Of a stretch of 64,000 nt of DNA, positions 1 through 64,000 are shown one piece after another. The translations under genes and the position numbers were made by a program. This DNA is from Utricularia gibba (lineage: Eukaryota > Streptophyta > Magnoliopsida > Lamiales > Lentibulariaceae), in assembly GCA_002189035.1 (NCBI GenBank), contig NEEC01000021.1, positions 992,001-1,056,000 of the forward strand, written 5' to 3'. The notes under the pieces were generated by a model. It was not told the DNA's origin, searched no databases, and worked only from the letters and a program-made list of their open reading frames with translations. Numbering within the stretch: the first letter of the stretch is position 1; each line of letters starts with the position of its first letter.

Positions 1-527
1 AGGAAGAGGGACAGGAGTTTTTACTGATACGAACCCCCAGTGATCCAACCACTCCGGCTTCCTCTAAGGTTTCTCTGGATGCAGCATGTTCAATGCCCTC
101 ATCTAGTTCCCAGCCACCCTGAAAGCACAAGAACAGAAACTTCATTCCCTGATTCCATAATATTGGACCATGAAATTGCACAGATTCCAAATGGTTCCTT
201 GCACAAATCTATGACTTGTACTCCAAATCTTATGTATGTGTTTACCTTAGGGAACATCAGCTTGGGGCTTTTCTGGGAGGTGACCAGAAGAACCTCCAAG
301 TCTCCTTGCGCTTGAAGGGAAGAAGACACGCCCTCATTGATTCTCCTGTATGGAATACACCTGCAAAAGGAAAAGCACAAATCAACACAGGATTCGGGGG
401 ATAAAGGTGAAGACAGCCACGAAAATGCATACCCAACAACCAACCGAACCCCCTTGCTGTATCTCTGCAAGCATCTACCGGAGCGAGGCGGGGAAGAGGC
501 GAGATGCCTGATCTGAATAGACGCCAT
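1..527 (-). CDS. Nudix hydrolase (NUDT16/17/18-like), 3' end beyond window
   Basis: Hydrolyses nucleoside diphosphate-linked substrates; plant relatives are often organellar. Three exons can be read: 527-433 (starts ATG, phase 2 end), 360-246, and 118 down to near the left edge. Exon 2 carries the family's GCIPYR segment across the splice and a conserved LMFPK just before the next intron. Exon 3 opens with a perfect Nudix box, GGWELDE followed by RETLEEAGV, matching G-x5-E-x7-REUxEExGU, so the metal-binding glutamates are present. The gene runs leftward out of the window, so the C-terminus is missing; the donor of exon 3 is uncertain (about 10-25). The start is the first ATG in frame after an upstream TTG-only extension. 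Family assignment is firm; the exact paralogue is not. Confidence 0.85.
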
Positions 528-3500
528 TGAAATTGCACGCAAAACAGAATCTTTCTCCAAACCCAGAACTCCCTTCGTAACAATTTTTACAGTTTGACAA
601 TCGAAATCGAATCTACAGGTTTGACGAGAATCAAGATTCCGGCTCCTCCCTCCTTAAGTAGAAAGGATTTCATCCCCGTAGCCGCCTCTTTCGTCAATAA
701 AAGAAGACTCTCCAGCGTTGCGTTCCCTTCGCCGCGTAAGCTTCCCGGGAATAGCCACGAAGTTGCGGCTGTTCTAGATATCAAATAGAATAATCTATTT
801 CAAATATAATTGAACCAAAACGGAATCGACGAAACAACGACGAACATTCGGTTATTGAAATTTAGAAAAGATAATAATTAAATTAATTAGAATTTATCAT
901 ATATATTATTTTATAAATACATAAATTTAATCAGATAATTTCTAAATTCTCGAATTCATTTTAAATTTTAGTAAAATTTAATAAGGTAGTCTAGAAAACA
1001 TGTTATTTTATTTATTTTTTTTTTTACTTTTCACTCCATATTTGAAAATAGAAACCAGAGACTTTGAACACAGTATTTTTTGAAATAAATAAATAAATTC
1101 AATTATAATCATCTTCTAGAAAATAAGAAATCTATTTTTGATATTAAAAATTTTTGTTGTTCATCGGAAAATGACATTTTTAGTCTCAATCATCACATTT
1201 AATTTTCTTCATAAAACTCAAATTGAAGATAATTTTGCAAATACACATAATTTTAGTAATTTATAAAATAGTAATAAATTGAGAAAAACGAACGGTTCAA
1301 TCATAATTTATTTATTTATTTTTATCATGATGTAAAACACTAGTAGAGATTATCTCCATACTTTTTCCCATGCTTTTTTGAATGGATTGTAACAGCGCTG
1401 AAGGCGAAGGCAGAATGCTGGGGTTTGAGAAGACGCATCCAGAGGCACATGCCTGCTGCTGCAAAGCATGGACCATGTCTGGACGGGAAGTCCACGCAAG
1501 ACCATACTTTTGTCACTCAACAGTAGGATCATCCCCACCCAACCCTTGCTTCAATCCGGTAATAAAATCACATATTGAAATTCAATATCCGATAGATTAG
1601 ATGAAAACATGTGAAGTTTAAATTCATAATAAATATAAATCATATTAAAAAAGATTAAACTAAATCGAATATTAATAATTTATAATTTTTTATATACATT
1701 ATTATTTCAATTTCAAATTTTGATGTGTTATTAGTTGTTCTTATTAGAACACATAACCCTATATCAAAAAATGAAAGTATCATAATTAAGTATATAAGAA
1801 TTTATAAATTATAATTAATCAATTAGATCTAATTTTTTCTATTATAATTCATGATTTTTTGTAATCTAATGATCGTTGAATACTGAATTTTAACAGTTCT
1901 AATAACACACCCAAAGTCTAGCATCCTAATTCTGAGTGACCCAGAGCAGAGCCACCCTCCCCTACGGGGGAGCCTCCGTTTGTCGCCTGAGTCCCGATGC
2001 TCGGCGAGCTCCTGTGCGTGAGTTTACAGCTCGTGAAAAGTTGCCTTCTTCTTTTTGTCTGATTCGGAAGCGTTGACTACACGTAGGCCAGGCGCAGCTT
2101 TTCCGTCTGCTGGTTTGAGTGTTGTCTGCAGATAAGTCCCTCCGGTGTTGTGCTCTGTGCTGAAGAGGCTGAGGACGAAGGTGGACCGTTCAAATTCCAC
2201 CCGGACACGTACATTCAGGACGATCAGCCAAAGAAACCCTGTCAAAACGCAGAGCCCATCGCATGGAATTCATTCCAATACCCCGAGTGAGCATCGATCC
2301 TACAGGAGGTACAATGCCTTTGCGTTGTGTGGGAAGGAAAAGGGTATCTTTTGGATCGTTTTGAAATCTATAACCTTTTTAAATTCAGGATTTGATGGGT
2401 CGGACAAATGTATACGTAAAGTCTAAGTATATAAAAAACGTGTATCACATTAGAAAAGATTAAACATAACTGATTACTCATGATCTGTAATTTTTTATAT
2501 AATTAATTATTTCAATTTTATTTTCGGATGTGGTATCGAATATTTTATAATATCCAATCCATTTATTTCACATACACTATGCATAAAAAAATACATATAG
2601 TATGAATAGTTTTTTCACATCCTCAATTTATAGAGGATATTTTTGAAATGAACAATGAAATGGATGGGAAGTTGTCACACTATGATGACAACATAGGATG
2701 GTTAGTTGTCACATCTCAATTCATTTCAAGCATGACAAACGAGTCTTCCAGAAATGAACAATGAAATGGATTTCTCATGTTCATTATTAAAATCAAGTAT
2801 TCAATGAATACTATGATAACAATGACAAGTCTAAATACATAAAATTACATTAAAAAAGATTAAGTTTAATTAATTAACTATAATTTATAATGTAATTTAT
2901 ATATTTGATTATTTTATTTTTATATTGTAATAATATTGTTTGTTCTAATAGCATTGACAATTGACAACGAGAATTGAAAATCAGACAAAATTCACATATT
3001 TGATATGTAAGAGATCGTTGATTTATGATACATTTTGATTAATGGCTGGTTGAATAGAATATTATAGTGTATTGCATTTTAAATATAATTCAAATTAATG
3101 TAATTAAAAATAAATTATTAATGAACTTATTTTTTATAAAATATTATTTATTATTTTATCATGTATTTTATATTATTAAATTTATATATAATATTATCAA
3201 AATATTTATAATAAAATCAATAAAAATAAAAATATTTTTGAAATAATAAGAGAATATACTCATTATTAAACCCTTCAACTTCAAAAAAAAATTCTACCCT
3301 CCCATTCATATTTAAAAATATTATAAATAATATAATTTATTTTAATACTTTTCAATTATTTAATAATTAATCATTTATGAAATAGCATATTCTATCAAAC
3401 ACATGATTTTTATCAAATTTATATCAAACAATTCTCGTCATGACTCTATAGTATTGAGTTAGTTTCATTTGTTGTGACGATCTTGTGGTCATTTTTGGAT

Positions 3501-3700
3501 TGTCTATGAGTTATCAAATTTTGAGATATTTATCATCGGATTCAAATGTTCGAAAAGAGCTTCAAAACGATGTTATTATTAAGTTAATTTCATTTGTTTT
3601 TGTTTTTTGGTATATTAAAAATATTTAAAATATAAAGGTATCCATTTTAGTTACATGTGCGGAGAATGTTGTGTGATGATGAGATGCAACTACAAAGGCC
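528..3700. other. AT-rich intergenic DNA with dispersed repeat copies
   Basis: No gene supported. The stretch is mostly AT-rich. It holds three related repeat copies (about 1611-1735, 2418-2545 and 2828-2945) and a less AT-rich island at about 1920-2330 with no recognisable protein. Short open frames here do not resemble any family I know. Confidence 0.6.
1611..2945. repeat. Three diverged copies of a dispersed AT-rich repeat
   Basis: Copies near 1611-1735, 2418-2545 and 2828-2945 share an ordered set of blocks: a start like AAGTCTAAATACAT, then ATTAGAAAAGATTAAAC or ATTAAAAAAGATTAA, then TGTAATTTTTTATAT-like sequence and TGATTATTT/CAATTTTA. A fourth, weaker copy lies at about 39348-39465. 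Within this region a 20-bp direct repeat (core AAATGAACAATGAAATGGAT) occurs near 2646 and 2753. The arrangement looks like remnants of a retroelement LTR or a short non-autonomous element; the class is not established. Confidence 0.45.
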
Positions 3701-4159
3701 GAGAGATGGCACATTGTGCGACGATTTAGGTGAGAAAAGATAACCAAATTTCGTCTTCATCTCCGAGCAATGATTGCCTCATTCCGCCCGCCATTCACAC
3801 AGAAGAAGAAGAAGAGAGAAGGGGAAGCCATGAATCAACACCTTGGCCCCGCTTCTGGGTCTCTCTTTTCATAGAGGTATCATGTCTGGTTTTGGGGGAT
3901 GGCGATGGAGGGTTGGAGTTTGAAAATAATTGTATTTTTCATGGCTTCGTTGCTGGTAGCTTTTACTCCTGTCACAAACACAGCTACCCTTTTCTGTTGA
4001 AGGCCCATTTCCCTTTTCTCCCTGCAAGTCTCTCTACCGTCTCTTTCTTCTTCCGCCTTGTTCTGAAGCTGGTGATAGTTACCAAATTATTGCTTTACCA
4101 GAGATAGGAAGAGACCCATTTCCTTCAAAAGCTTGTGTTTTTTGACGGGGGTTTGAGGG

Positions 4160-6684
4160 ATGTTGTCGGGAGTTAATAGCATGGTTTGGGTGGAAGGGGA
4201 TAGAGAAGAGGATGGGGCTTCTTCTTGGGTGCAAAACGATGGCAACAATGTTGGAGAGGGTAAGGAACAAATGGTGGGAATGGGTTCTCTTGCGACGTTT
4301 AGGTCGATGCTTGAAGTCGAAGAAGAAGAATGGTACATGAACAACGGCACCGCCATGGCTGGCGGCGGCGGCGGCAACCCGGTGTCCATGCACGCCCACC
4401 AGGACATCTCTTTCTCACCCAGCTTCACCGAAGCGGGTGACAGCAATCAACTGCTTTTACACCCGGTGGATTCCTCAGCGTCCTGTTCTCCGAATGCGGC
4501 GTCGGTTTTCACCACTCTCGACCCATCTAATCATCAGTTGAATTACTTTTTGCAGCCAAGGTCATTAATGAATCCGATTCCCAATAATAATTCCTTAGAG
4601 GGAAGCTTCGAGTTGGGGTATGAAAGTGGGTATCTGGAAACTGCTTTAAACAGAGCCGGTGGGATTCTCGGCGGCGGTTACAATGATTTGGGATCAAATT
4701 CTCAGATGGGTTCTCTGAATATATATTCTTCTCCTAGTAATTTCGTTCAATTGCCACAAGGGGTAAGTGGATTCGGTCCATTTGGGGTTGGTGAAGGCTC
4801 CATTCAGGGGAACTCATTGTTCTTCAACAGGCCAAAGACTCTTAAACCTCTTGACAATTTCACTTCTGTTGGAGCACAGCCTACTCTTTTCCAGAAGCGG
4901 GCTGCTCTCAGGAAAAACCATGGGGAAATTTGGAGTCCTTGAATTTGGGTGAAACAAGTCTTGTTGGCACCAAGTCTCCAAGCATTGGAGAGGCATATGA
5001 CAGAAATTACAGTGAAGAGATCAACGAAAGGAAAAGGAAAAACAGCAGTGGAGATGATTTTGAAGATGTCAGCATTGATGGCTCTAATTTCAACTATGAT
5101 TCCGATGATCAGTTTCTAGTGAATAAACCAGATGACAGTAATAAAACAGGAGGCCCGGACAGCACGGTGACCGGAGGAGATCTTAAAGGGAAGAAGAAAG
5201 GTTTGCCGGCCAAAAACTTGATGGCGGAGAGGCGGCGGAGGAAAAAGCTTAATGACAGACTCTATATGTTGAGATCAGTGGTACCCAAAATCAGCAAGGT
5301 AAACAATGTTCTTTGAACCCAGAAATCACATTATACACTTTTTCTTCATGTTTTTACATTCTAAAGTTCCTACTTTTGTTCTATCCAACTCTGGTTGCTT
5401 TTCATATTTCTCCTTCTTTTTTGTACCGTTGTTGATAGTCATCCGAGGAGCCTTTGATCATAAATGTGTTGAAAGTGTTTTTTATCGGCATCTTTGAATT
5501 TGTGGGCATATGCCTTAAAGCTGTGTGTTAACATTAAATTCACTCACATGTAATCCATGATGTGATTTCAAAGGGATCCTGCTCTAGACTTTCCACCACA
5601 ACCAGTAAATAGAGATAACACTTTGATGAATAGTACACCAGCTAACCATAGTGACATGGCCGTTCTGGAATGAACTCTTCAGCTGACACATTCCGAATGA
5701 TTTCATTTTGTTCTAGAATTACATCTTTAGTGTGCCTCTGTGCCCTGTCTGCCATATTGAATAACTTAGCATGTATCAGTCTTGGAGTATGGCCTCAGTT
5801 TCAGTGTTTTGAGATCGTCCTCTTGCTCCTTTTCTCATTCCACTCCTTTATTGCCTGCCCATTCAATGCTATGCATCTTCCAACGTGTGCTTTAATGGAT
5901 GCCAGACACAAAAATGCTTGTTTCTTTGTTTGTTTAGCTTGTGCTCTACAATGGAGTTTGGGGTGATGCTGAATGACATAAGATGAGTAGGATAGATCAC
6001 AGGCTTGTTGTACTTCAAAAATATTGAACAGAAAAGCATTGTTTCATTTGGCAGATGGACAGAGCATCTATACTAGGAGACGCCATTGATTATCTGAAAG
6101 AGCTTCTGCAGAAGATCAGTGACCTTCATAACGAGCTTGAGTCTGCTCCTGGCACTTCTGCTGCAGCTCCAGGTGCAAGCTTGTATCCTCCTACACCAAC
6201 GGGGCCAAGCATTCCGCCTCGAATCAAAGATGAGCTCTGCCCCACTGCATTTGCTACGCCAATGTCCAGCCCCACTGGCCAAGCTGCAAGAGTACGAATC
6301 AGTAGCTTCATTTTCTGCATCCCCTGTCATCATTTTGATGAACATTCACATTGATAACAGGTGGAGGTGAGACAAAGAGAGGGAAGAGCAGTTAACATTC
6401 ACATGTTCTGCGGCTGCAGGCCAGGCCTCCTGCTGTCAACTCTACAAGCAATAGAAAATCTGGGACTGGACGTGCAGCAGGCCGTCATCAGCTGCTTCAA
6501 TGGCTTCGTCCTGGATGTGTTCAGGGCTGAGGTGAGCAACCAAACCTTGCTTCATTGACCTCTTGCCGCACTGAAAATCATATTCTAGTTTTGTTTTCAG
6601 CAGTGCAGAGAAGGGCAGGAGCTGAACCCTGAACAGATCAAGGCTACCCTCCTCGACTCAGCTGGCTTTCATGGCATGGCATGA
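4160..6684 (+). CDS. ICE1: ICE1/SCREAM-type bHLH transcription factor, with a one-base frame break
   Basis: Nuclear bHLH factor; family members activate CBF cold-response genes and pair with SPCH/MUTE/FAMA in stomatal development. Exons: 4160-5298, 6055-6291, 6361-6531, 6601-6684; all introns GT-AG and in phase. Restored length would be 543 residues. Exon 1 has the conserved [10 protein letters not shown] block and ends in the basic region and helix 1 ([20 protein letters not shown]). Exon 2 begins [20 protein letters not shown] (helix 2). Exons 3-4 encode the ACT-like C-terminal domain ([18 protein letters not shown]). The frame breaks at about 4922-4928: the first frame stops at 4942, while the next frame carries the conserved remainder. 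One extra G or A there restores continuity, so a sequencing error is more likely than a null gene. It converges with the ARF2 gene. Confidence 0.93.
5299..6054 (+). other. Intron 1 of the ICE1 gene
   Basis: Donor GTAAAC and acceptor TTTGGCAG interrupt the bHLH loop exactly between KISK and MDRAS, the usual intron position in this family. An open frame inside the intron (5670-5966) has no family resemblance. Confidence 0.85.
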
Positions 6685-7224
6685 GCAGCATTGGATTTCA
6701 TCCATTAGTTTACTGAGTCCCCTGTCTTGCTCCATAGTTAATCCTGCGCTCAAACTGATGACCTGCATTTCTCTTCATTCTTCATGATAATAACAGCAAG
6801 GATTTTCCATTAAGATGCTACATTTTTAACATATTACCTCCCCCATCATGTAAACATTGCGTGCTGCTTACATAAATGCTAGAAAGTTACAGCAGTTATT
6901 TACAAAAACTGGCCAACTGGGCGCAGGAGCTCCATGAAAGAACACTACCGATAGTTGTTTTTCCCAAGAAAACAGGGCTCCAAAATTGCAAGCGCTGCCA
7001 ATCTCTTCCATGCTTCCTATATAGTTATATACATACATGAAGGATCCCCCAGCTCCAAAAGTGAGGGAGCTTCCTGTCCATCTTTTATTGCATTGACAAC
7101 GCAGGCAGTTAATGGATTGAGCAAGCTTCGTATAACTGGTTCCTGCATCGAATGAGCGTTGCATCGTTAGATCAATATGTTCTTTGAAACATGAAGTTGG
7201 AAGAAATGGTTACTACCAAGGAAG

Positions 7225-10200
7225 CTAGAGAGCAGGATCAGGGGTGGGTGGTGGCAGATCATTTGCTTCTTTAGAAACACCCTCTCCACTTGAATGGTCT
7301 TCATCTCCCTTAGAATTCATGTAACCTGGATTCAGATGCTGGAGCTCATCCTTCTGGAGTATCAAGATCTTGCTGTACTTGCGAACCATGCTGACAAATT
7401 CTCTGTTCATGGTGAACAAAGTCACAAATCGATTCAAAAACTTGGCTACAATGGAGAAAAGCAAAAGATGCAGCTTACTCCCAAGGGTCATCTCCAACCA
7501 GCATCATATCACCCTCGTAATCAGTATAAACAACTAGCCAGTTCTTCCCTCGATCCTTGAGTTCGCCATTGAACTCAAAAAGATTATCCAGTTCAGCTAT
7601 CAATCCATCATAGTCGTGAAACTTGGAAAGATCCACAGATCTACCCAGTGCAGTCCCTTGCTTAAGAACCTGGTATTTCACAATTTACATTATCTACAAG
7701 CTTACCACAATGGGGACAAAAATCAGTCACATAGAAGCAGATATATATAGACATGGAAACCTTAGTACAACTTCTGCTCTCCTTCATTCCACCAAGAGGA
7801 TGAGAGCTTTGTGACTGCTTTTCCAATTCATTCACCATTATTGGATTATCAGAAGTTTTTGCTCCCTTTGTCTGATTGCTCTCAAATGTAATGGATTGGT
7901 GAAGTGTCCCATTCTGGGTATGATTCGATCGCTCCAATGAACCGGCTTCCACTGGTGCAGATTCATTAGTGATGGATATACCAAAGATCTTGCATATCCC
8001 TTCCTTGGGCTTTGGTTCCTGTGTTTGACTAAAAACAGTTTTCGGAATCAACACTCTGGACTGAATTTCTGGTTTTGTAAGGTCTGGTGTACAATTTGAC
8101 TGCTCGTGATCACATCCAGAATCAGGAATGAAGGGAAGATCTCTCATAGCAACATACCTGACATCCTGGCGTGCACAATGTGATGAATGGGCACCATGAT
8201 CATGAGTTCTCATCCAAGAATTCGTAAGACCTAGCGAAAGCTGATGCGGGATTGTAGACTGGTTATTCCCAGCTACGCCACAATCGCCCTCATGATGAGA
8301 GGTAAGAATTCGAGGCCCAAAACCTGAAAATGATGAATCCATCTGTCCCATGGCTGCCCACCTATCTGAACCGTATACCCTTGAAGCCAGGATACCATCA
8401 TTCACAGATGGATTTCTGAGATGCTTATCAGAAGGGTTTGATTCATTACTTTCAGCAAAAACCCCTCTGAAGCTGAACATTTCTTGGCCGTGGAAAATCC
8501 TCGGAAAACCAACGGCAGATGAAGGATCTGCAGTCATCTTACAAGGGCCTGGAATTCAGAGAGAAAAGTATAGGACTCTCTAGGGAAGAACAGACTCCAA
8601 CAACACCAGAAGTAACTGAATGAAGTTAATGCACAGTGCTACCTTCCCTAGCAAGAGCAGACAAATCAGGTGACGGAGGAACAATACTCGATCGAGGTCT
8701 CTTCGGTCTAGGCACTGGATGCAGATTGAGAGCAGGAGGAGCTAGAGCAGGTTCTAGTTTCCAAGGTGAAACCCTCTCTGGGCGCATTATAGATGAAGTT
8801 TCATCCCATCGTACCTAGGGGAGAACAAAGAAACTACCAGTTAATGAAATCAAAGAAAGATCCTGTTATGTGGGTAACTTTTAGTTGCTCTAAAATTTGG
8901 CTTTCCATTGAGATCAACACAGATGCATAATCAAAAGCAAACCAAATCATTCAAGGGTAGAGAGTTCAGAGGAATGGCTTCAAGGGAAATAATGAGTGGC
9001 ACCTTTAAGCATCTCCATTTTGATTCTGGCCACCTATTTGGATCAGCATCTTCAATGCCAACAACGCTTCCAGTGAACCTGCAAAAATGTATAAAAAACT
9101 CATCAAAACTTTTGGATCGGTCTTCATCAAATTATGTTGATTCATACCTCTGCTCTGGAGATTCATCACCTTCAAATCGCATCTTGAACCTCATTCCAAT
9201 GGTGCAATTATTTTTCACAGACTCCATGTATTGGTCATAAGGCACAATAAACTCTGTTGGACTAGTCCTGCAGAAAACACACAAAATACAACCATGAACA
9301 TAAAATCTTTAAGTGTATCCATTTGATCACCAAAGAACAGCAGCGGATTTTTTTTACAATGTATAACTGAAGCAAAGTATAAAGAGGCAGACCTGGGCTT
9401 GTAAAATACGGTGAACATGGACTTGGTCTGAATAGCATGCCATGCAGTTGCAAGAACACCAAGATGCATGCTGTGGCTGGATATAACTGACGATGGAGAA
9501 CTGCTCTGATGTCTCATGGCACGCCTAACACCAACTCGAAGCTCTCCATTCTCTCCTCTGTGTATCAGCATAAAGTGTTTGGATGATCCACAACCACAAG
9601 GCATAGATATTCAATCTGGAGTGGAGGTGTCTCATTAAACCTCAAAAATATGAAGGCATCTCCAGCAACAAGCTTCTTGGAACTCACAAACACACTCCAG
9701 CCACTTTGGAGAAGATGCCGACGAGGTTGACCTGAAATTTTACCACCCCCACAAAAGAAAAAATTATTTCTGCCTATGAAATCAAAAAGGTCTACAGAAG
9801 TCAGACATCATCATTTTACTAAACTATGCAACGTATTTGGGTGATGAAACACTGGTTTCCACTTTCATTTGGCATCAATCAAGCCAAGAGTTTCAAAGGA
9901 CCCACTACTATAAGTCAGACACTGACAGCAAACCTACCACGAAAAATATGCCTGAATCTCCACTCATTTCCCAGCAGATCTTTGGCTACTAGTTCTTGTG
10001 TTGGAGGTTGCTTCGACATGTCCTGTCAACACATGGAACACTTACAAAGACTGAAAAAGGAGGAAACACAATCAAAAGTAAAAAAGAGCCAAGTTCATCC
10101 AAACCAGAGGGGGGAGACATTCATCAGCGTGGCGTCTAAGCACCGAGAATCCCCCATGAGTACTTGTGTCAGAAGCAGTTAGAGTCTTGCAAAATGAATG

Positions 10201-11053
10201 AACATGAAACCGGGGAGGTGCCTCTGGTTGTGGATCCTTCTGCAATACACTCTCATCTTGCTGGTGGTATGTACAACAAGAGATTCATATTACTAATCAG
10301 GCCAGGATATCGAACATAATACACGAAAAATTCAGAAAGGAAGACACTTATAACCTACATTGGGTTCAGGCATCAGCGTAATTTGAGCAAACACCTCGTC
10401 CGTCTCTGGTTCAGCCTGCAACAAACTCAGAAAGCAGCATAACTTGTTTTAGGTGCAACCCTTGCACAACACTTTAGAATTAGCTTTTTAAAATCATATA
10501 ACCTTCAAGCTAACGTTGACGACGCGGCAAAGAATCTTAGAAGGAAGATTATACACAGGCATCGTTTGGTCTGCACTTTGATTAGTGGATGCCACAACCT
10601 GTTCAGGAGAAACCCCATAAAAGTATGAGGGAAAAATAGGACTCCCATGAGAAACCCTAGTACCCCAATTGTGAAAAGGCGTAAGAAAATAGGCTGGATC
10701 AGGGCTTTGAAAAAGTTTCATCACCCCCCAAGAGACAGCAAACAAAAAAGAAAAGAAAACCTGCTCTATATGACCCTGAGGAAAATAGAAAACAAGTTCG
10801 TTTTCACGAGGCACAGTCACCAAAGGCCCAGCGCAAGCCCTCCATAGCTCAGTATATAACGCTGTCTCAGCATCCACTGAAGATGAACAACACAAAAACA
10901 ACAACAAACTGCTCAGCCAAGGAAAAAGACGTATCTTTCAAAAGTGATTCCAAATTAGACACCTTCCCCGACGCTTGAATTCCTCATCTCCGGCACGTAA
11001 TTACCGCCGCTGTCATCACCATACCCTTTGATCGGCACCTCCGCAACACCCAT
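7225..11053 (-). CDS. ARF2: Auxin response factor, ARF2 clade, 14 exons
   Basis: Nuclear repressor-type ARF that binds auxin response elements. Exons: 11053-10963, 10876-10761, 10598-10503, 10415-10359, 10260-10105, 10022-9938, 9731-9641, 9557-9393, 9267-9148, 9078-9003, 8814-8643, 8548-7761, 7669-7479, 7402-7225; total 793 residues with every phase agreeing. Domains: N-terminal flank ([16 protein letters not shown]), B3 DNA-binding domain about 137-240 ([20 protein letters not shown]), Auxin_resp domain about 264-346, basic RPKRPR near 375, a long middle region, and a PB1 domain about 672-765 with the acidic [16 protein letters not shown] strand. The order APPAL...RPKRPRS marks the ARF2 clade rather than ARF1/9. 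Oddities: the second PB1 half reads [10 protein letters not shown] where ARF2 has VRKIFIY, and the TAS3 target site is degraded (8481-8501). Gene appears intact. Confidence 0.95.
8481..8501 (-). promoter_or_regulatory. Degenerate tasiR-ARF target site in ARF2 exon 12
   Basis: ARF2/3/4 genes carry sites for TAS3 tasiR-ARF within codons for (K/R)VLQGQE. At the equivalent place this gene encodes FPRIFHGQE. The 21-nt coding-strand site differs from the Arabidopsis ARF2 site, as I recall it, at four positions, including central ones. It is aligned by the flanking protein and the GQE codons. Whether it is still cleaved cannot be told from sequence. Confidence 0.5.
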
Positions 11054-14000
11054 TTCTCCAAGCATCAATTTCAACTCAGATCTCTCATCTCCCAGCTCCA
11101 GTAACGAAACATCAAAAGCCCACCCAGAAATAAGCGCGTGGCAACGAGTGCCTTCCCCCTCGAATCACCCACTAGCCCCCCAGAAAATTCACTGCAGCGT
11201 GAACGCCTTAGACAGGGGTCGTCAAAGCTTACTGGGCGAGCGCTCGAACGACAGAGGGAGACAACGGACAAGGTAAAGAAGAGGTATATAACATCAAACC
11301 AAAAAAGAGTGTGGGGGTTTTTACCGGCGGTGAAAATGGTAAATGGTAAAAAAAAGGTTGTTGGTTAAAAATGCCCTAAAGGCGGCGCGTGACATTTTTC
11401 ACTTTTCCTCCAAATGGTCTCCCTCTTTAACGCCATGCCTCCCTTTTTGTCTTCATCACTCCTCTTCACCAATTTCTTCTTCATTCTTAATCAGTAATCA
11501 ATTCCCATAACCAGTTGCCTCACCATGAACATATTTACTTCTTGACGATGATCCAATCCTTCGTTTATGTGATGCCGATCACCCCAAATGTGGGATTTAC
11601 CGACTCCAAATAGGATAATATTCACAATAAACTTAAATTACATTAAGATAGAAAAATAATGATATGTGATTTTGAAATTTAATCATCCTATTGTTATTTG
11701 TGCAATAAAACTGCCTATTTTCAACATAATTTTGTTCCTTTTAATATATGAGAGAGAAAATTCGAATGATCAAATTTACAAAGAATATTATTTTGATTCG
11801 ATTACTAAAGTAACAAGAGCAAGTTCCAATTTTATCCTATCAACCTAAAGTTGGTTAAAATTTTGATCAAATGTATTTTACAGTATAACTTAATTAATAA
11901 TATATTTAAAATATTTATATTTAGATAAATGTATATTATATGATTAAAATTAAAATTATATTATATATATTATAAATATACGCTTAAAATGATATTATTA
12001 TATTTGATATATACGTTTAAAATATATAAAAAAAACAAATAATATGAGTTTAAGAACTCAATATTCGAAATTTGAAAAAAATTCAGATTTCACATGGATT
12101 CTAAGAACTGAAATTTCATTTTAATTTCAAAGGAAATGATCCAATATCAAGAATATTTTGATTTTTAATTAATAAAAACTCCAATATATTAATAAATTTC
12201 GATTAAATTTAAAACACAAAATTACATCAAATAACATGCAATGAAATTACGGTTCAATTTATCGGAGCGATTATCCAATTGACCCGTTTTTTTTTCTTTT
12301 TTGACCCGCAATTGAATTGGTTATGGGAAAAAGGTGTCCGGTCTTTAGAGGCAAATGGGTCACGTCACCGGTCACCCGCAGCCTCAACCGGTCCGTCTGT
12401 TGGATTGATTCCCAACCGGGAAAAAAAAGCCCTCGTAATTATCTATTTTCCCTTTTTCATATGTAATTTCTCATTAAAAAATTAAATAAAATAAGAAATT
12501 CGATTTTATTAGCTCAAAAAATGAAAATAATACTATATGAAAACAACACATGACACAATTATGCATAATTTTTTAAAAAATTCTAATACACAATATGGGA
12601 CTGTTGTATATTATTAATTTCTTGAAATGATTGTGTTTAACTTTTGAAAAATTTTAATCTTTAATCAATTTGTAGTAAAATTAGAAATTGAAATTTTTTC
12701 ATTATATTCATAAATTTATTGAATTTACTAAATTTCTGTTTCAGAAATTAAATAAAAAATTAATTAGATATGTATTCTAAAAATACATTTATATTATAAT
12801 ATTAAATTATATAATAATTTAATACATTGAACTTTATAATATATATTTTATTTTATTAAATTTTATATCATTTTCAAAAATAATTTTATAATTTCAAATA
12901 AATTCTACTCACATAATTTTAAAACTGATTCTATTTTATATAATCTGAATTAAAATTTTAAATTAATTTTTATTTTAATGATAATATTTAATAAAACATA
13001 TTTCATTTAATTCATACATTATTATTAAAATATTTTAAAATTCCATAGTTACCGGTACACAGATCCAACAGAAGAGACAAGTTAGCTACAGTATAACTCA
13101 TCATGGAAGAAGAAGACATGGGACGAAAAAGCTGCGCAAATGCATAAAGACATGGCTGCGCTCTAAAGAAGTTCCCAGCGCTCTGAGAGCGCGGGACGTC
13201 GCGGAGCTTTTTCTGAAGAGCCCATGTGACTCCCGACACTGCAAGCATCAATTTTTACATGTAAACACGCTGCGCAGTTTCTTCAGTCGTCGCAGCATCT
13301 GATAGCTGTGCTCTTGTTTTTTATTTGTATTTTGAAGCAAGTATGGGGCATGTCATTCTGATGCCTGCTGGAAAATAGACGTCTGGAACAAGAATTGAAG
13401 GCATCAGATTTTAGATTTTATGTGATTCTGCTGTGTGTGTGTTCATTTCATATCAGAGTGTGTGTGTTCTTGCTCCATTAAACTTTTGGAAGGTTCAAAG
13501 AGACGTGGCTTATCTTTGATGGTGGGGAGCCACCTTTTTTCCATCATTTAGACTAGAATTATAATCTGTTTGAACGTTTCGATTACAGTTTGGTTAAAAA
13601 ATGTGAATGTTTGTAGGGTTTTGGGTTAATTCGAGATATTTGGAACTGGGAAACTGCTATTTTAACCCATGCGGAATCGATGTAACCAATAATTCAAAAT
13701 TGATGAATTTCATTTTCAAATGATTTCACACAATCTTCACAATTGTTATGAAAATTTGATATTTAAAAAACCATACATTTTTTAAGTATTCCTAATGTTT
13801 CATGTGTATAACTAAAAAAAAAATTCTATTTTCAATACGATCTCTTAATAATTGTTATGAAAACTTAAAAATTTATTAAAAAAACAATGCATTTCGTAGT
13901 CATCGATCATGATGATTAATTTTTTTCACACGATATTTTAACAGTAGTTATTTTTCAAAATCATTATCACGACAATTCATGTGGATATCTAGAAATTAAT

Positions 14001-15330
14001 CTCTAAAAAATAGTTCGATTTCGATTACAATTCAATTCAAGGTTTTCGATTCGATTCAAGATTTAAAAATCTGATTTCTATTCGAAATCAAAAGCAAAGT
14101 GAAGAATGAACCTCGATTTATAAATCCAAGGTTAAAAACAGATTGGTTCGGATTCGATCCCAAATCTAATTTAGACGTCCATCCAACGCCTTAACCCACC
14201 TATCCAATAACAATATCCAAGCTGATCTTTATGAAGGGTGGGTTTTGGAATGCATCTTTTCTGGGAACTCTAGTTTATGTGTTTCTGGTTGCTTTGGACC
14301 TGGACTGTCAATGGGTACGGAGTAGTCACATCATATTAACTCAAACCAGGGCGAACCAGAGCAGCTCTTACTGTTGCTGATGTGTGTATCTGCAATGCAA
14401 TACCATAAGCTCAGTCTTCAAGAAAACCCCGGGTCAGAAGTTATAATGATTCAGGAATGGGCTGGAGTTCTGTCCTCTTTTTCACCAGGTGCAGGTGCAG
14501 GTTTGGTTCCATAGCGAGCGAAGGTTAAGCTTCCTTGAGTCAGAGGGAAACCCAAGTCTCCTCTCCTCTACCAACCCAATGCTGCGTTTCAGAAAGGGCA
14601 CCTCGGGAGTGGCGAGCTGTTCGCTGCAGAACATCACAAGTGACTCCATGAGGTGATGCCGTCCTGAAAAGGTCCCGCAGGATAAACGAAGGGCCGTCCA
14701 AGGAAGAGTCTGCCTCGGGGACTCCAGGTCTTCACTGCGATGCAGAGCAGCGAAACCACTTGAATCTAGAAGATTCACAGTTGCAGCAGGATGGCATTGG
14801 AGAAGGCCCACTAATGAATAGCTCAAAATCCTATAAAATCATACCTTGAATTGTCATCCAAAAAATTTGGATATAAACTTATTTATAAATAAGCATGTTT
14901 GCATGCCATACGAATAGTAAATAAAACAAATATATTAGATATTATCGAAATACATCTAACACTTAACACTCAATTAGTGCATTGATCAAATTTGGTCTAT
15001 TAATTAATTTTTTAAGATGCCGAAGATATCACAAGAGATTTCTGCTTCTCTAGGGTTTAGAAATCTTAAACATTTTATATGGGTTTATATAGGAATATTT
15101 TTGTAATATGTTAAACATAATATGAATATATTAGATGATTTGTAATATTTGTTGCTAAATAATTATTTGTAAACATTTTTAATAAACATATAAAGTTGTT
15201 AATTCCATATAATTACAAACTATCTATCATACGCATGATTTTGAACAGATCATATTTTTATTTTTTTAAAGATTAATTTATAATAAAAATAAATAATTTC
15301 AAAAATACAAATTTGTTTCTATAGATCATA
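11054..15330. other. Intergenic: ARF2 upstream region then AT-rich DNA
   Basis: 11054-11500 is the likely ARF2 promoter and 5' UTR. From about 11560 to 15330 the sequence is mostly AT-rich with no supported gene. Moderately GC-rich islands at 13050-13330 and 14280-14820 contain short open frames that resemble no family I recognise. A dispersed repeat copy lies at about 13840-14170. Confidence 0.55.
13840..14170. repeat. Dispersed repeat, family 2, copy A
   Basis: Shares an ordered series of blocks with 36370-36720: an ATTCATGT-like block, then ATTAATCTCTAAAAAA, then TTCGATTCGATTCAAGATTTA, then a run like GAACC-(A/T)-C-(A/G). The two copies are about 22 kb apart. Probably a decayed transposon; class unknown. 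Confidence 0.45.
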
Positions 15331-15335
15331 TTACA

Positions 15336-16485
15336 GCCCCAGTCGGGTCATTTAATGAGGCCCAGAAGAGAGAACAATTCCCGCTGAGCCCAAATCTTAA
15401 CTGCGGACTGGCCCGCATCATCAAGGTCGCCCAGCCCAGTCATTGAATCAGCCCGGCCCATCCCGAAAGATCAGACCATCTCAGTAATTGAATCAGCCCA
15501 ATCCAGTCACTTAATGCGGCCCTGCTCGTATCATCAAGGTAGCCCATTCCGGTCATTGAATCTGCCCGATCCAGTCACTTAATGTGGCCCAACGCGTATC
15601 ATCAAGGTAACCCAGCCCAGTCATTGAATCAGCCCGATCCAGTAACTCAATGTGACCCATCCCGTATCATCCAGGTAGCCCAGCCCAGTCATTGAATCAG
15701 CCTGATCCAGTCACTTGATGTGACCCAGCCCGCAATCATCCAGGTCAGCCCAGCCCATTCATTGAATCAGCCCGACCCAATCACTTAATGTGGCCCTGCC
15801 CGTATGGTTATTGCGGCTCAGTCCGGATCGTCAAGGTAGCTCTGCCCAATCATTTAATTAGTCCGATCCAGCTAGTTGGTGTGGCTCAGCCCATTCAATT
15901 AAATCAGTCCGATCCAGTCACTTAATTTGGCCCAGTCCGGATCATTTTCAGTCCGATCCAGTCACTTGTTTCGGACCAGCCCGGATCAGCAAGGTAGCCC
16001 AACCCAGTCATTTAATCAGTTCGATCCAGTCATTTCATGTGGCCCAGCTCGTATGGTGATTGTGACCCAGCCCATATTATCAAGGTAGCCCTGCCCGATC
16101 ATTTAATTAGCCCGATTCAGTCACCTAATGAGACCCGGCCTGTATGGTAATCGAGGTCCAGCCGTTATCATCAAGGTAACCGAGATAGTGAGTTCTGCCC
16201 AACCCAGATCGTAAGCGCGGCTCAGCCCAGAGTTTCATGCTTGGCCAACCCAGTCATTTAATAGGCTCAGTCCGTATAGTAATTGCAGCTTAGCCCAGCT
16301 TCTCATGTTGGTCCATCCCATTCATTTGATGGGCCCGGATCAGTCCATCCTAATGGTAACTCGACCCAGTAGTTTTATATGCCCAGTTCATATTGTCATT
16401 GTAGTCCAGCCCAATTGATTATTGTGGCCCAGATCGTTCATTAAAAGGCCCAACCTAGTCATTTAGTAGGTCCAGCCTAGTTACT
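15336..16485. repeat. Minisatellite, about 68-bp period, about 1.15 kb
   Basis: The unit contains CAGCCCAGTCATTGAATCAG, CCGATCCAGTCACTTAATGT, GGCCCAGCCCGTATCATC and AAGGTAGCC. The ATTGAATC landmark recurs near 15441, 15486, 15553, 15622, 15690 and 15760, giving spacings of about 45, 67, 69, 68 and 70 bp; units then decay to the right but stay recognisable to about 16480. It is GC-richer than its surroundings. On the minus strand almost every unit carries TGGGCT/TGGGCC, the core of the plant Site II (TCP-binding) element. It lies just downstream of the small LEA-like gene. No long open frame spans it, so it is not a coding repeat. Confidence 0.85.
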
Positions 16486-16587
16486 TGATCCCATGACCCC
16501 ATTTTTATTTAAGATAAATTAATCATTCATCTGGTATCAAGATTCAAGAGCCCCTCAATTGAGGAGAAAATGGCGGATTCGCGGTCC

Positions 16588-16937
16588 TCAGCTAAACCAG
16601 TTAACCGGTTCAATATCCTTTCTGGCATCCGCCGGAATCCTTTCCATCACCTTCTCTTCACCTTTCGGGTAGTAGATTCCGGTTCGCTTATCCGGGATCC
16701 ACCACGCACCGGTTTCCGTCGCCCCCGTCTCGGCGTTACACCTCTTCGCTTCCCCGCCGCCCGTCTCCGGTGAGCTTGCGCCACTCTTGGTATTGCAGCA
16801 CCACGCTGTCCCTGACACCTGCAGCCTACTGCAACACAGATGGGCTTTCGGGCTCGAGGGTCAAGATCAGTCCAAGGGACTCACCTGAAGAAGATGATTC
16901 GAGACTGGGCCGCTCTCCCCGTCGCTGCAAACGCCAT
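16588..16937 (-). CDS. Small LEA-like protein (LEA3/SAG21-type), tentative
   Basis: Two exons, 16937-16885 and 16828-16588, would give 97 residues. The N-terminus ([17 protein letters not shown]) is basic and hydroxylated with no acid, as expected of an organelle-targeting peptide. The C-terminal half has [19 protein letters not shown], resembling the W-x-P-D-x-x-T-G-x-Y core of LEA3/SAG21 proteins, which are small stress-induced mitochondrial or chloroplast proteins. The intron would be only 56 nt (donor GTGAGT, acceptor TTGCAG), short for a plant, so the exon 1 assignment is uncertain. The plus-strand frame over the same bases is its antisense shadow. The family match rests on one short motif. 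Confidence 0.45.
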
Positions 16938-16997
16938 CTCCGGCCTCTTACCTTGCGTCAACTATGCCGCCGGCCAATCACGTATTTATCCTTCCAG

Positions 16998-17024
16998 GGA
17001 GGAGGAAGAAGAAGAAGAAGAAGA
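16998..17024 (+). repeat. GAA/GGA microsatellite
   Basis: Short purine tract of GAG and GAA triplets upstream (in gene orientation) of the LEA-like gene, probably in its 5' flank. Confidence 0.7.
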
Positions 17025-17590
17025 TGCATCTTCCTTTTTTAGTTTCCCGATGACCCACGTTGGCATTCAGATATCACTGCGTCGGAGAGCGTGCTCATAA
17101 ACTTTTCAAGCAAAAATCACCTCAATCTGATGCAAAAATTAGGGTTGAATTATGAGAATCCATTTTAATATTCATTTTATTTAATTTGAAAATAATAGTA
17201 ATTAATTGTACATGATTGTAAAATAATATAAATACATATTAATTTTTTTGAAAATCAATTATATTATTTAATTAAACATTAAAATACTATTTATGTTATT
17301 ATTCCATATTTATAGACATTTGGGATTCTGACAAAAAAAGAGAAAAACAATTTGTATTTATGAATTGTATTTGTTTTATATGTTGTATTGTGAAAATAAA
17401 AAATAATCAATTTCGACATTAAGTTTTATCTTAATATACAAGAAATAAATCAGATTTATAAATGATTTAATAATCTATTATTCATAACTCCCATCATTCA
17501 GCAACAGAGCTTTCTCAGACAAGTGTTTCTGATTATGATCGAAAGATGCATAGTCTTCAGTTTTGTAAGAATAGTCCATGAATGTTGATC

Positions 17591-19525
17591 TCAGAAGCTC
17601 GCTTCATCCGTCATCGGCTTCGTCAGCGAGTATCGCAGGCTGTTTCCGAGAACCTGGGAGGATTTCAGGCAAGAATTCATGAATGTTGAAGATGTTTGGT
17701 TCTTGCAAAAAGGCCAGAGTACCTGCTGAAGAGGCTTGATGAGAGCTTTCCCCTTGTAGTTGACATGGAACTTAGCCTTTGCCAACAGGCCCTTCAGGAG
17801 AGATGAACCAGTTGTTTGTGGGAGATGAGAAATAAGTGAATTTGGATTGATCTGTGGGGGTGAAGTTTGGCTCACCTCAGTGTCGAACTCTCCAGATTTT
17901 ATGTCAATGTTGATGTCTGTTACGATTTTTACAAGATCGACGAGCAATCCGGGGCGATCCGCAGTTTCGATGCAGAGTAAACTGGATGAATGATGCAGAG
18001 TAGCGAGTTAAGAGTTAAGATTCATCCTGTTTAGAGCAAGGGAGGTAAGAGATTTGATGCTGCTTTGTTTACCTTTGTTCCGGGCTGTCGTGGTAGACAT
18101 GAACTTGTGTTCTGATTGATTCCACCTGCAAGAATCAGAATGAGTATTCAGAATGCAAATCAGCTACAGTCTCTGTGCAGTGGAGGATCAAAGAAGAAGA
18201 AGAAGAGTACATTCTCACGGACTGGCAGAGCACCATTGGCTATTCCCAAGGCTAAACGAGCACTTGATTCCTGAAAGAACTCATGAAATCATGATAGAAA
18301 TATTGGAACAGAAACTGTGCAAGGCACTTGGGGATGCATACAGGATGGTATTCAAGCATATTATTGATGATTGTTAATCGTATCGCCTCGAGCAATTCGG
18401 GATCATCCACTTTCCTTCCTGTGGAGCTGAAGCACAGCACAGACAGTAAACAAGAAAGTAAAGAAAACAACATCATGCAGTTGGTAAAACTCCAAAACAC
18501 AGCACAAAGTTTGCCTTCTGTTCCTAAGGGGTTCTAACATCCTAAATTAGAGATTTCGGGTGCGTTTCGTTCTACTGCAGGCATGAACCTGAGCTAGTTT
18601 TGTGAAGCAGCCTCGAACCAGAGACTACTAGCTAAGCTGGGAGGGTGGTAACAGTTATATAAGCACAAATGGCATCATTGTACACCAAGTTAGACAGGAA
18701 GAGATATCAAAAGCATGGAATTACGCTTTTGTGATAGCAAACTTGTTGTGTTTGCCGGAAGAATCGAGGTATACATTTGCCTTGACAACATTCAGCCCCA
18801 GTTTTTTCAGAGCATTCATCTGCAGAAACAAGAATCATCCCATGCTAAAGGGCGCACTCCTAATAAGCTTAGGACAATTCTTGCCTTGGTCCATCACATA
18901 GTATCCAAAGCTTACATTGTTGAACATACTATCTGAAAGCAATAAGCAGCATACCGTGTCTATAAGAGCACCAAGACGGTCACCAAATGTGATCTCTACT
19001 ACTGTTGCATTGGCATCTGAATCTTGATCTATTATAACACTGGGTGTGGGGATTGCATCAGTCTCCTCTGAGCTTCCCTTCTGATCACAAGTTTTATTGA
19101 CAAACAGAAATGAAATAAAGCTTGAAACACAAACTGAGAGATGCATGTTGAGTTGAGTTCAGTACCTCTGCAGCTGTTGCTGGTGAAGCTTTAAGAACAA
19201 TTGATTTCAGAGAAGACAACAAACTGAACAACCACAAGGATGTAATTGTATAAACAACAAATCAACCAATATAAAATTTCTCACAGAAGCACTGGGACCC
19301 AAAACGGCTACATGAAAGCAACAAAAGAAAAATAAAAAAAATGAAGCTCATAACAAGAACAAAATAAGAATCAGGTTACCTTCTCTTGGAAAAGCCGAAA
19401 GAGGGTTTCACTGGATCGGGTGCAAATGAGATTCCAGAAAGAGAAGACCTTGGGATAAGCTGCTTCTCAGGGACTTTCAAATTGGCATAGGCCCCAAAAC
19501 CACCCGTTGTATAAGCCATCGTCAT
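17591..19525 (-). CDS. ACR11: ACT domain-containing protein, ACR11-type, chloroplast
   Basis: Plastid protein with two ACT domains; ACR11 is linked to glutamine synthetase/GOGAT regulation. Ten exons: 19525-19380, 19223-19166, 19080-18955, 18819-18725, 18426-18342, 18270-18211, 18125-18073, 17981-17876, 17791-17723, 17653-17591; 286 residues, all phases consistent. The first 60 or so residues ([19 protein letters not shown]) are a Ser/Lys-rich transit-peptide-like stretch. ACT 1 is about 92-165 ([20 protein letters not shown]), ACT 2 about 208-280 ([19 protein letters not shown], then [17 protein letters not shown]). The conserved [19 protein letters not shown] lies between them. Two in-frame ATGs (19525, 19519) start the protein; the first is chosen. 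The segment after the first ACT is shorter than in Arabidopsis. The gene is intact. Confidence 0.94.
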
Positions 19526-19800
19526 AGGCCCAGCCATTCCAGAATTTCCCACAAAAATTGGTTTCCCAAAACTTCAGAAACCACGACAAAGCTTCAATCT
19601 TTGTGCTCAATGCACATGAATCTCCGATTAGGCAACAGCAAGAGCAAATGGGCAAGTGGGTTTCATTTCAAAGAAGAGAGTTTCCATGGAGGGGGTTCGA
19701 AAATCGAGATAAAGGATTGGCTTTTAATGGTCATTGAAAACCACTTGTACCCGCACTCAGGAGTATCCGCCACTTATTCCTTGAGCTAAATCCATGGCCT

Positions 19801-19822
19801 CAAAAAAAAAAAAAAAAAAAAA
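19801..19822 (+). repeat. Poly(A) tract
   Basis: A run of about 21 A in the upstream flank of the ACR11-type gene, ending AAGCTT. It could be a retroposon tail, but no retroposed body is visible next to it. Confidence 0.7.
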
Positions 19823-19829
19823 GCTTAAA

Positions 19830-20600
19830 TTGGTTGCTTATCTTCTTTATTCATGCATGGAGCATGAGGGAAATTAGAAACTCTTACAAAACATAGAAAA
19901 GGTGCGTTCTTGAGAACTGGGGCCTCTTTGTCGTATCATCTTCTCCAGATAACCCTGATGACTCATGGACAGCCCTTTGAAGGACTCCATCTTCTTGTCG
20001 CGTTTAACATGTGCTTAATTTAATTCCAATAGAAACACTCAGATTATTTTAGATAATATACGATTATTTTTATTAAGGATTAATTTATAATATAAGATAT
20101 GATTAATTTTTTTGTAACTTATTTGATTGATCAACCAAATATATATGGTGGGTCATATATATATATATATACACAAGTGTTATAAATCAATTTAGATTTT
20201 TATGATATTATCTGTTTTGGATATTCAATTATTACAATTTTACGTGTTTAATTTTTGAGAAAAATATCTAATAAAATATTAAAGAATGTCATTTTATATA
20301 AACTCTTCTTCCATTCCATCTATGATCGATGTAGAATTCATTAAAAGTAATTTTATTTTTAGGATTATTCTAAGGTATCTCATTATATATGAAATTTATA
20401 TAAGATTAAAAATAGATGATTAATTTATTAATAAAAAGAGACAAAATAAAATAATAATTGAACGAAATTTTGAAATAGTAAAAAAACTATATATATATAT
20501 ATATATATCTATCTAATTTATGATATGAAATATAATAATAATTAATAAATATATAATCAATATGTATTATTTAATATACAATAACGTTTAAATTGAATGT
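19830..20600. other. AT-rich intergenic DNA with TA microsatellites
   Basis: Lies between the divergent ACR11-type and FRIGIDA genes. Contains (TA)n tracts near 20155-20171 and 20488-20510. No gene seen. Confidence 0.6.
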
Positions 20601-20748
20601 ATATACAAATTTTTATGAACGGGCCGGCTCGGTACTCTGTGGGCCGAGGGTCAATTGAAACCCGGCCCGCTGGCGTATCTTTTATGGAGGCAACACGAAA
20701 TCCACTTTCCATTCCTAATTTCAAGTTTGATCGCCATTCTCATCTCCC

Positions 20749-23444
20749 ATGGCGACAAGAGCGGGAGAAGAATGTCTTATCCCGATGATCCCTCCGGTGG
20801 CCGGAGATGTTCCCACCTTCTCTACCTCAGAAGAGAAGCTACTTCTCAAATCTCCGGCGATGAATACATTCTCCATCACAACAAAGCCTGAAGAATCAAA
20901 AACGTCGGCTGCGCCGCCCACTGCATCATCCTCCTCTCCTTTTTTTGCGTCTATCGCTGAACTGAAAGGCCTTTCCTCTGCGATAATCTCCTTCCAGGAC
21001 TGCTATGAAGATCTCCGTAGCCATCTAGAATCAATCAAAGCAGCTATTGCGGCGCAGTTACCCTCTCCGGGATCCGAGCAAGGGTTACAAGACGCTGTTG
21101 TGACTACTTCTCCAGTGAGGCAGCATATTAAGCAATGTAATTCGGAGTTAGAAGGTCTCTGTAGAACGATGTCTTCCCGTGCTGTGAGGAAATATTTGGT
21201 CAATCATTTATCTGATCTTCCCATGCTTCGGACAAAGGTTCCTGTTGCGTTGAAGCTCGCTCCGAATCCGCCAAAATTGGTTTTGGAATGTTTTGGAAAG
21301 TTCTTTCTGCAAGGAAGTGCGGCATTTGCTAAGAGCTCTTCAATGACTCAGATTCATGCTCGTGAGGCATCAATATTCATACTTGAGTGTTTCCTATTGA
21401 TGATGAGAATGGAAAATGGAGTTGAAAGCGGCAGTTTTGTGTTGAATATTGATGAAGAAATAAAATCAGAGGCGAATCTTTCAGCGATGGCATGGCGGAA
21501 AAGATTAATAGCTGAAGGGGGGTTGCGTAAGGCATCTCAAATTGATGCCGGGGGCTTCTGTTGTTGGTCGCTTGTTTCGGAATTCCGGATTTGTTTAAGA
21601 AGGAGGATATACGGGATTTAGTGATTGCTGCCAATTCCAAGGAGACCATGGATGTAATCCGCAACTCCAGCACCTTCATGAATAGGATATCGGGTAATGG
21701 ATTTTTTATCGCTTTGATTCTTTATTGATTGTAGTTAGAAGTACTCATGATTATTGAATGCCAAGCATGTGTTTTTATGTCTCATTCATTTTGCTTCTCA
21801 AGAAAAAAAGAATTGGTTTTTGATATATTTTCGTTTGAGCTTGTGTTCTGATTCGAGTTCATTGATGATTCCAGTTTTTTATTGAGTTCAAGTCTGGTCT
21901 GCTGAGTCACTTTATGCATTACATAGTAACTTCCATTCGAAAATGGTGCATAATGATCTTTATTAAAATCTGTATTGCAAGATATGACAGACGTGTTCAT
22001 TGAATCCATATCATGCTTCTTATCCGGGCATATGATTACTTTTGCAATGGGTTAATTGATCTGAAACATCTATCAGTGACCGGTACAAAAATTTCAATCT
22101 TCTGTAATTTCATGCTAGTGCGGATGTCTGGTGATCGTTTTAGTTGCCTGCCAAAAGCTTGCTACTATTTCTGATTGCGGCAACTCAGGAACTTTCAGAT
22201 TGCAAAATGCTTGCCACCCTTTCCATCCATTACAAAATGTGTAGTATTTGGTACCGGACTGCCTTTTTGGATTAATAGTTTGTGTCATCTATATCTCTTG
22301 CCTTCTTGCTATCTTCATGATATGCTTTCTGTGCATGTTTACAGAAATTGTGGATGAAATGCTAAACCACAAAATGGAAATAGATGCCGTTGAGATTATC
22401 TATGCTTTCAGCCTCGAAGGCAAGTATGATCCCCGGAAAATTTTACTTTCATTCCTTCGGCAAGCTAAGGAATCTGGAAAAAAGCAAAAAAAGATGAATT
22501 CGGGCTGTGCATCTTCAGTTGTAAGTTTTGTTAGAATCTGAATGGAGTATTGTGCTTTTTCAATGGACACCTTATCTAGATCGTTTCATTCTCCTTATTG
22601 CAGATTGAATACAAAAAGACGCAGTTATCTAATTTGACAGCCATTACCAATTGCTTGGAAAGGTACAATGTGGACGTTGCCGAACTTCTTGCAGGATGGC
22701 AAATCAAAGAGAAGATTGCAGTTTTAGAAAGAGACTTAGCTGACACCGGCAAGAAATCAGACAAGAAGCCATTACCACGCCACAAAAGAAAAAGAAATGA
22801 AGTTGAGACATCATCCAGAAGGCAAAGTGACCAACAAGCAAAACGATCCCGGTATGGCATTCATCATCCACCATGCAGTAACCGGAGGGAGTCATTTGAC
22901 AGCACTGGTCATTCTCATCAAAGCCGTGCAAATTCATACTCCGCCTCCCCATCCATGGTCTACAGTGGAACTGGTGCAGGCGGAAGGTTGCCTCCCAGTT
23001 CATCACACTCCCCAGTGAGCCGTCATCTACCAGCAAGGCCCTACCCTGTTGTTCATGCAGGCTTGCTGGTTGATCCAGCTGAGTACATCACTCATCCGCA
23101 TATCTCCAGAACCTCTGTAATGACTGAAATGCACCCCAGCAGTGGCCATCACCCTTTGTCATTGGGGCTCCCTAGTTTGTACAGAACATCCATGGGCGGA
23201 TATCCTAGTGAAGCACTGATAGGAAGTCGAGGCTTTGCACTGGAAATGCATGGTTTTGCCGGTCCGGAAAGGTTTCCAGGAGCAGTTGTTTCTCCCAGCA
23301 TTGCATCCATTGCAAGTTGTAAGCGATCTTCCTATCTTTCATGATGTCTTCTAAGCTAGCATATGCTGATTATTTTGGTTTGTTTACTCCATTGTTCTCT
23401 ATTCTGTTCTTGGGCTTCCAGCTCAAAAGATTACATGTACATGA
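20749..23444 (+). CDS. FRI: FRIGIDA, with a one-base frame break
   Basis: Scaffold of the FRI complex that activates FLC-type floral repressors in the nucleus. Exons: 20749-21693, 22345-22520, 22604-23318, 23422-23444; restored length 619 residues. The order of motifs fits FRI itself rather than FRL proteins: SIAELKGLSSAIISFQDCYE then LESIKAAI, FFLQGSAAF, AMAWRKRLIAEGGLRKASQ, LLLLVACFGIPDLF (after the break), EIIYAFSLEGKYDPRKILL, and AELLAGWQIKEKIAVLERDL with a basic HKRKRN segment. The first frame stops at 21621; from 21548-21554 (CCGGGGG) the conserved GLLLLVACFG continues in the next frame, and one added base restores it. The last exon adds only eight codon fragments and a stop. Arabidopsis has natural FRI nulls, so a real allele is possible, but the shared error pattern argues otherwise. 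Confidence 0.9.
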
Positions 23445-23867
23445 CAAGTAAATATTCATAGTTCAGTACCAAGAACCGTAAGTGAATCAGCAGATGCTTA
23501 TTTACTCATCATCATCTGGCTTTTTTGGAAGGGCCTCGTAAACCAGATAGGGAATGCAGACATCTGCCACAACTTTAAGAAGATTTGGGAAGAGGCTTTG
23601 TCGAACACCTTGAAAATTTTCACGATTTTACGTTTTTGTAGAACATGTTCAACATGCTATTTGGATAGTATGTTGAACTTGCATCCTGGAAACCAGCACA
23701 GGCATTTGAAATAATGAGCACAGACGAATGAGAGTCCGTTTAACAATTGTACTAAAAAAAATAATTATAAAGAGAATTAAGACCACTTTGTGGTTACCAG
23801 AAGACCACCGAGAGAGCTCGTTGTCACGCACGGTTAATATACTCACGGCGAGTAGATTGGGAAGCCT

Positions 23868-25265
23868 ATGCAAAAAATGGGATCTTTGAGGAAAGCGCTT
23901 TCTCCCGCGGTGACTAGGGTTTTCACCGGCAATCGCTCTGTTCTTCAGAGGTATCGAATTACAGGAACTGTGGCCCCGGATTCGAAATTGTTTGATTGCT
24001 GAGAAGTTTTGGTTTTGTTTTGACAAACTCTGGATGCAGGCCTGGTTTTAATCAAGTTTGCCGTTATTTCTCGTCGAACGGGAGCACCCCATCTCCTGAT
24101 ATTGATTTCTCGAATGAAGAAAGTAAAAGACGCCTCGTTAACAGGTCTACCATTGCTGGGTTTCCTTTGGGGGGTTTATTTGATTGTTTGGAATTACCGT
24201 TTTTCGTTCTCCTGTTGTAATTCCGAGGAGATTTTGTAGGCTTTTGTATCGGAGTAAACAAAGGGGATACCTTGAGCTGGACCTGATCTTGGGGAGATGG
24301 GCAGATGAAAATATTCATTCTATGGATGAAACCGGGATCAAGTCCCTAAGTCATGTGCTGGACCAGGTAAAAATGGTGTGATTTCGATGTAAAAAACTGG
24401 AAGTTACCGAGTTTCAAAGCTTCTTGCGTTCCATATGTGTTCCCTGGGGTAGTATGTTAGATGGCAAAGATGCACAAGCTCATGAGATGGGATCATCAGA
24501 GGGAGTGTTTATCCCTCGAGATGACCGTGAGCATTGCAGAACGTAAATGTGAAATCAACCGCTTCAAGCTCATGCCTAAGGAGTATGAGCTCCGATTAGC
24601 TTTTGATGTTTCCCTAGTCTTCCAGTGAAATCTGATTAATGTTCTGGAAATGCCATATTCATTATGTTCTCCATCTGTTTTATGTTTGCATGATGATGAC
24701 TTTGTGATGCTTCTTTGTAACGCCACCATAAAATCTTTCTGTTAAGCCATGTATCCACTTTCCTACGTTTGGTTAAGCGAGATATCAAGTAGCACAGCTT
24801 CTTCGCCGTTTGGAACTTGTTGAGTTCTTGCAGTGACTGATTACAGAGTGTTTCTAAAACTGGAGCAATCCCTTTTGTCTGCACAATGCACATTCATTTT
24901 GCTTGATTTTGCAGACTGAGGGCTTTCTTCAGCCAATTTCGTTGCCTTATTACTAAAAGTTGTTCCATTCCTCAGGAAAATCCAGATCTGTGGACGTGGT
25001 TGACAGGTCAAGAGCAGCCCCCTGAGTCTGTGAGCACAAATCCTGTATGATCCCAACCTTGAAAACATTGCATCCACACACCCGGTTCTTCCCACTTAAA
25101 AACAGTTGTCTTCAACAGGTTTTCCTGGCGCTGCGAGGAACTGTTGCTACTAGCCTCGACAATCATGCTGCACCAGAAACTCGTGCAACATCTGGCCAGC
25201 CATGGGTGAGAGGCTGGGATGATTACAAGAAAGGCCGTGACGGACCAATCGCCGGCAACCAGTAG
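23868..25265 (+). CDS. SDHAF2: Succinate dehydrogenase assembly factor 2, mitochondrial
   Basis: Needed for covalent FAD attachment to the SDH flavoprotein in the mitochondrial matrix. Five exons: 23868-23950, 24040-24144, 24240-24366, 24976-25044, 25119-25265; 176 residues, phases consistent. The N-terminus (MGSLRKALSPAVTRVF) is Arg/Ser-rich, as in a mitochondrial presequence. The SDHAF2/Sdh5 core is RRLVNRLLYRSKQRGYLELD followed by LILGRWADEN, then ENPDLWTWLTGQEQPPE. The plant-type tail is ATSGQPWVRGWDDYKKGRD. Two possible starts, 23868 and 23877, are in frame. The gene is intact and lies 3' of FRIGIDA on the same strand. Confidence 0.95.
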
Positions 25266-25490
25266 AATGCTCCATGAACGTTAAACTATATACATAAATT
25301 CTCCTTGGTAGCTGGTGCAAGCACCACACACTGTGTATCTGGAACCAGTATGTGGAAACCCCACCATGAGAAATAAAAAACTCCTGAGAAAACAGTGAAC
25401 CTCACCATGCATTGTTTGTCTTGTGTAAAGTGAGCATGATGAGAATCATTGAATGCAACCATATGGAGCGATGGAGTAATTTGGCAGAAT

Positions 25491-26396
25491 ACCCATACGC
25501 AAAATGGGGATTTACTGAATACCTCGTTTTCCCAAACCTTTTAGAAATGCCCCTATTTCAGTTATTCTTTTGCTAAATACCCCTTTTTAGAAAGATAAAC
25601 AAATAAACAAATAAATATATATATTATACATATTAAAATAATTAGCTATATATTATCAAAGTACATTTATATAAGCATTTACTTTAAATAATATTTTGAT
25701 TTAATTTATTTATATTTTTAGTTAAATTTGTTTTATACAACCATAAAAATATTTTTTAATAACTTAATGAAAATATTTTTTATTTTATTATTATATTTCA
25801 ATAATAAGTAATATCACATGAATAAATTTTTTAATCAATATATAATGTTTAATAATTTTATACTATATGATCCAAATATCATAAAAAAACATTAAATTGT
25901 TTTCTGGATACTATTCACCATATTTTGTTTCACTGCATATTTTTTATAACAACATTATATAAATACAATTCATATGTAAATTTATTACTAATTAGATTAT
26001 TGTGTTCAGTGATCAAAAAAATATATTATAAGTGTTCAAGTGATGATGCATTCAAAAACATTAGTATAACATTATACTATATATTTGTTATAGGTATAAA
26101 TTACGATTATAGTTAAGACATGTTTTTGTAAAAATATTTTTGTAATAAAAATTTAATTTTGATTTTACAATTTGTAAAGTATTGAATTAATTTGAAATCA
26201 AAATTGAATTTAAAATTAAATAGATAAAAATGTGCATTTAAAACAGATGGAAAGTATATTTTTAGATTAAAATAGATAAAAAGTTGCATTAATTATATAA
26301 AAAATAATAAAAAATCAAAAAAGAGGTATTTGAACAATACTTTTAGAACCCTGGGTATTCATCAAATCTGGTTTTTAGGGTGGGGCATTCCACCAA
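25491..26396. mobile_element. Possible terminal-inverted-repeat element (MITE-like)
   Basis: The left end starts TTGGCAGAATACCC and the right end, read on the other strand, starts TTGGTGGAATGCCCC. Inside both ends are matching blocks such as TTTACTGAATACC against TTTGATGAATACC, and AAATACCCCTTTTT against AAATACCTCTTTTT. The arms are imperfect over about 90-100 bp. The roughly 720-bp interior is extremely AT-rich and non-coding. No target-site duplication is obvious. Confidence 0.5.
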
Positions 26397-26399
26397 CGA

Positions 26400-27100
26400 G
26401 CCCTGGAGCCATGTGATTGATCTGCAAACTGTGCAGCTCTGGCTGTAAAGTTTGACAGAGGGACTACCCGAATGGGTAGAGTTTACATGATTGGTTTCTT
26501 CCTCCCCTTCATCAATGTATATGATGTCTGCTCTTCTGCAGCTTCTGTGACTTATCCTCAACGTGAGGTAACAACTCACCCCAAAACTCAATCTTGGGAT
26601 TTGCTGGTGTTTGAGCATAAAAAGGAATAAAAAAAGCCTATGAGTCATCGACAGCAGCTCACTAACCAACCCTTTTATTGCCACATGCTGCAAGGCGGCC
26701 ATTAAATTCTCACCAAACTACTGATTAGTTAGAACTCATCCCTGTAGGGAGATAACGCCAACAACCGTACGACTAGACATCTTCCTTCTACTGGTAGTAA
26801 TGATAACTGAGTATATGTAAGGTTATCGCCATTCTTTCATGTTTCTGTCTGTACGAAAACTGAACAGAGTTGTTCAGCTGAATACATGCTCGAAAACAAC
26901 ATAGAGTATAAGACAGCGAGCGCATTTGAAATGAAAAAGGACAGAATCATGTTATCGGTGTAATGGGATGAGTTCTGTGGCAAGGGGGCACCGAATTGAA
27001 GGCGCCCACCTACCTACTCAACTCTCCACAACAGGCTTATTAAAATCGGCAATCAACTTCATTCCCTTGTCTGCGTTTGAGAAAAAAAAGCAGAAACGTT
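26400..27100. other. Intergenic, no supported gene
   Basis: A minus-strand open frame of 119 codons (26343-26702) resembles nothing I know and overlaps the right arm of the repeat element. The last few hundred bases are the likely SEC14-gene promoter and 5' UTR. Confidence 0.5.
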
Positions 27101-27123
27101 TCTTCTCTGAAAATCCCAAGAAA

Positions 27124-29345
27124 ATGGCGCAGCAGGTGGAGGAGGAGAAGCAGAAGCTTTGCCTCCTACGAAGAAACCTCAAGGATCTCTCTTCCCAGGT
27201 ACTCGCCGTCCCCTAACACCTTCTCCATTCATATGGGAGGGAAGATGATGATACTTCTGCCGACAGAAATATGTTAGAAGCAGAAGCTCTGGTTCATGTT
27301 TTACAACACTGTAATAATAATATTTTCATTTCAACACATGACGCATGATACCTTAATAAAAAATCATTTTACAAAATTTTATTAGAATAATTTAACAAAT
27401 AATATATTCAAAATTATTTATACTTATAAATATATATTTAAATTTATTTTCATTTACCTTATATATTTAAACTAGTTATAAAACAAAAAATTAGTGCTAA
27501 ATTTTGTTGTATATAAAATCGAAATTGATTTACAGAAATTATCTTATTTTTTAAAAATTTTGAAAACCATTTAAATTTTTGGTTTTAATAATTTGATATA
27601 TTTTTTTGTAATGTTGAAATTTAAAGATTAAATTCCCTTTATATTGATTTATTTATTTAGACATAAATATATGTCTAAACCCTTTATAATTTTCAAGATA
27701 TTTGTATTTGTAAAGTAATCTAATCTTCATTACTCATATATAAAACAATATAACGCATATTCTTATTTTATTAATTATTTCTATTTTTTATTGTAAAAAA
27801 TAGAAATATAATATAAAATTGAAATGACACTAAATTATATAACAATCATTCTCAACATAATTGTTAAATAGTATTATACAATAATTTTTTATTTTTCTTT
27901 TTTTTTTTTTATCTGGACATCACAATGATCCAGCAGCCGCTAGAAGACACGACCCTGCTGAGGTTCCTTCGTGCCCGAGACCTGAATGTGGAGAAAGCCA
28001 CAGAGATGTACACCAAATACATGACATGGCGATCATCTTTCGTCCCCGACGGATCCATCTCAGCGTCGCAAGTCCCAAACCAGATAGCCCAGGACAAGAT
28101 GTTCATCCAGGGGAAAGACAAGTGCGGTCGCCCCATTGCAGTCGTCCTCGGCTCCAGACACTTCTCTTGCAAGAACGGGGTCGAGGAGTTCAAACGTACG
28201 TTGTCCTCTCGGCTCCTCCTCACTTGTCTGTTTTGAGCTGATTTGAATGGGGTTTTCAGGGTACCTGGTTTTCGCCCTCGACAAGCTCTGCTCAAGGTGC
28301 TTATGATTTGTTTCGAGTGTTGGGGTGTTTGGGTCTCCTGTGTGAGGGTCTGATAGTCTGTGTGCGAGTCCAGGGCTTCTGAGGAAGAAGGGAAGTTCAC
28401 CATTATTGGAGATCTTGAAGGATTCAGCTACAGAAACAGTGATGTTCGTGGATACTTGGCTGCTATTTCCCTTCTGCAGGTACACTTTTTTCTCCAAAAT
28501 ATTTGTTAAATATTGAGAGAGTAAGTTATTCCACACAATAAAATTTATACATTTACATGAATTAAATTTGCATGTTATTCAGAATTTGTTACGTTGAAAT
28601 GCTTATTTTATAATAAACCATTTGAATCCTAAGAGTAACATGCTATTAAAAATACCTTTAGAAAATTAATAGTTAATCTTTCTTGTTTTAGTGTTATTTT
28701 TCCTGCTCCTCTTTGTGGGAGGGCAGGGGAAAATTGATCCACTCTCAGGTTTGATGCTTGAAGTTTGTTACCATTAAAATGTACTTTATAATGAATCATT
28801 TGAATCATAGGAATAATAGATAACATTATTAATTGATATTTCTTATTTTCATATTCTTTTTACTGCTCATTATTTGTGGGAGGGGAGGGGAGAACCAGTC
28901 TAACTAGAGTACTGAAAAAAATCATTTTTTTTCGATATTTGGATGTCTAGCGTCATAATCTCGTATTTTTTTTATCACATCAAACACTGAAATCTGAATC
29001 CATATGCCATATTTCAATGCTTCATCCATGTTCCATGGCAGGAATTCTACCCAGAAAGACTGGGGAGAGTGTTCGTCGTGCATGCACCTTCCATATTCAT
29101 GGCACTGTGGAAGATTATATGCCCGCTGATCGACAAGAACACCAGGAAAAAAGTGCTATCTCTGAACACGAACTCTTCATATGCATCCAATAACACGTTT
29201 CTCATTGTTTTGTAATCCTTTTGCGCAGATCGTGTTCGTGGAGAACAGCAAACTGCTCGCCACTCTGCTCCAGGACATCGATGAAGAAGAGCTTCCGCAG
29301 CTTTATGGAGGCAGCTTGAAACTAGTCCCAGCTCAGAATTGCTAG
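27124..29345 (+). CDS. SEC14/CRAL-TRIO phosphatidylinositol-transfer-like protein
   Basis: Cytosolic lipid-binding protein of the single-domain plant Sec14 group. Exons: 27124-27198, 27937-28195 (acceptor could be 3 nt earlier, still in frame), 28260-28296, 28374-28479, 29042-29152, 29229-29345; 234 residues, phases consistent. The CRAL-TRIO N-lobe gives LLRFLRARDLNVEKATEMY. The lipid-binding domain includes GKDKCGRPIAVVLG, YLVFALDKLCSR, IIGDLEGFSYRNSDVRGY, YPERLGRVFVVHAP, KIVFVENSKLLATLL and LPQLYGGSL. Intron 1 (27199-27936) is AT-rich and ends in a T-rich tract. The gene ends at LVPAQNC without a GOLD or nodulin extension. Intact. Confidence 0.93.
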
Positions 29346-31260
29346 TTCCCCTCCCACTTTTGCTTTTTCCACGCCCTTTCAGAGTGATTCTAAGTTTGGG
29401 AGATTTATGCATGCTTGTATTATATAAAATATAATTATCTTTAATATTATAAAACTGTCTCGTAAATAATAATTGAGATCGTTATTATTTAAAAGTTTTA
29501 GGATGAAATGAAAAAAATATATTCAAATTTTTTCTCGAAACTTTTTTTTTTAAATTTATTCAAAAATTCAAGTTTTAAATGAAGTAAAAAAATCGAAATT
29601 TTTAGGAAAATTACTAAAGCTGCCACCTTCGCCCCAAAATAGGGTTCAATGGGGCCCGGCCGCATTAACAAAGAAGATCCAATCAATAATTGACACGTTG
29701 TCCCCACACAGTGTACGTCATCCCAGAGCTCCAGCACGGGGCTGCTGTCAAATTTTGATTTAGTTTTTATTAAACGAAATAAAAATTGATTTTTTTATTA
29801 ATATGCATTAATAATTGTGATTTCTAAATTTTTAAATAGAAATATAAATTACTAGTAAAACCATATTCGATAATAGCTATATTTTTTAATAAATATTTTT
29901 TTTATAAAACATATATACCAAGTATTTTTTTTTATATTTGATAATGTTTACAAATATGCATATATTGACAACTACGTTTATTTTCTAGATCAAGTATATT
30001 TTTCAAAATTTTCATTTTACGTAAATTATAATAATGAAGCGATGTTCGATTATTTTTTCTATTTGTATAGGAAACATAATATTATTTTAAACGTACATTT
30101 GTTAAAATTATATAATAAGCAAAATTTCAATTTAATAACGTGATAATCATAATTACACTACCGAAGGTAGAAGAAGTGCTTTTAAAGAGTGGTAAAAACA
30201 TTGCAAATGTTGAAGACGATGGGAATGGAGGAATTGTTGGTGTTCTGAGCATGAAAGGGAAATTTCAATTCTGAAAGGGGTCAGTACGGATGAACACAGC
30301 AGCCATAAATACTTGGTAGTCATCACTTGCATCAGAATTCAATTCACCCCAAAAGGTAACGATTTTACATCTTTTGCAATCTTCTAGGTTCAACTCTTTC
30401 TTCGTACTTGTGCTGCTCTCACATTGCAAAGGAATAGTAGTTGTTGGATCATTTAAGCATTCGCACAGACCCCATCCCTCTTCGCCCAGAGCATAAAATA
30501 AGCCAAAGTTTCTTACAGATAGGGAGTGCCAGCAACTTACCACTGTGCATGCAGGTAGGTATTCGATGATATGCCTAAACGAATTCCAGGGCAGTTTTGT
30601 CTTTCTAGTTTGGTGTCGGCAAAAGCTCCTACTTTGCTGCATTGGATAATCTTATAATTTGATAGCTATGGTTGGCTTTTTCTTCCCCCTCAATCTCTGC
30701 GTTGCCCAAACTGTTTGTTCCTCATTTGAAGATTAACCACCGGGGAGTATGTAAAAGCCCTGGTTTTTATGTGATAACCATTATCAAATTTTGGATTCTC
30801 TGAACTTGTGGAATGTGGGTGTAAGAATTTTAAGGAGTGTGGCCCTGATTTAGCCCTCAGATGAAGATGTATTTCCTGTTTGAGGATCCTCCATGTTTCC
30901 AACTTTCACAGGGGAACAAGTGTGATTTACTTATACTGGTAAACTGCAGAAACAAGTTTTAATATTTTTTGTTACAGCAGTTTATGTCTATTGTTATCTT
31001 ACATGAATGAATATTGCAGAAGGACAGGTGTCTTAAAACCATAGTTCAATCCACTGAGACAGCTTTCAGCTGAAGGCTGGGACCCCTCTACAGAGGGCAA
31101 ATGCAACAGTGGGGTGGTACATTGTTCTGAGCATGCTATTCCAAAAGCACATTGGCATTCAGTTATGCTTTGCAGATAGTTTTCCAATCAAAAGATCTTT
31201 TCAATATTAATAAATAAATGAATCTATTTTGAATTCTAATGACTTTTTCTGGGAAAATAG
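29346..31260. other. Intergenic region upstream of LEAFY
   Basis: The first 800 bases are AT-rich; 30150-31260 is more mixed and is the likely LEAFY promoter. Minus-strand open frames at 30265-30642 and 30690-30902 have no recognisable family and are not called. Confidence 0.5.
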
Positions 31261-31377
31261 CAACATAAGAAAATGTTGACAAGCTTTAAATGCAGAACTC
31301 TCACTCAACACCAGCCCTACTCCTCCAAGTGTCAAAACAAGCAGCTCTTGACTCTCTGTGCCATAGTTCGAAAACAA

Positions 31378-33287
31378 ATGGATCCTGATGCTTTCTCTTC
31401 CAATTTGTTCAAATGGGACCCAAGAACTGGTCTCCCGGGTACAAACAGGCTGCTTGAGCCGGTGGTGCCAATGGTTGCCCCGCCTCAGGTAGCATACTCC
31501 ATCAGGCCGAGAGAGCTTGGGGGTTGGAGGAGCTTTTTCAAGCTTATGGGATCAGATACTTCACTGCTGCTAAAATTGCAGAGCTTGGCTTCACTGTGAA
31601 CACTCTGTTAGATATGAGGGATGAGGAGCTTGATGAAATGATGAACAGCCTTTGCCAAATTTTCAGGTGGGATCTCCTTGTTGGCGAGAGATACGGCATC
31701 AAAGCAGCCGTTAGGGCAGAAAGGCGACGCCTTGATGAGGAGGAGGCACGGCGGCGCCACCTCCTCTCCGGTGACACTATCCATGCCCTTGATGCGTTGT
31801 CGCAAGAAGGTCAGCGTTTTCGTGGCAGTAAATTTCATCTCTTCGCACCAGAAACACATTCAATCATAAATAACTCTACTATTTACAGCACTGTTTTCTT
31901 GCTAGCTTATAGTAATCAAATTATGCATATCTTACTATATTGTACATTTTCTGATGCTTTTCCTTAAATTCTGGAAGTAGGGCTATCAGAGGAACCAGTG
32001 CAACAGGAGAAGGAGGCAGCAGGAAGCGGCAGCGGTGGAATGTGGGAGATGATGGCGGTGCCTAGCGGAAGTAGGAAGCATCAGCAGCAGCAGCGGCGTA
32101 AGAACTACAAGGGTCGTTCCAGAATGGCTTCAGTTGAGGACGATGACGACAACGATGATGAGACTGAAGGTGCCGATGATGACGACAACTGCGGCGGATG
32201 CGAACGGCAGAGGGAGCATCCTTTCATCGTCACCGAGCCTGGTGAAGTAGCTCGTGGGAAGAAGAATGGCCTAGACTACCTCTTCCATCTCTACGAGCAG
32301 TGCCGCGAATTCTTGATCCAAGTTCAGAACCTTGCCAAGGAAAGAGGCGAAAAATGTCCCACCAAGGTTAGCTTCCTTCTACCTTTCCCCTTCAATCCCA
32401 GTCCTTACCTTTTCTTGAGGATCCAGTTTACTTGCACTTCTAGTTTAACATAGGTTGATTTGTAACATTTCAACAAACCGTAGGACATGACAACACACTT
32501 TGCTTCTTGCTGATTCTACTAGATTCGGAACAAGAACTAAATCATTATGCCTAGCAGATATCACAATCTTGCACACACCCTCTGGTTAGTATGAATAGTT
32601 TCATTGTAGTAGGTAGTTGTCACGGTCAACCAGTGAGATTTGCAAAGGAAAGTAAAAGAGCCATAGAGAGCAATGATGGCTTGTGTGTATCAGTAGGCCT
32701 GTTGTTATTGGAGGTGTCATCAGGTGAGCTCGACAGCTCAGTTCAGAATTCTCGGCCTGACTGAAGAAAGTCCCTAGGGGCCCAAAAAATCAATGTCCTT
32801 GTAGCTTTGTCTGTTTCCACTAGGGCTCCCAAACCCTAATCCTCTGTACCACAGTTTCACCTTTATTCTTCCTTGTGTGTCCTCACTAAATCATGGGAAT
32901 CTTTTTCAGGTCACCAACCAGGTTTTCAGATATGCAAAGAAAGCAGGGGCCAACTACATCAACAAGCCTAAGATGCGCCATTATGTTCACTGCTATGCTC
33001 TCCATTGCTTGGATGAAGATACATCTGATGCACTGAGGCGCGCCTTTAAGGAGCGCGGTGAGAACGTGGGTGCCTGGCGCCAGGCTTGCTACAAGCCCCT
33101 TGTTGCTATTGCTGCTCCTCAGGGGTGGGATATTGACGCCATCTTTAATGCTCATCCGCGTCTTGCTATATGGTATGTCCCGACGAAGCTCCGGCAGCTT
33201 TGCCATGCTGAGAGAAGCGCCGCCGCCGCGGCCGCCGCCTCCGCTGCAAGCTCCGTTACAGGTGTTGCACATATGCACCCCTTTTGA
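31378..33287 (+). CDS. LFY: LEAFY/FLORICAULA floral meristem identity factor, with a one-base frame break
   Basis: Nuclear transcription factor specifying floral meristems. Exons: 31378-31809, 31981-32366, 32910-33287, the canonical LFY three-exon structure; restored length 398 residues. It starts [20 protein letters not shown]. The SAM-like oligomerisation domain (about 47-125) has [20 protein letters not shown] and [16 protein letters not shown]. An acidic Asp/Glu linker follows. The helix-turn-helix DNA-binding domain (about 230-385) is almost invariant: [59 protein letters not shown] poly-Ala stretch precedes the C-terminus. The frame breaks in the G run 31519-31523: five G are present where six keep ELGGLEELF in frame. 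For an essential, usually single-copy gene this is almost surely a sequence error. Confidence 0.96.
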
Positions 33288-33289
33288 GG

Positions 33290-35370
33290 GACTGGAAGTG
33301 GGGTGGATGGCTGGATGGGTGTCGTGTTTGCTCTATGTTATGGATGGTCTATTTTTCAGTGGTGTTGTCCAGTCAACTACTTTTTTTCGGGAAAAAAAAT
33401 GAAGTTTTAAGTTTTATCTAAATTTAGGGTTTTCGAAAAAAAATTCTCTATATCAAAACAAAATATTTTGTAATTTCGATTATTGGGTTTAGTCCGTAAT
33501 CCGAAATTTTACCAAATTTGGAACATGGCCATAAGACTTGAAATTCTTGCCCTTAGTATCATCATATACAAAATATGGAGTTGCAAGTCGAATTGGGCTT
33601 TTGATAAAAAGACGTATGGGCCGGCTCGTTAATGCGAAAGGTGGGGCAACTGGGAGGCCCAAACCAATACCGTGCCTGGCCCAACTAATCACATAAACGG
33701 ACAAAAAGCGGTAGGTTCAATTAATCTATTTTTTTTTAAAAAATATCAACTCGCATTATCGCCTTTTTTTTAGTAATTAAATCCCACGACTGGGATATTT
33801 GTCTTTTTCTATTATGAGAAATCCAAATAGTAAACAATACCAACAAGTCACGCCATCCAACAACGTGAAGACAAAATAAATCACGACAATTATTAAAAAA
33901 ATACGGTTCTTTTTTTATGGAAAAATTTTGAAAATCGAAATATATTTTGATCGATTTTGTTAATTAATTTCGGATTCATTGGTATTTTTTTAAATAGTTA
34001 TTTTAAGTTATTTTTATCAAATAAAATTTATAAATAATTGAGAATGGAAGGTAGAAATAACTCCAAGCAATTCAAGTTAGTGAAGGATAAGGATATTTCA
34101 ACAACTTGGCAAGAAGAAAAATATGTCCCAACAAACTCCTAAGTTTGATGATTTGTTTAAAATTTACGTTACTATCATTTAAAATAAGACAAAGTTTATA
34201 AATTTAGACTTAAAATGCGTTTTGTAAATATATGTAGATTCTATTTAGTCGAAAATTATTTTTAGAAAATTAATTCTAATAAAATAGAATTTGAGTGTTT
34301 TCAACTTTTTTTTAAAAAAATATGTTTAGATTTCTAGTTTTTTAGAATAAAAATCATTAGTATTTGGTAATAAAATTAATTTTATAATATTTTTTGAAAA
34401 TCAAAATTGTGTTGCCCTATTTGGTTTGTAATATAGAAAATAAGGTTTCTATAGTTCTTTAATGATAAGAGGTACCTTTAAATTAATGTTTTTTATTTTG
34501 AAAAAAAATCATTTATTTGATAATAAAATTAATTATTAAATATTTTTAAAAGCAAAATTATTTATTATGGATAGATTCCTATAGAAATAGTTGAATTATA
34601 ATTTAAAATCAATTTTTTAAAAAAATATATTCAAAATAAACCTTCAGTTTTTCCTTAAATCGTCTACCAAACACTATCTAGATTATTTGTGTTTCGTTTC
34701 CATTTCATTCCATTTTACCGAATACGATCTATGAATAATTGTTATATACATGAATCGAAAAACGGAACGAATGAATCGATTAAGAAGTAAGTTAGCAAAC
34801 ATATGAATCAATTCAAAATGGGAACTTGTAATAAAAGGATGTAATTTAGGGCATTTTGTATATGGCATGATATATTTTTTATTTTATTATTTGTGAATTA
34901 AAAGGATAAAAAAACAAAAAAAGGACGCCATGGTGAACTTTTGTGGTGGAGGCGATGAATGGATAAGATCTGACCGCATGCCGTGTTGTCGATGACGTCC
35001 GTTCAGTGGACTTGGCAACGGATGGAATTCTATCGATCGCCATTAAAGGCGTTTTTCAAGCTCTCTCCGAATAAGCAAAAGGTGTTCGTTTGGATAAGGA
35101 CCCACGACGCTTCCACTGCTCCGAGCAGTCAGTATTTATCCGATTATTGATTCGGTGGCTGAATCCCCATCTTCTCCGTTTCTGTGCCGATTTCAATTGC
35201 GTGCTCCCGGGAGTTCTCGGTTGATTATATCCTCTCCCTGGTTCTTAGGGTTCTTCGGTTGTCGATAAATTGGAAGGATAGAGTACAGGAATCGGAATCA
35301 TTAATCTAACGCTGACTGAAATTTTGCTGGCTCTTGCGAATCGGGACCTCGTTCTCTTTAATCCCTAGAC
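33290..35370. other. AT-rich intergenic DNA
   Basis: LEAFY 3' UTR followed by about 1.5 kb of AT-rich sequence with no gene seen; 34920-35457 is the likely DnaJ8 promoter and 5' UTR. Confidence 0.6.
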
Positions 35371-35457
35371 GGGTTGTTGAATTCGCGTCTTCTCGTTTGT
35401 GGGTTTTCGTTTTCTGGGCGTTGTTCATCGGAAACTTGGGTTTTTGTGACGAAAAAA

Positions 35458-36065
35458 ATGGCTGCTTCTGCGGGGTGTTTCTCTACGTCAAACGCTTTTG
35501 TTCAGTTTGTTGATTCTTCCATTGGAGGAAGAAGAAAAAGAAACAGTGACAAGAAAAAGAGGTCCAGAGTTTCTTCCGCCTTCACCGATCCTTACAAGAC
35601 TCTGAGTATTACTCCTGGCGCCTCAGAATCCGAGGTCAAGAAGGCCTTCAGAAAGCTCGCTCTCCAGGTTCCCCACCTTCTCCCTTTCCCTCTTTCACGC
35701 CAATGACTGAGACTGTGGACTTACGTGAGCCTTTTGTTGTGTCCATGCAGTATCACCCTGACGTCTGCAGAGGAAGCAACTGCTGCGTCCAGTTCAGCAA
35801 AATCAACGAAGCATACGATGTGAGTTTCCCTCTGCTCCACAAGAAACACATCAATCACCATGGCTGACGACACTTGATGATGCAGGTTGTGATGAGGAAC
35901 CTGAGAGGTGAACCGAGCTCGGATGAGGCGTGGGCATGCGACCCGGACGTGGACGAGCCGATGCGGGGGATGGATGACCCGAATTGGGAGCTGTGGGAGG
36001 AGTGGATGGGGTGGGAGGGAGCTGGGATCAGAGACTATTCCTCCCACATCAACCCCTACATCTAA
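35458..36065 (+). CDS. J8: Chaperone protein DnaJ 8, chloroplast
   Basis: Small plastid J-domain protein that stimulates Hsp70. Exons: 35458-35667, 35751-35819, 35886-36065; 152 residues, all in phase 0. The N-terminal 40 residues ([17 protein letters not shown], then [14 protein letters not shown]) are a Ser/basic transit peptide. The J domain, about 45-100, has [20 protein letters not shown], the catalytic HPD motif (YHPDVC) at the start of exon 2, and [11 protein letters not shown]. The acidic, Trp-rich tail ([15 protein letters not shown], then SSHINPYI) is the hallmark of the J8 group. The upstream ATG at 35374 is not in a targeting context. Intact. Confidence 0.94.
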
Positions 36066-36369
36066 TCTTCGATGATCTGATGATCATGTTGCTGCTGTAC
36101 ATAGAACAGGAGCTGCTGCTGCTGCTCCCTGTCGTGTTGTAGATGTTAGATTAAGCTCATCCAACTGGTCCACTTCGAGTGTCCGTGTTGAAGGACACTC
36201 AGCTGATGTTAATCAAGGACTCAATTCCAACCTATTAATCCAACACATCCCATGCTCAGAATTAGAGTTTAATCGGTTCGAAACAGAAGTATTCGCATGG
36301 GTTCGGTTATGATTTCGATTCGGTTCGACATATTTGAAATTTCGCAATTAGATAGCCATAGTTGATTAG

Positions 36370-36720
36370 TGCGAAAGTGATGGAGCTGACGGTTTGAAAA
36401 AATATTTAAAATTAGAAAAATATTTTTTTATTTTTAGAATTATTTTTAAATATCTTTAATAATAGTTACGGGAGTATAAAAAATTCTTTAAAAAAATAAG
36501 ACATTTTGTTAACACTCACAACGATTCATGTATATGTTTTAGAATTAATCTCTAAAAAAATCAAAATTGAAACGATTCCAATTTCGATTCGATTCAAGAT
36601 TTACAAATCATTTTGAAACCAAAATTGATAATGAATTGCGGTTTATGAACCAACAATTCGAAAAAAAAAAGTTCGATTCTGAACTGTGAAACCGGTCACA
36701 ACTCTACTCATTATAATTAC
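36370..36720. repeat. Dispersed repeat, family 2, copy B
   Basis: Related to 13840-14170 through the ordered blocks ATTCATGT, ATTAATCTCTAAAAAA and TTCGATTCGATTCAAGATTTA. It lies between the DnaJ8 and WRKY genes. Confidence 0.45.
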
Positions 36721-37119
36721 AAAAAACCATCCCGTTCACGGTTCAAAATATGATTTAACTGATTGTCTTTAAAAAAAAACATTTTTTTGATGTTTTTTAA
36801 TGTATAAAAAATATCAAATCGTGATTAAGTTATAAATAAAGTATGATTTATTGTATTTTAAAAAGTGGTTCGAATTTAATCTATCATACAAGTTTTAAAC
36901 TCTGGGTTCGAGGATCTGGGCTCGAGGAACAACATAAATGGGCCGAGCCGTGCAATGAGCCTTGTCTCATTAGGACAACGGCCTGTCTGAGATTGTTTAT
37001 GGGCCTCTTACAGAGGCCCAACGATTCACTCGTGTATGAGAAAGCTCATTTTTCTTTCTCATACACAGGGAAAATTCTGACATTCATGTAGAGAAATCGC
37101 ATTTTCCCGAATCACGTCT

Positions 37120-38350
37120 TTAACTTTTCTCTGCCTGGAGAAGCTTCCCAGAAATGGCGGTAGCCAAAGCTGCCTTGAAGCTCGGGTCTTGGGTAAGCAC
37201 AGAAGCCATTTCCTCGACTAACAGCTGCTGGATCTCTAAGCTGTCCACTTTTGCTGTCTTAGCTTCTGGGGATTGCTTCTGCTTAGTCAGATCAAGAGTC
37301 ACTGTTGGGGTGAGAGTGTTTGCGCTTGTGATGTTGGTAACTGCTACTGATCCTCTACTGAGATTCTGATGCGCTTGGACTTGAGATGGATTTGGATGGT
37401 TGTGCTCTCCTTCATAAGTTGCAATCAGAATGGATTGATCCTCCATGCTTCTTTGAACCTGAGTTTCATGAGCAAAGACTGGTTTCAGATGAATCAATCC
37501 CTTTGAGGTAAGTGACAGAAGGTGTACAAAGATATGCTGCTACCTTCTTCTTAACATGACAGTTTGGAGCAAATGAACACTTGAAATAAGCTCTGGGACA
37601 AGGGTTGTCCCTAGTCAGTTTCTGCCCGTACTTCCTCCATTGATACCCATCTTTAACTATCTGCAAATCAATGAAGAAAAGCCTCCTTTTCAGTCCCTAT
37701 AGCTTGAAAATGGAGATTTGAGGTTCATGGCTTACTTACCAAGCTAGTATCAGACGCTTCTGTTCTAACATGAACCTGCGAGATCGTAGTCATTACAAGC
37801 TCCTCCCTCGGTTTCTTTATCGACTCTTGGTCACCGGAGGTGCTCTCAGATGCTCCGCCGTTGATGCTACTGTTGTCATTCCCGGCTTTCCGCTTCTTTG
37901 AATCACCGGAGGTGTTATCGCTTTCCGCTCTAGCAGAGTTCTTGGTACTCCGTAACTGGTTCCTTAATTCAGTGTACTTCTGCGACAGGAGCTTCAGCTT
38001 CTCCTTCAAGATCCTGTTTTCTTCCCCTACTCTGTTCATCTCCTCCGTCAAAGCTACCCTCTGCACAAGACAAAGCAGCGGTTCAAAATCAATATACCAG
38101 ATCCGCTTCCCATGATTCGTAGTACAACACGCACCTCTTGCTGATCAGACAAGACATAGAAATTTCTACCCAGACCCAGAAAACCATCTCGGAGCTCCTC
38201 CTTCTGAAACACACAAAAAAACGTTAGCAAAGCTGCTGAAATCACATAACCCACAGAAGGGACTTACCGGCAAGAGGGACATCTCATTACAGGGTCTTCT
38301 GGGCTTGGAATTCAGACCAGAGGAGGAGCTAAAAGGCTTGTGAACTCCAT
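37120..38350 (-). CDS. WRKY40: WRKY transcription factor, group IIa (WRKY18/40/60), probable one-base frame break
   Basis: Pathogen- and ABA-response regulator that binds W-boxes. Exons: 38350-38268, 38203-38135, 38060-37740, 37660-37544, 37458-37120; 309 residues if one base is restored. Exon 3 opens with a leucine-zipper-like coiled coil ([20 protein letters not shown]) and basic KKRK. The WRKY domain gives [20 protein letters not shown] and a C-x5-C-x23-H-x-H zinc ligand set ending EGEHNH. Here the usual V of GQKVTRDNP is L and the usual S of NPSPR is C. The C-terminal [19 protein letters not shown] is the group IIa tail. From ATG 38350 the frame ends after 12 codons; inserting one base at about 38316-38319 gives the family's N-terminal LDLN-type motif and joins the rest. 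A start at the internal Met of MSLLP is the alternative. Confidence 0.88.
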
Positions 38351-38465
38351 GAAACGAATCACCCACACAGAAGCAGCAGAGATCACAGACAGAGAGCAGA
38401 ACCCTCAAATTCGATTAGCGAGAGTGGATTGGGAGATCCCCAGCACCCTATTTGTAGATTCCCAG

Positions 38466-38580
38466 GCGTCAAAATGACTGGTTGAGCAGAAGGAAGATAC
38501 TTGCCCTGGTCAACATGCAACACCAACCAACCACGACCAAGCAGTAAAGGAGCTGCTTGACTTTTCCTTTCCTTTGACTT
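38466..38580 (-). promoter_or_regulatory. W-box cluster upstream of the WRKY gene
   Basis: Four TTGAC cores lie within about 115 bp just upstream of the start codon: GTCAA at 38468-38472, GGTCAA at 38508-38513, and TTGACT at 38557-38562 and 38574-38579. Group IIa WRKY genes are known to be auto- and cross-regulated through such sites, so the cluster probably serves that role; occupancy is inferred. Confidence 0.6.
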
Positions 38581-38599
38581 GAGCAAGTCACAAATGTCT

Positions 38600-40570
38600 A
38601 TTTAATAATAAATATTTTTTTAAAAAAAAATTAAATTATATGCCATACATATCACTCGAATTTTAGAACTATGATTACAAAATTTGATAAAATAATAAAA
38701 ATAAAAAGTGGGATATAAATATATTGTTTATTTATATAGAAAATATATATTAAATAGCATTCGGATTGGGGAGAAAGCGGTCAAAGATGCGGAAAACTTG
38801 GTGAGCCCCAGGATTTTGAACTTCCCTTGAAATAGAAAGTCAAAGATGCCATTCCTGGCCTAAGAAGAAGGTAGGTTATTTATAGTCGATATTATTTCCT
38901 AATAAATTTTATTTATTTATTTTCCAAGCAAAAATATATGTATAAAATAATTAATAAATATAAATATAAATAATATTTTTTAGAAATACCATGAGCCTTA
39001 GACGTGGTCAATGGGCGCACACCGATCTAAATCTATCTAAAAAATCTTCATCATATTAATTATTAGTTAATGGCGTGATTAATCGACAAATCCAACCATG
39101 TCGTGTTGATTATCGAAGATGAGATCAATTCAACTTCGTGTCAAATTTCGTTTTGAATATTTAAAAAGATGTTTCTGAAAAAAGACGTTCTATAAACAAT
39201 TTTTTTATCAAATATAAACTAATAAATGACGTATCAGTTTAGAAGTATTGCTATTTTATACTATTAGATATTTTTCTCATATTTTATTTTTTCAGAAACA
39301 TAGTCATACTATTGAAGTTAAGAATCCTATATACCAATAAACATATGTAAAATCTAAATACACAATAAATATTGATCGAAAATATTAAAACTCATAATTA
39401 TAATGTATAATTTGTTTATATACTAGATTATTTTAATTTTAAATGAAATGAATATGATACAATTTATTACACAACAAGCAAAATAGAAAATTATATAGAG
39501 AAGCAAAACTCTAAGATTTTATTTGATTGATGTGTTTAGATATTAGTGAATTTAAATTATTTAGATTTAATAAAGTCAAATATATAGATATAAAAATAAT
39601 CATTCCTTGGATATACGTATATAATACTTTTATATATACGTATATATATAGAATATAAATATATCCATATACCAAATAATATAATTTTATATATAAACCA
39701 ATTTTATAACTTCATATCAAACAAGTCCTAACGGATAGAACAGATGGTCCATCGATGTAATCACCATGGATAGAAATTGAGGACGAATGATGGATAGGGT
39801 TTTGGCCGCATCCCCATTTCACACCGAGCATTCATTCAAGTTCGACTCCGGAGGCTTGTATCTTTTATGTCGGCAGCCGATATGGTGGAAATTTGCAAGA
39901 CTTTTTCCCGACGGAAGTCCACGGCGGGAGTAACGGTCGTAATCCCCAATAATGTCAAATTCGTCAATTTTATTGCACTGATGGACGGTGTTGGACCAGC
40001 GTCGGTGTTGAGCGCCGGTCAACGTGTTGTCATTCGCTTACAACCGCCGAATGTCCCACTTGCACGTTCTCCCTGTCTGCTGCCTCCTCCAAATTTAAAT
40101 CATAATTGAACTCGAAGTTTTAATGGGTGTTTTAAAAGAATACCGAATGTACGTTTCTCTTTGACATATCAAATCTTTTTTTTTCACATCGGATGCGTAT
40201 TTTTTTTACATAGTAATTTGACAATAGTTATTTTAAAAAAAAAAACCTCCTTGTTCAATTCATATTTATTGTCAAATCATAGAATTAATTCAATCTATTT
40301 AAGTAATATTTTTATTTTTAAAATATTATTAATTTAATTCAATTTAAATATATGATTACACGGAAAATATTTTTGGATTCAATCCGTTATTTGCACCATT
40401 CAAAGCCCAGCCCAACATATGCACCGTGGAATCCGACGCACGACACGTGGTCGCCGGCATGTCGTCCATTCAGATGATTCCACGTCATTATGAACACCTG
40501 GCGGTGGTTTATTGGCTAGCTTCATTGGGCCTATGCCACGTCATCTTAGTTATACGATTTTGTTACCTAG
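38600..40570. other. AT-rich intergenic DNA
   Basis: No supported gene. Contains a weak copy of the family 1 repeat (39348-39465) and a less AT-rich island at 39760-40110 with short unassignable frames on both strands. Confidence 0.55.
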
Positions 40571-40584
40571 ACGAGGATCCACAC

Positions 40585-40596
40585 CCATATATAAAC
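40585..40596 (+). promoter_or_regulatory. TATA box of the SDF2 gene
   Basis: CATATATAAACT sits about 250 bases before the chosen start codon. It implies transcription starts near 40620, which excludes the upstream ATG at 40512 as the translation start. Confidence 0.5.
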
Positions 40597-40841
40597 TCGT
40601 ATCGCCTCAAGATCCCATTCTTTTCGGAACTCCGTGTACGGTAACCGAAGAAGGTCCAGCCGTGGCTCCCCGCGATCACAAGAATCCTCAGAGCAACCTC
40701 ACGCGAAGGAAATCGGCGCCGGAGAACGCCTCATCATTCACCTCAAGGCCGCCTGGTTCTCGAATAGTTTACAAGGACTCCATTGACCCAGGGGATTCGG
40801 ATCTCGTGCCGCCGTTTTGGCAGAGGACTTGGTTTGTAGTT

Positions 40842-42053
40842 ATGCTACTGACTATGGCGGCCGCGTCCTTTGGCGTTGCGATGGTCCTGTTGTTTTCTTT
40901 GTACTACGATTACTCCGCACCGCCTGTTTCCGCCGCCTCTGAAGGCGCGCAGGTGAGACAATTTAGTCGTGTGTTTCCGTATGTGTTGTATTGCCGATTT
41001 TCCGTTTGGTGAGATGATTATGTGTAATTGGAGGGGGATTTATTCGAAGAAGCACATTGTTTTTACAGATAAGTCTTTGGTTTTCATGTATTGTTGCAGG
41101 TTACTTATGGTTCAGTTATCAAACTGATGCATGAGCAGACTAAGTTCAGACTCCACTCACATGATCTTCCTTATGGTTCTGGTAGTGGGCAGCAATCCGT
41201 CACTGGTTTTCCAGGTGTTGATGATTCTAGCAGCTACTGGGTAATAAAAGACATTGCAACTTCTTTTTCCTAGTGCTTGCTGCAGCAATGAAAAGGTTTT
41301 GATTGTGTTTTAACATCATCACAGATTGTTAAGCCTGTACCTGATATATCTGCAAAGCAAGGAGATGTGATCAAAAGTGGAGAACTAGTAAGATTGCAGC
41401 ATATGAGAACCGGGAAGTGGCTGCATAGCCATTTTTATGCTTCCCCCATATCTAAAAACATGGAGGTTTGTACTCCACAAACAAAGTATTCCATTTTCTT
41501 TCTTACAATATTGCAGACCCTGTGATGTAATATCTTCTGTTGTGGCATGCGGGCTAAACTTACTTGCAACACAATCAACAGGTCAGTTGCTTTGGTGGGG
41601 AAGAAGAGTCTGATACTGGGGACTATTGGAGGTCAGACCCTTGATCATGAAATTAGCTGAAGCTTCACCAAACATGTGTTCTGCATGATTGTGACTCTAA
41701 ATCCACACTTCACTGTAGAGTTGAAATAGAGGGAAATGGAAATACATGGAAGCAGGAACAAAGGGTGAGACTCCAGCATGTAGACACAGGTGGATACCTT
41801 CACAGCCATGCCAAGAAATACAACCGTATTGCCGGTGGCCAACAAGAGGTAACATATACTTACGAAGTCCCGGATTCATTCAGATCCTTTCCATGTGTAC
41901 ATGGAGTCCCTGTGGTTTGAGTTTCTTGTATTAAGGCTTAAGAAACTGTTACTGTTCTGACTCCTAAAGGTCTGCGGTGTTCATGATAAGAAGCCGGATA
42001 ATGTTTGGCTGGCAGCAGAAGGCGTTTACCTTCCTGTCAACAAGAGCAAGTGA
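40842..42053 (+). CDS. SDF2: Stromal cell-derived factor 2-like protein (MIR domain), ER
   Basis: ER-lumen protein of the SDF2/ERdj3B/BiP quality-control complex. Exons: 40842-40952, 41100-41240, 41325-41465, 41582-41631, 41719-41848, 41970-42053; 218 residues, equal to the Arabidopsis protein. The N-terminus (MLLTMAAASFGVAMVLLF) is a signal peptide. Three MIR motifs follow: SVIKLMHEQTKFRLHSHDLP with YGSGSGQQSVTGF, then LVRLQHMRTGKWLHSHFY, then RVRLQHVDTGGYLHSHAKKY. The conserved end is DNVWLAAEGVYLPV. The reading frame stays open for 330 bases upstream without a stop, so a longer signal-anchored form starting at 40512 is formally possible, but the TATA box and the length match favour 40842. 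Intact. Confidence 0.92.
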
Positions 42054-44810
42054 TGCTGCAGCATGGAGTCGATCATCACCAGAGGAGAGCTGGCTCCTTG
42101 GTTGAAATTGATTTTGTGTTGAGGTTCGTTTAGCTTAGTTTGCATGAAATTTGGGGCATTCCATAGTCATGATAGGGGTTAAAATCATAGGTTTATTCTA
42201 TATTACATTTACAAGGTATTTGATAATATAGTATAGAATATGTATATTCAAGTTTATATATAAGCCATTATTTGATTAACTAAGATATATATGTGAATTT
42301 TATATTATTATATCAATTATATATTTATTTATTATGTATGATATATACAAATAGAGGAAGAGATTTAATTATATCTATATCAAAACATATTTTCTTATTT
42401 ATATCACTTCAAAAATTATTATGTATCTATCTCTATTTTTATATATCAAATATTTTTTCAACTTTTTGATTGTTATATGTTAAACTTTTATTCTCTAATG
42501 TTAAACATATAATTTATTATATATCTTACGATTAAATAAATAAATAAATATATATATATATATTATATTTAAATATACTAATATCTTATTATCAGATAAA
42601 TTATTAATTTCATCAGCCAACACACATTCCAACTATTTGTATATTTTATGTAATTTAGAAACAATTTCAAACAATTTTATTAATAAATATGAGTCAATTT
42701 TGTTTCAAAAAATTAAGAATTATTTATTATTTTCAAGAAATTAAAAAAATTCAACCTCTCAAATAATTCTCCAGCAACTATATCAAGATATCGTCATCAC
42801 GGGCCCGCCTCATATGCTTTGGGGGAAAAGTAAAGTGCTTTATTTGGATTTTCGGGAATAAAATAATAGAAACATTGGTTGGGAGCACATGAAAGGATAA
42901 GTTCGGAGTATCATTATTATTATTATTATTATTTTAATAATTGAGTTTGACCGACATCCACGTGGGCATTTGGCCATGTGTAGTTTTCTGGTTTTCTTTA
43001 TATTTTATTAATACTAAATTTATGATTAATTATCATAATGTGCAATTCGGTAAAGGAATATATATCTTTAATTATAATAACTAATTTCGATTTTTATTAA
43101 TATTAAATCGTAGGTTTTAATTAAATGGACTTGTAGGTAATTAAGGATGAAGCTTGGCATGTTTCTTAGTCTAGACTAGTGCTAAGTTCAAGTAGTGACA
43201 TAATTTGGATCCCGATTCTGCCTATATATCTTTGTTTTAAAGACTATAAGTCAATAGTTTTGAATAATAAACTATTTAAGATAATAATTAGAATAAAGTT
43301 GAACTATTTAAAAATATAAAAAAAAATAAATCACAACTCAATAATAGTTAATTTACGATTCAACTACAATATAATCATATTTTAATGTTTTTTCATAATT
43401 TTTTATAAAGTTGTGGTTCGATCATGATTTAAATCAAGTATTTTTAGTATCGTAAAATAAATTCAATTATGCGAGTATATCTTGTAACATACTATACTCC
43501 ATATTTCAAAATTAGTTTCAATATCGAATTAGTTGGATAGCAATTCAAATTATAATCGAGGTTGAATCATTCAAATTTGAGTTTGGTTGATCAATACATA
43601 CATTATTTTTAATTTTTTGTTATGTTTGCATAATATTTATGTATTTTAATAAAAAAATATCGAACTATCTAAAAATTAATCGGTATTAAATATGCGTATA
43701 AATTGATTTTATAACATGGATATTATTGGGTAGCATACAATAATTCAATTATGACTCGCCAACACAATTATTTTGTTTGCAATTTATTATATGCTGTTTT
43801 TAAAATTCAATTCCATTAAAGAATCATTCTGATCTAGAACCTGATTTGAACCGGTCATCTTAGTTTGAATAATGAAGACATTTATTATTTTTTAAAATTG
43901 TTTTTATATACTTTTTAATATCAAAATACCTGAATGAATATCTCTAATCAATCCAGACTTAATAAGTCCTACATTCTCATTAATCGATCAATTTTGAAAC
44001 ATCGGATTAACGTTTCATCACTTAACCAACACAATTGATCAGTAAATGTTGAAAATCGAAATAGAACAAAAAATAGATGAATGTCACAATCCATTCTTCT
44101 ATTATACAATATTATTCATATTGTATATTCAACATTCACGGTTTTATATTTTCTTTGTTTTAAAAAAAACTCATAAAATATTAAGATGATCTTTTTATTT
44201 AAATACGTTAGTCATATGAAACTAATTAGTATAGTCTTCTAAACTTACATCCTCTCCATCACTCGTCGTCCTCATTGATTTTCCCTTCATACTACCATTG
44301 ACACGAGCTCAAGTTCGAATCTCATACCAATTGTCATGATTTAATTTACTTTTGTACGATATTATCCGCATTTAATATCCAACTCTAATTTTACGTTCTT
44401 CCCTTTTAATAAAATTTTTTTATACAAAATTAGGATAGCTATTTTATTTAAGTATATCATCCCATAATCAATGTGATATACTGCTACAAGGTACTTGACT
44501 TTATCTATGTTGTGAATCACGATGTAACCAGTCTTTTATGGCTTAATGCGATGAGTTCGAAATAAGTTTCAACACGGTATGTTGGAAGATATTATGTCGT
44601 AATATCATGATTTAATTAATTGTTCGATCATAGATTTAATAATAATTTGATGCTTTTTCATAATACAAAAATTAAAACACTACGATTCAATTATGATTTT
44701 GGAACACGGTTTGAACCGGTGTAACACCAATACACATTATTCTTTTCCCAAATTTAAAAGAGTAGATTGGTTACTTTATTATAAAGCGAAGGGGACACAA
44801 TCAACTAAAC
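42054..44810. other. AT-rich intergenic DNA with a TTA microsatellite
   Basis: About 2.7 kb without a supported gene. A (TTA)n tract lies at 42912-42934. Around 44280-44360 is a short segment with ACCAATTGTCATGATTTA of the kind seen at retroelement ends, but no paired LTR is visible. Confidence 0.55.
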
Positions 44811-45071
44811 TCCATTGACGTCACATCACCTCGAAATTGCTGTAGCTGAAGCTTGACCATTTTTCTGCGTCTATTGAATTGATTTTGGTCACGGGATTGG
44901 GTCCAATTTCGATGCTGCCGCACCGGAACTGCTTCGTTCCCCCGTGCCAAAAGGGTTTGAATTTGGGCTGCTTTACAGCTGCGCCGGAGCTGGGGATGAG
45001 GAGATCTGGTTGAGTCTCCGCCGCGCTCGCCGGATTCGGAAGACCCACTTTCCTGTTTTTTTCTTTCCGAG

Positions 45072-45851
45072 ATGTTTTGTTGGAGACGGCAGGAGGGAGA
45101 CCGGGGAGGCGCGGTTCCCGTTCGTCTCAGTGTCTACGATCTCTCCTCCATCAATGGCTACGCGTACTGGCTGGGTCTGGGGGTTTACCATTCGGGCGTC
45201 GAGGGTGGGTGTGGAATTCTTGGGTTTCTGGAATGGGATCGGGATCTTGAGGCCTGAATTTTGCTTTTTCTTTTTGGTGATTCTGCAGTTCATGGCGTGG
45301 AATACGCGTATGGGGCTCACGATTATCCGACCACGGGGATATTCGAAGGCGAGCCGAAGCGCTGCAACGGATTCGCCTTCCGGAAATCGATTCTGATTGG
45401 GTGGACGGAGCTCTCCGCCGCGCAAGTCAGGGAAGTGATGGAAGAGCTCGCCGGGAAGTACAGAGGGGACGCTTACAATCTAATCACCAAGAACTGTAAC
45501 CATTTCTGTCACGACGCCTGCGTCGCCCTCACCGGGAAACCCATCCCCAGCTGGGTCAATCGTCTCGCCAGAATCGGTAACTCCCAAATTCCAATCCCCC
45601 GCCCCCAAATTGGGCTTTTAGGGTTCTTTAACCTCTGATGATCCTCTCAACCAGGTGTGGCGTGCCATTGCATGATCCCCGTGAGCTTGAATTCGACGAA
45701 GGTGAGCAGTCACAGGATTGAAGAGAAGATGTGCGAAGAGGTGATCGGGAGGAAACTGATGAGCAAATCCACCAGATTTTCCGATTTATCTTCAAGTTCT
45801 TCCGAGTTTCTGTATTTCAGAGCACCATCTCCCGATTCTGATAGAAACTAG
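45072..45851 (+). CDS. DeSI-like PPPDE thiol peptidase
   Basis: PPPDE-family isopeptidase, proposed to remove SUMO or ubiquitin. Exons: 45072-45204, 45289-45576, 45655-45851; 205 residues, phases 1 and 1. The domain, about 17-165, carries the catalytic His in GVYHSGVEVHGVEYAYGAHD and the catalytic Cys in LITKNCNHFCHDAC, followed by LTGKPIPSWVNRLARIG. The start MFCW matches the family's MFCR/MFCK beginning. The tail after exon 3 (Ser-rich, basic) is variable in the family. The neighbouring NUP96 gene is convergent, 584 bases away. Confidence 0.93.
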
Positions 45852-46434
45852 GCGCCGTGTCCGCGTGTCCCCAACTCCAAAAACCTCCATTTTCCTGCAA
45901 CACGTTTGCTTTCTGTACAAACAAAGCTTTTCATTCCCAGGGTTGAAGACGATCTTACAAATGCTGCTCTGTCCGTTACATTTTAATTATTAATTATTAA
46001 TTTGTTTAAAATATAAATTATATGAATTTAAAATAAAACAAACTTTTTGAATTTAAAATTTAAAACATATTTGTTTTATAAAATAAAGTTTAAAAAATGT
46101 AAAACACATCTCAATTTCTATGTATTAAATATAAGTTTTCGTATTTAAAATAAAATTATTTACAATATATTTTTTAAAATATATAAATTAATTTGATACA
46201 AAAAAATATATAATATTTAAATCAAACTTTTGGTTCAAAATAAAACTTCTAAACATGATATCAAAACGTTTGACTAAACATGTTTCCAATCTTTTCATGC
46301 GATCATCTTAAAGCACACGAAGATTGGAATGCACACGGGGAGCATCTGCTTGGTGCTGTAAGCTCCAAGTTCAACACATCGGCATGAAGATTGAAGCCCG
46401 GCGAGAGAACAAGTGTCTTGGGGAGGGAATCAAA
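45852..46434. other. Spacer between convergent DeSI and NUP96 genes
   Basis: AT-rich and without a gene; contains both 3' UTRs. Confidence 0.6.
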
Positions 46435-49400
46435 TCAGTCTCTTGTTGCATCACAGAGGAACGATGTGAAAAGAGAAGCAGCATCTTTCAGATGGTGGGA
46501 ATGAAGGTCTTCTGGAAGGGGAGCTCGGAAAACCGTGTCGAAGCAGCGGAGCTGAACCTCATAGGAGGAGCTTCTACCGGAGCTCGAAAGAAGGCGGTTG
46601 CAGACTCCCTCGGCCATCTTTGAGAAGACAACCCTGGAAATGAGTACAGGCACAAACTACATTGTTAAGAGATGACTGATAATAAGGCCAGACGGTATGT
46701 GCCATGCCTAGAGCTACTAGCTGAAGTAATAAATCAGATATTCCTTGTGCTTTACTACTACTGAATGTTCCCCTTCATCTTCTTATGTTCACACATGGTA
46801 TAGAGAAGCACTTAAGCATCCTAGTGTACGATGCGGATGTGCAGAACGAACTAGGCACATCAGATAGTGTGGTGGAGGTAAAGAGACACACTCATGAGGT
46901 AAACAGCTTCAGACTTGGGAATATTGCTATGATAATTATATTCCTAGGTTAACAGAACCAGGCATGGAATCTAGGAACAGATGAATTGCATTACCTTCCC
47001 TCGACTGAAAGCTTGCTGCCCCAGACCACGAGAGATCGGTTTATGCGATCTATGAAGTTTGAGAAGTCAGCATTTTTGCTTTCAAAAGTGCCCTGTCAAA
47101 AGAGTTCTTCAGTTTCATAGGAGAAATATCCTGTTCTGAACTTCAACAAGATAAACCACCTGATCACTTTATGCTTCTGTAGTTGTAAACCACTTAGAAA
47201 TAACCAGAAATATGGAAAGACAGTGTAAATTCAGTTAGGCATTAAAAAAATTGAGTGACACTAATATACAGTTATGGTTTTGATATGAATAGTATGCTAC
47301 AAAACAGGACCGTACCGGTTCGGACATAGGATCACCATCTTCCCCGAGAAGCCTGTCAATGAATAATATGAAATATAAATGCCAGCACCAAGGTCCCAGT
47401 CCTCGATTTCTGGTTTATGCTCTTCCATGGAAATAGCAAGACTCCATATCTCTGTGTGTTTTCCTGAAAATAAGCAATTTAACATGATGGTACCAATAAA
47501 TGTGTCTGCAAATACTGGATCGTCCACAGCACTGATAGAAATGAATCTCGTATCATTCTTAAATCATGCATTACTGGTTCCTTACAAATTTTAATGCATT
47601 AAAAATATCTCTATTGCTAGGCCACATGGGAACATCAATTTTAATTTGATAAACAGATTTAGAAAGTGTTCGCCGTATGGGAACCATAGAAAAAAATAGC
47701 CTCCTTACCAGACAAAAACAGGGAATGCGCAACTGAAGTCATAAAAATTGAATGTGCCTTCTGCCAGCTTCCACAAGCAAGAAAGTTCTGTAGTGCTTTA
47801 GGATAGTCACCAAGATAACTTGAATATATTGCCTACAATAAGAAGAAAAAAGTGCAAATAATAATTGGTACAACTGGATATAGCATGACTAAAAGAGAAC
47901 ACCAGGACGTGATCATAGAGAAGGCACCTTGGAACATCAAACCCATTCTAACGAAAATATAAGACAGTAAGTGCAAAGACTCACCAAAGCTTCATGTAGC
48001 CAGGAGGAAGGGATACCAAGATTTTCAATGAACTTCCATTGTGATTCCTGAGCACTCCAGACCTCACAATACTGTGAGAGGATTTCCCTTATAATAGTTA
48101 TATGCAAATATGGGCAGTCTTCACGATGAGGGATATGAAGCACCACATAAATAGCCCAGTGACAAAGCCCAGCACAAAGCAATTGGGAAACAAATGACAT
48201 GTCCAGAATATGGAAATCATTAGAACTGAATGTTCCAATGGCTTCTAAAATTGCACGCTGATGCCAAATCATGTGATAATCAAGTGGATCATCCGTTGAG
48301 GCAGATGCACTGAACATGGTCTTGAGAACGCCAAAGTCATTCTCTTGTTTTGCATGAAGAAGCATAAGATAGTAAGCCAAGTCAAAATGGCCATTGCCAT
48401 CCCAGCTGATGGATTCTTCTGCAGGACCTTCATCAATGTAGACAGGAACAGGGTAAGGAGCTTTTCCTTCATTGAGAAGCTTCTGATAGGTATTAAAAAT
48501 ATCAGGCAGGGAACTCTCAGGTGGAAGTTGATACCACATTAACATCCCAAGAACCGCTTCCAGTCAATTTCTGCACCTCTTAATGATCCACGAATATTCC
48601 CACCCAGCAACTCAAGGAGCCTCAATCTATCATCCTCAATAAAATTAAAATCCAAGCCATTTTTCCTCCAAAGATCAAGCTGATGAGCAACATTTGCACG
48701 ATTCAATGTTGAACCCCCTGCTTGACTCAAAATACAGGATAGTCTTACATCTCCTCTGAAAGCAGCAAGCTCCACAGCAGTATCAAGCTGTCGTCCACTA
48801 AGAAGAAAGAATATGTGGTCAAGATAATTTGCGTCATCCAAAAGGCTAACATCTGCCTGTACGCGGTGGTAAACACTTTCTTGAAGCCAATAGCTGAATT
48901 CTGCTCGTCTCAAAAGTGGAAGAGCATCCTCATCAACATCAGGGGTTTCCAACTGATCATATATCATATCCTCCTCCTCATCCACCAACTTCAGTTGCCC
49001 ACTAGCTTTTCTCAAGGAAAACAGAACTTTGATCAGTTCCCAAATCAAAACTTGGTGCATCAAAGGCACACGCAACGAAGATGACAGCATTGGCACCTCT
49101 AATTGCCGGTCAATTATGTTTATATACCTCCTACATGTATCAGCAAGAATGAACCGATCACATGTGATCTTTCTAAGGGTCAGGTGGGACGTTTCAAGTT
49201 CCAACTGCTTAGTTTGAAAACTTAGTTCCTTATGAAGTTTTAGGGGAGAAATGAAACAGAAGTCTAAAAGCTCTTCTGCAACCTCATTTCTCTCATCTCT
49301 TATGGCTTTGTCCACTGCAACCTTTTCAAGATTAACCACAGACGATAAAACAATTTCATTTCCAAAACTGAAAACAGGTTTACCAGAATGGACAAGAGTG

Positions 49401-50527
49401 CAACTTGGCCCCCAACCTACTCGAAAGGATCTTCCCATGAATAATCCAGCATCAACTATGTTATGTGAGTGTTTTTCAGTGATTAGTGGACTATCCTGAA
49501 GCTCCAGCTTGAAACCTTCAGATTTTGAGGCTTTCATATTCAACCCCCTATTGTGAAGGGACATCAAAATTCCTTCAGATAAGTCACGACTAAAATTTCC
49601 ATGCTTGTACTCTATTAGGGCCAATGGGGTTTTACGAATAGGACTATTCTTCTTAGGAACTTCTCTAGATGAATGTGTCACTATTGATTTTGATAACTGC
49701 ACAGCAGAGGGCGTATCTTCAAGTGAAAATGAGCCCCTTAAATCTTCTGCTTCATCTTCGTCAAGAGGGAACAGTGACTTCATGATTTTCATCCTGGTAG
49801 GATCGAGGCCAAGGTGAACAGGGAGAGAATGTGAAAGTAGGGTACCGTTCAGTGAAGAAGGTTCATCATCCATATCTAATACCTCATTATCAACCATCTC
49901 TGGAGAAACTTCATCTTCGGCAGGTACATCTTCCATCAAAGCATCATCCTCATCTTCTGAATCCAGGCCAAATCTACTGAAATGCTGTACACAAAACCTC
50001 CATTCTCCACTAACCACATCAAAGGAAAGAAATTTTGCACCTTGACTCTCTGTCTTACTCTTCAACTTGCACCGTAAATCATCATTATCCAGATGATGCG
50101 CATGTTTCAGATGAAGCAGTAATGTCACTTCAGCTGGCTTATTAAGGCCCTGTCCAACCATGGGCTTGCAGCTATCATCTTCATATACAATAACTTCACC
50201 TTTTCTGAATTTCACGATAGAATTCAAATCCAAGCATCTAATATCTGTTTCACCAGCAAACTTAATGCATCCATAACCAACTCTACCAACAACAAAATCC
50301 GGAACCCTACTGCAATAACCAGGGCTTTGAAACTCACGATTCGATAGCTCACTCAGGCAAGGTATAGTGTAATAATCAGAACATCGCAGGATAGGTAATA
50401 CATCCACAACCCCACACCATTCCTTACTCGAAATCGAAGTACCAGCCCACTCACTGGAAATTCTTCTTCTTTTGTACACCGATTGGGAGCCAAAATCGGG
50501 ATTTATCTTCTCCACATTCACTTTCAT
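46435..50527 (-). CDS. NUP96: Nuclear pore protein NUP96 (SAR3/MOS3), with two one-base frame breaks
   Basis: Outer-ring (Nup107-160) nucleoporin needed for mRNA export, auxin signalling and immunity. Exons: 50527-47985, 47832-47709, 47463-47316, 47092-46995, 46633-46435; restored length 1037 residues, close to the 1046 of Arabidopsis. The N-terminal autopeptidase-like domain has PDFVVGRVGYGCIKFAGETD and ends FCVQHFSRFGL, the position of the Nup98-96 cleavage site. Acidic linkers follow, then an alpha-solenoid (WKRFLG, LLMWYQLPPESSLPDIFNTY). The last exons carry EIWSLAISMEEHKPEIEDWD and VVFSKMAEGVCNRLL. Two breaks, at about 48543-48549 (GGATGTTAATG) and 47345-47352 (GGCTTCTCGG), each lose one base; adding one base at each restores every exon phase. 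Upstream of the start is a non-coding exon with an intron in the 50.5-50.9 kb region. Confidence 0.93.
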
Positions 50528-50989
50528 TATTAGCTAGAACACGACGGTTTACTTCCCAAATGCCGGATTCTAACTGCGTGATAAATACACAAAACTGCGG
50601 CAATAACGCCAATCAGGTGAAACAACCCAAAAACACAGGAATCCAAAACACAAAAAGAAACTTCATCGTTGCCAAAATGCTCTATAAACGAAAACTCTTT
50701 CCAGAGAATTGAACCATTTCGAATGAGATACCTGAAAACACAAAATCTGCGACTACGGCCGATGTTACGAGTATACCAGAAGCTTGTTGAAACATCCAAC
50801 TCTTCAGAATCAAATAGAAACTTCGAATGCAGTTTCAGTCCCGCTGTTCTACCAATTAAGAACCAAGACGGCCTGGGGCAGGAATCGTTCTCAGTCTCCG
50901 ACGCACCTCGGAGGCAGCGAAAACCTGTAGCTGCGCCGGAGTTGGCTGCAATCCGCGAAAACCTTAACGGGGCGGGAGTGTGAAGACCA

Positions 50990-51490
50990 TCAAAATAGTA
51001 GGTGTCGTTTCATTATTCTTTGAAAGTTCAGGGATTTAAGGGTCAATTCCAATTCAATCCCTTCGTATTTGGGCTTTCCAGATGAGCCAATTACACAGGG
51101 ATTATGAACACTTTGGGCCCACATCATAAATGGGCTTGGGTTTTAACTAAATATCTTTTTTTTTAAAAAAAATCATTTCATTACAAATAATTCATGAATT
51201 AACAGCTTTTTAAAGAATAATAATACCAAGTTGAATGATTTCATAAGCAACAATTTACATCACAAATAGCATCTATGTTGTATGTAAACAATGAACCGAA
51301 TCTGTGAAATATAAAAACCACAATAGATTTGAGATTAAAATACTATTAGAAAAATATAAACAAAAAATACATATTCTTTAATTTAACTTTTTAAAGATTC
51401 ATATCAATTTCATATTTTATACTATAACGGAAATGAAATATTTTCTAATATCATAGAATAGTATCATAAATAGTAAGTACATGCCCAAAA
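50990..51490. other. Intergenic between NUP96 and the LTP pair
   Basis: AT-rich; contains the NUP96 upstream region and the LTP 3' flank. No gene seen. Confidence 0.6.
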
Positions 51491-51495
51491 GTCCC

Positions 51496-51785
51496 CTAGC
51501 ATGAAGGAGCATTTGGGATGTTACACTTTCTAGGGAGCTGCTTAGCCAATTGAGGATCAATGTTATAGGAAGGCAAAGAAGGTGAGTCCATGAAGCCACA
51601 AAGGCACTTGATATCGGCATGAGATAGGGCACCGCAGCACGCACTCGACGGCGGAGCCGGAGTCGGAGGAGTTGCCGCAGGCTTGCACTCCATCAGCTCC
51701 GAAAACGTTATGTTGCACGTCTCGGCGGCGATCGCAACCGCGACGAGGAGGAAGACGGCAGGATCGCAACCTTGGTGGTGGCCAT
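51496..51785 (-). CDS. DIR1-like lipid-transfer protein 1, with a one-base frame break
   Basis: Secreted 8-Cys lipid-transfer protein; DIR1 relatives carry lipid signals in systemic immunity. Single exon. The start ATG at 51785 (MATTKV) is in one frame and the rest of the protein (FLLVAVAIAAETCNITF, ECKPAAT, ACCGALSHADIKCLCG, then KCNIPNAPSC) is in another. Alignment with the neighbouring copy shows one base missing at 51758-51763, between GCGATCCT and GCCGTC, where the neighbour reads GCGATTCTCGCCGTC. Restored, the protein has 96 residues with the C-x9-C, CC and C-x-C pattern of type 2/DIR1 proteins and a signal peptide of about 22 residues. The two genes are head-to-tail on the same strand. 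Confidence 0.88.
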
Positions 51786-52618
51786 CTTGGGGGTGTGGTG
51801 TTGGTGAGGACACTTAGAGGGGGTATTGTATAGGGGGTGGGAGTTGAGGGGGTGGATGAGGGTTTCTTGTTGGTAATGAAATGGGAATGGAAGGTTGAAG
51901 AGGCGAGTGTTGGATTGTTGTGTGATCTCTTGCTTCTTGGAACAAAAGACTTAACAAACTTGCTTCTCAACCAACACACATCACTTCTTGATGGTAATTT
52001 TTGAAATTGAAACAATATGGTGACTACCATTTGGATGAATTGAGTTTCATAACAATTAATTGGTTCTGACTCTTTGATTTAACATATCCAATTTAAAACA
52101 AAAATGAAAAATCTAAGAGTGATTATTGCTAAAGGTGAGCTGGCTCACGAGCTTATTGTGAGTCGAGTCAATTTCGAGTTCGGCTCGAACTCGTGCTTAT
52201 TATTTCCAGACTTGAGACTTGAAGGCACATATTTGAACTTGAGTCGAGACTCAAGGGTACATTTTTTTCCTAGACTTGAAGAGCTTGAGCTTGAAATTTT
52301 CCGGAAAGCTCGGCTCGAGTCGGTTGCAGTCCTAGTTATTACATTACCAATCTTACACCATCTTATCACATATAACTACAAAAAATAGAAAAATAATGTA
52401 TATCTTAATTTATCAAACTCTAGTCTAAAACCATATCAATGCGAGATTGGTTCTATTTTAAAAAACCCGATTTTAAAACACAAGTTCAAACTATCTTCAA
52501 ATCAGAATGAGAAGCTCACACCAACAAAGGCTTTCAATGCATGGACAACTTATTTCATTGATAGTAATGAGCTTAGATCACAAGCATGTGTTTGCATCAC
52601 ATATAGTCCCCAAGCCAT

Positions 52619-52912
52619 CTAACACTTGGGCACATTTGGGATGCTACACTTTCCAGGGAGCTGCTTAGCAAGTTCAGGATCAATGTGGTAGGAAGGGAGC
52701 AAGGGAGAGTCCATCAAGCCACAAAGGCATTTAAGATCAGCATGGGAGAGGGCCTTGCAGCAAGCACTCGACGGCGGCGCCGGAGTCGGAGGAGTTGCCG
52801 CCGGGCTGCATTCCATCAGCTCCTGCATCTTCAAGTTGCATATGTTGGCCGCATTCGCAACGGCGAAGACGAGAAAGACGGCGAGAATCGCAGGCTTGAT
52901 GTTCATCTCCAT
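52619..52912 (-). CDS. DIR1-like lipid-transfer protein 2
   Basis: Intact 97-residue paralogue of the gene at 51496-51785. The signal peptide is MEMNIKPAILAVFLVFAVAN; the mature part has CNLKMQELMECSPAA, ACCKALSHADLKCLCG and KCSIPNVPKC, giving all eight cysteines. Start at 52912, with a second in-frame ATG at 52906. The promoter side shares conserved stretches with the other copy, for example GGAACAAAA, TTAACAAACTTGCTT/CTAACAAACTTGCTT, consistent with a tandem duplication that included the promoter. Confidence 0.93.
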   Translation of the reverse strand: MEMNIKPAILAVFLVFAVANAANICNLKMQELMECSPAATPPTPAPPSSACCKALSHADLKCLCGLMDSPLLPSYHIDPELAKQLPGKCSIPNVPKC

Positions 52913-52999
52913 CGTTGAGTCTAGTGTTCTATTGGGGAAGAAGTTCAAAAGCAAGTATTTATAGGATTGAGGGATGAAGGGGGTGATAAATTATGGAGT

Positions 53000-53690
53000 G
53001 ATGGTGGTGTTTTCAGTTTCTAGTCTTGGAAATGGAAGGTTGAAAAGGCTAAGTGTGGTTTGTTTTCATTTCTTGCTTTTGGAACAAAACCCTAACAAAC
53101 TTGCTTGCTATTCAAGAATCAAATAACAAAATACTTTAGGGACATGTTTGGTTGTGGTATCAAAAAATGTTTTAATAAGAATATGTAAACGTAAATGAGA
53201 TAAGATATGTTTGATCGATAAATTATAAGTACGATAGAAAATATGTTTTATTTCATACAAACATACTTACGTACTTATTATTTTTTAATGATTCATAAAA
53301 ATATCAAATAAAAGGTTGAATATGTAAATCCCACCTTCCCAATTTTAGGTGTAATTTACATTTTCTATAGTTTAGACATATTATATCATAATTTCAATCT
53401 TTTACAAATTTTATCATGCTTAATAAACGTAAAATTTCGATATATTAATTAACATTTTCACCTATTATTATCTACCAAACATATCCAACTAGTATTCTAA
53501 AAGACTTGCAATAAAATTAATTTCATTTTAATTAATAATTAGATCGTGTTTGATATATTGGTTTGCGTTTTTAAATACGTGTGATTTGTAAAATAATTAT
53601 ATGACTTATCCGTTTTCGCACAATATTTACCTTGATTTTTGTTTTAATTCTTCTAGATACTCATGGCATGGGATTGATGTAATACCATTA
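53000..53690. other. AT-rich intergenic DNA
   Basis: Lipid-transfer promoter for the first 150 bases, then AT-rich sequence without a gene. Confidence 0.55.
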
Positions 53691-53696
53691 CTATGG

Positions 53697-54290
53697 TTAT
53701 AAAGGAAGGGTGAAGAGGTATATCTTGAGGACCAAAGAAAGAGACAGGTGCAGCAGGAAAATGGCAACGACGATGAGGAACCAGTGTTCACCTGTTGACT
53801 TAACGTGGGTTCTCAGTTTCAGGCCAAGATATGCGGCGGAGATGAAGCCGGAGACACTGGCCGCGACCCATCGGAATATTTCCTGAGGAATGACGGATAA
53901 ACACTGCAGAAAATGGAAAGGAGTGTTGCATCATCAACAGCATTTCCGCTGCTGAAGCGAACTTTAGTTTCTAGATTTGAAACGTGTGATCAAAGCGAAC
54001 ATCTGAATTCCACACAAAAAGAGTGACGTAAACGAAACTCGCCGTCGGAGGCGAGGAGAAGAGCCATCTTCGTTCGTTTCCGTCGAGTTCTACGGCGGTG
54101 ACAAGGCCATAGCGGCTGCTCTCCAGTGCGTTTGGGGGGGGGGGGAGAGATACCGATGAAAACGAGACATCCCCAAAACCAAATCGCAGCTTCCCAAACC
54201 GGAAACCGCCCCGCGAGCTGACTGGAGTTTGAGCGATCCCCGTTAACCGTCCCGCTCAGCAACATAGATCTGAACTCAGGTACCATGCCC
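53697..54290 (-). CDS. Tentative membrane-protein gene, unrecognised
   Basis: The last exon, 53903-53697, is supported by a good acceptor (TTCTGCAG) and an open frame ending TAA; it encodes about 68 residues with two hydrophobic stretches (WVAASVSGFISAAYLGLKL and WFLIVVAIFLLHLSLSLVLK). An upstream open frame from 54283 (MVPEFRSMLLSGTVNGDRSN, then WEAAIWFWGCLVFIG) may be exon 1, also hydrophobic. The join is not resolved: several donors are possible and a 12-G tract at 54134-54145 sits in between, where a base-count error could hide the true frame. I do not recognise the family. Confidence 0.35.
54134..54145 (+). repeat. 12-base G homopolymer
   Basis: Twelve G in a row, the longest G run seen in the window, inside the tentative membrane-protein gene. 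Base counts here are unreliable in error-prone reads. Confidence 0.8.
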
Positions 54291-54647
54291 ATCGGGATTA
54301 GGGTGAGTTGGTCCTCTAAATAAAAATGACAATATAATTGATTTAATTGGTATTTATAAATGAGATGACACTAGAATATTTTATTAAAAATTTATAACAG
54401 AAAATATTTTATATTATATTTCAGAAAGAAATAAATCACTACAACTCTTTATTTATCAAAAATCATTTTTAAAAACATAAAAAACTAGAATTCTACTTCT
54501 TAAACATAATAATAATTTCAAATTTTTAAATTTTTGAAAGAAAAAATCATTCATATTCAATAACAAAACTGTTTATATAATATTTAAACCACAAAGACAA
54601 TTTCAAATAAAACTTGAACTTCTTTCGATTTTTCTACCTTCAAGTTT

Positions 54648-54838
54648 GAACTCAATCTTCAACTTCAAATCGAAGTGAAACTAAATTGTTTATCAATGTC
54701 ATAAAAAAACGAAATATTCGGGTGGTAAAAATTATTTCGACGTCGAACTCAATCTTCAACTTCGAATCAAAGTGAAACTAAATTGTTTATCAACGACGTA
54801 AAAAATCGACATATTCGGGTGGTAAAAAATTATTTCCA
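54648..54838. repeat. Tandem duplication, 97-bp period, two copies
   Basis: GAACTCAATCTTCAACTTC begins both units (54648 and 54745). Both continue with AAGTGAAACTAAATTGTTTA and ATATTCGGGTGGTAAAAA. They differ by scattered substitutions and small indels, so the duplication is not very recent. Confidence 0.85.
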
Positions 54839-54839
54839 T

Positions 54840-56380
54840 GAAGCAAACTACTTGCATCACTGCACCTTATGTTGTGTGGAATCGAAGGCAGGGTTCATTA
54901 CTCCTTGCAACAGACGCAGGAATAATAATGTGGACCACTCTTGAGAGAGGAGCCACTTGCCTGCAATCACTATTTTTTTTAATTTTTTTACCATATTAAA
55001 AAACAATATTGTTATAGTAAAAAAAATAGCCCCCTTTTTTTAAAAAAATCGCCTTAAATAGTATGTGTCATGAGCATCTTTTTTGAGTGTACAAGTTTCA
55101 GAGCGACCGGACCGGACCGGACCCCCACCCACGGTTCTTGCAATAATGTGCGACTGTTCCTCATGTGACATGTTTAATGCCTTCCCCCCAATGTGCGAAT
55201 TTATTACAAAATTGTACCTTCAAATAAAAATTGTTTTTTAAAGCTGTACAACCTATGTGAATGTGAACCCATTTTGCATGCCCAACGACAATACGGAATA
55301 TTTTTATATATTTTTAAATCTACCATGAAAAACGTGAATAGATAATAATACCAGGATATTTTGAAAATTAGACATACTTATATTTTTTTAATATATCCGA
55401 TGAGAATACGATATAATTTTAAGTTAATTTTAGATAATTTTAAATCTATTATACGTGTTTATAAAAAACGAGAATAGGAGAAAAAATATTTTATAGACAT
55501 ATTGGCTAATCTTGAAACCACAATACATCATATTTCTATATAATTAAGCTTTATTTGATTCACTGTATATTGAATTGTATTATCGTGTCTATTTGAATTG
55601 AATTCTAGATACTCAAATACAACATAAAGTAACATTAACATCGACACTAGTTTTAGAATATGAATTGCATTTTATTAGAAAATTGAAGAATAAGATGATT
55701 CTAATGTCAACATAATTGCCAAATTATACACGAACCTCATTTGCATCATAGGTCGTAAAATAACAATAAGATAACCATTCATTATATGATTTTTTTTTCT
55801 AAGATCAAACGCATTTAGTCATGAAACATACATGAATTTCGAAACAATATGATATCGAAGAGGGACGAATGGTATGATCGTATTGTTTTAGAATTTGATT
55901 CAAATACGAGTTCACTATCGAATAAAGTTTATGATGTATTAAGGCATGGTTGTAATGGTGGTGAAGGGTATCCAAAACATTCCAAAAGGAGGAGACCACA
56001 TGGAGGTTGAAAGTGGAAGTTAGTGGCATTTCGGTAATATATGTGGAAAACATGGGGCAAATAGTTATGGAATAATAAAAAGTATTTGACTGGCGCGAAA
56101 GGCAATAATTGAACGGGAAGCAGACCAGCAAAGCGAAAGTCTCTCGGGGAGGCCCAGTCTAAGTCTAAGTTATATCATGTCCTGACGGAACGTCTGCGAC
56201 ACCGTGTCCGTCCGTATCAGAACCCTGCTCTGACACTTCTTTCCCCCAGGGATTAGTAATAAAAAAATATTATTTTTTATTATCTTTAGGTGGAAATAAT
56301 GGAATTAAAATGTAATAATAATAATGGAGGGGAAATAGTTTCTGTACACGACATGGGGCGTTGTAATTTAAAATGATCAG
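54840..56380. other. AT-rich intergenic DNA
   Basis: No gene seen; low-complexity A and T runs near 54970-55050. The minus-strand frame at 55805-56131 is not recognisable. Confidence 0.55.
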
Positions 56381-56389
56381 GTAATAATA

Positions 56390-56787
56390 TTAGGGTTGAT
56401 AGAGCTTCGTCCCACACCTGCACCGCCACGTCAGAAGGTAGTAGCTGTCGTCTTCCCGACGGTCTCTGCTGTTGCTCTCTGGTTTTCCGGTGACGTCGCG
56501 GTGGGGCGGAATCACTAGACTGGCCTCGCACGGCCGGCAGTTGAGACATTTATTGACGCACGCCGGTGGGCGTGATCCCAGCACCACCTTTCTCAGCTCC
56601 GCCCTCACGCCACCATCCGCATCGCCGGAAGCTGGAACCCGGAGACCAATGGGTTACCCCCTTTATCCATTAGAATTGTATTTCGGAATGAGAGAAGAAG
56701 CTTACCGGGACTGTGGAGGAGAATGCAGGCGATGAAGGAGAGGATGAAGCCCGCCTTGAGGATGGAAAAGAGCGACGCAGCCGCCAT
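56390..56787 (-). CDS. EPIDERMAL PATTERNING FACTOR-LIKE secreted peptide
   Basis: Cys-rich secreted signal read by ERECTA-family receptors. Two exons, 56787-56706 and 56631-56390, with a 72-nt intron and matching phase 1; 107 residues. Exon 1 is a signal peptide (MAAASLFSILKAGFILSFIA CILLHS in pieces). The mature end has the EPF domain: GSRPPACVNKCLNCRPCEA, then an 18-residue variable loop, then DDSYYLLTWRCRCGTKLYQP, with the Cys spacing of the family. The GSRPP/CRCG..L(Y/F)QP form suggests the EPFL8 subgroup, from memory. Intact. Confidence 0.88.
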
Positions 56788-56827
56788 TGATGCAGCACAG
56801 GGAAAGGGGAGGAGGGTTTGGTTAAGA

Positions 56828-56868
56828 AGGAGGAGGAGGAGGAGGAGGAGGAGGAGGAGGAGGAGGAG
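56828..56868 (+). repeat. (GGA)n microsatellite upstream of the EPFL gene
   Basis: About 13-14 GGA triplets 40-80 bases upstream of the EPFL start codon, probably in its 5' UTR or core promoter; on the transcribed strand it reads (TCC)n. Confidence 0.85.
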
Positions 56869-56929
56869 AGTGGAGGAGGGGGAGTATAAGCAACATGGGG
56901 AGGCATCAGACGAGGTTCTTAAGCAGTGA

Positions 56930-59640
56930 AAACGATGGGGAGAGCGCTGTCGTTACGGAAAGCAGCCGGTTCTTGCTGCCAAATGGGTGTGCGTCATCGT
57001 TGATTTGTGAAACACAGAGACGACCCATCGCCGGTCTTCACCCAGATGAGTGCCCATATTCAATTCGATTGCTGGGCACGTGTCACTGCAATGACATAAA
57101 GAAGGAAATAGAGAGAGCAGTGAAATTCATGGCAGCTGCCTCCCCTGCACTCCCATTTACATTTAACAAATTTTACTTCAATCGCTACTATCAATGCTAC
57201 TGCCAACAATCCAATTTTAATATTTTAGAACCAGGTATGAGTTAGAGTTGGGCACAGGTCAGATTCGACCGTTTATAAGTTGAACTCATCGAGTCAACAT
57301 AATAAATTATGATTCAACTGATATGGATTAACGGATCAACATGCTAGATCCGTCTCGAGTCACGAATTAATTCGAATCATTACATAATTTTATATGTACT
57401 AACATGAATTGGGCTTAATTTATAAATTTTCATACAATTTATATATATTAATACAAGTTGAACTTAATTTATGAGCCATGTTACCATTACACAATTTATA
57501 TATTCGAGTTGATATGTATTCATTTACACCTCTATTATGAATAAATAAAAACCATCGAAATTAATAAAAAAACAAAATATTTTTGATCCGGAGTTTGGAT
57601 ACATCCAATTAAAAATAAATATATAAAGAAGCAACCATTATGTAATAATTTTCTAATATAAAGAACATGTATATATTGAAAATATACTAGTGTAGTGAAA
57701 AAATTATATATTAGACATCTAATGTATGAATTATATGGAAAAAAAATACATTATTACTTCTACCAAAGAAAATTCCTTCAAAACCATCATTTTTTATTTA
57801 AAAATACTATTGTGTATTTTTTATATAAATTTAATTATAAACATTTTATGGAATATATGAACTAATCATTTTTTACAATAATACCCTCTAGAAAACACAC
57901 ATGATTTTTATTAAATTTCTCATTTCTATGCAAATTTCAAATGGTTTGTCAAGTGGATGAATTTTGGATTTATTTGGACCACCTTATAATATCAAAAAAA
58001 GTTTCGTAAATAATTATATCATCAAATACGAAGGATTTTTATTTCAAATAAAAATTTACAATTCCATAAGGATCTAACTTCTATTTTATTAGAAACACTT
58101 CTCGAAAAATAATCAAACAGAGTTTTCAATGTCTCGTATCGTATGCGTTGAATGGTAATGGGCTATCTTCGTACGAGCTTTCGTCACGGTTTTTTGGGCC
58201 TGGCCCTGCATCGGGCTTCGTGGAAAGGACTGGTTTTAAATATTCATGGGTTTTAGCTACCCAGCCCACGGGATTCATTCACTCTATATTTTATATGAAT
58301 TATTGTTTTCACTAATTATCAAATAAATACATTAATTACACATTAGTTATTTAATTCGTTATTTTAAATATTAATATACTTCGTCAACCAAGAAGTGCAA
58401 ATTCACATAGAATACAAAAAAAAAAAGAAAACTCATAAGATATATGTTGGAATTTTGAAAACACTTTGGATTTAAGATTGACTTGAAAAATAAAAATTTC
58501 TGAAATATTAAAATTTTCCGGAAATTTAAAACATTACATATCATATTAAAGATTATTTTATATTGAATAACACGTATTAATTACTAGTGGTACATATCTT
58601 ATACAATTTTTAATAATATTCAATGAATTAAATATTAATTTGTGCTAATTTAAATTATTAAATGCATTGATTCTTGGTATACTTATCGATTAATAACGTA
58701 TAAATGATATTTTTATTAGTTATAATGACGAGTATCCATATTTATATAAATAATTTATATTTATGAAATATTAAATCTATCATAAATAAAAAAATATTTA
58801 TGCTTATTAAATGTTAAAAAAATAAAAGAAAAGTACATAAATAAAAGGAAGCATCTCACACAAGTACCACTATGGAAGCAAATTATTTTATTATTCCAAA
58901 TTCCTTTATTCTCCATTTTTTAATATATTATTTTAAATTTAGAAGATTTCGACATTATCGAATCGGTCCAATTTCTTAATCCATCCTTTTTTTAAACTAA
59001 CAAATTCTGTTACAACACGTGCGCTAGATGCGGTTTGCTGATTTATAAAATATAAGTTTTATTAATAATTTTGTCTTTTTATCTACTTTAAATATATGTA
59101 TCAAATATAATAACATTTTAAATACACACATAAAACTTTAAATTAGTGGTTAGCTAATCAAAGGAGTTGAATTGAGATTCTAAAAAATTTACAATATAAA
59201 AGAACAAATGAACTTCTCAATCTTATTCTATTATAAGAACGGATTGATAAGTGCATATGAGTCAATTCGGATATATAAATTGTGTAATAATACTAGAAAT
59301 TATGAATTAAATCGAATTGCTGTTAATATATATAAATTATGTAATGATTCGAATTAACTCATAACTCGAAATTCATCTAGGGGTTCAATCGACCTCGATC
59401 TTATGAGAAGGGTTATTGAGCATGCTTGTGGGGACCTGAAAGATGGTGAACTGTGTTTGATGGTGGTGAAACTGAGTGAACTTTGCTATCATGATTTTTT
59501 AGTTATTAATTTTAAATATGTACTTATAAAATCTAAGTATAAAACATACTTTTTAATTATAATCAAATAATGCATTATTGTTTTTTTGGTATTTAGATTC
59601 CGAAAAAGGATGGTATAATGATTTGGTAGCTCCCTGGGAC
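56930..59640. other. AT-rich intergenic DNA
   Basis: About 2.7 kb without a supported gene. The plus frame at 56895-57245 is Cys- and Asn-rich but has no family match. The sequence from 57250 on is AT-rich and probably old transposon debris. Confidence 0.5.
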
Positions 59641-59728
59641 TATAAAACGATGGGTTGGGAAGAAGCTGTCCGGCACCTGCTGCAGAGTGGGAATCGTATT
59701 CTTGGGAGATCACCGAGTTTGGAGGAAA

Positions 59729-60427
59729 ATGGTCCAGAGCAGGAGGTTCAAAGGGGTCCGACAACGCCACTGGGGTTCCTGGGTGTCAGAGATTCGCCAC
59801 CCATTGCTGTAAATGTTCAGTATTCAAGTCTTTTACGCGACAGGATGCTGTTTTGTTTCTGGATTTTGCTTTGTCTGCGTGTAGTAAATGCTTGGATTGG
59901 ATTGGATTGTATGTATATAGGAAGAGGAGGGTGTGGCTGGGCACGTTCGAGACGGCGGAGGAGGCTGCCAGAGCCTACGACGAGGCGGCGGTTCTGATGA
60001 GCGGTCGTAATGCGAAGACCAATTTCCCGGTGCCGGAGAATGTAGGTAACGCCTGCAGCGGCTATGTTTCTTCGTCTTCCTCGAGACCCAGTTCGCTTTC
60101 GTCGATCCTAGGGGCGAAGCTCCGGAAATGCTGCAGATCGCCGTCGCTGACGTGTCTCCGCCTGGACACGGAGAACTCCCACATCGGAGTTTGGCAGAAA
60201 CGGGCTGGGTCAACGTCGGATTCCAATTGGGTGATGACTGTGGAGCTTGGGAGAAACAGAGCACCGAAAACACTAGCCTTAGCACTGCTGCTGCCGTCCC
60301 TTCAAACCCATCTCCGAACAACAGCGACAGCAGCAGCACTGTTCCTCCAATGCAGACAAGAGAAGGAATCAAGGAAGAAGAACGGATCGCTCTCCAGATG
60401 ATCGAGGAATTTCTCAACCGAAACTGA
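59729..60427 (+). CDS. SHN1: SHINE/WIN1-type AP2/ERF factor, with a one-base frame break
   Basis: Activates cutin and wax biosynthesis. Exons 59729-59808 and 59921-60427 (112-nt intron inside the AP2 domain, the usual place); restored length 195 residues against 199 for WIN1. The AP2 domain starts almost at residue 1: [40 protein letters not shown], then [20 protein letters not shown]. The SHN-specific middle motif [13 protein letters not shown] is present. From 60249-60251 (GGG of CTTGGGAGAAA) the first frame loses the family tail, while the next frame reads [16 protein letters not shown], the conserved SHN C-terminus, and stops at 60427. One more G restores it. Confidence 0.92.
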
Positions 60428-62010
60428 TTCCCATTCCCATTCCCCATTCCGATTCCCTTCACTCCGACGTCCAAGTATAAAGTTCATACTTCCCTTTCAT
60501 CACTCTCATCTGATTGCGCCCTCCCCTTGCTCTGTGGTACACCCCACTCTGTAATTGTATCGGGTTAATCCGAATGCGACAATAAAAAAAGTACTGCGAC
60601 TCAGAAAAAAACATGGGCATCAAGAAGTTCTTGTTTGGACACGCCGCAAGGCGATGCCTTGAATTCATGTGCGCTACTGATTGGGATCAGAACATGCAGA
60701 TATAAATGCAAGAATTTTCGATTGTACAGACTGTGGGGTTCTCTGTAATGAAATGTCCCCTGTCTCTTACCTACTCCATGGTTAACTCCCCTGCGTGGCG
60801 TGGCGGCTGCCATTCCTGGCCACCAACCTCCAGGCCCAAGACCAAGGCGTCGCGGGAATTGGATTGATCATCGGCCACCGTCCGTACTCCCGAATGCCCA
60901 GCCCGTACACGGGGCAGGGCCACCGTGACGGGCCGCGCCGGGGATGCCCGTCGTCCAAGCGGGGGTCGGGTTTGTAGACTAAGGTGGCCTGCTCCAGCTC
61001 CAACAGTAGCTGAAGATTGATCCTCAGTCTTGGATGACTATGTGTTAATTATTAAATACATAAGAAACGTAAATAATATTTTAAATGATTTGATCTATTT
61101 GATTATTAATAATCTACGATGTCTGATATATTTAAATTATAATTTATGTTATTTATTTTTTAATTTATAACATAAATTAGAAATTAAAATTTTTAAAGTT
61201 TATTTTTATTTTTATTTTAAAATATTATTAATTTTAAAAGTAATTCTAATAAAAATACTTTTAAATTATACTATAAAAATAATTTTTAAAAATTTTTAAG
61301 AACACTGTTTAAATATATAATAATCGTTCGTTTTTACATTTTCTTTTATCGTATTTCATCACACAAAGGTTTCTGATTTGGTTAAAACTTCCCAAACTTG
61401 GTGCTCACTTTTAGCCAATCTCCCGTAAAGTTGATGATTAAAATGTTTGGTTACGTTCCGCGTCAACAAAAATCTCTTCTTGTGGACGTGTTGCGTCTCC
61501 GCGTCGCACTCATCTTATCATCTACGCGTGTCCACCGTGTCCGGGTTCAGATTTTCTGCCTCTAATTTGGATCCGCAGACAGGTGTCGGTGTCAGATCAA
61601 GAGATTAGATTATTTCATTGCGCAAATCAGTGGCTTCGGGACCCGGGGCCACGTGAACAATTATGAATTATGCAGCTCTGAGTGGACACGGGGACACGCA
61701 CTATCCGATGTGTTTCCACTACGCATTGGATCGGCCCCAGTCCACTGTCAACCGGCCGGCCGAACCGCCCACACTAACCAACTGTATAATTAATTCAATA
61801 TTTAAAAATTATGAGCTTATCACACATCCTATCCTTATGTAATGTCATCCGTTTAGAATCCTCACGATTTACGTTATCTCTTTTAGTAAAAAAAAAATGT
61901 TTATCTATATAAATTGTCTATCTATTACATTTGTAATTGATGTAAGATTCATCTAATGTACTTTCATTCTTTATCAATATAATCAATGAGTAAATTTATT
62001 GTTACGGGTA
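60428..62010. other. Intergenic, no supported gene
   Basis: SHN 3' flank, then a GC-rich island at 60780-61000 with frames on both strands that I cannot assign, then AT-rich DNA and a second GC-richer stretch (61440-61770) with a G-box (CCACGTGA near 61650) but no visible gene. Confidence 0.5.
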
Positions 62011-62019
62011 AAATCGTAT

Positions 62020-64000
62020 CCGGTGGGAGGCCGATTTAAGGTGATAGGTGCGATCGGGAATGTCACACTTAGTCGCGTTTTTCACGGCTCGTTCAATTGA
62101 AGTAAAAGTGAGTGAAGATTTTTACGTAGAAACCGTCGGAAAGCGGAAAAACCACGGAGATACTGGAGCTTACCGGGAAAGATTTCCACTAGATCAAGAT
62201 GGCGAAGAGGGGAATACAAGTTCAAAAATCCTCTTTTTCTTTGTCTCCCTGGCGCTCGTCATAATTCCTTCTAGTTATAGGAGAGGTCACTCTGACCGAA
62301 TTCTGATGTCTGCAAATATCGATTGCTTTATGCTTCTGCTATGTGATCTCGCTTTTCAGATATTGGCCGTCTATCATGCCGTAATTCGACCACTTTTTAG
62401 ACTGTGTCATGCGGCCGTATTTGTCAGATTTCTGACAGATATCGGTCTGTCGACCGGCATTATCCCCCCAAAGTTTCTTTTGACAGCCTTTTAGATGCCG
62501 ATTACGTCTGGCCGATTTATCCCCTATCATTCAGCCCTCTGATTCGCCGATATTGGCCCTTCCGGGATAAGTCGGGGAATCAGAATCACCATAATGCCGA
62601 CTTTTGAGGGGCCGCCTTCCACAAATGAGCCACAAACCGCTTTGCACCGATACCTCTGCCACGTGTCGGCTCGTAAACATGCCACGTTTTTTCCTGCCCA
62701 TCCAGGGTACCTCAAACGTCGTGTCGCTTCGTCTCTCGAATCCTTACATTATAAATATCCGCACCCCTTGTCATTTCTCCCCTTTGCTTTCTTCGTTCGC
62801 TCGCGAGATTCCAGCGCTCTTTGAACTCCACCGTGCTTGCTGCCGTGTCATCCGCAGGAGATCACAATTTTCCAGGTATCCACTCCTTCTCCGTAACTTT
62901 TTGCATCCCTACGGTTGTTTAACTCCCCTTTAGGTCTTCGGGAGTTTTTGACGGGTAGCTACCGCCTTTCTGAGTCGTTTACTCCTAAATTCCGTCTTGT
63001 TCTAGGGTTTGGGGCTTCTTTCGATTTTTCGAAAATGGGTAGGAGATCTAGTGAACTTAACATCCCTCCCTTCACATTCGGTACTCGATTCCTGATGAGT
63101 ATCAACTTTCTCCTGCTCGGGATATCGAAATCCCTTGGGGGATCGTGAGAACCCTTGCCTCCATTCAGTCTTCCGGTCCCGCTCGCCTATTTCGAGAGTG
63201 GTTTACGCTTCCACTCCATCCTTTAATAGTCCGCTTTCTTTACACATTTGCGATTCCGCTTTATTGCCTCGCCCCGAATTCCATATTCTGCTTCACTACC
63301 TTCCTCTTCTATTCGGCCGGTATGGATCCGGTTATGACTCTAATAGACTTTCTCCATCTCTTCAAGGTTGCCGTGCGTAAAGCGAAGTCCCCGATGGATG
63401 GCCGATCTCATTTTCAGTTCCGCCGATTTGAAGATAACCCCACTTTGTTGTTAAGGCCCCCGATACCCACCATGATTGGTGGTCTTCTTTTGTTTGGGTA
63501 GCTCCCCTCTGGGTTCTCGGTGGAACTTCCCAGTCGATCCTCCAACTCCTTTCCGGATCAAAATCTTTGGTGCGTATCGGTCTTCTTCCGAATCTCGTGA
63601 AGTTCTGTATGAGAGGCTTAGTCGAGGCTCAGTTCGGTACGAGTCTCGTGCCTTGATGTTCTCGGGTGAGTCGCTGAAAAGATCAGATATTATCGGTCGT
63701 TCTTGAGACCCCATTGGCCCGATATCATTCCTTTCGACGGTGCCTATTCGAGAAACATTCCTCTTGACCCCCCTCCATCACTTCCTCTTGTTTCGGCTTC
63801 ATCCCGATCCCCCCACCTGTTCAAACGGGGCCCCCAAGAAAAAGAAGAGGGTTAAAGCACTCGCGCACAAACCCTCAAAGTGGTAAAGAGGTAGTTGGGC
63901 TCAGCTTTCCCGAGTTTCAGAATCGGCACTATGCCTTATTGCTTTTCCTACTTTCGTTTTCAGCTGAAGAGATGGCTCGGAGAAACTCCCTGGAAGATTC
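62020..64000 (+). mobile_element. Gypsy-type LTR retrotransposon, 5' part, runs off the window
   Basis: A GC-richer block begins near 62020. A TATA-like box, CATTATAAATATCC (about 62747-62760), fits an LTR promoter. Downstream, with frameshifts, is a gag-like sequence of the plant gypsy-type transposase (putative) domain: RTLASIQSSGPARLFREWF, then FTLPLHPLIVRFLYTFAI, LAPNS, AGMDPVMTLIDFLHLF, and HHDWWSSFVWVAPLW. The frame changes at least twice, so this copy looks defective. LTR ends and the primer-binding site were not found because the 3' LTR lies outside the window. Confidence 0.6.

Follow-up and report, generated by a model that had tools for sequence, protein, structure and literature searches.

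The eight single-base frame breaks in the window, i.e. the whole stretch of 64,000 nucleotides analysed, which is part of the 1.7 Mb contig C321, are with a probability of about 96% consensus errors of a long-read draft, in which single bases were dropped, most often in G/C runs, and were not restored. In the living plant the seven genes that carry these breaks are most probably intact. Losses of the same one-base kind occur in genes across the genome, which points to sequencing errors rather than mutations, and the simplest account is a long-read draft that received too little base-level correction.

Three-frame translation of the window showed a frame change at all eight sites, each of them one base short. 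The original prediction of eight single-base deletions in seven genes was thereby borne out, the eight being real breaks in the assembled sequence. As an internal yardstick for the frame checks we used a block of contig C1 (C1:2,790,000-2,888,999), which carries second copies of ICE1, LEAFY, WRKY, LTP and SHINE with the order kept. The frame breaks are the following:

4922 to 4928, forward strand: ICE1, one base missing from a G run that is one G longer in the open C1 copy.
21548 to 21554, forward strand: FRIGIDA, one base short; Pfam Frigida positions 3-136 and 133-181 lie in adjoining frames.
31519 to 31523, forward strand: LEAFY, five G where the conserved frame requires six bases; the C1 duplicate has the identical run and break.
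38316 to 38319, reverse strand: WRKY, N-terminal break, one base short in the LDLN motif; the C1 copy is unbroken.
48543 to 48549, reverse strand: NUP96, first break, one base short at GGG (CCC on the forward strand).
47345 to 47362, reverse strand: NUP96, second break, one base short with ambiguous position, from the alignment to PDB chain 9sob_M.
51758 to 51763, reverse strand: first LTP gene, break between signal peptide and LTP domain; the neighbouring LTP gene and the C1 copy are open.
60249 to 60251, forward strand: SHINE (AP2), one base short; in the C1 copy the frame stays open as far as the same C-terminal end.

The matching pieces of the window and the C1 block share about 72-89% identity, as would be expected of a whole-genome duplication, from which the block presumably derives. 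Collinearity with C1:2790000-2888999 extends over positions 3941-60731 of the window and takes in ICE1, an ARF-like gene, LEAFY, a DnaJ gene, WRKY, LTP, an EPF gene and SHINE, with only a partial match for NUP96; dS is about 0.4-0.8 in most of the tested window/C1 pairs. The break site is in frame in the C1 copies of ICE1, WRKY, LTP and SHINE, and that of LEAFY lacks one base in the corresponding G run.

In ICE1, the residues RKNHG are followed by NLESLNLG one frame over, and the run counts four G in the window against five in the C1 copy, where the frame is kept. The C1 copy of ICE1 in turn (about C1:2796500-2797740) is one base short at two other places, breaking a frame that the window copy keeps there. 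In LEAFY, RELGG is followed by a 17-residue peptide one frame over, with SAM_LFY 3′ of the break, and in SHINE, VELG is followed by EKQSTENT...EEFLNRN and a stop, again one frame over. The WRKY break separates a 15-residue peptide from LNSKP in another frame, whereas the C1 copy encodes a continuous 17-residue peptide; this case had been considered the weakest of the eight, and the unbroken duplicate across the N-terminal motif strengthens it. The first LTP gene has its signal peptide and its LTP domain in separate frames, and the neighbouring LTP gene (52622-52990) has an unbroken frame.

For FRIGIDA there is no usable C1 copy at the break site, and a second NUP96 copy was not found for the stretch searched. 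At the first NUP96 break, Pfam Nup96 positions 2-105 and 103-292 lie in overlapping frames, and residues 2-328 of 9sob_M, a chain of solved structure that spans both NUP96 breaks, are matched in one frame and residues 326-518 in the next. At the second break, the peptide joined with one unknown residue aligns without a gap at this point to residues 557-637 of the same chain (E 1.5e-21), and the position of the missing base is ambiguous within some 16 bases (about 47346-47362). Introns were considered as the source of these frame changes. They are ruled out at FRIGIDA and at the first NUP96 site, since matches to the profile or structure in one frame overlap those in the other, and at the second NUP96 site, where the frames adjoin and leave no space for one.

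The survey was then extended to 100 Mb of the plant assembly, in 516 contigs, by frameshift-aware alignment of 44 GRAS loci to their paralogs (21,304 codons). These genes are mostly intronless, and the loci are partly non-independent, a few being copies of one gene on two contigs. A break was taken as well supported when at least 8 of 15 residues were identical on either side of it. The GRAS loci exhibited 21 well-supported one-base losses in 63.9 kb of coding sequence. The sole gain and the sole two-base call of this set both fall in L050, a contig-end copy, and the gain corresponds to a loss in its reference, L038, because direct comparison of the two places the gap in L038. No credible well-supported one-base gain was therefore found among the 44 GRAS loci. 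Thirteen weaker calls lie mostly at introns or in poorly conserved stretches.

When the profile tables of the GRAS, KCS and BAHD genes were taken together, 23 of 28 contiguous frame-changing junctions were one base short, many KCS and BAHD junctions having been excluded from this polarity count as they lie at likely introns. The other five are L043, which amounts to two losses, L050, the decayed L060, and two unexplained junctions, in a KCS gene on C414 and a BAHD gene on C411. Breaks appear to be fewer in the KCS genes than in the GRAS genes. The break rate is 0.55 per kb in the window (0.24-1.09; 14.5 kb of coding sequence with about 8 breaks) and 0.33 per kb in the GRAS genes (0.20-0.50), with overlapping intervals, and the C1 copies have 3 breaks in about 6.5 kb, the coding lengths of the window and of the C1 copies being hand estimates. 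Breaks thus affect unrelated genes on different contigs with similar frequency, and the rate of the window is not special.

The losses are associated with G/C runs. Ten of the 21 GRAS losses adjoin a G/C run of at least four bases, compared with 8% of random coding positions (P 1.6e-6), and 7 of 21 adjoin a run of at least five, against a background of 1.9%. None of the 21 adjoins an A/T run of at least four, though such runs are commoner, and about half lie away from any long run. In about 290 kb of sequence including the window, G/C runs of 7 are rare, those of 8-11 are absent and a few of 12-14 are present. This depletion of long G/C runs fits a systematic shortening and is suggestive rather than decisive.

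The assembly also holds unmerged duplicate contigs, the same locus lying on two or three of them (L029/L030; L038/L050/L059; L035/L063). The contigs C1, C2, C505 and C507 have sizes of 8,500,000, 6,192,500, 3,452,500 and 642,500, all multiples of 2,500, as if contigs had been cut in fixed steps in scaffolding. Alleles or recent duplicates usually differ mainly by substitutions. Four comparisons of contig pairs, two of which share L038, gave in total 22 gaps and 4 substitutions: L029 against L030 (4.1 kb) presents 10 gaps, all of them bases missing in L029, and one substitution; L038 against L050, 10 gaps and 2 substitutions; L038 against L059, one gap and one substitution; and L035 against L063, one gap in 537 bases. 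Such an excess of gaps over substitutions between contigs of the same locus is the signature of error, in contigs that are small or contig ends and are possibly worse than the main contigs.

Real null mutations, tolerated thanks to the duplicates left by whole-genome duplication, would be the obvious biological reading, and a frame-breaking lesion in one of two duplicates is what unitary pseudogenes and null alleles present after such an event. Five of the genes do have a second copy on C1, so that the loss of one copy is not in itself lethal, and the genome does contain GRAS copies that have truly decayed. One of them, L060 (C244:2105000-2106500), has in-frame stops, a two-base loss and missing segments and looks like a real pseudogene, in contrast to the one-base breaks. 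However, in-frame stops are absent from the GRAS genes in which a one-base loss is well supported, L050 excepted, and neither other decay nor relaxed selection around the break was found in the genes tested. The dN/dS values are 0.06-0.45 on both sides of the breaks in LEAFY, ICE1, SHINE and the DELLA pair L044/L045, which indicates purifying selection, although a very recent mutation is still compatible with them. Moreover, real nulls would also bring gains and longer indels, where only losses are seen, and NUP96, for which no second copy was found in the stretch searched, would carry two nulls. We therefore regard this explanation as very improbable, in agreement with the view of the original prediction that independent nulls in seven unrelated genes are implausible, the same losses being found genome-wide.

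A mixed situation, in which most of the eight are assembly errors and one or a few genuine lesions, is unlikely, though less so than nulls throughout. The best candidate is the broken LTP copy, a tandem duplicate whose intact neighbour of the same kind would make its loss tolerable, in a genome where real pseudogenes such as L060 occur; but downstream of the break the LTP domain is conserved and complete, and breaks of exactly this kind are already expected from the background error rate.

The same breaks in independent accessions had been named beforehand as an observation that would speak against sequencing error, and a break shared with another copy was found once, in the LEAFY duplicates: window and C1 both have five G here and lose the frame at the same point. 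It lies, however, at what would be a six-G run, a class often shortened in this assembly. Between the duplicates, dN/dS amounts to 0.24 for the part that precedes the break, 0.13 for the part that follows and 0.06 for the C-terminal exon, the alignments behind the last two values taking in some bases beyond the exon. With values this low before as well as after the break, an inherited null is not credible. Within the GRAS coding sequence, 3 of 50 G/C runs with an observed length of five bases and 4 of 14 with an observed length of six adjoin a break. If each of these is truly one base longer, about 3 of 13 six-base runs and 4 of 4 seven-base runs would have been shortened, in small numbers. 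It appears that about 7 of 17 G/C runs with a true length of at least six are shortened in GRAS genes, so that a double miscount is not rare, and L044 and L045 form a second related pair with both members short at the same C run. Two separate miscounts in LEAFY are therefore credible, and the coincidence looks like a systematic miscounting of the six-G run.

Two conserved frames that meet at a G run in both duplicates also recall programmed ribosomal frameshifting, by which a break that is real in both whole-genome-duplication copies would be read through. The five G at the same place in the two copies and the purifying selection on either side of the break would fit, and, were it true, the level of LEAFY would depend on ribosomal frameshifting. 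Yet neither junction, T GGG GGT for the window copy or A GGG GGC for that of C1, is a canonical X XXY YYZ slippery heptamer, the other breaks in the genome lie at many unrelated motifs, and both members of the DELLA pair are short in the same manner at one C run. Recoding is thus the least probable of the readings considered here and is extremely doubtful.

The consensus-error account is based on the loss-only polarity, the spread over unrelated genes and contigs, the G/C-run enrichment and the gap-dominated contig differences, and these support the earlier proposal that indel-biased long-read error is the simplest cause, whereas the platform and the read-level cause are inferred. In the likely mechanism, base calling or consensus building would undercount the length of a run and at times drop a lone base, and the resulting consensus would be one base too short. 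Against the account weigh the LEAFY break common to both duplicates, the several losses outside long runs, the apparently lower number of breaks in KCS than in GRAS genes, and the fact that the clearest contig comparisons come from small contigs or contig ends. Furthermore, as the evidence comes from the assembled sequence alone, each single site falls short of proof.

The artefact is of an already known kind. Homopolymer-length errors are described as the commonest residual error in long-read-only bacterial assemblies (PMC8812927), and such short indels, for the most part false deletions that go with homopolymers and break otherwise conserved frames, resemble those seen here. In one nanopore bacterial assembly, indel errors were dominated by false deletions, in runs two to eight bases long (PMC12007338), with more errors at A/T runs, in contrast to the G/C-run enrichment here, and a barley study calls indels common in long-read assemblies (PMC8290290).

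A frame break about every 2-3 kb of coding sequence shows that correction of this assembly was insufficient, while the originally proposed term "unpolished" goes beyond what the rate shows. At this rate many intact genes look broken, so that claims of gene loss, pseudogenes or dosage drawn from the assembly would be unreliable. A break common to two duplicates in a long G/C run is no proof of a real mutation, and the genes with the eight breaks should not be labelled pseudogenes.
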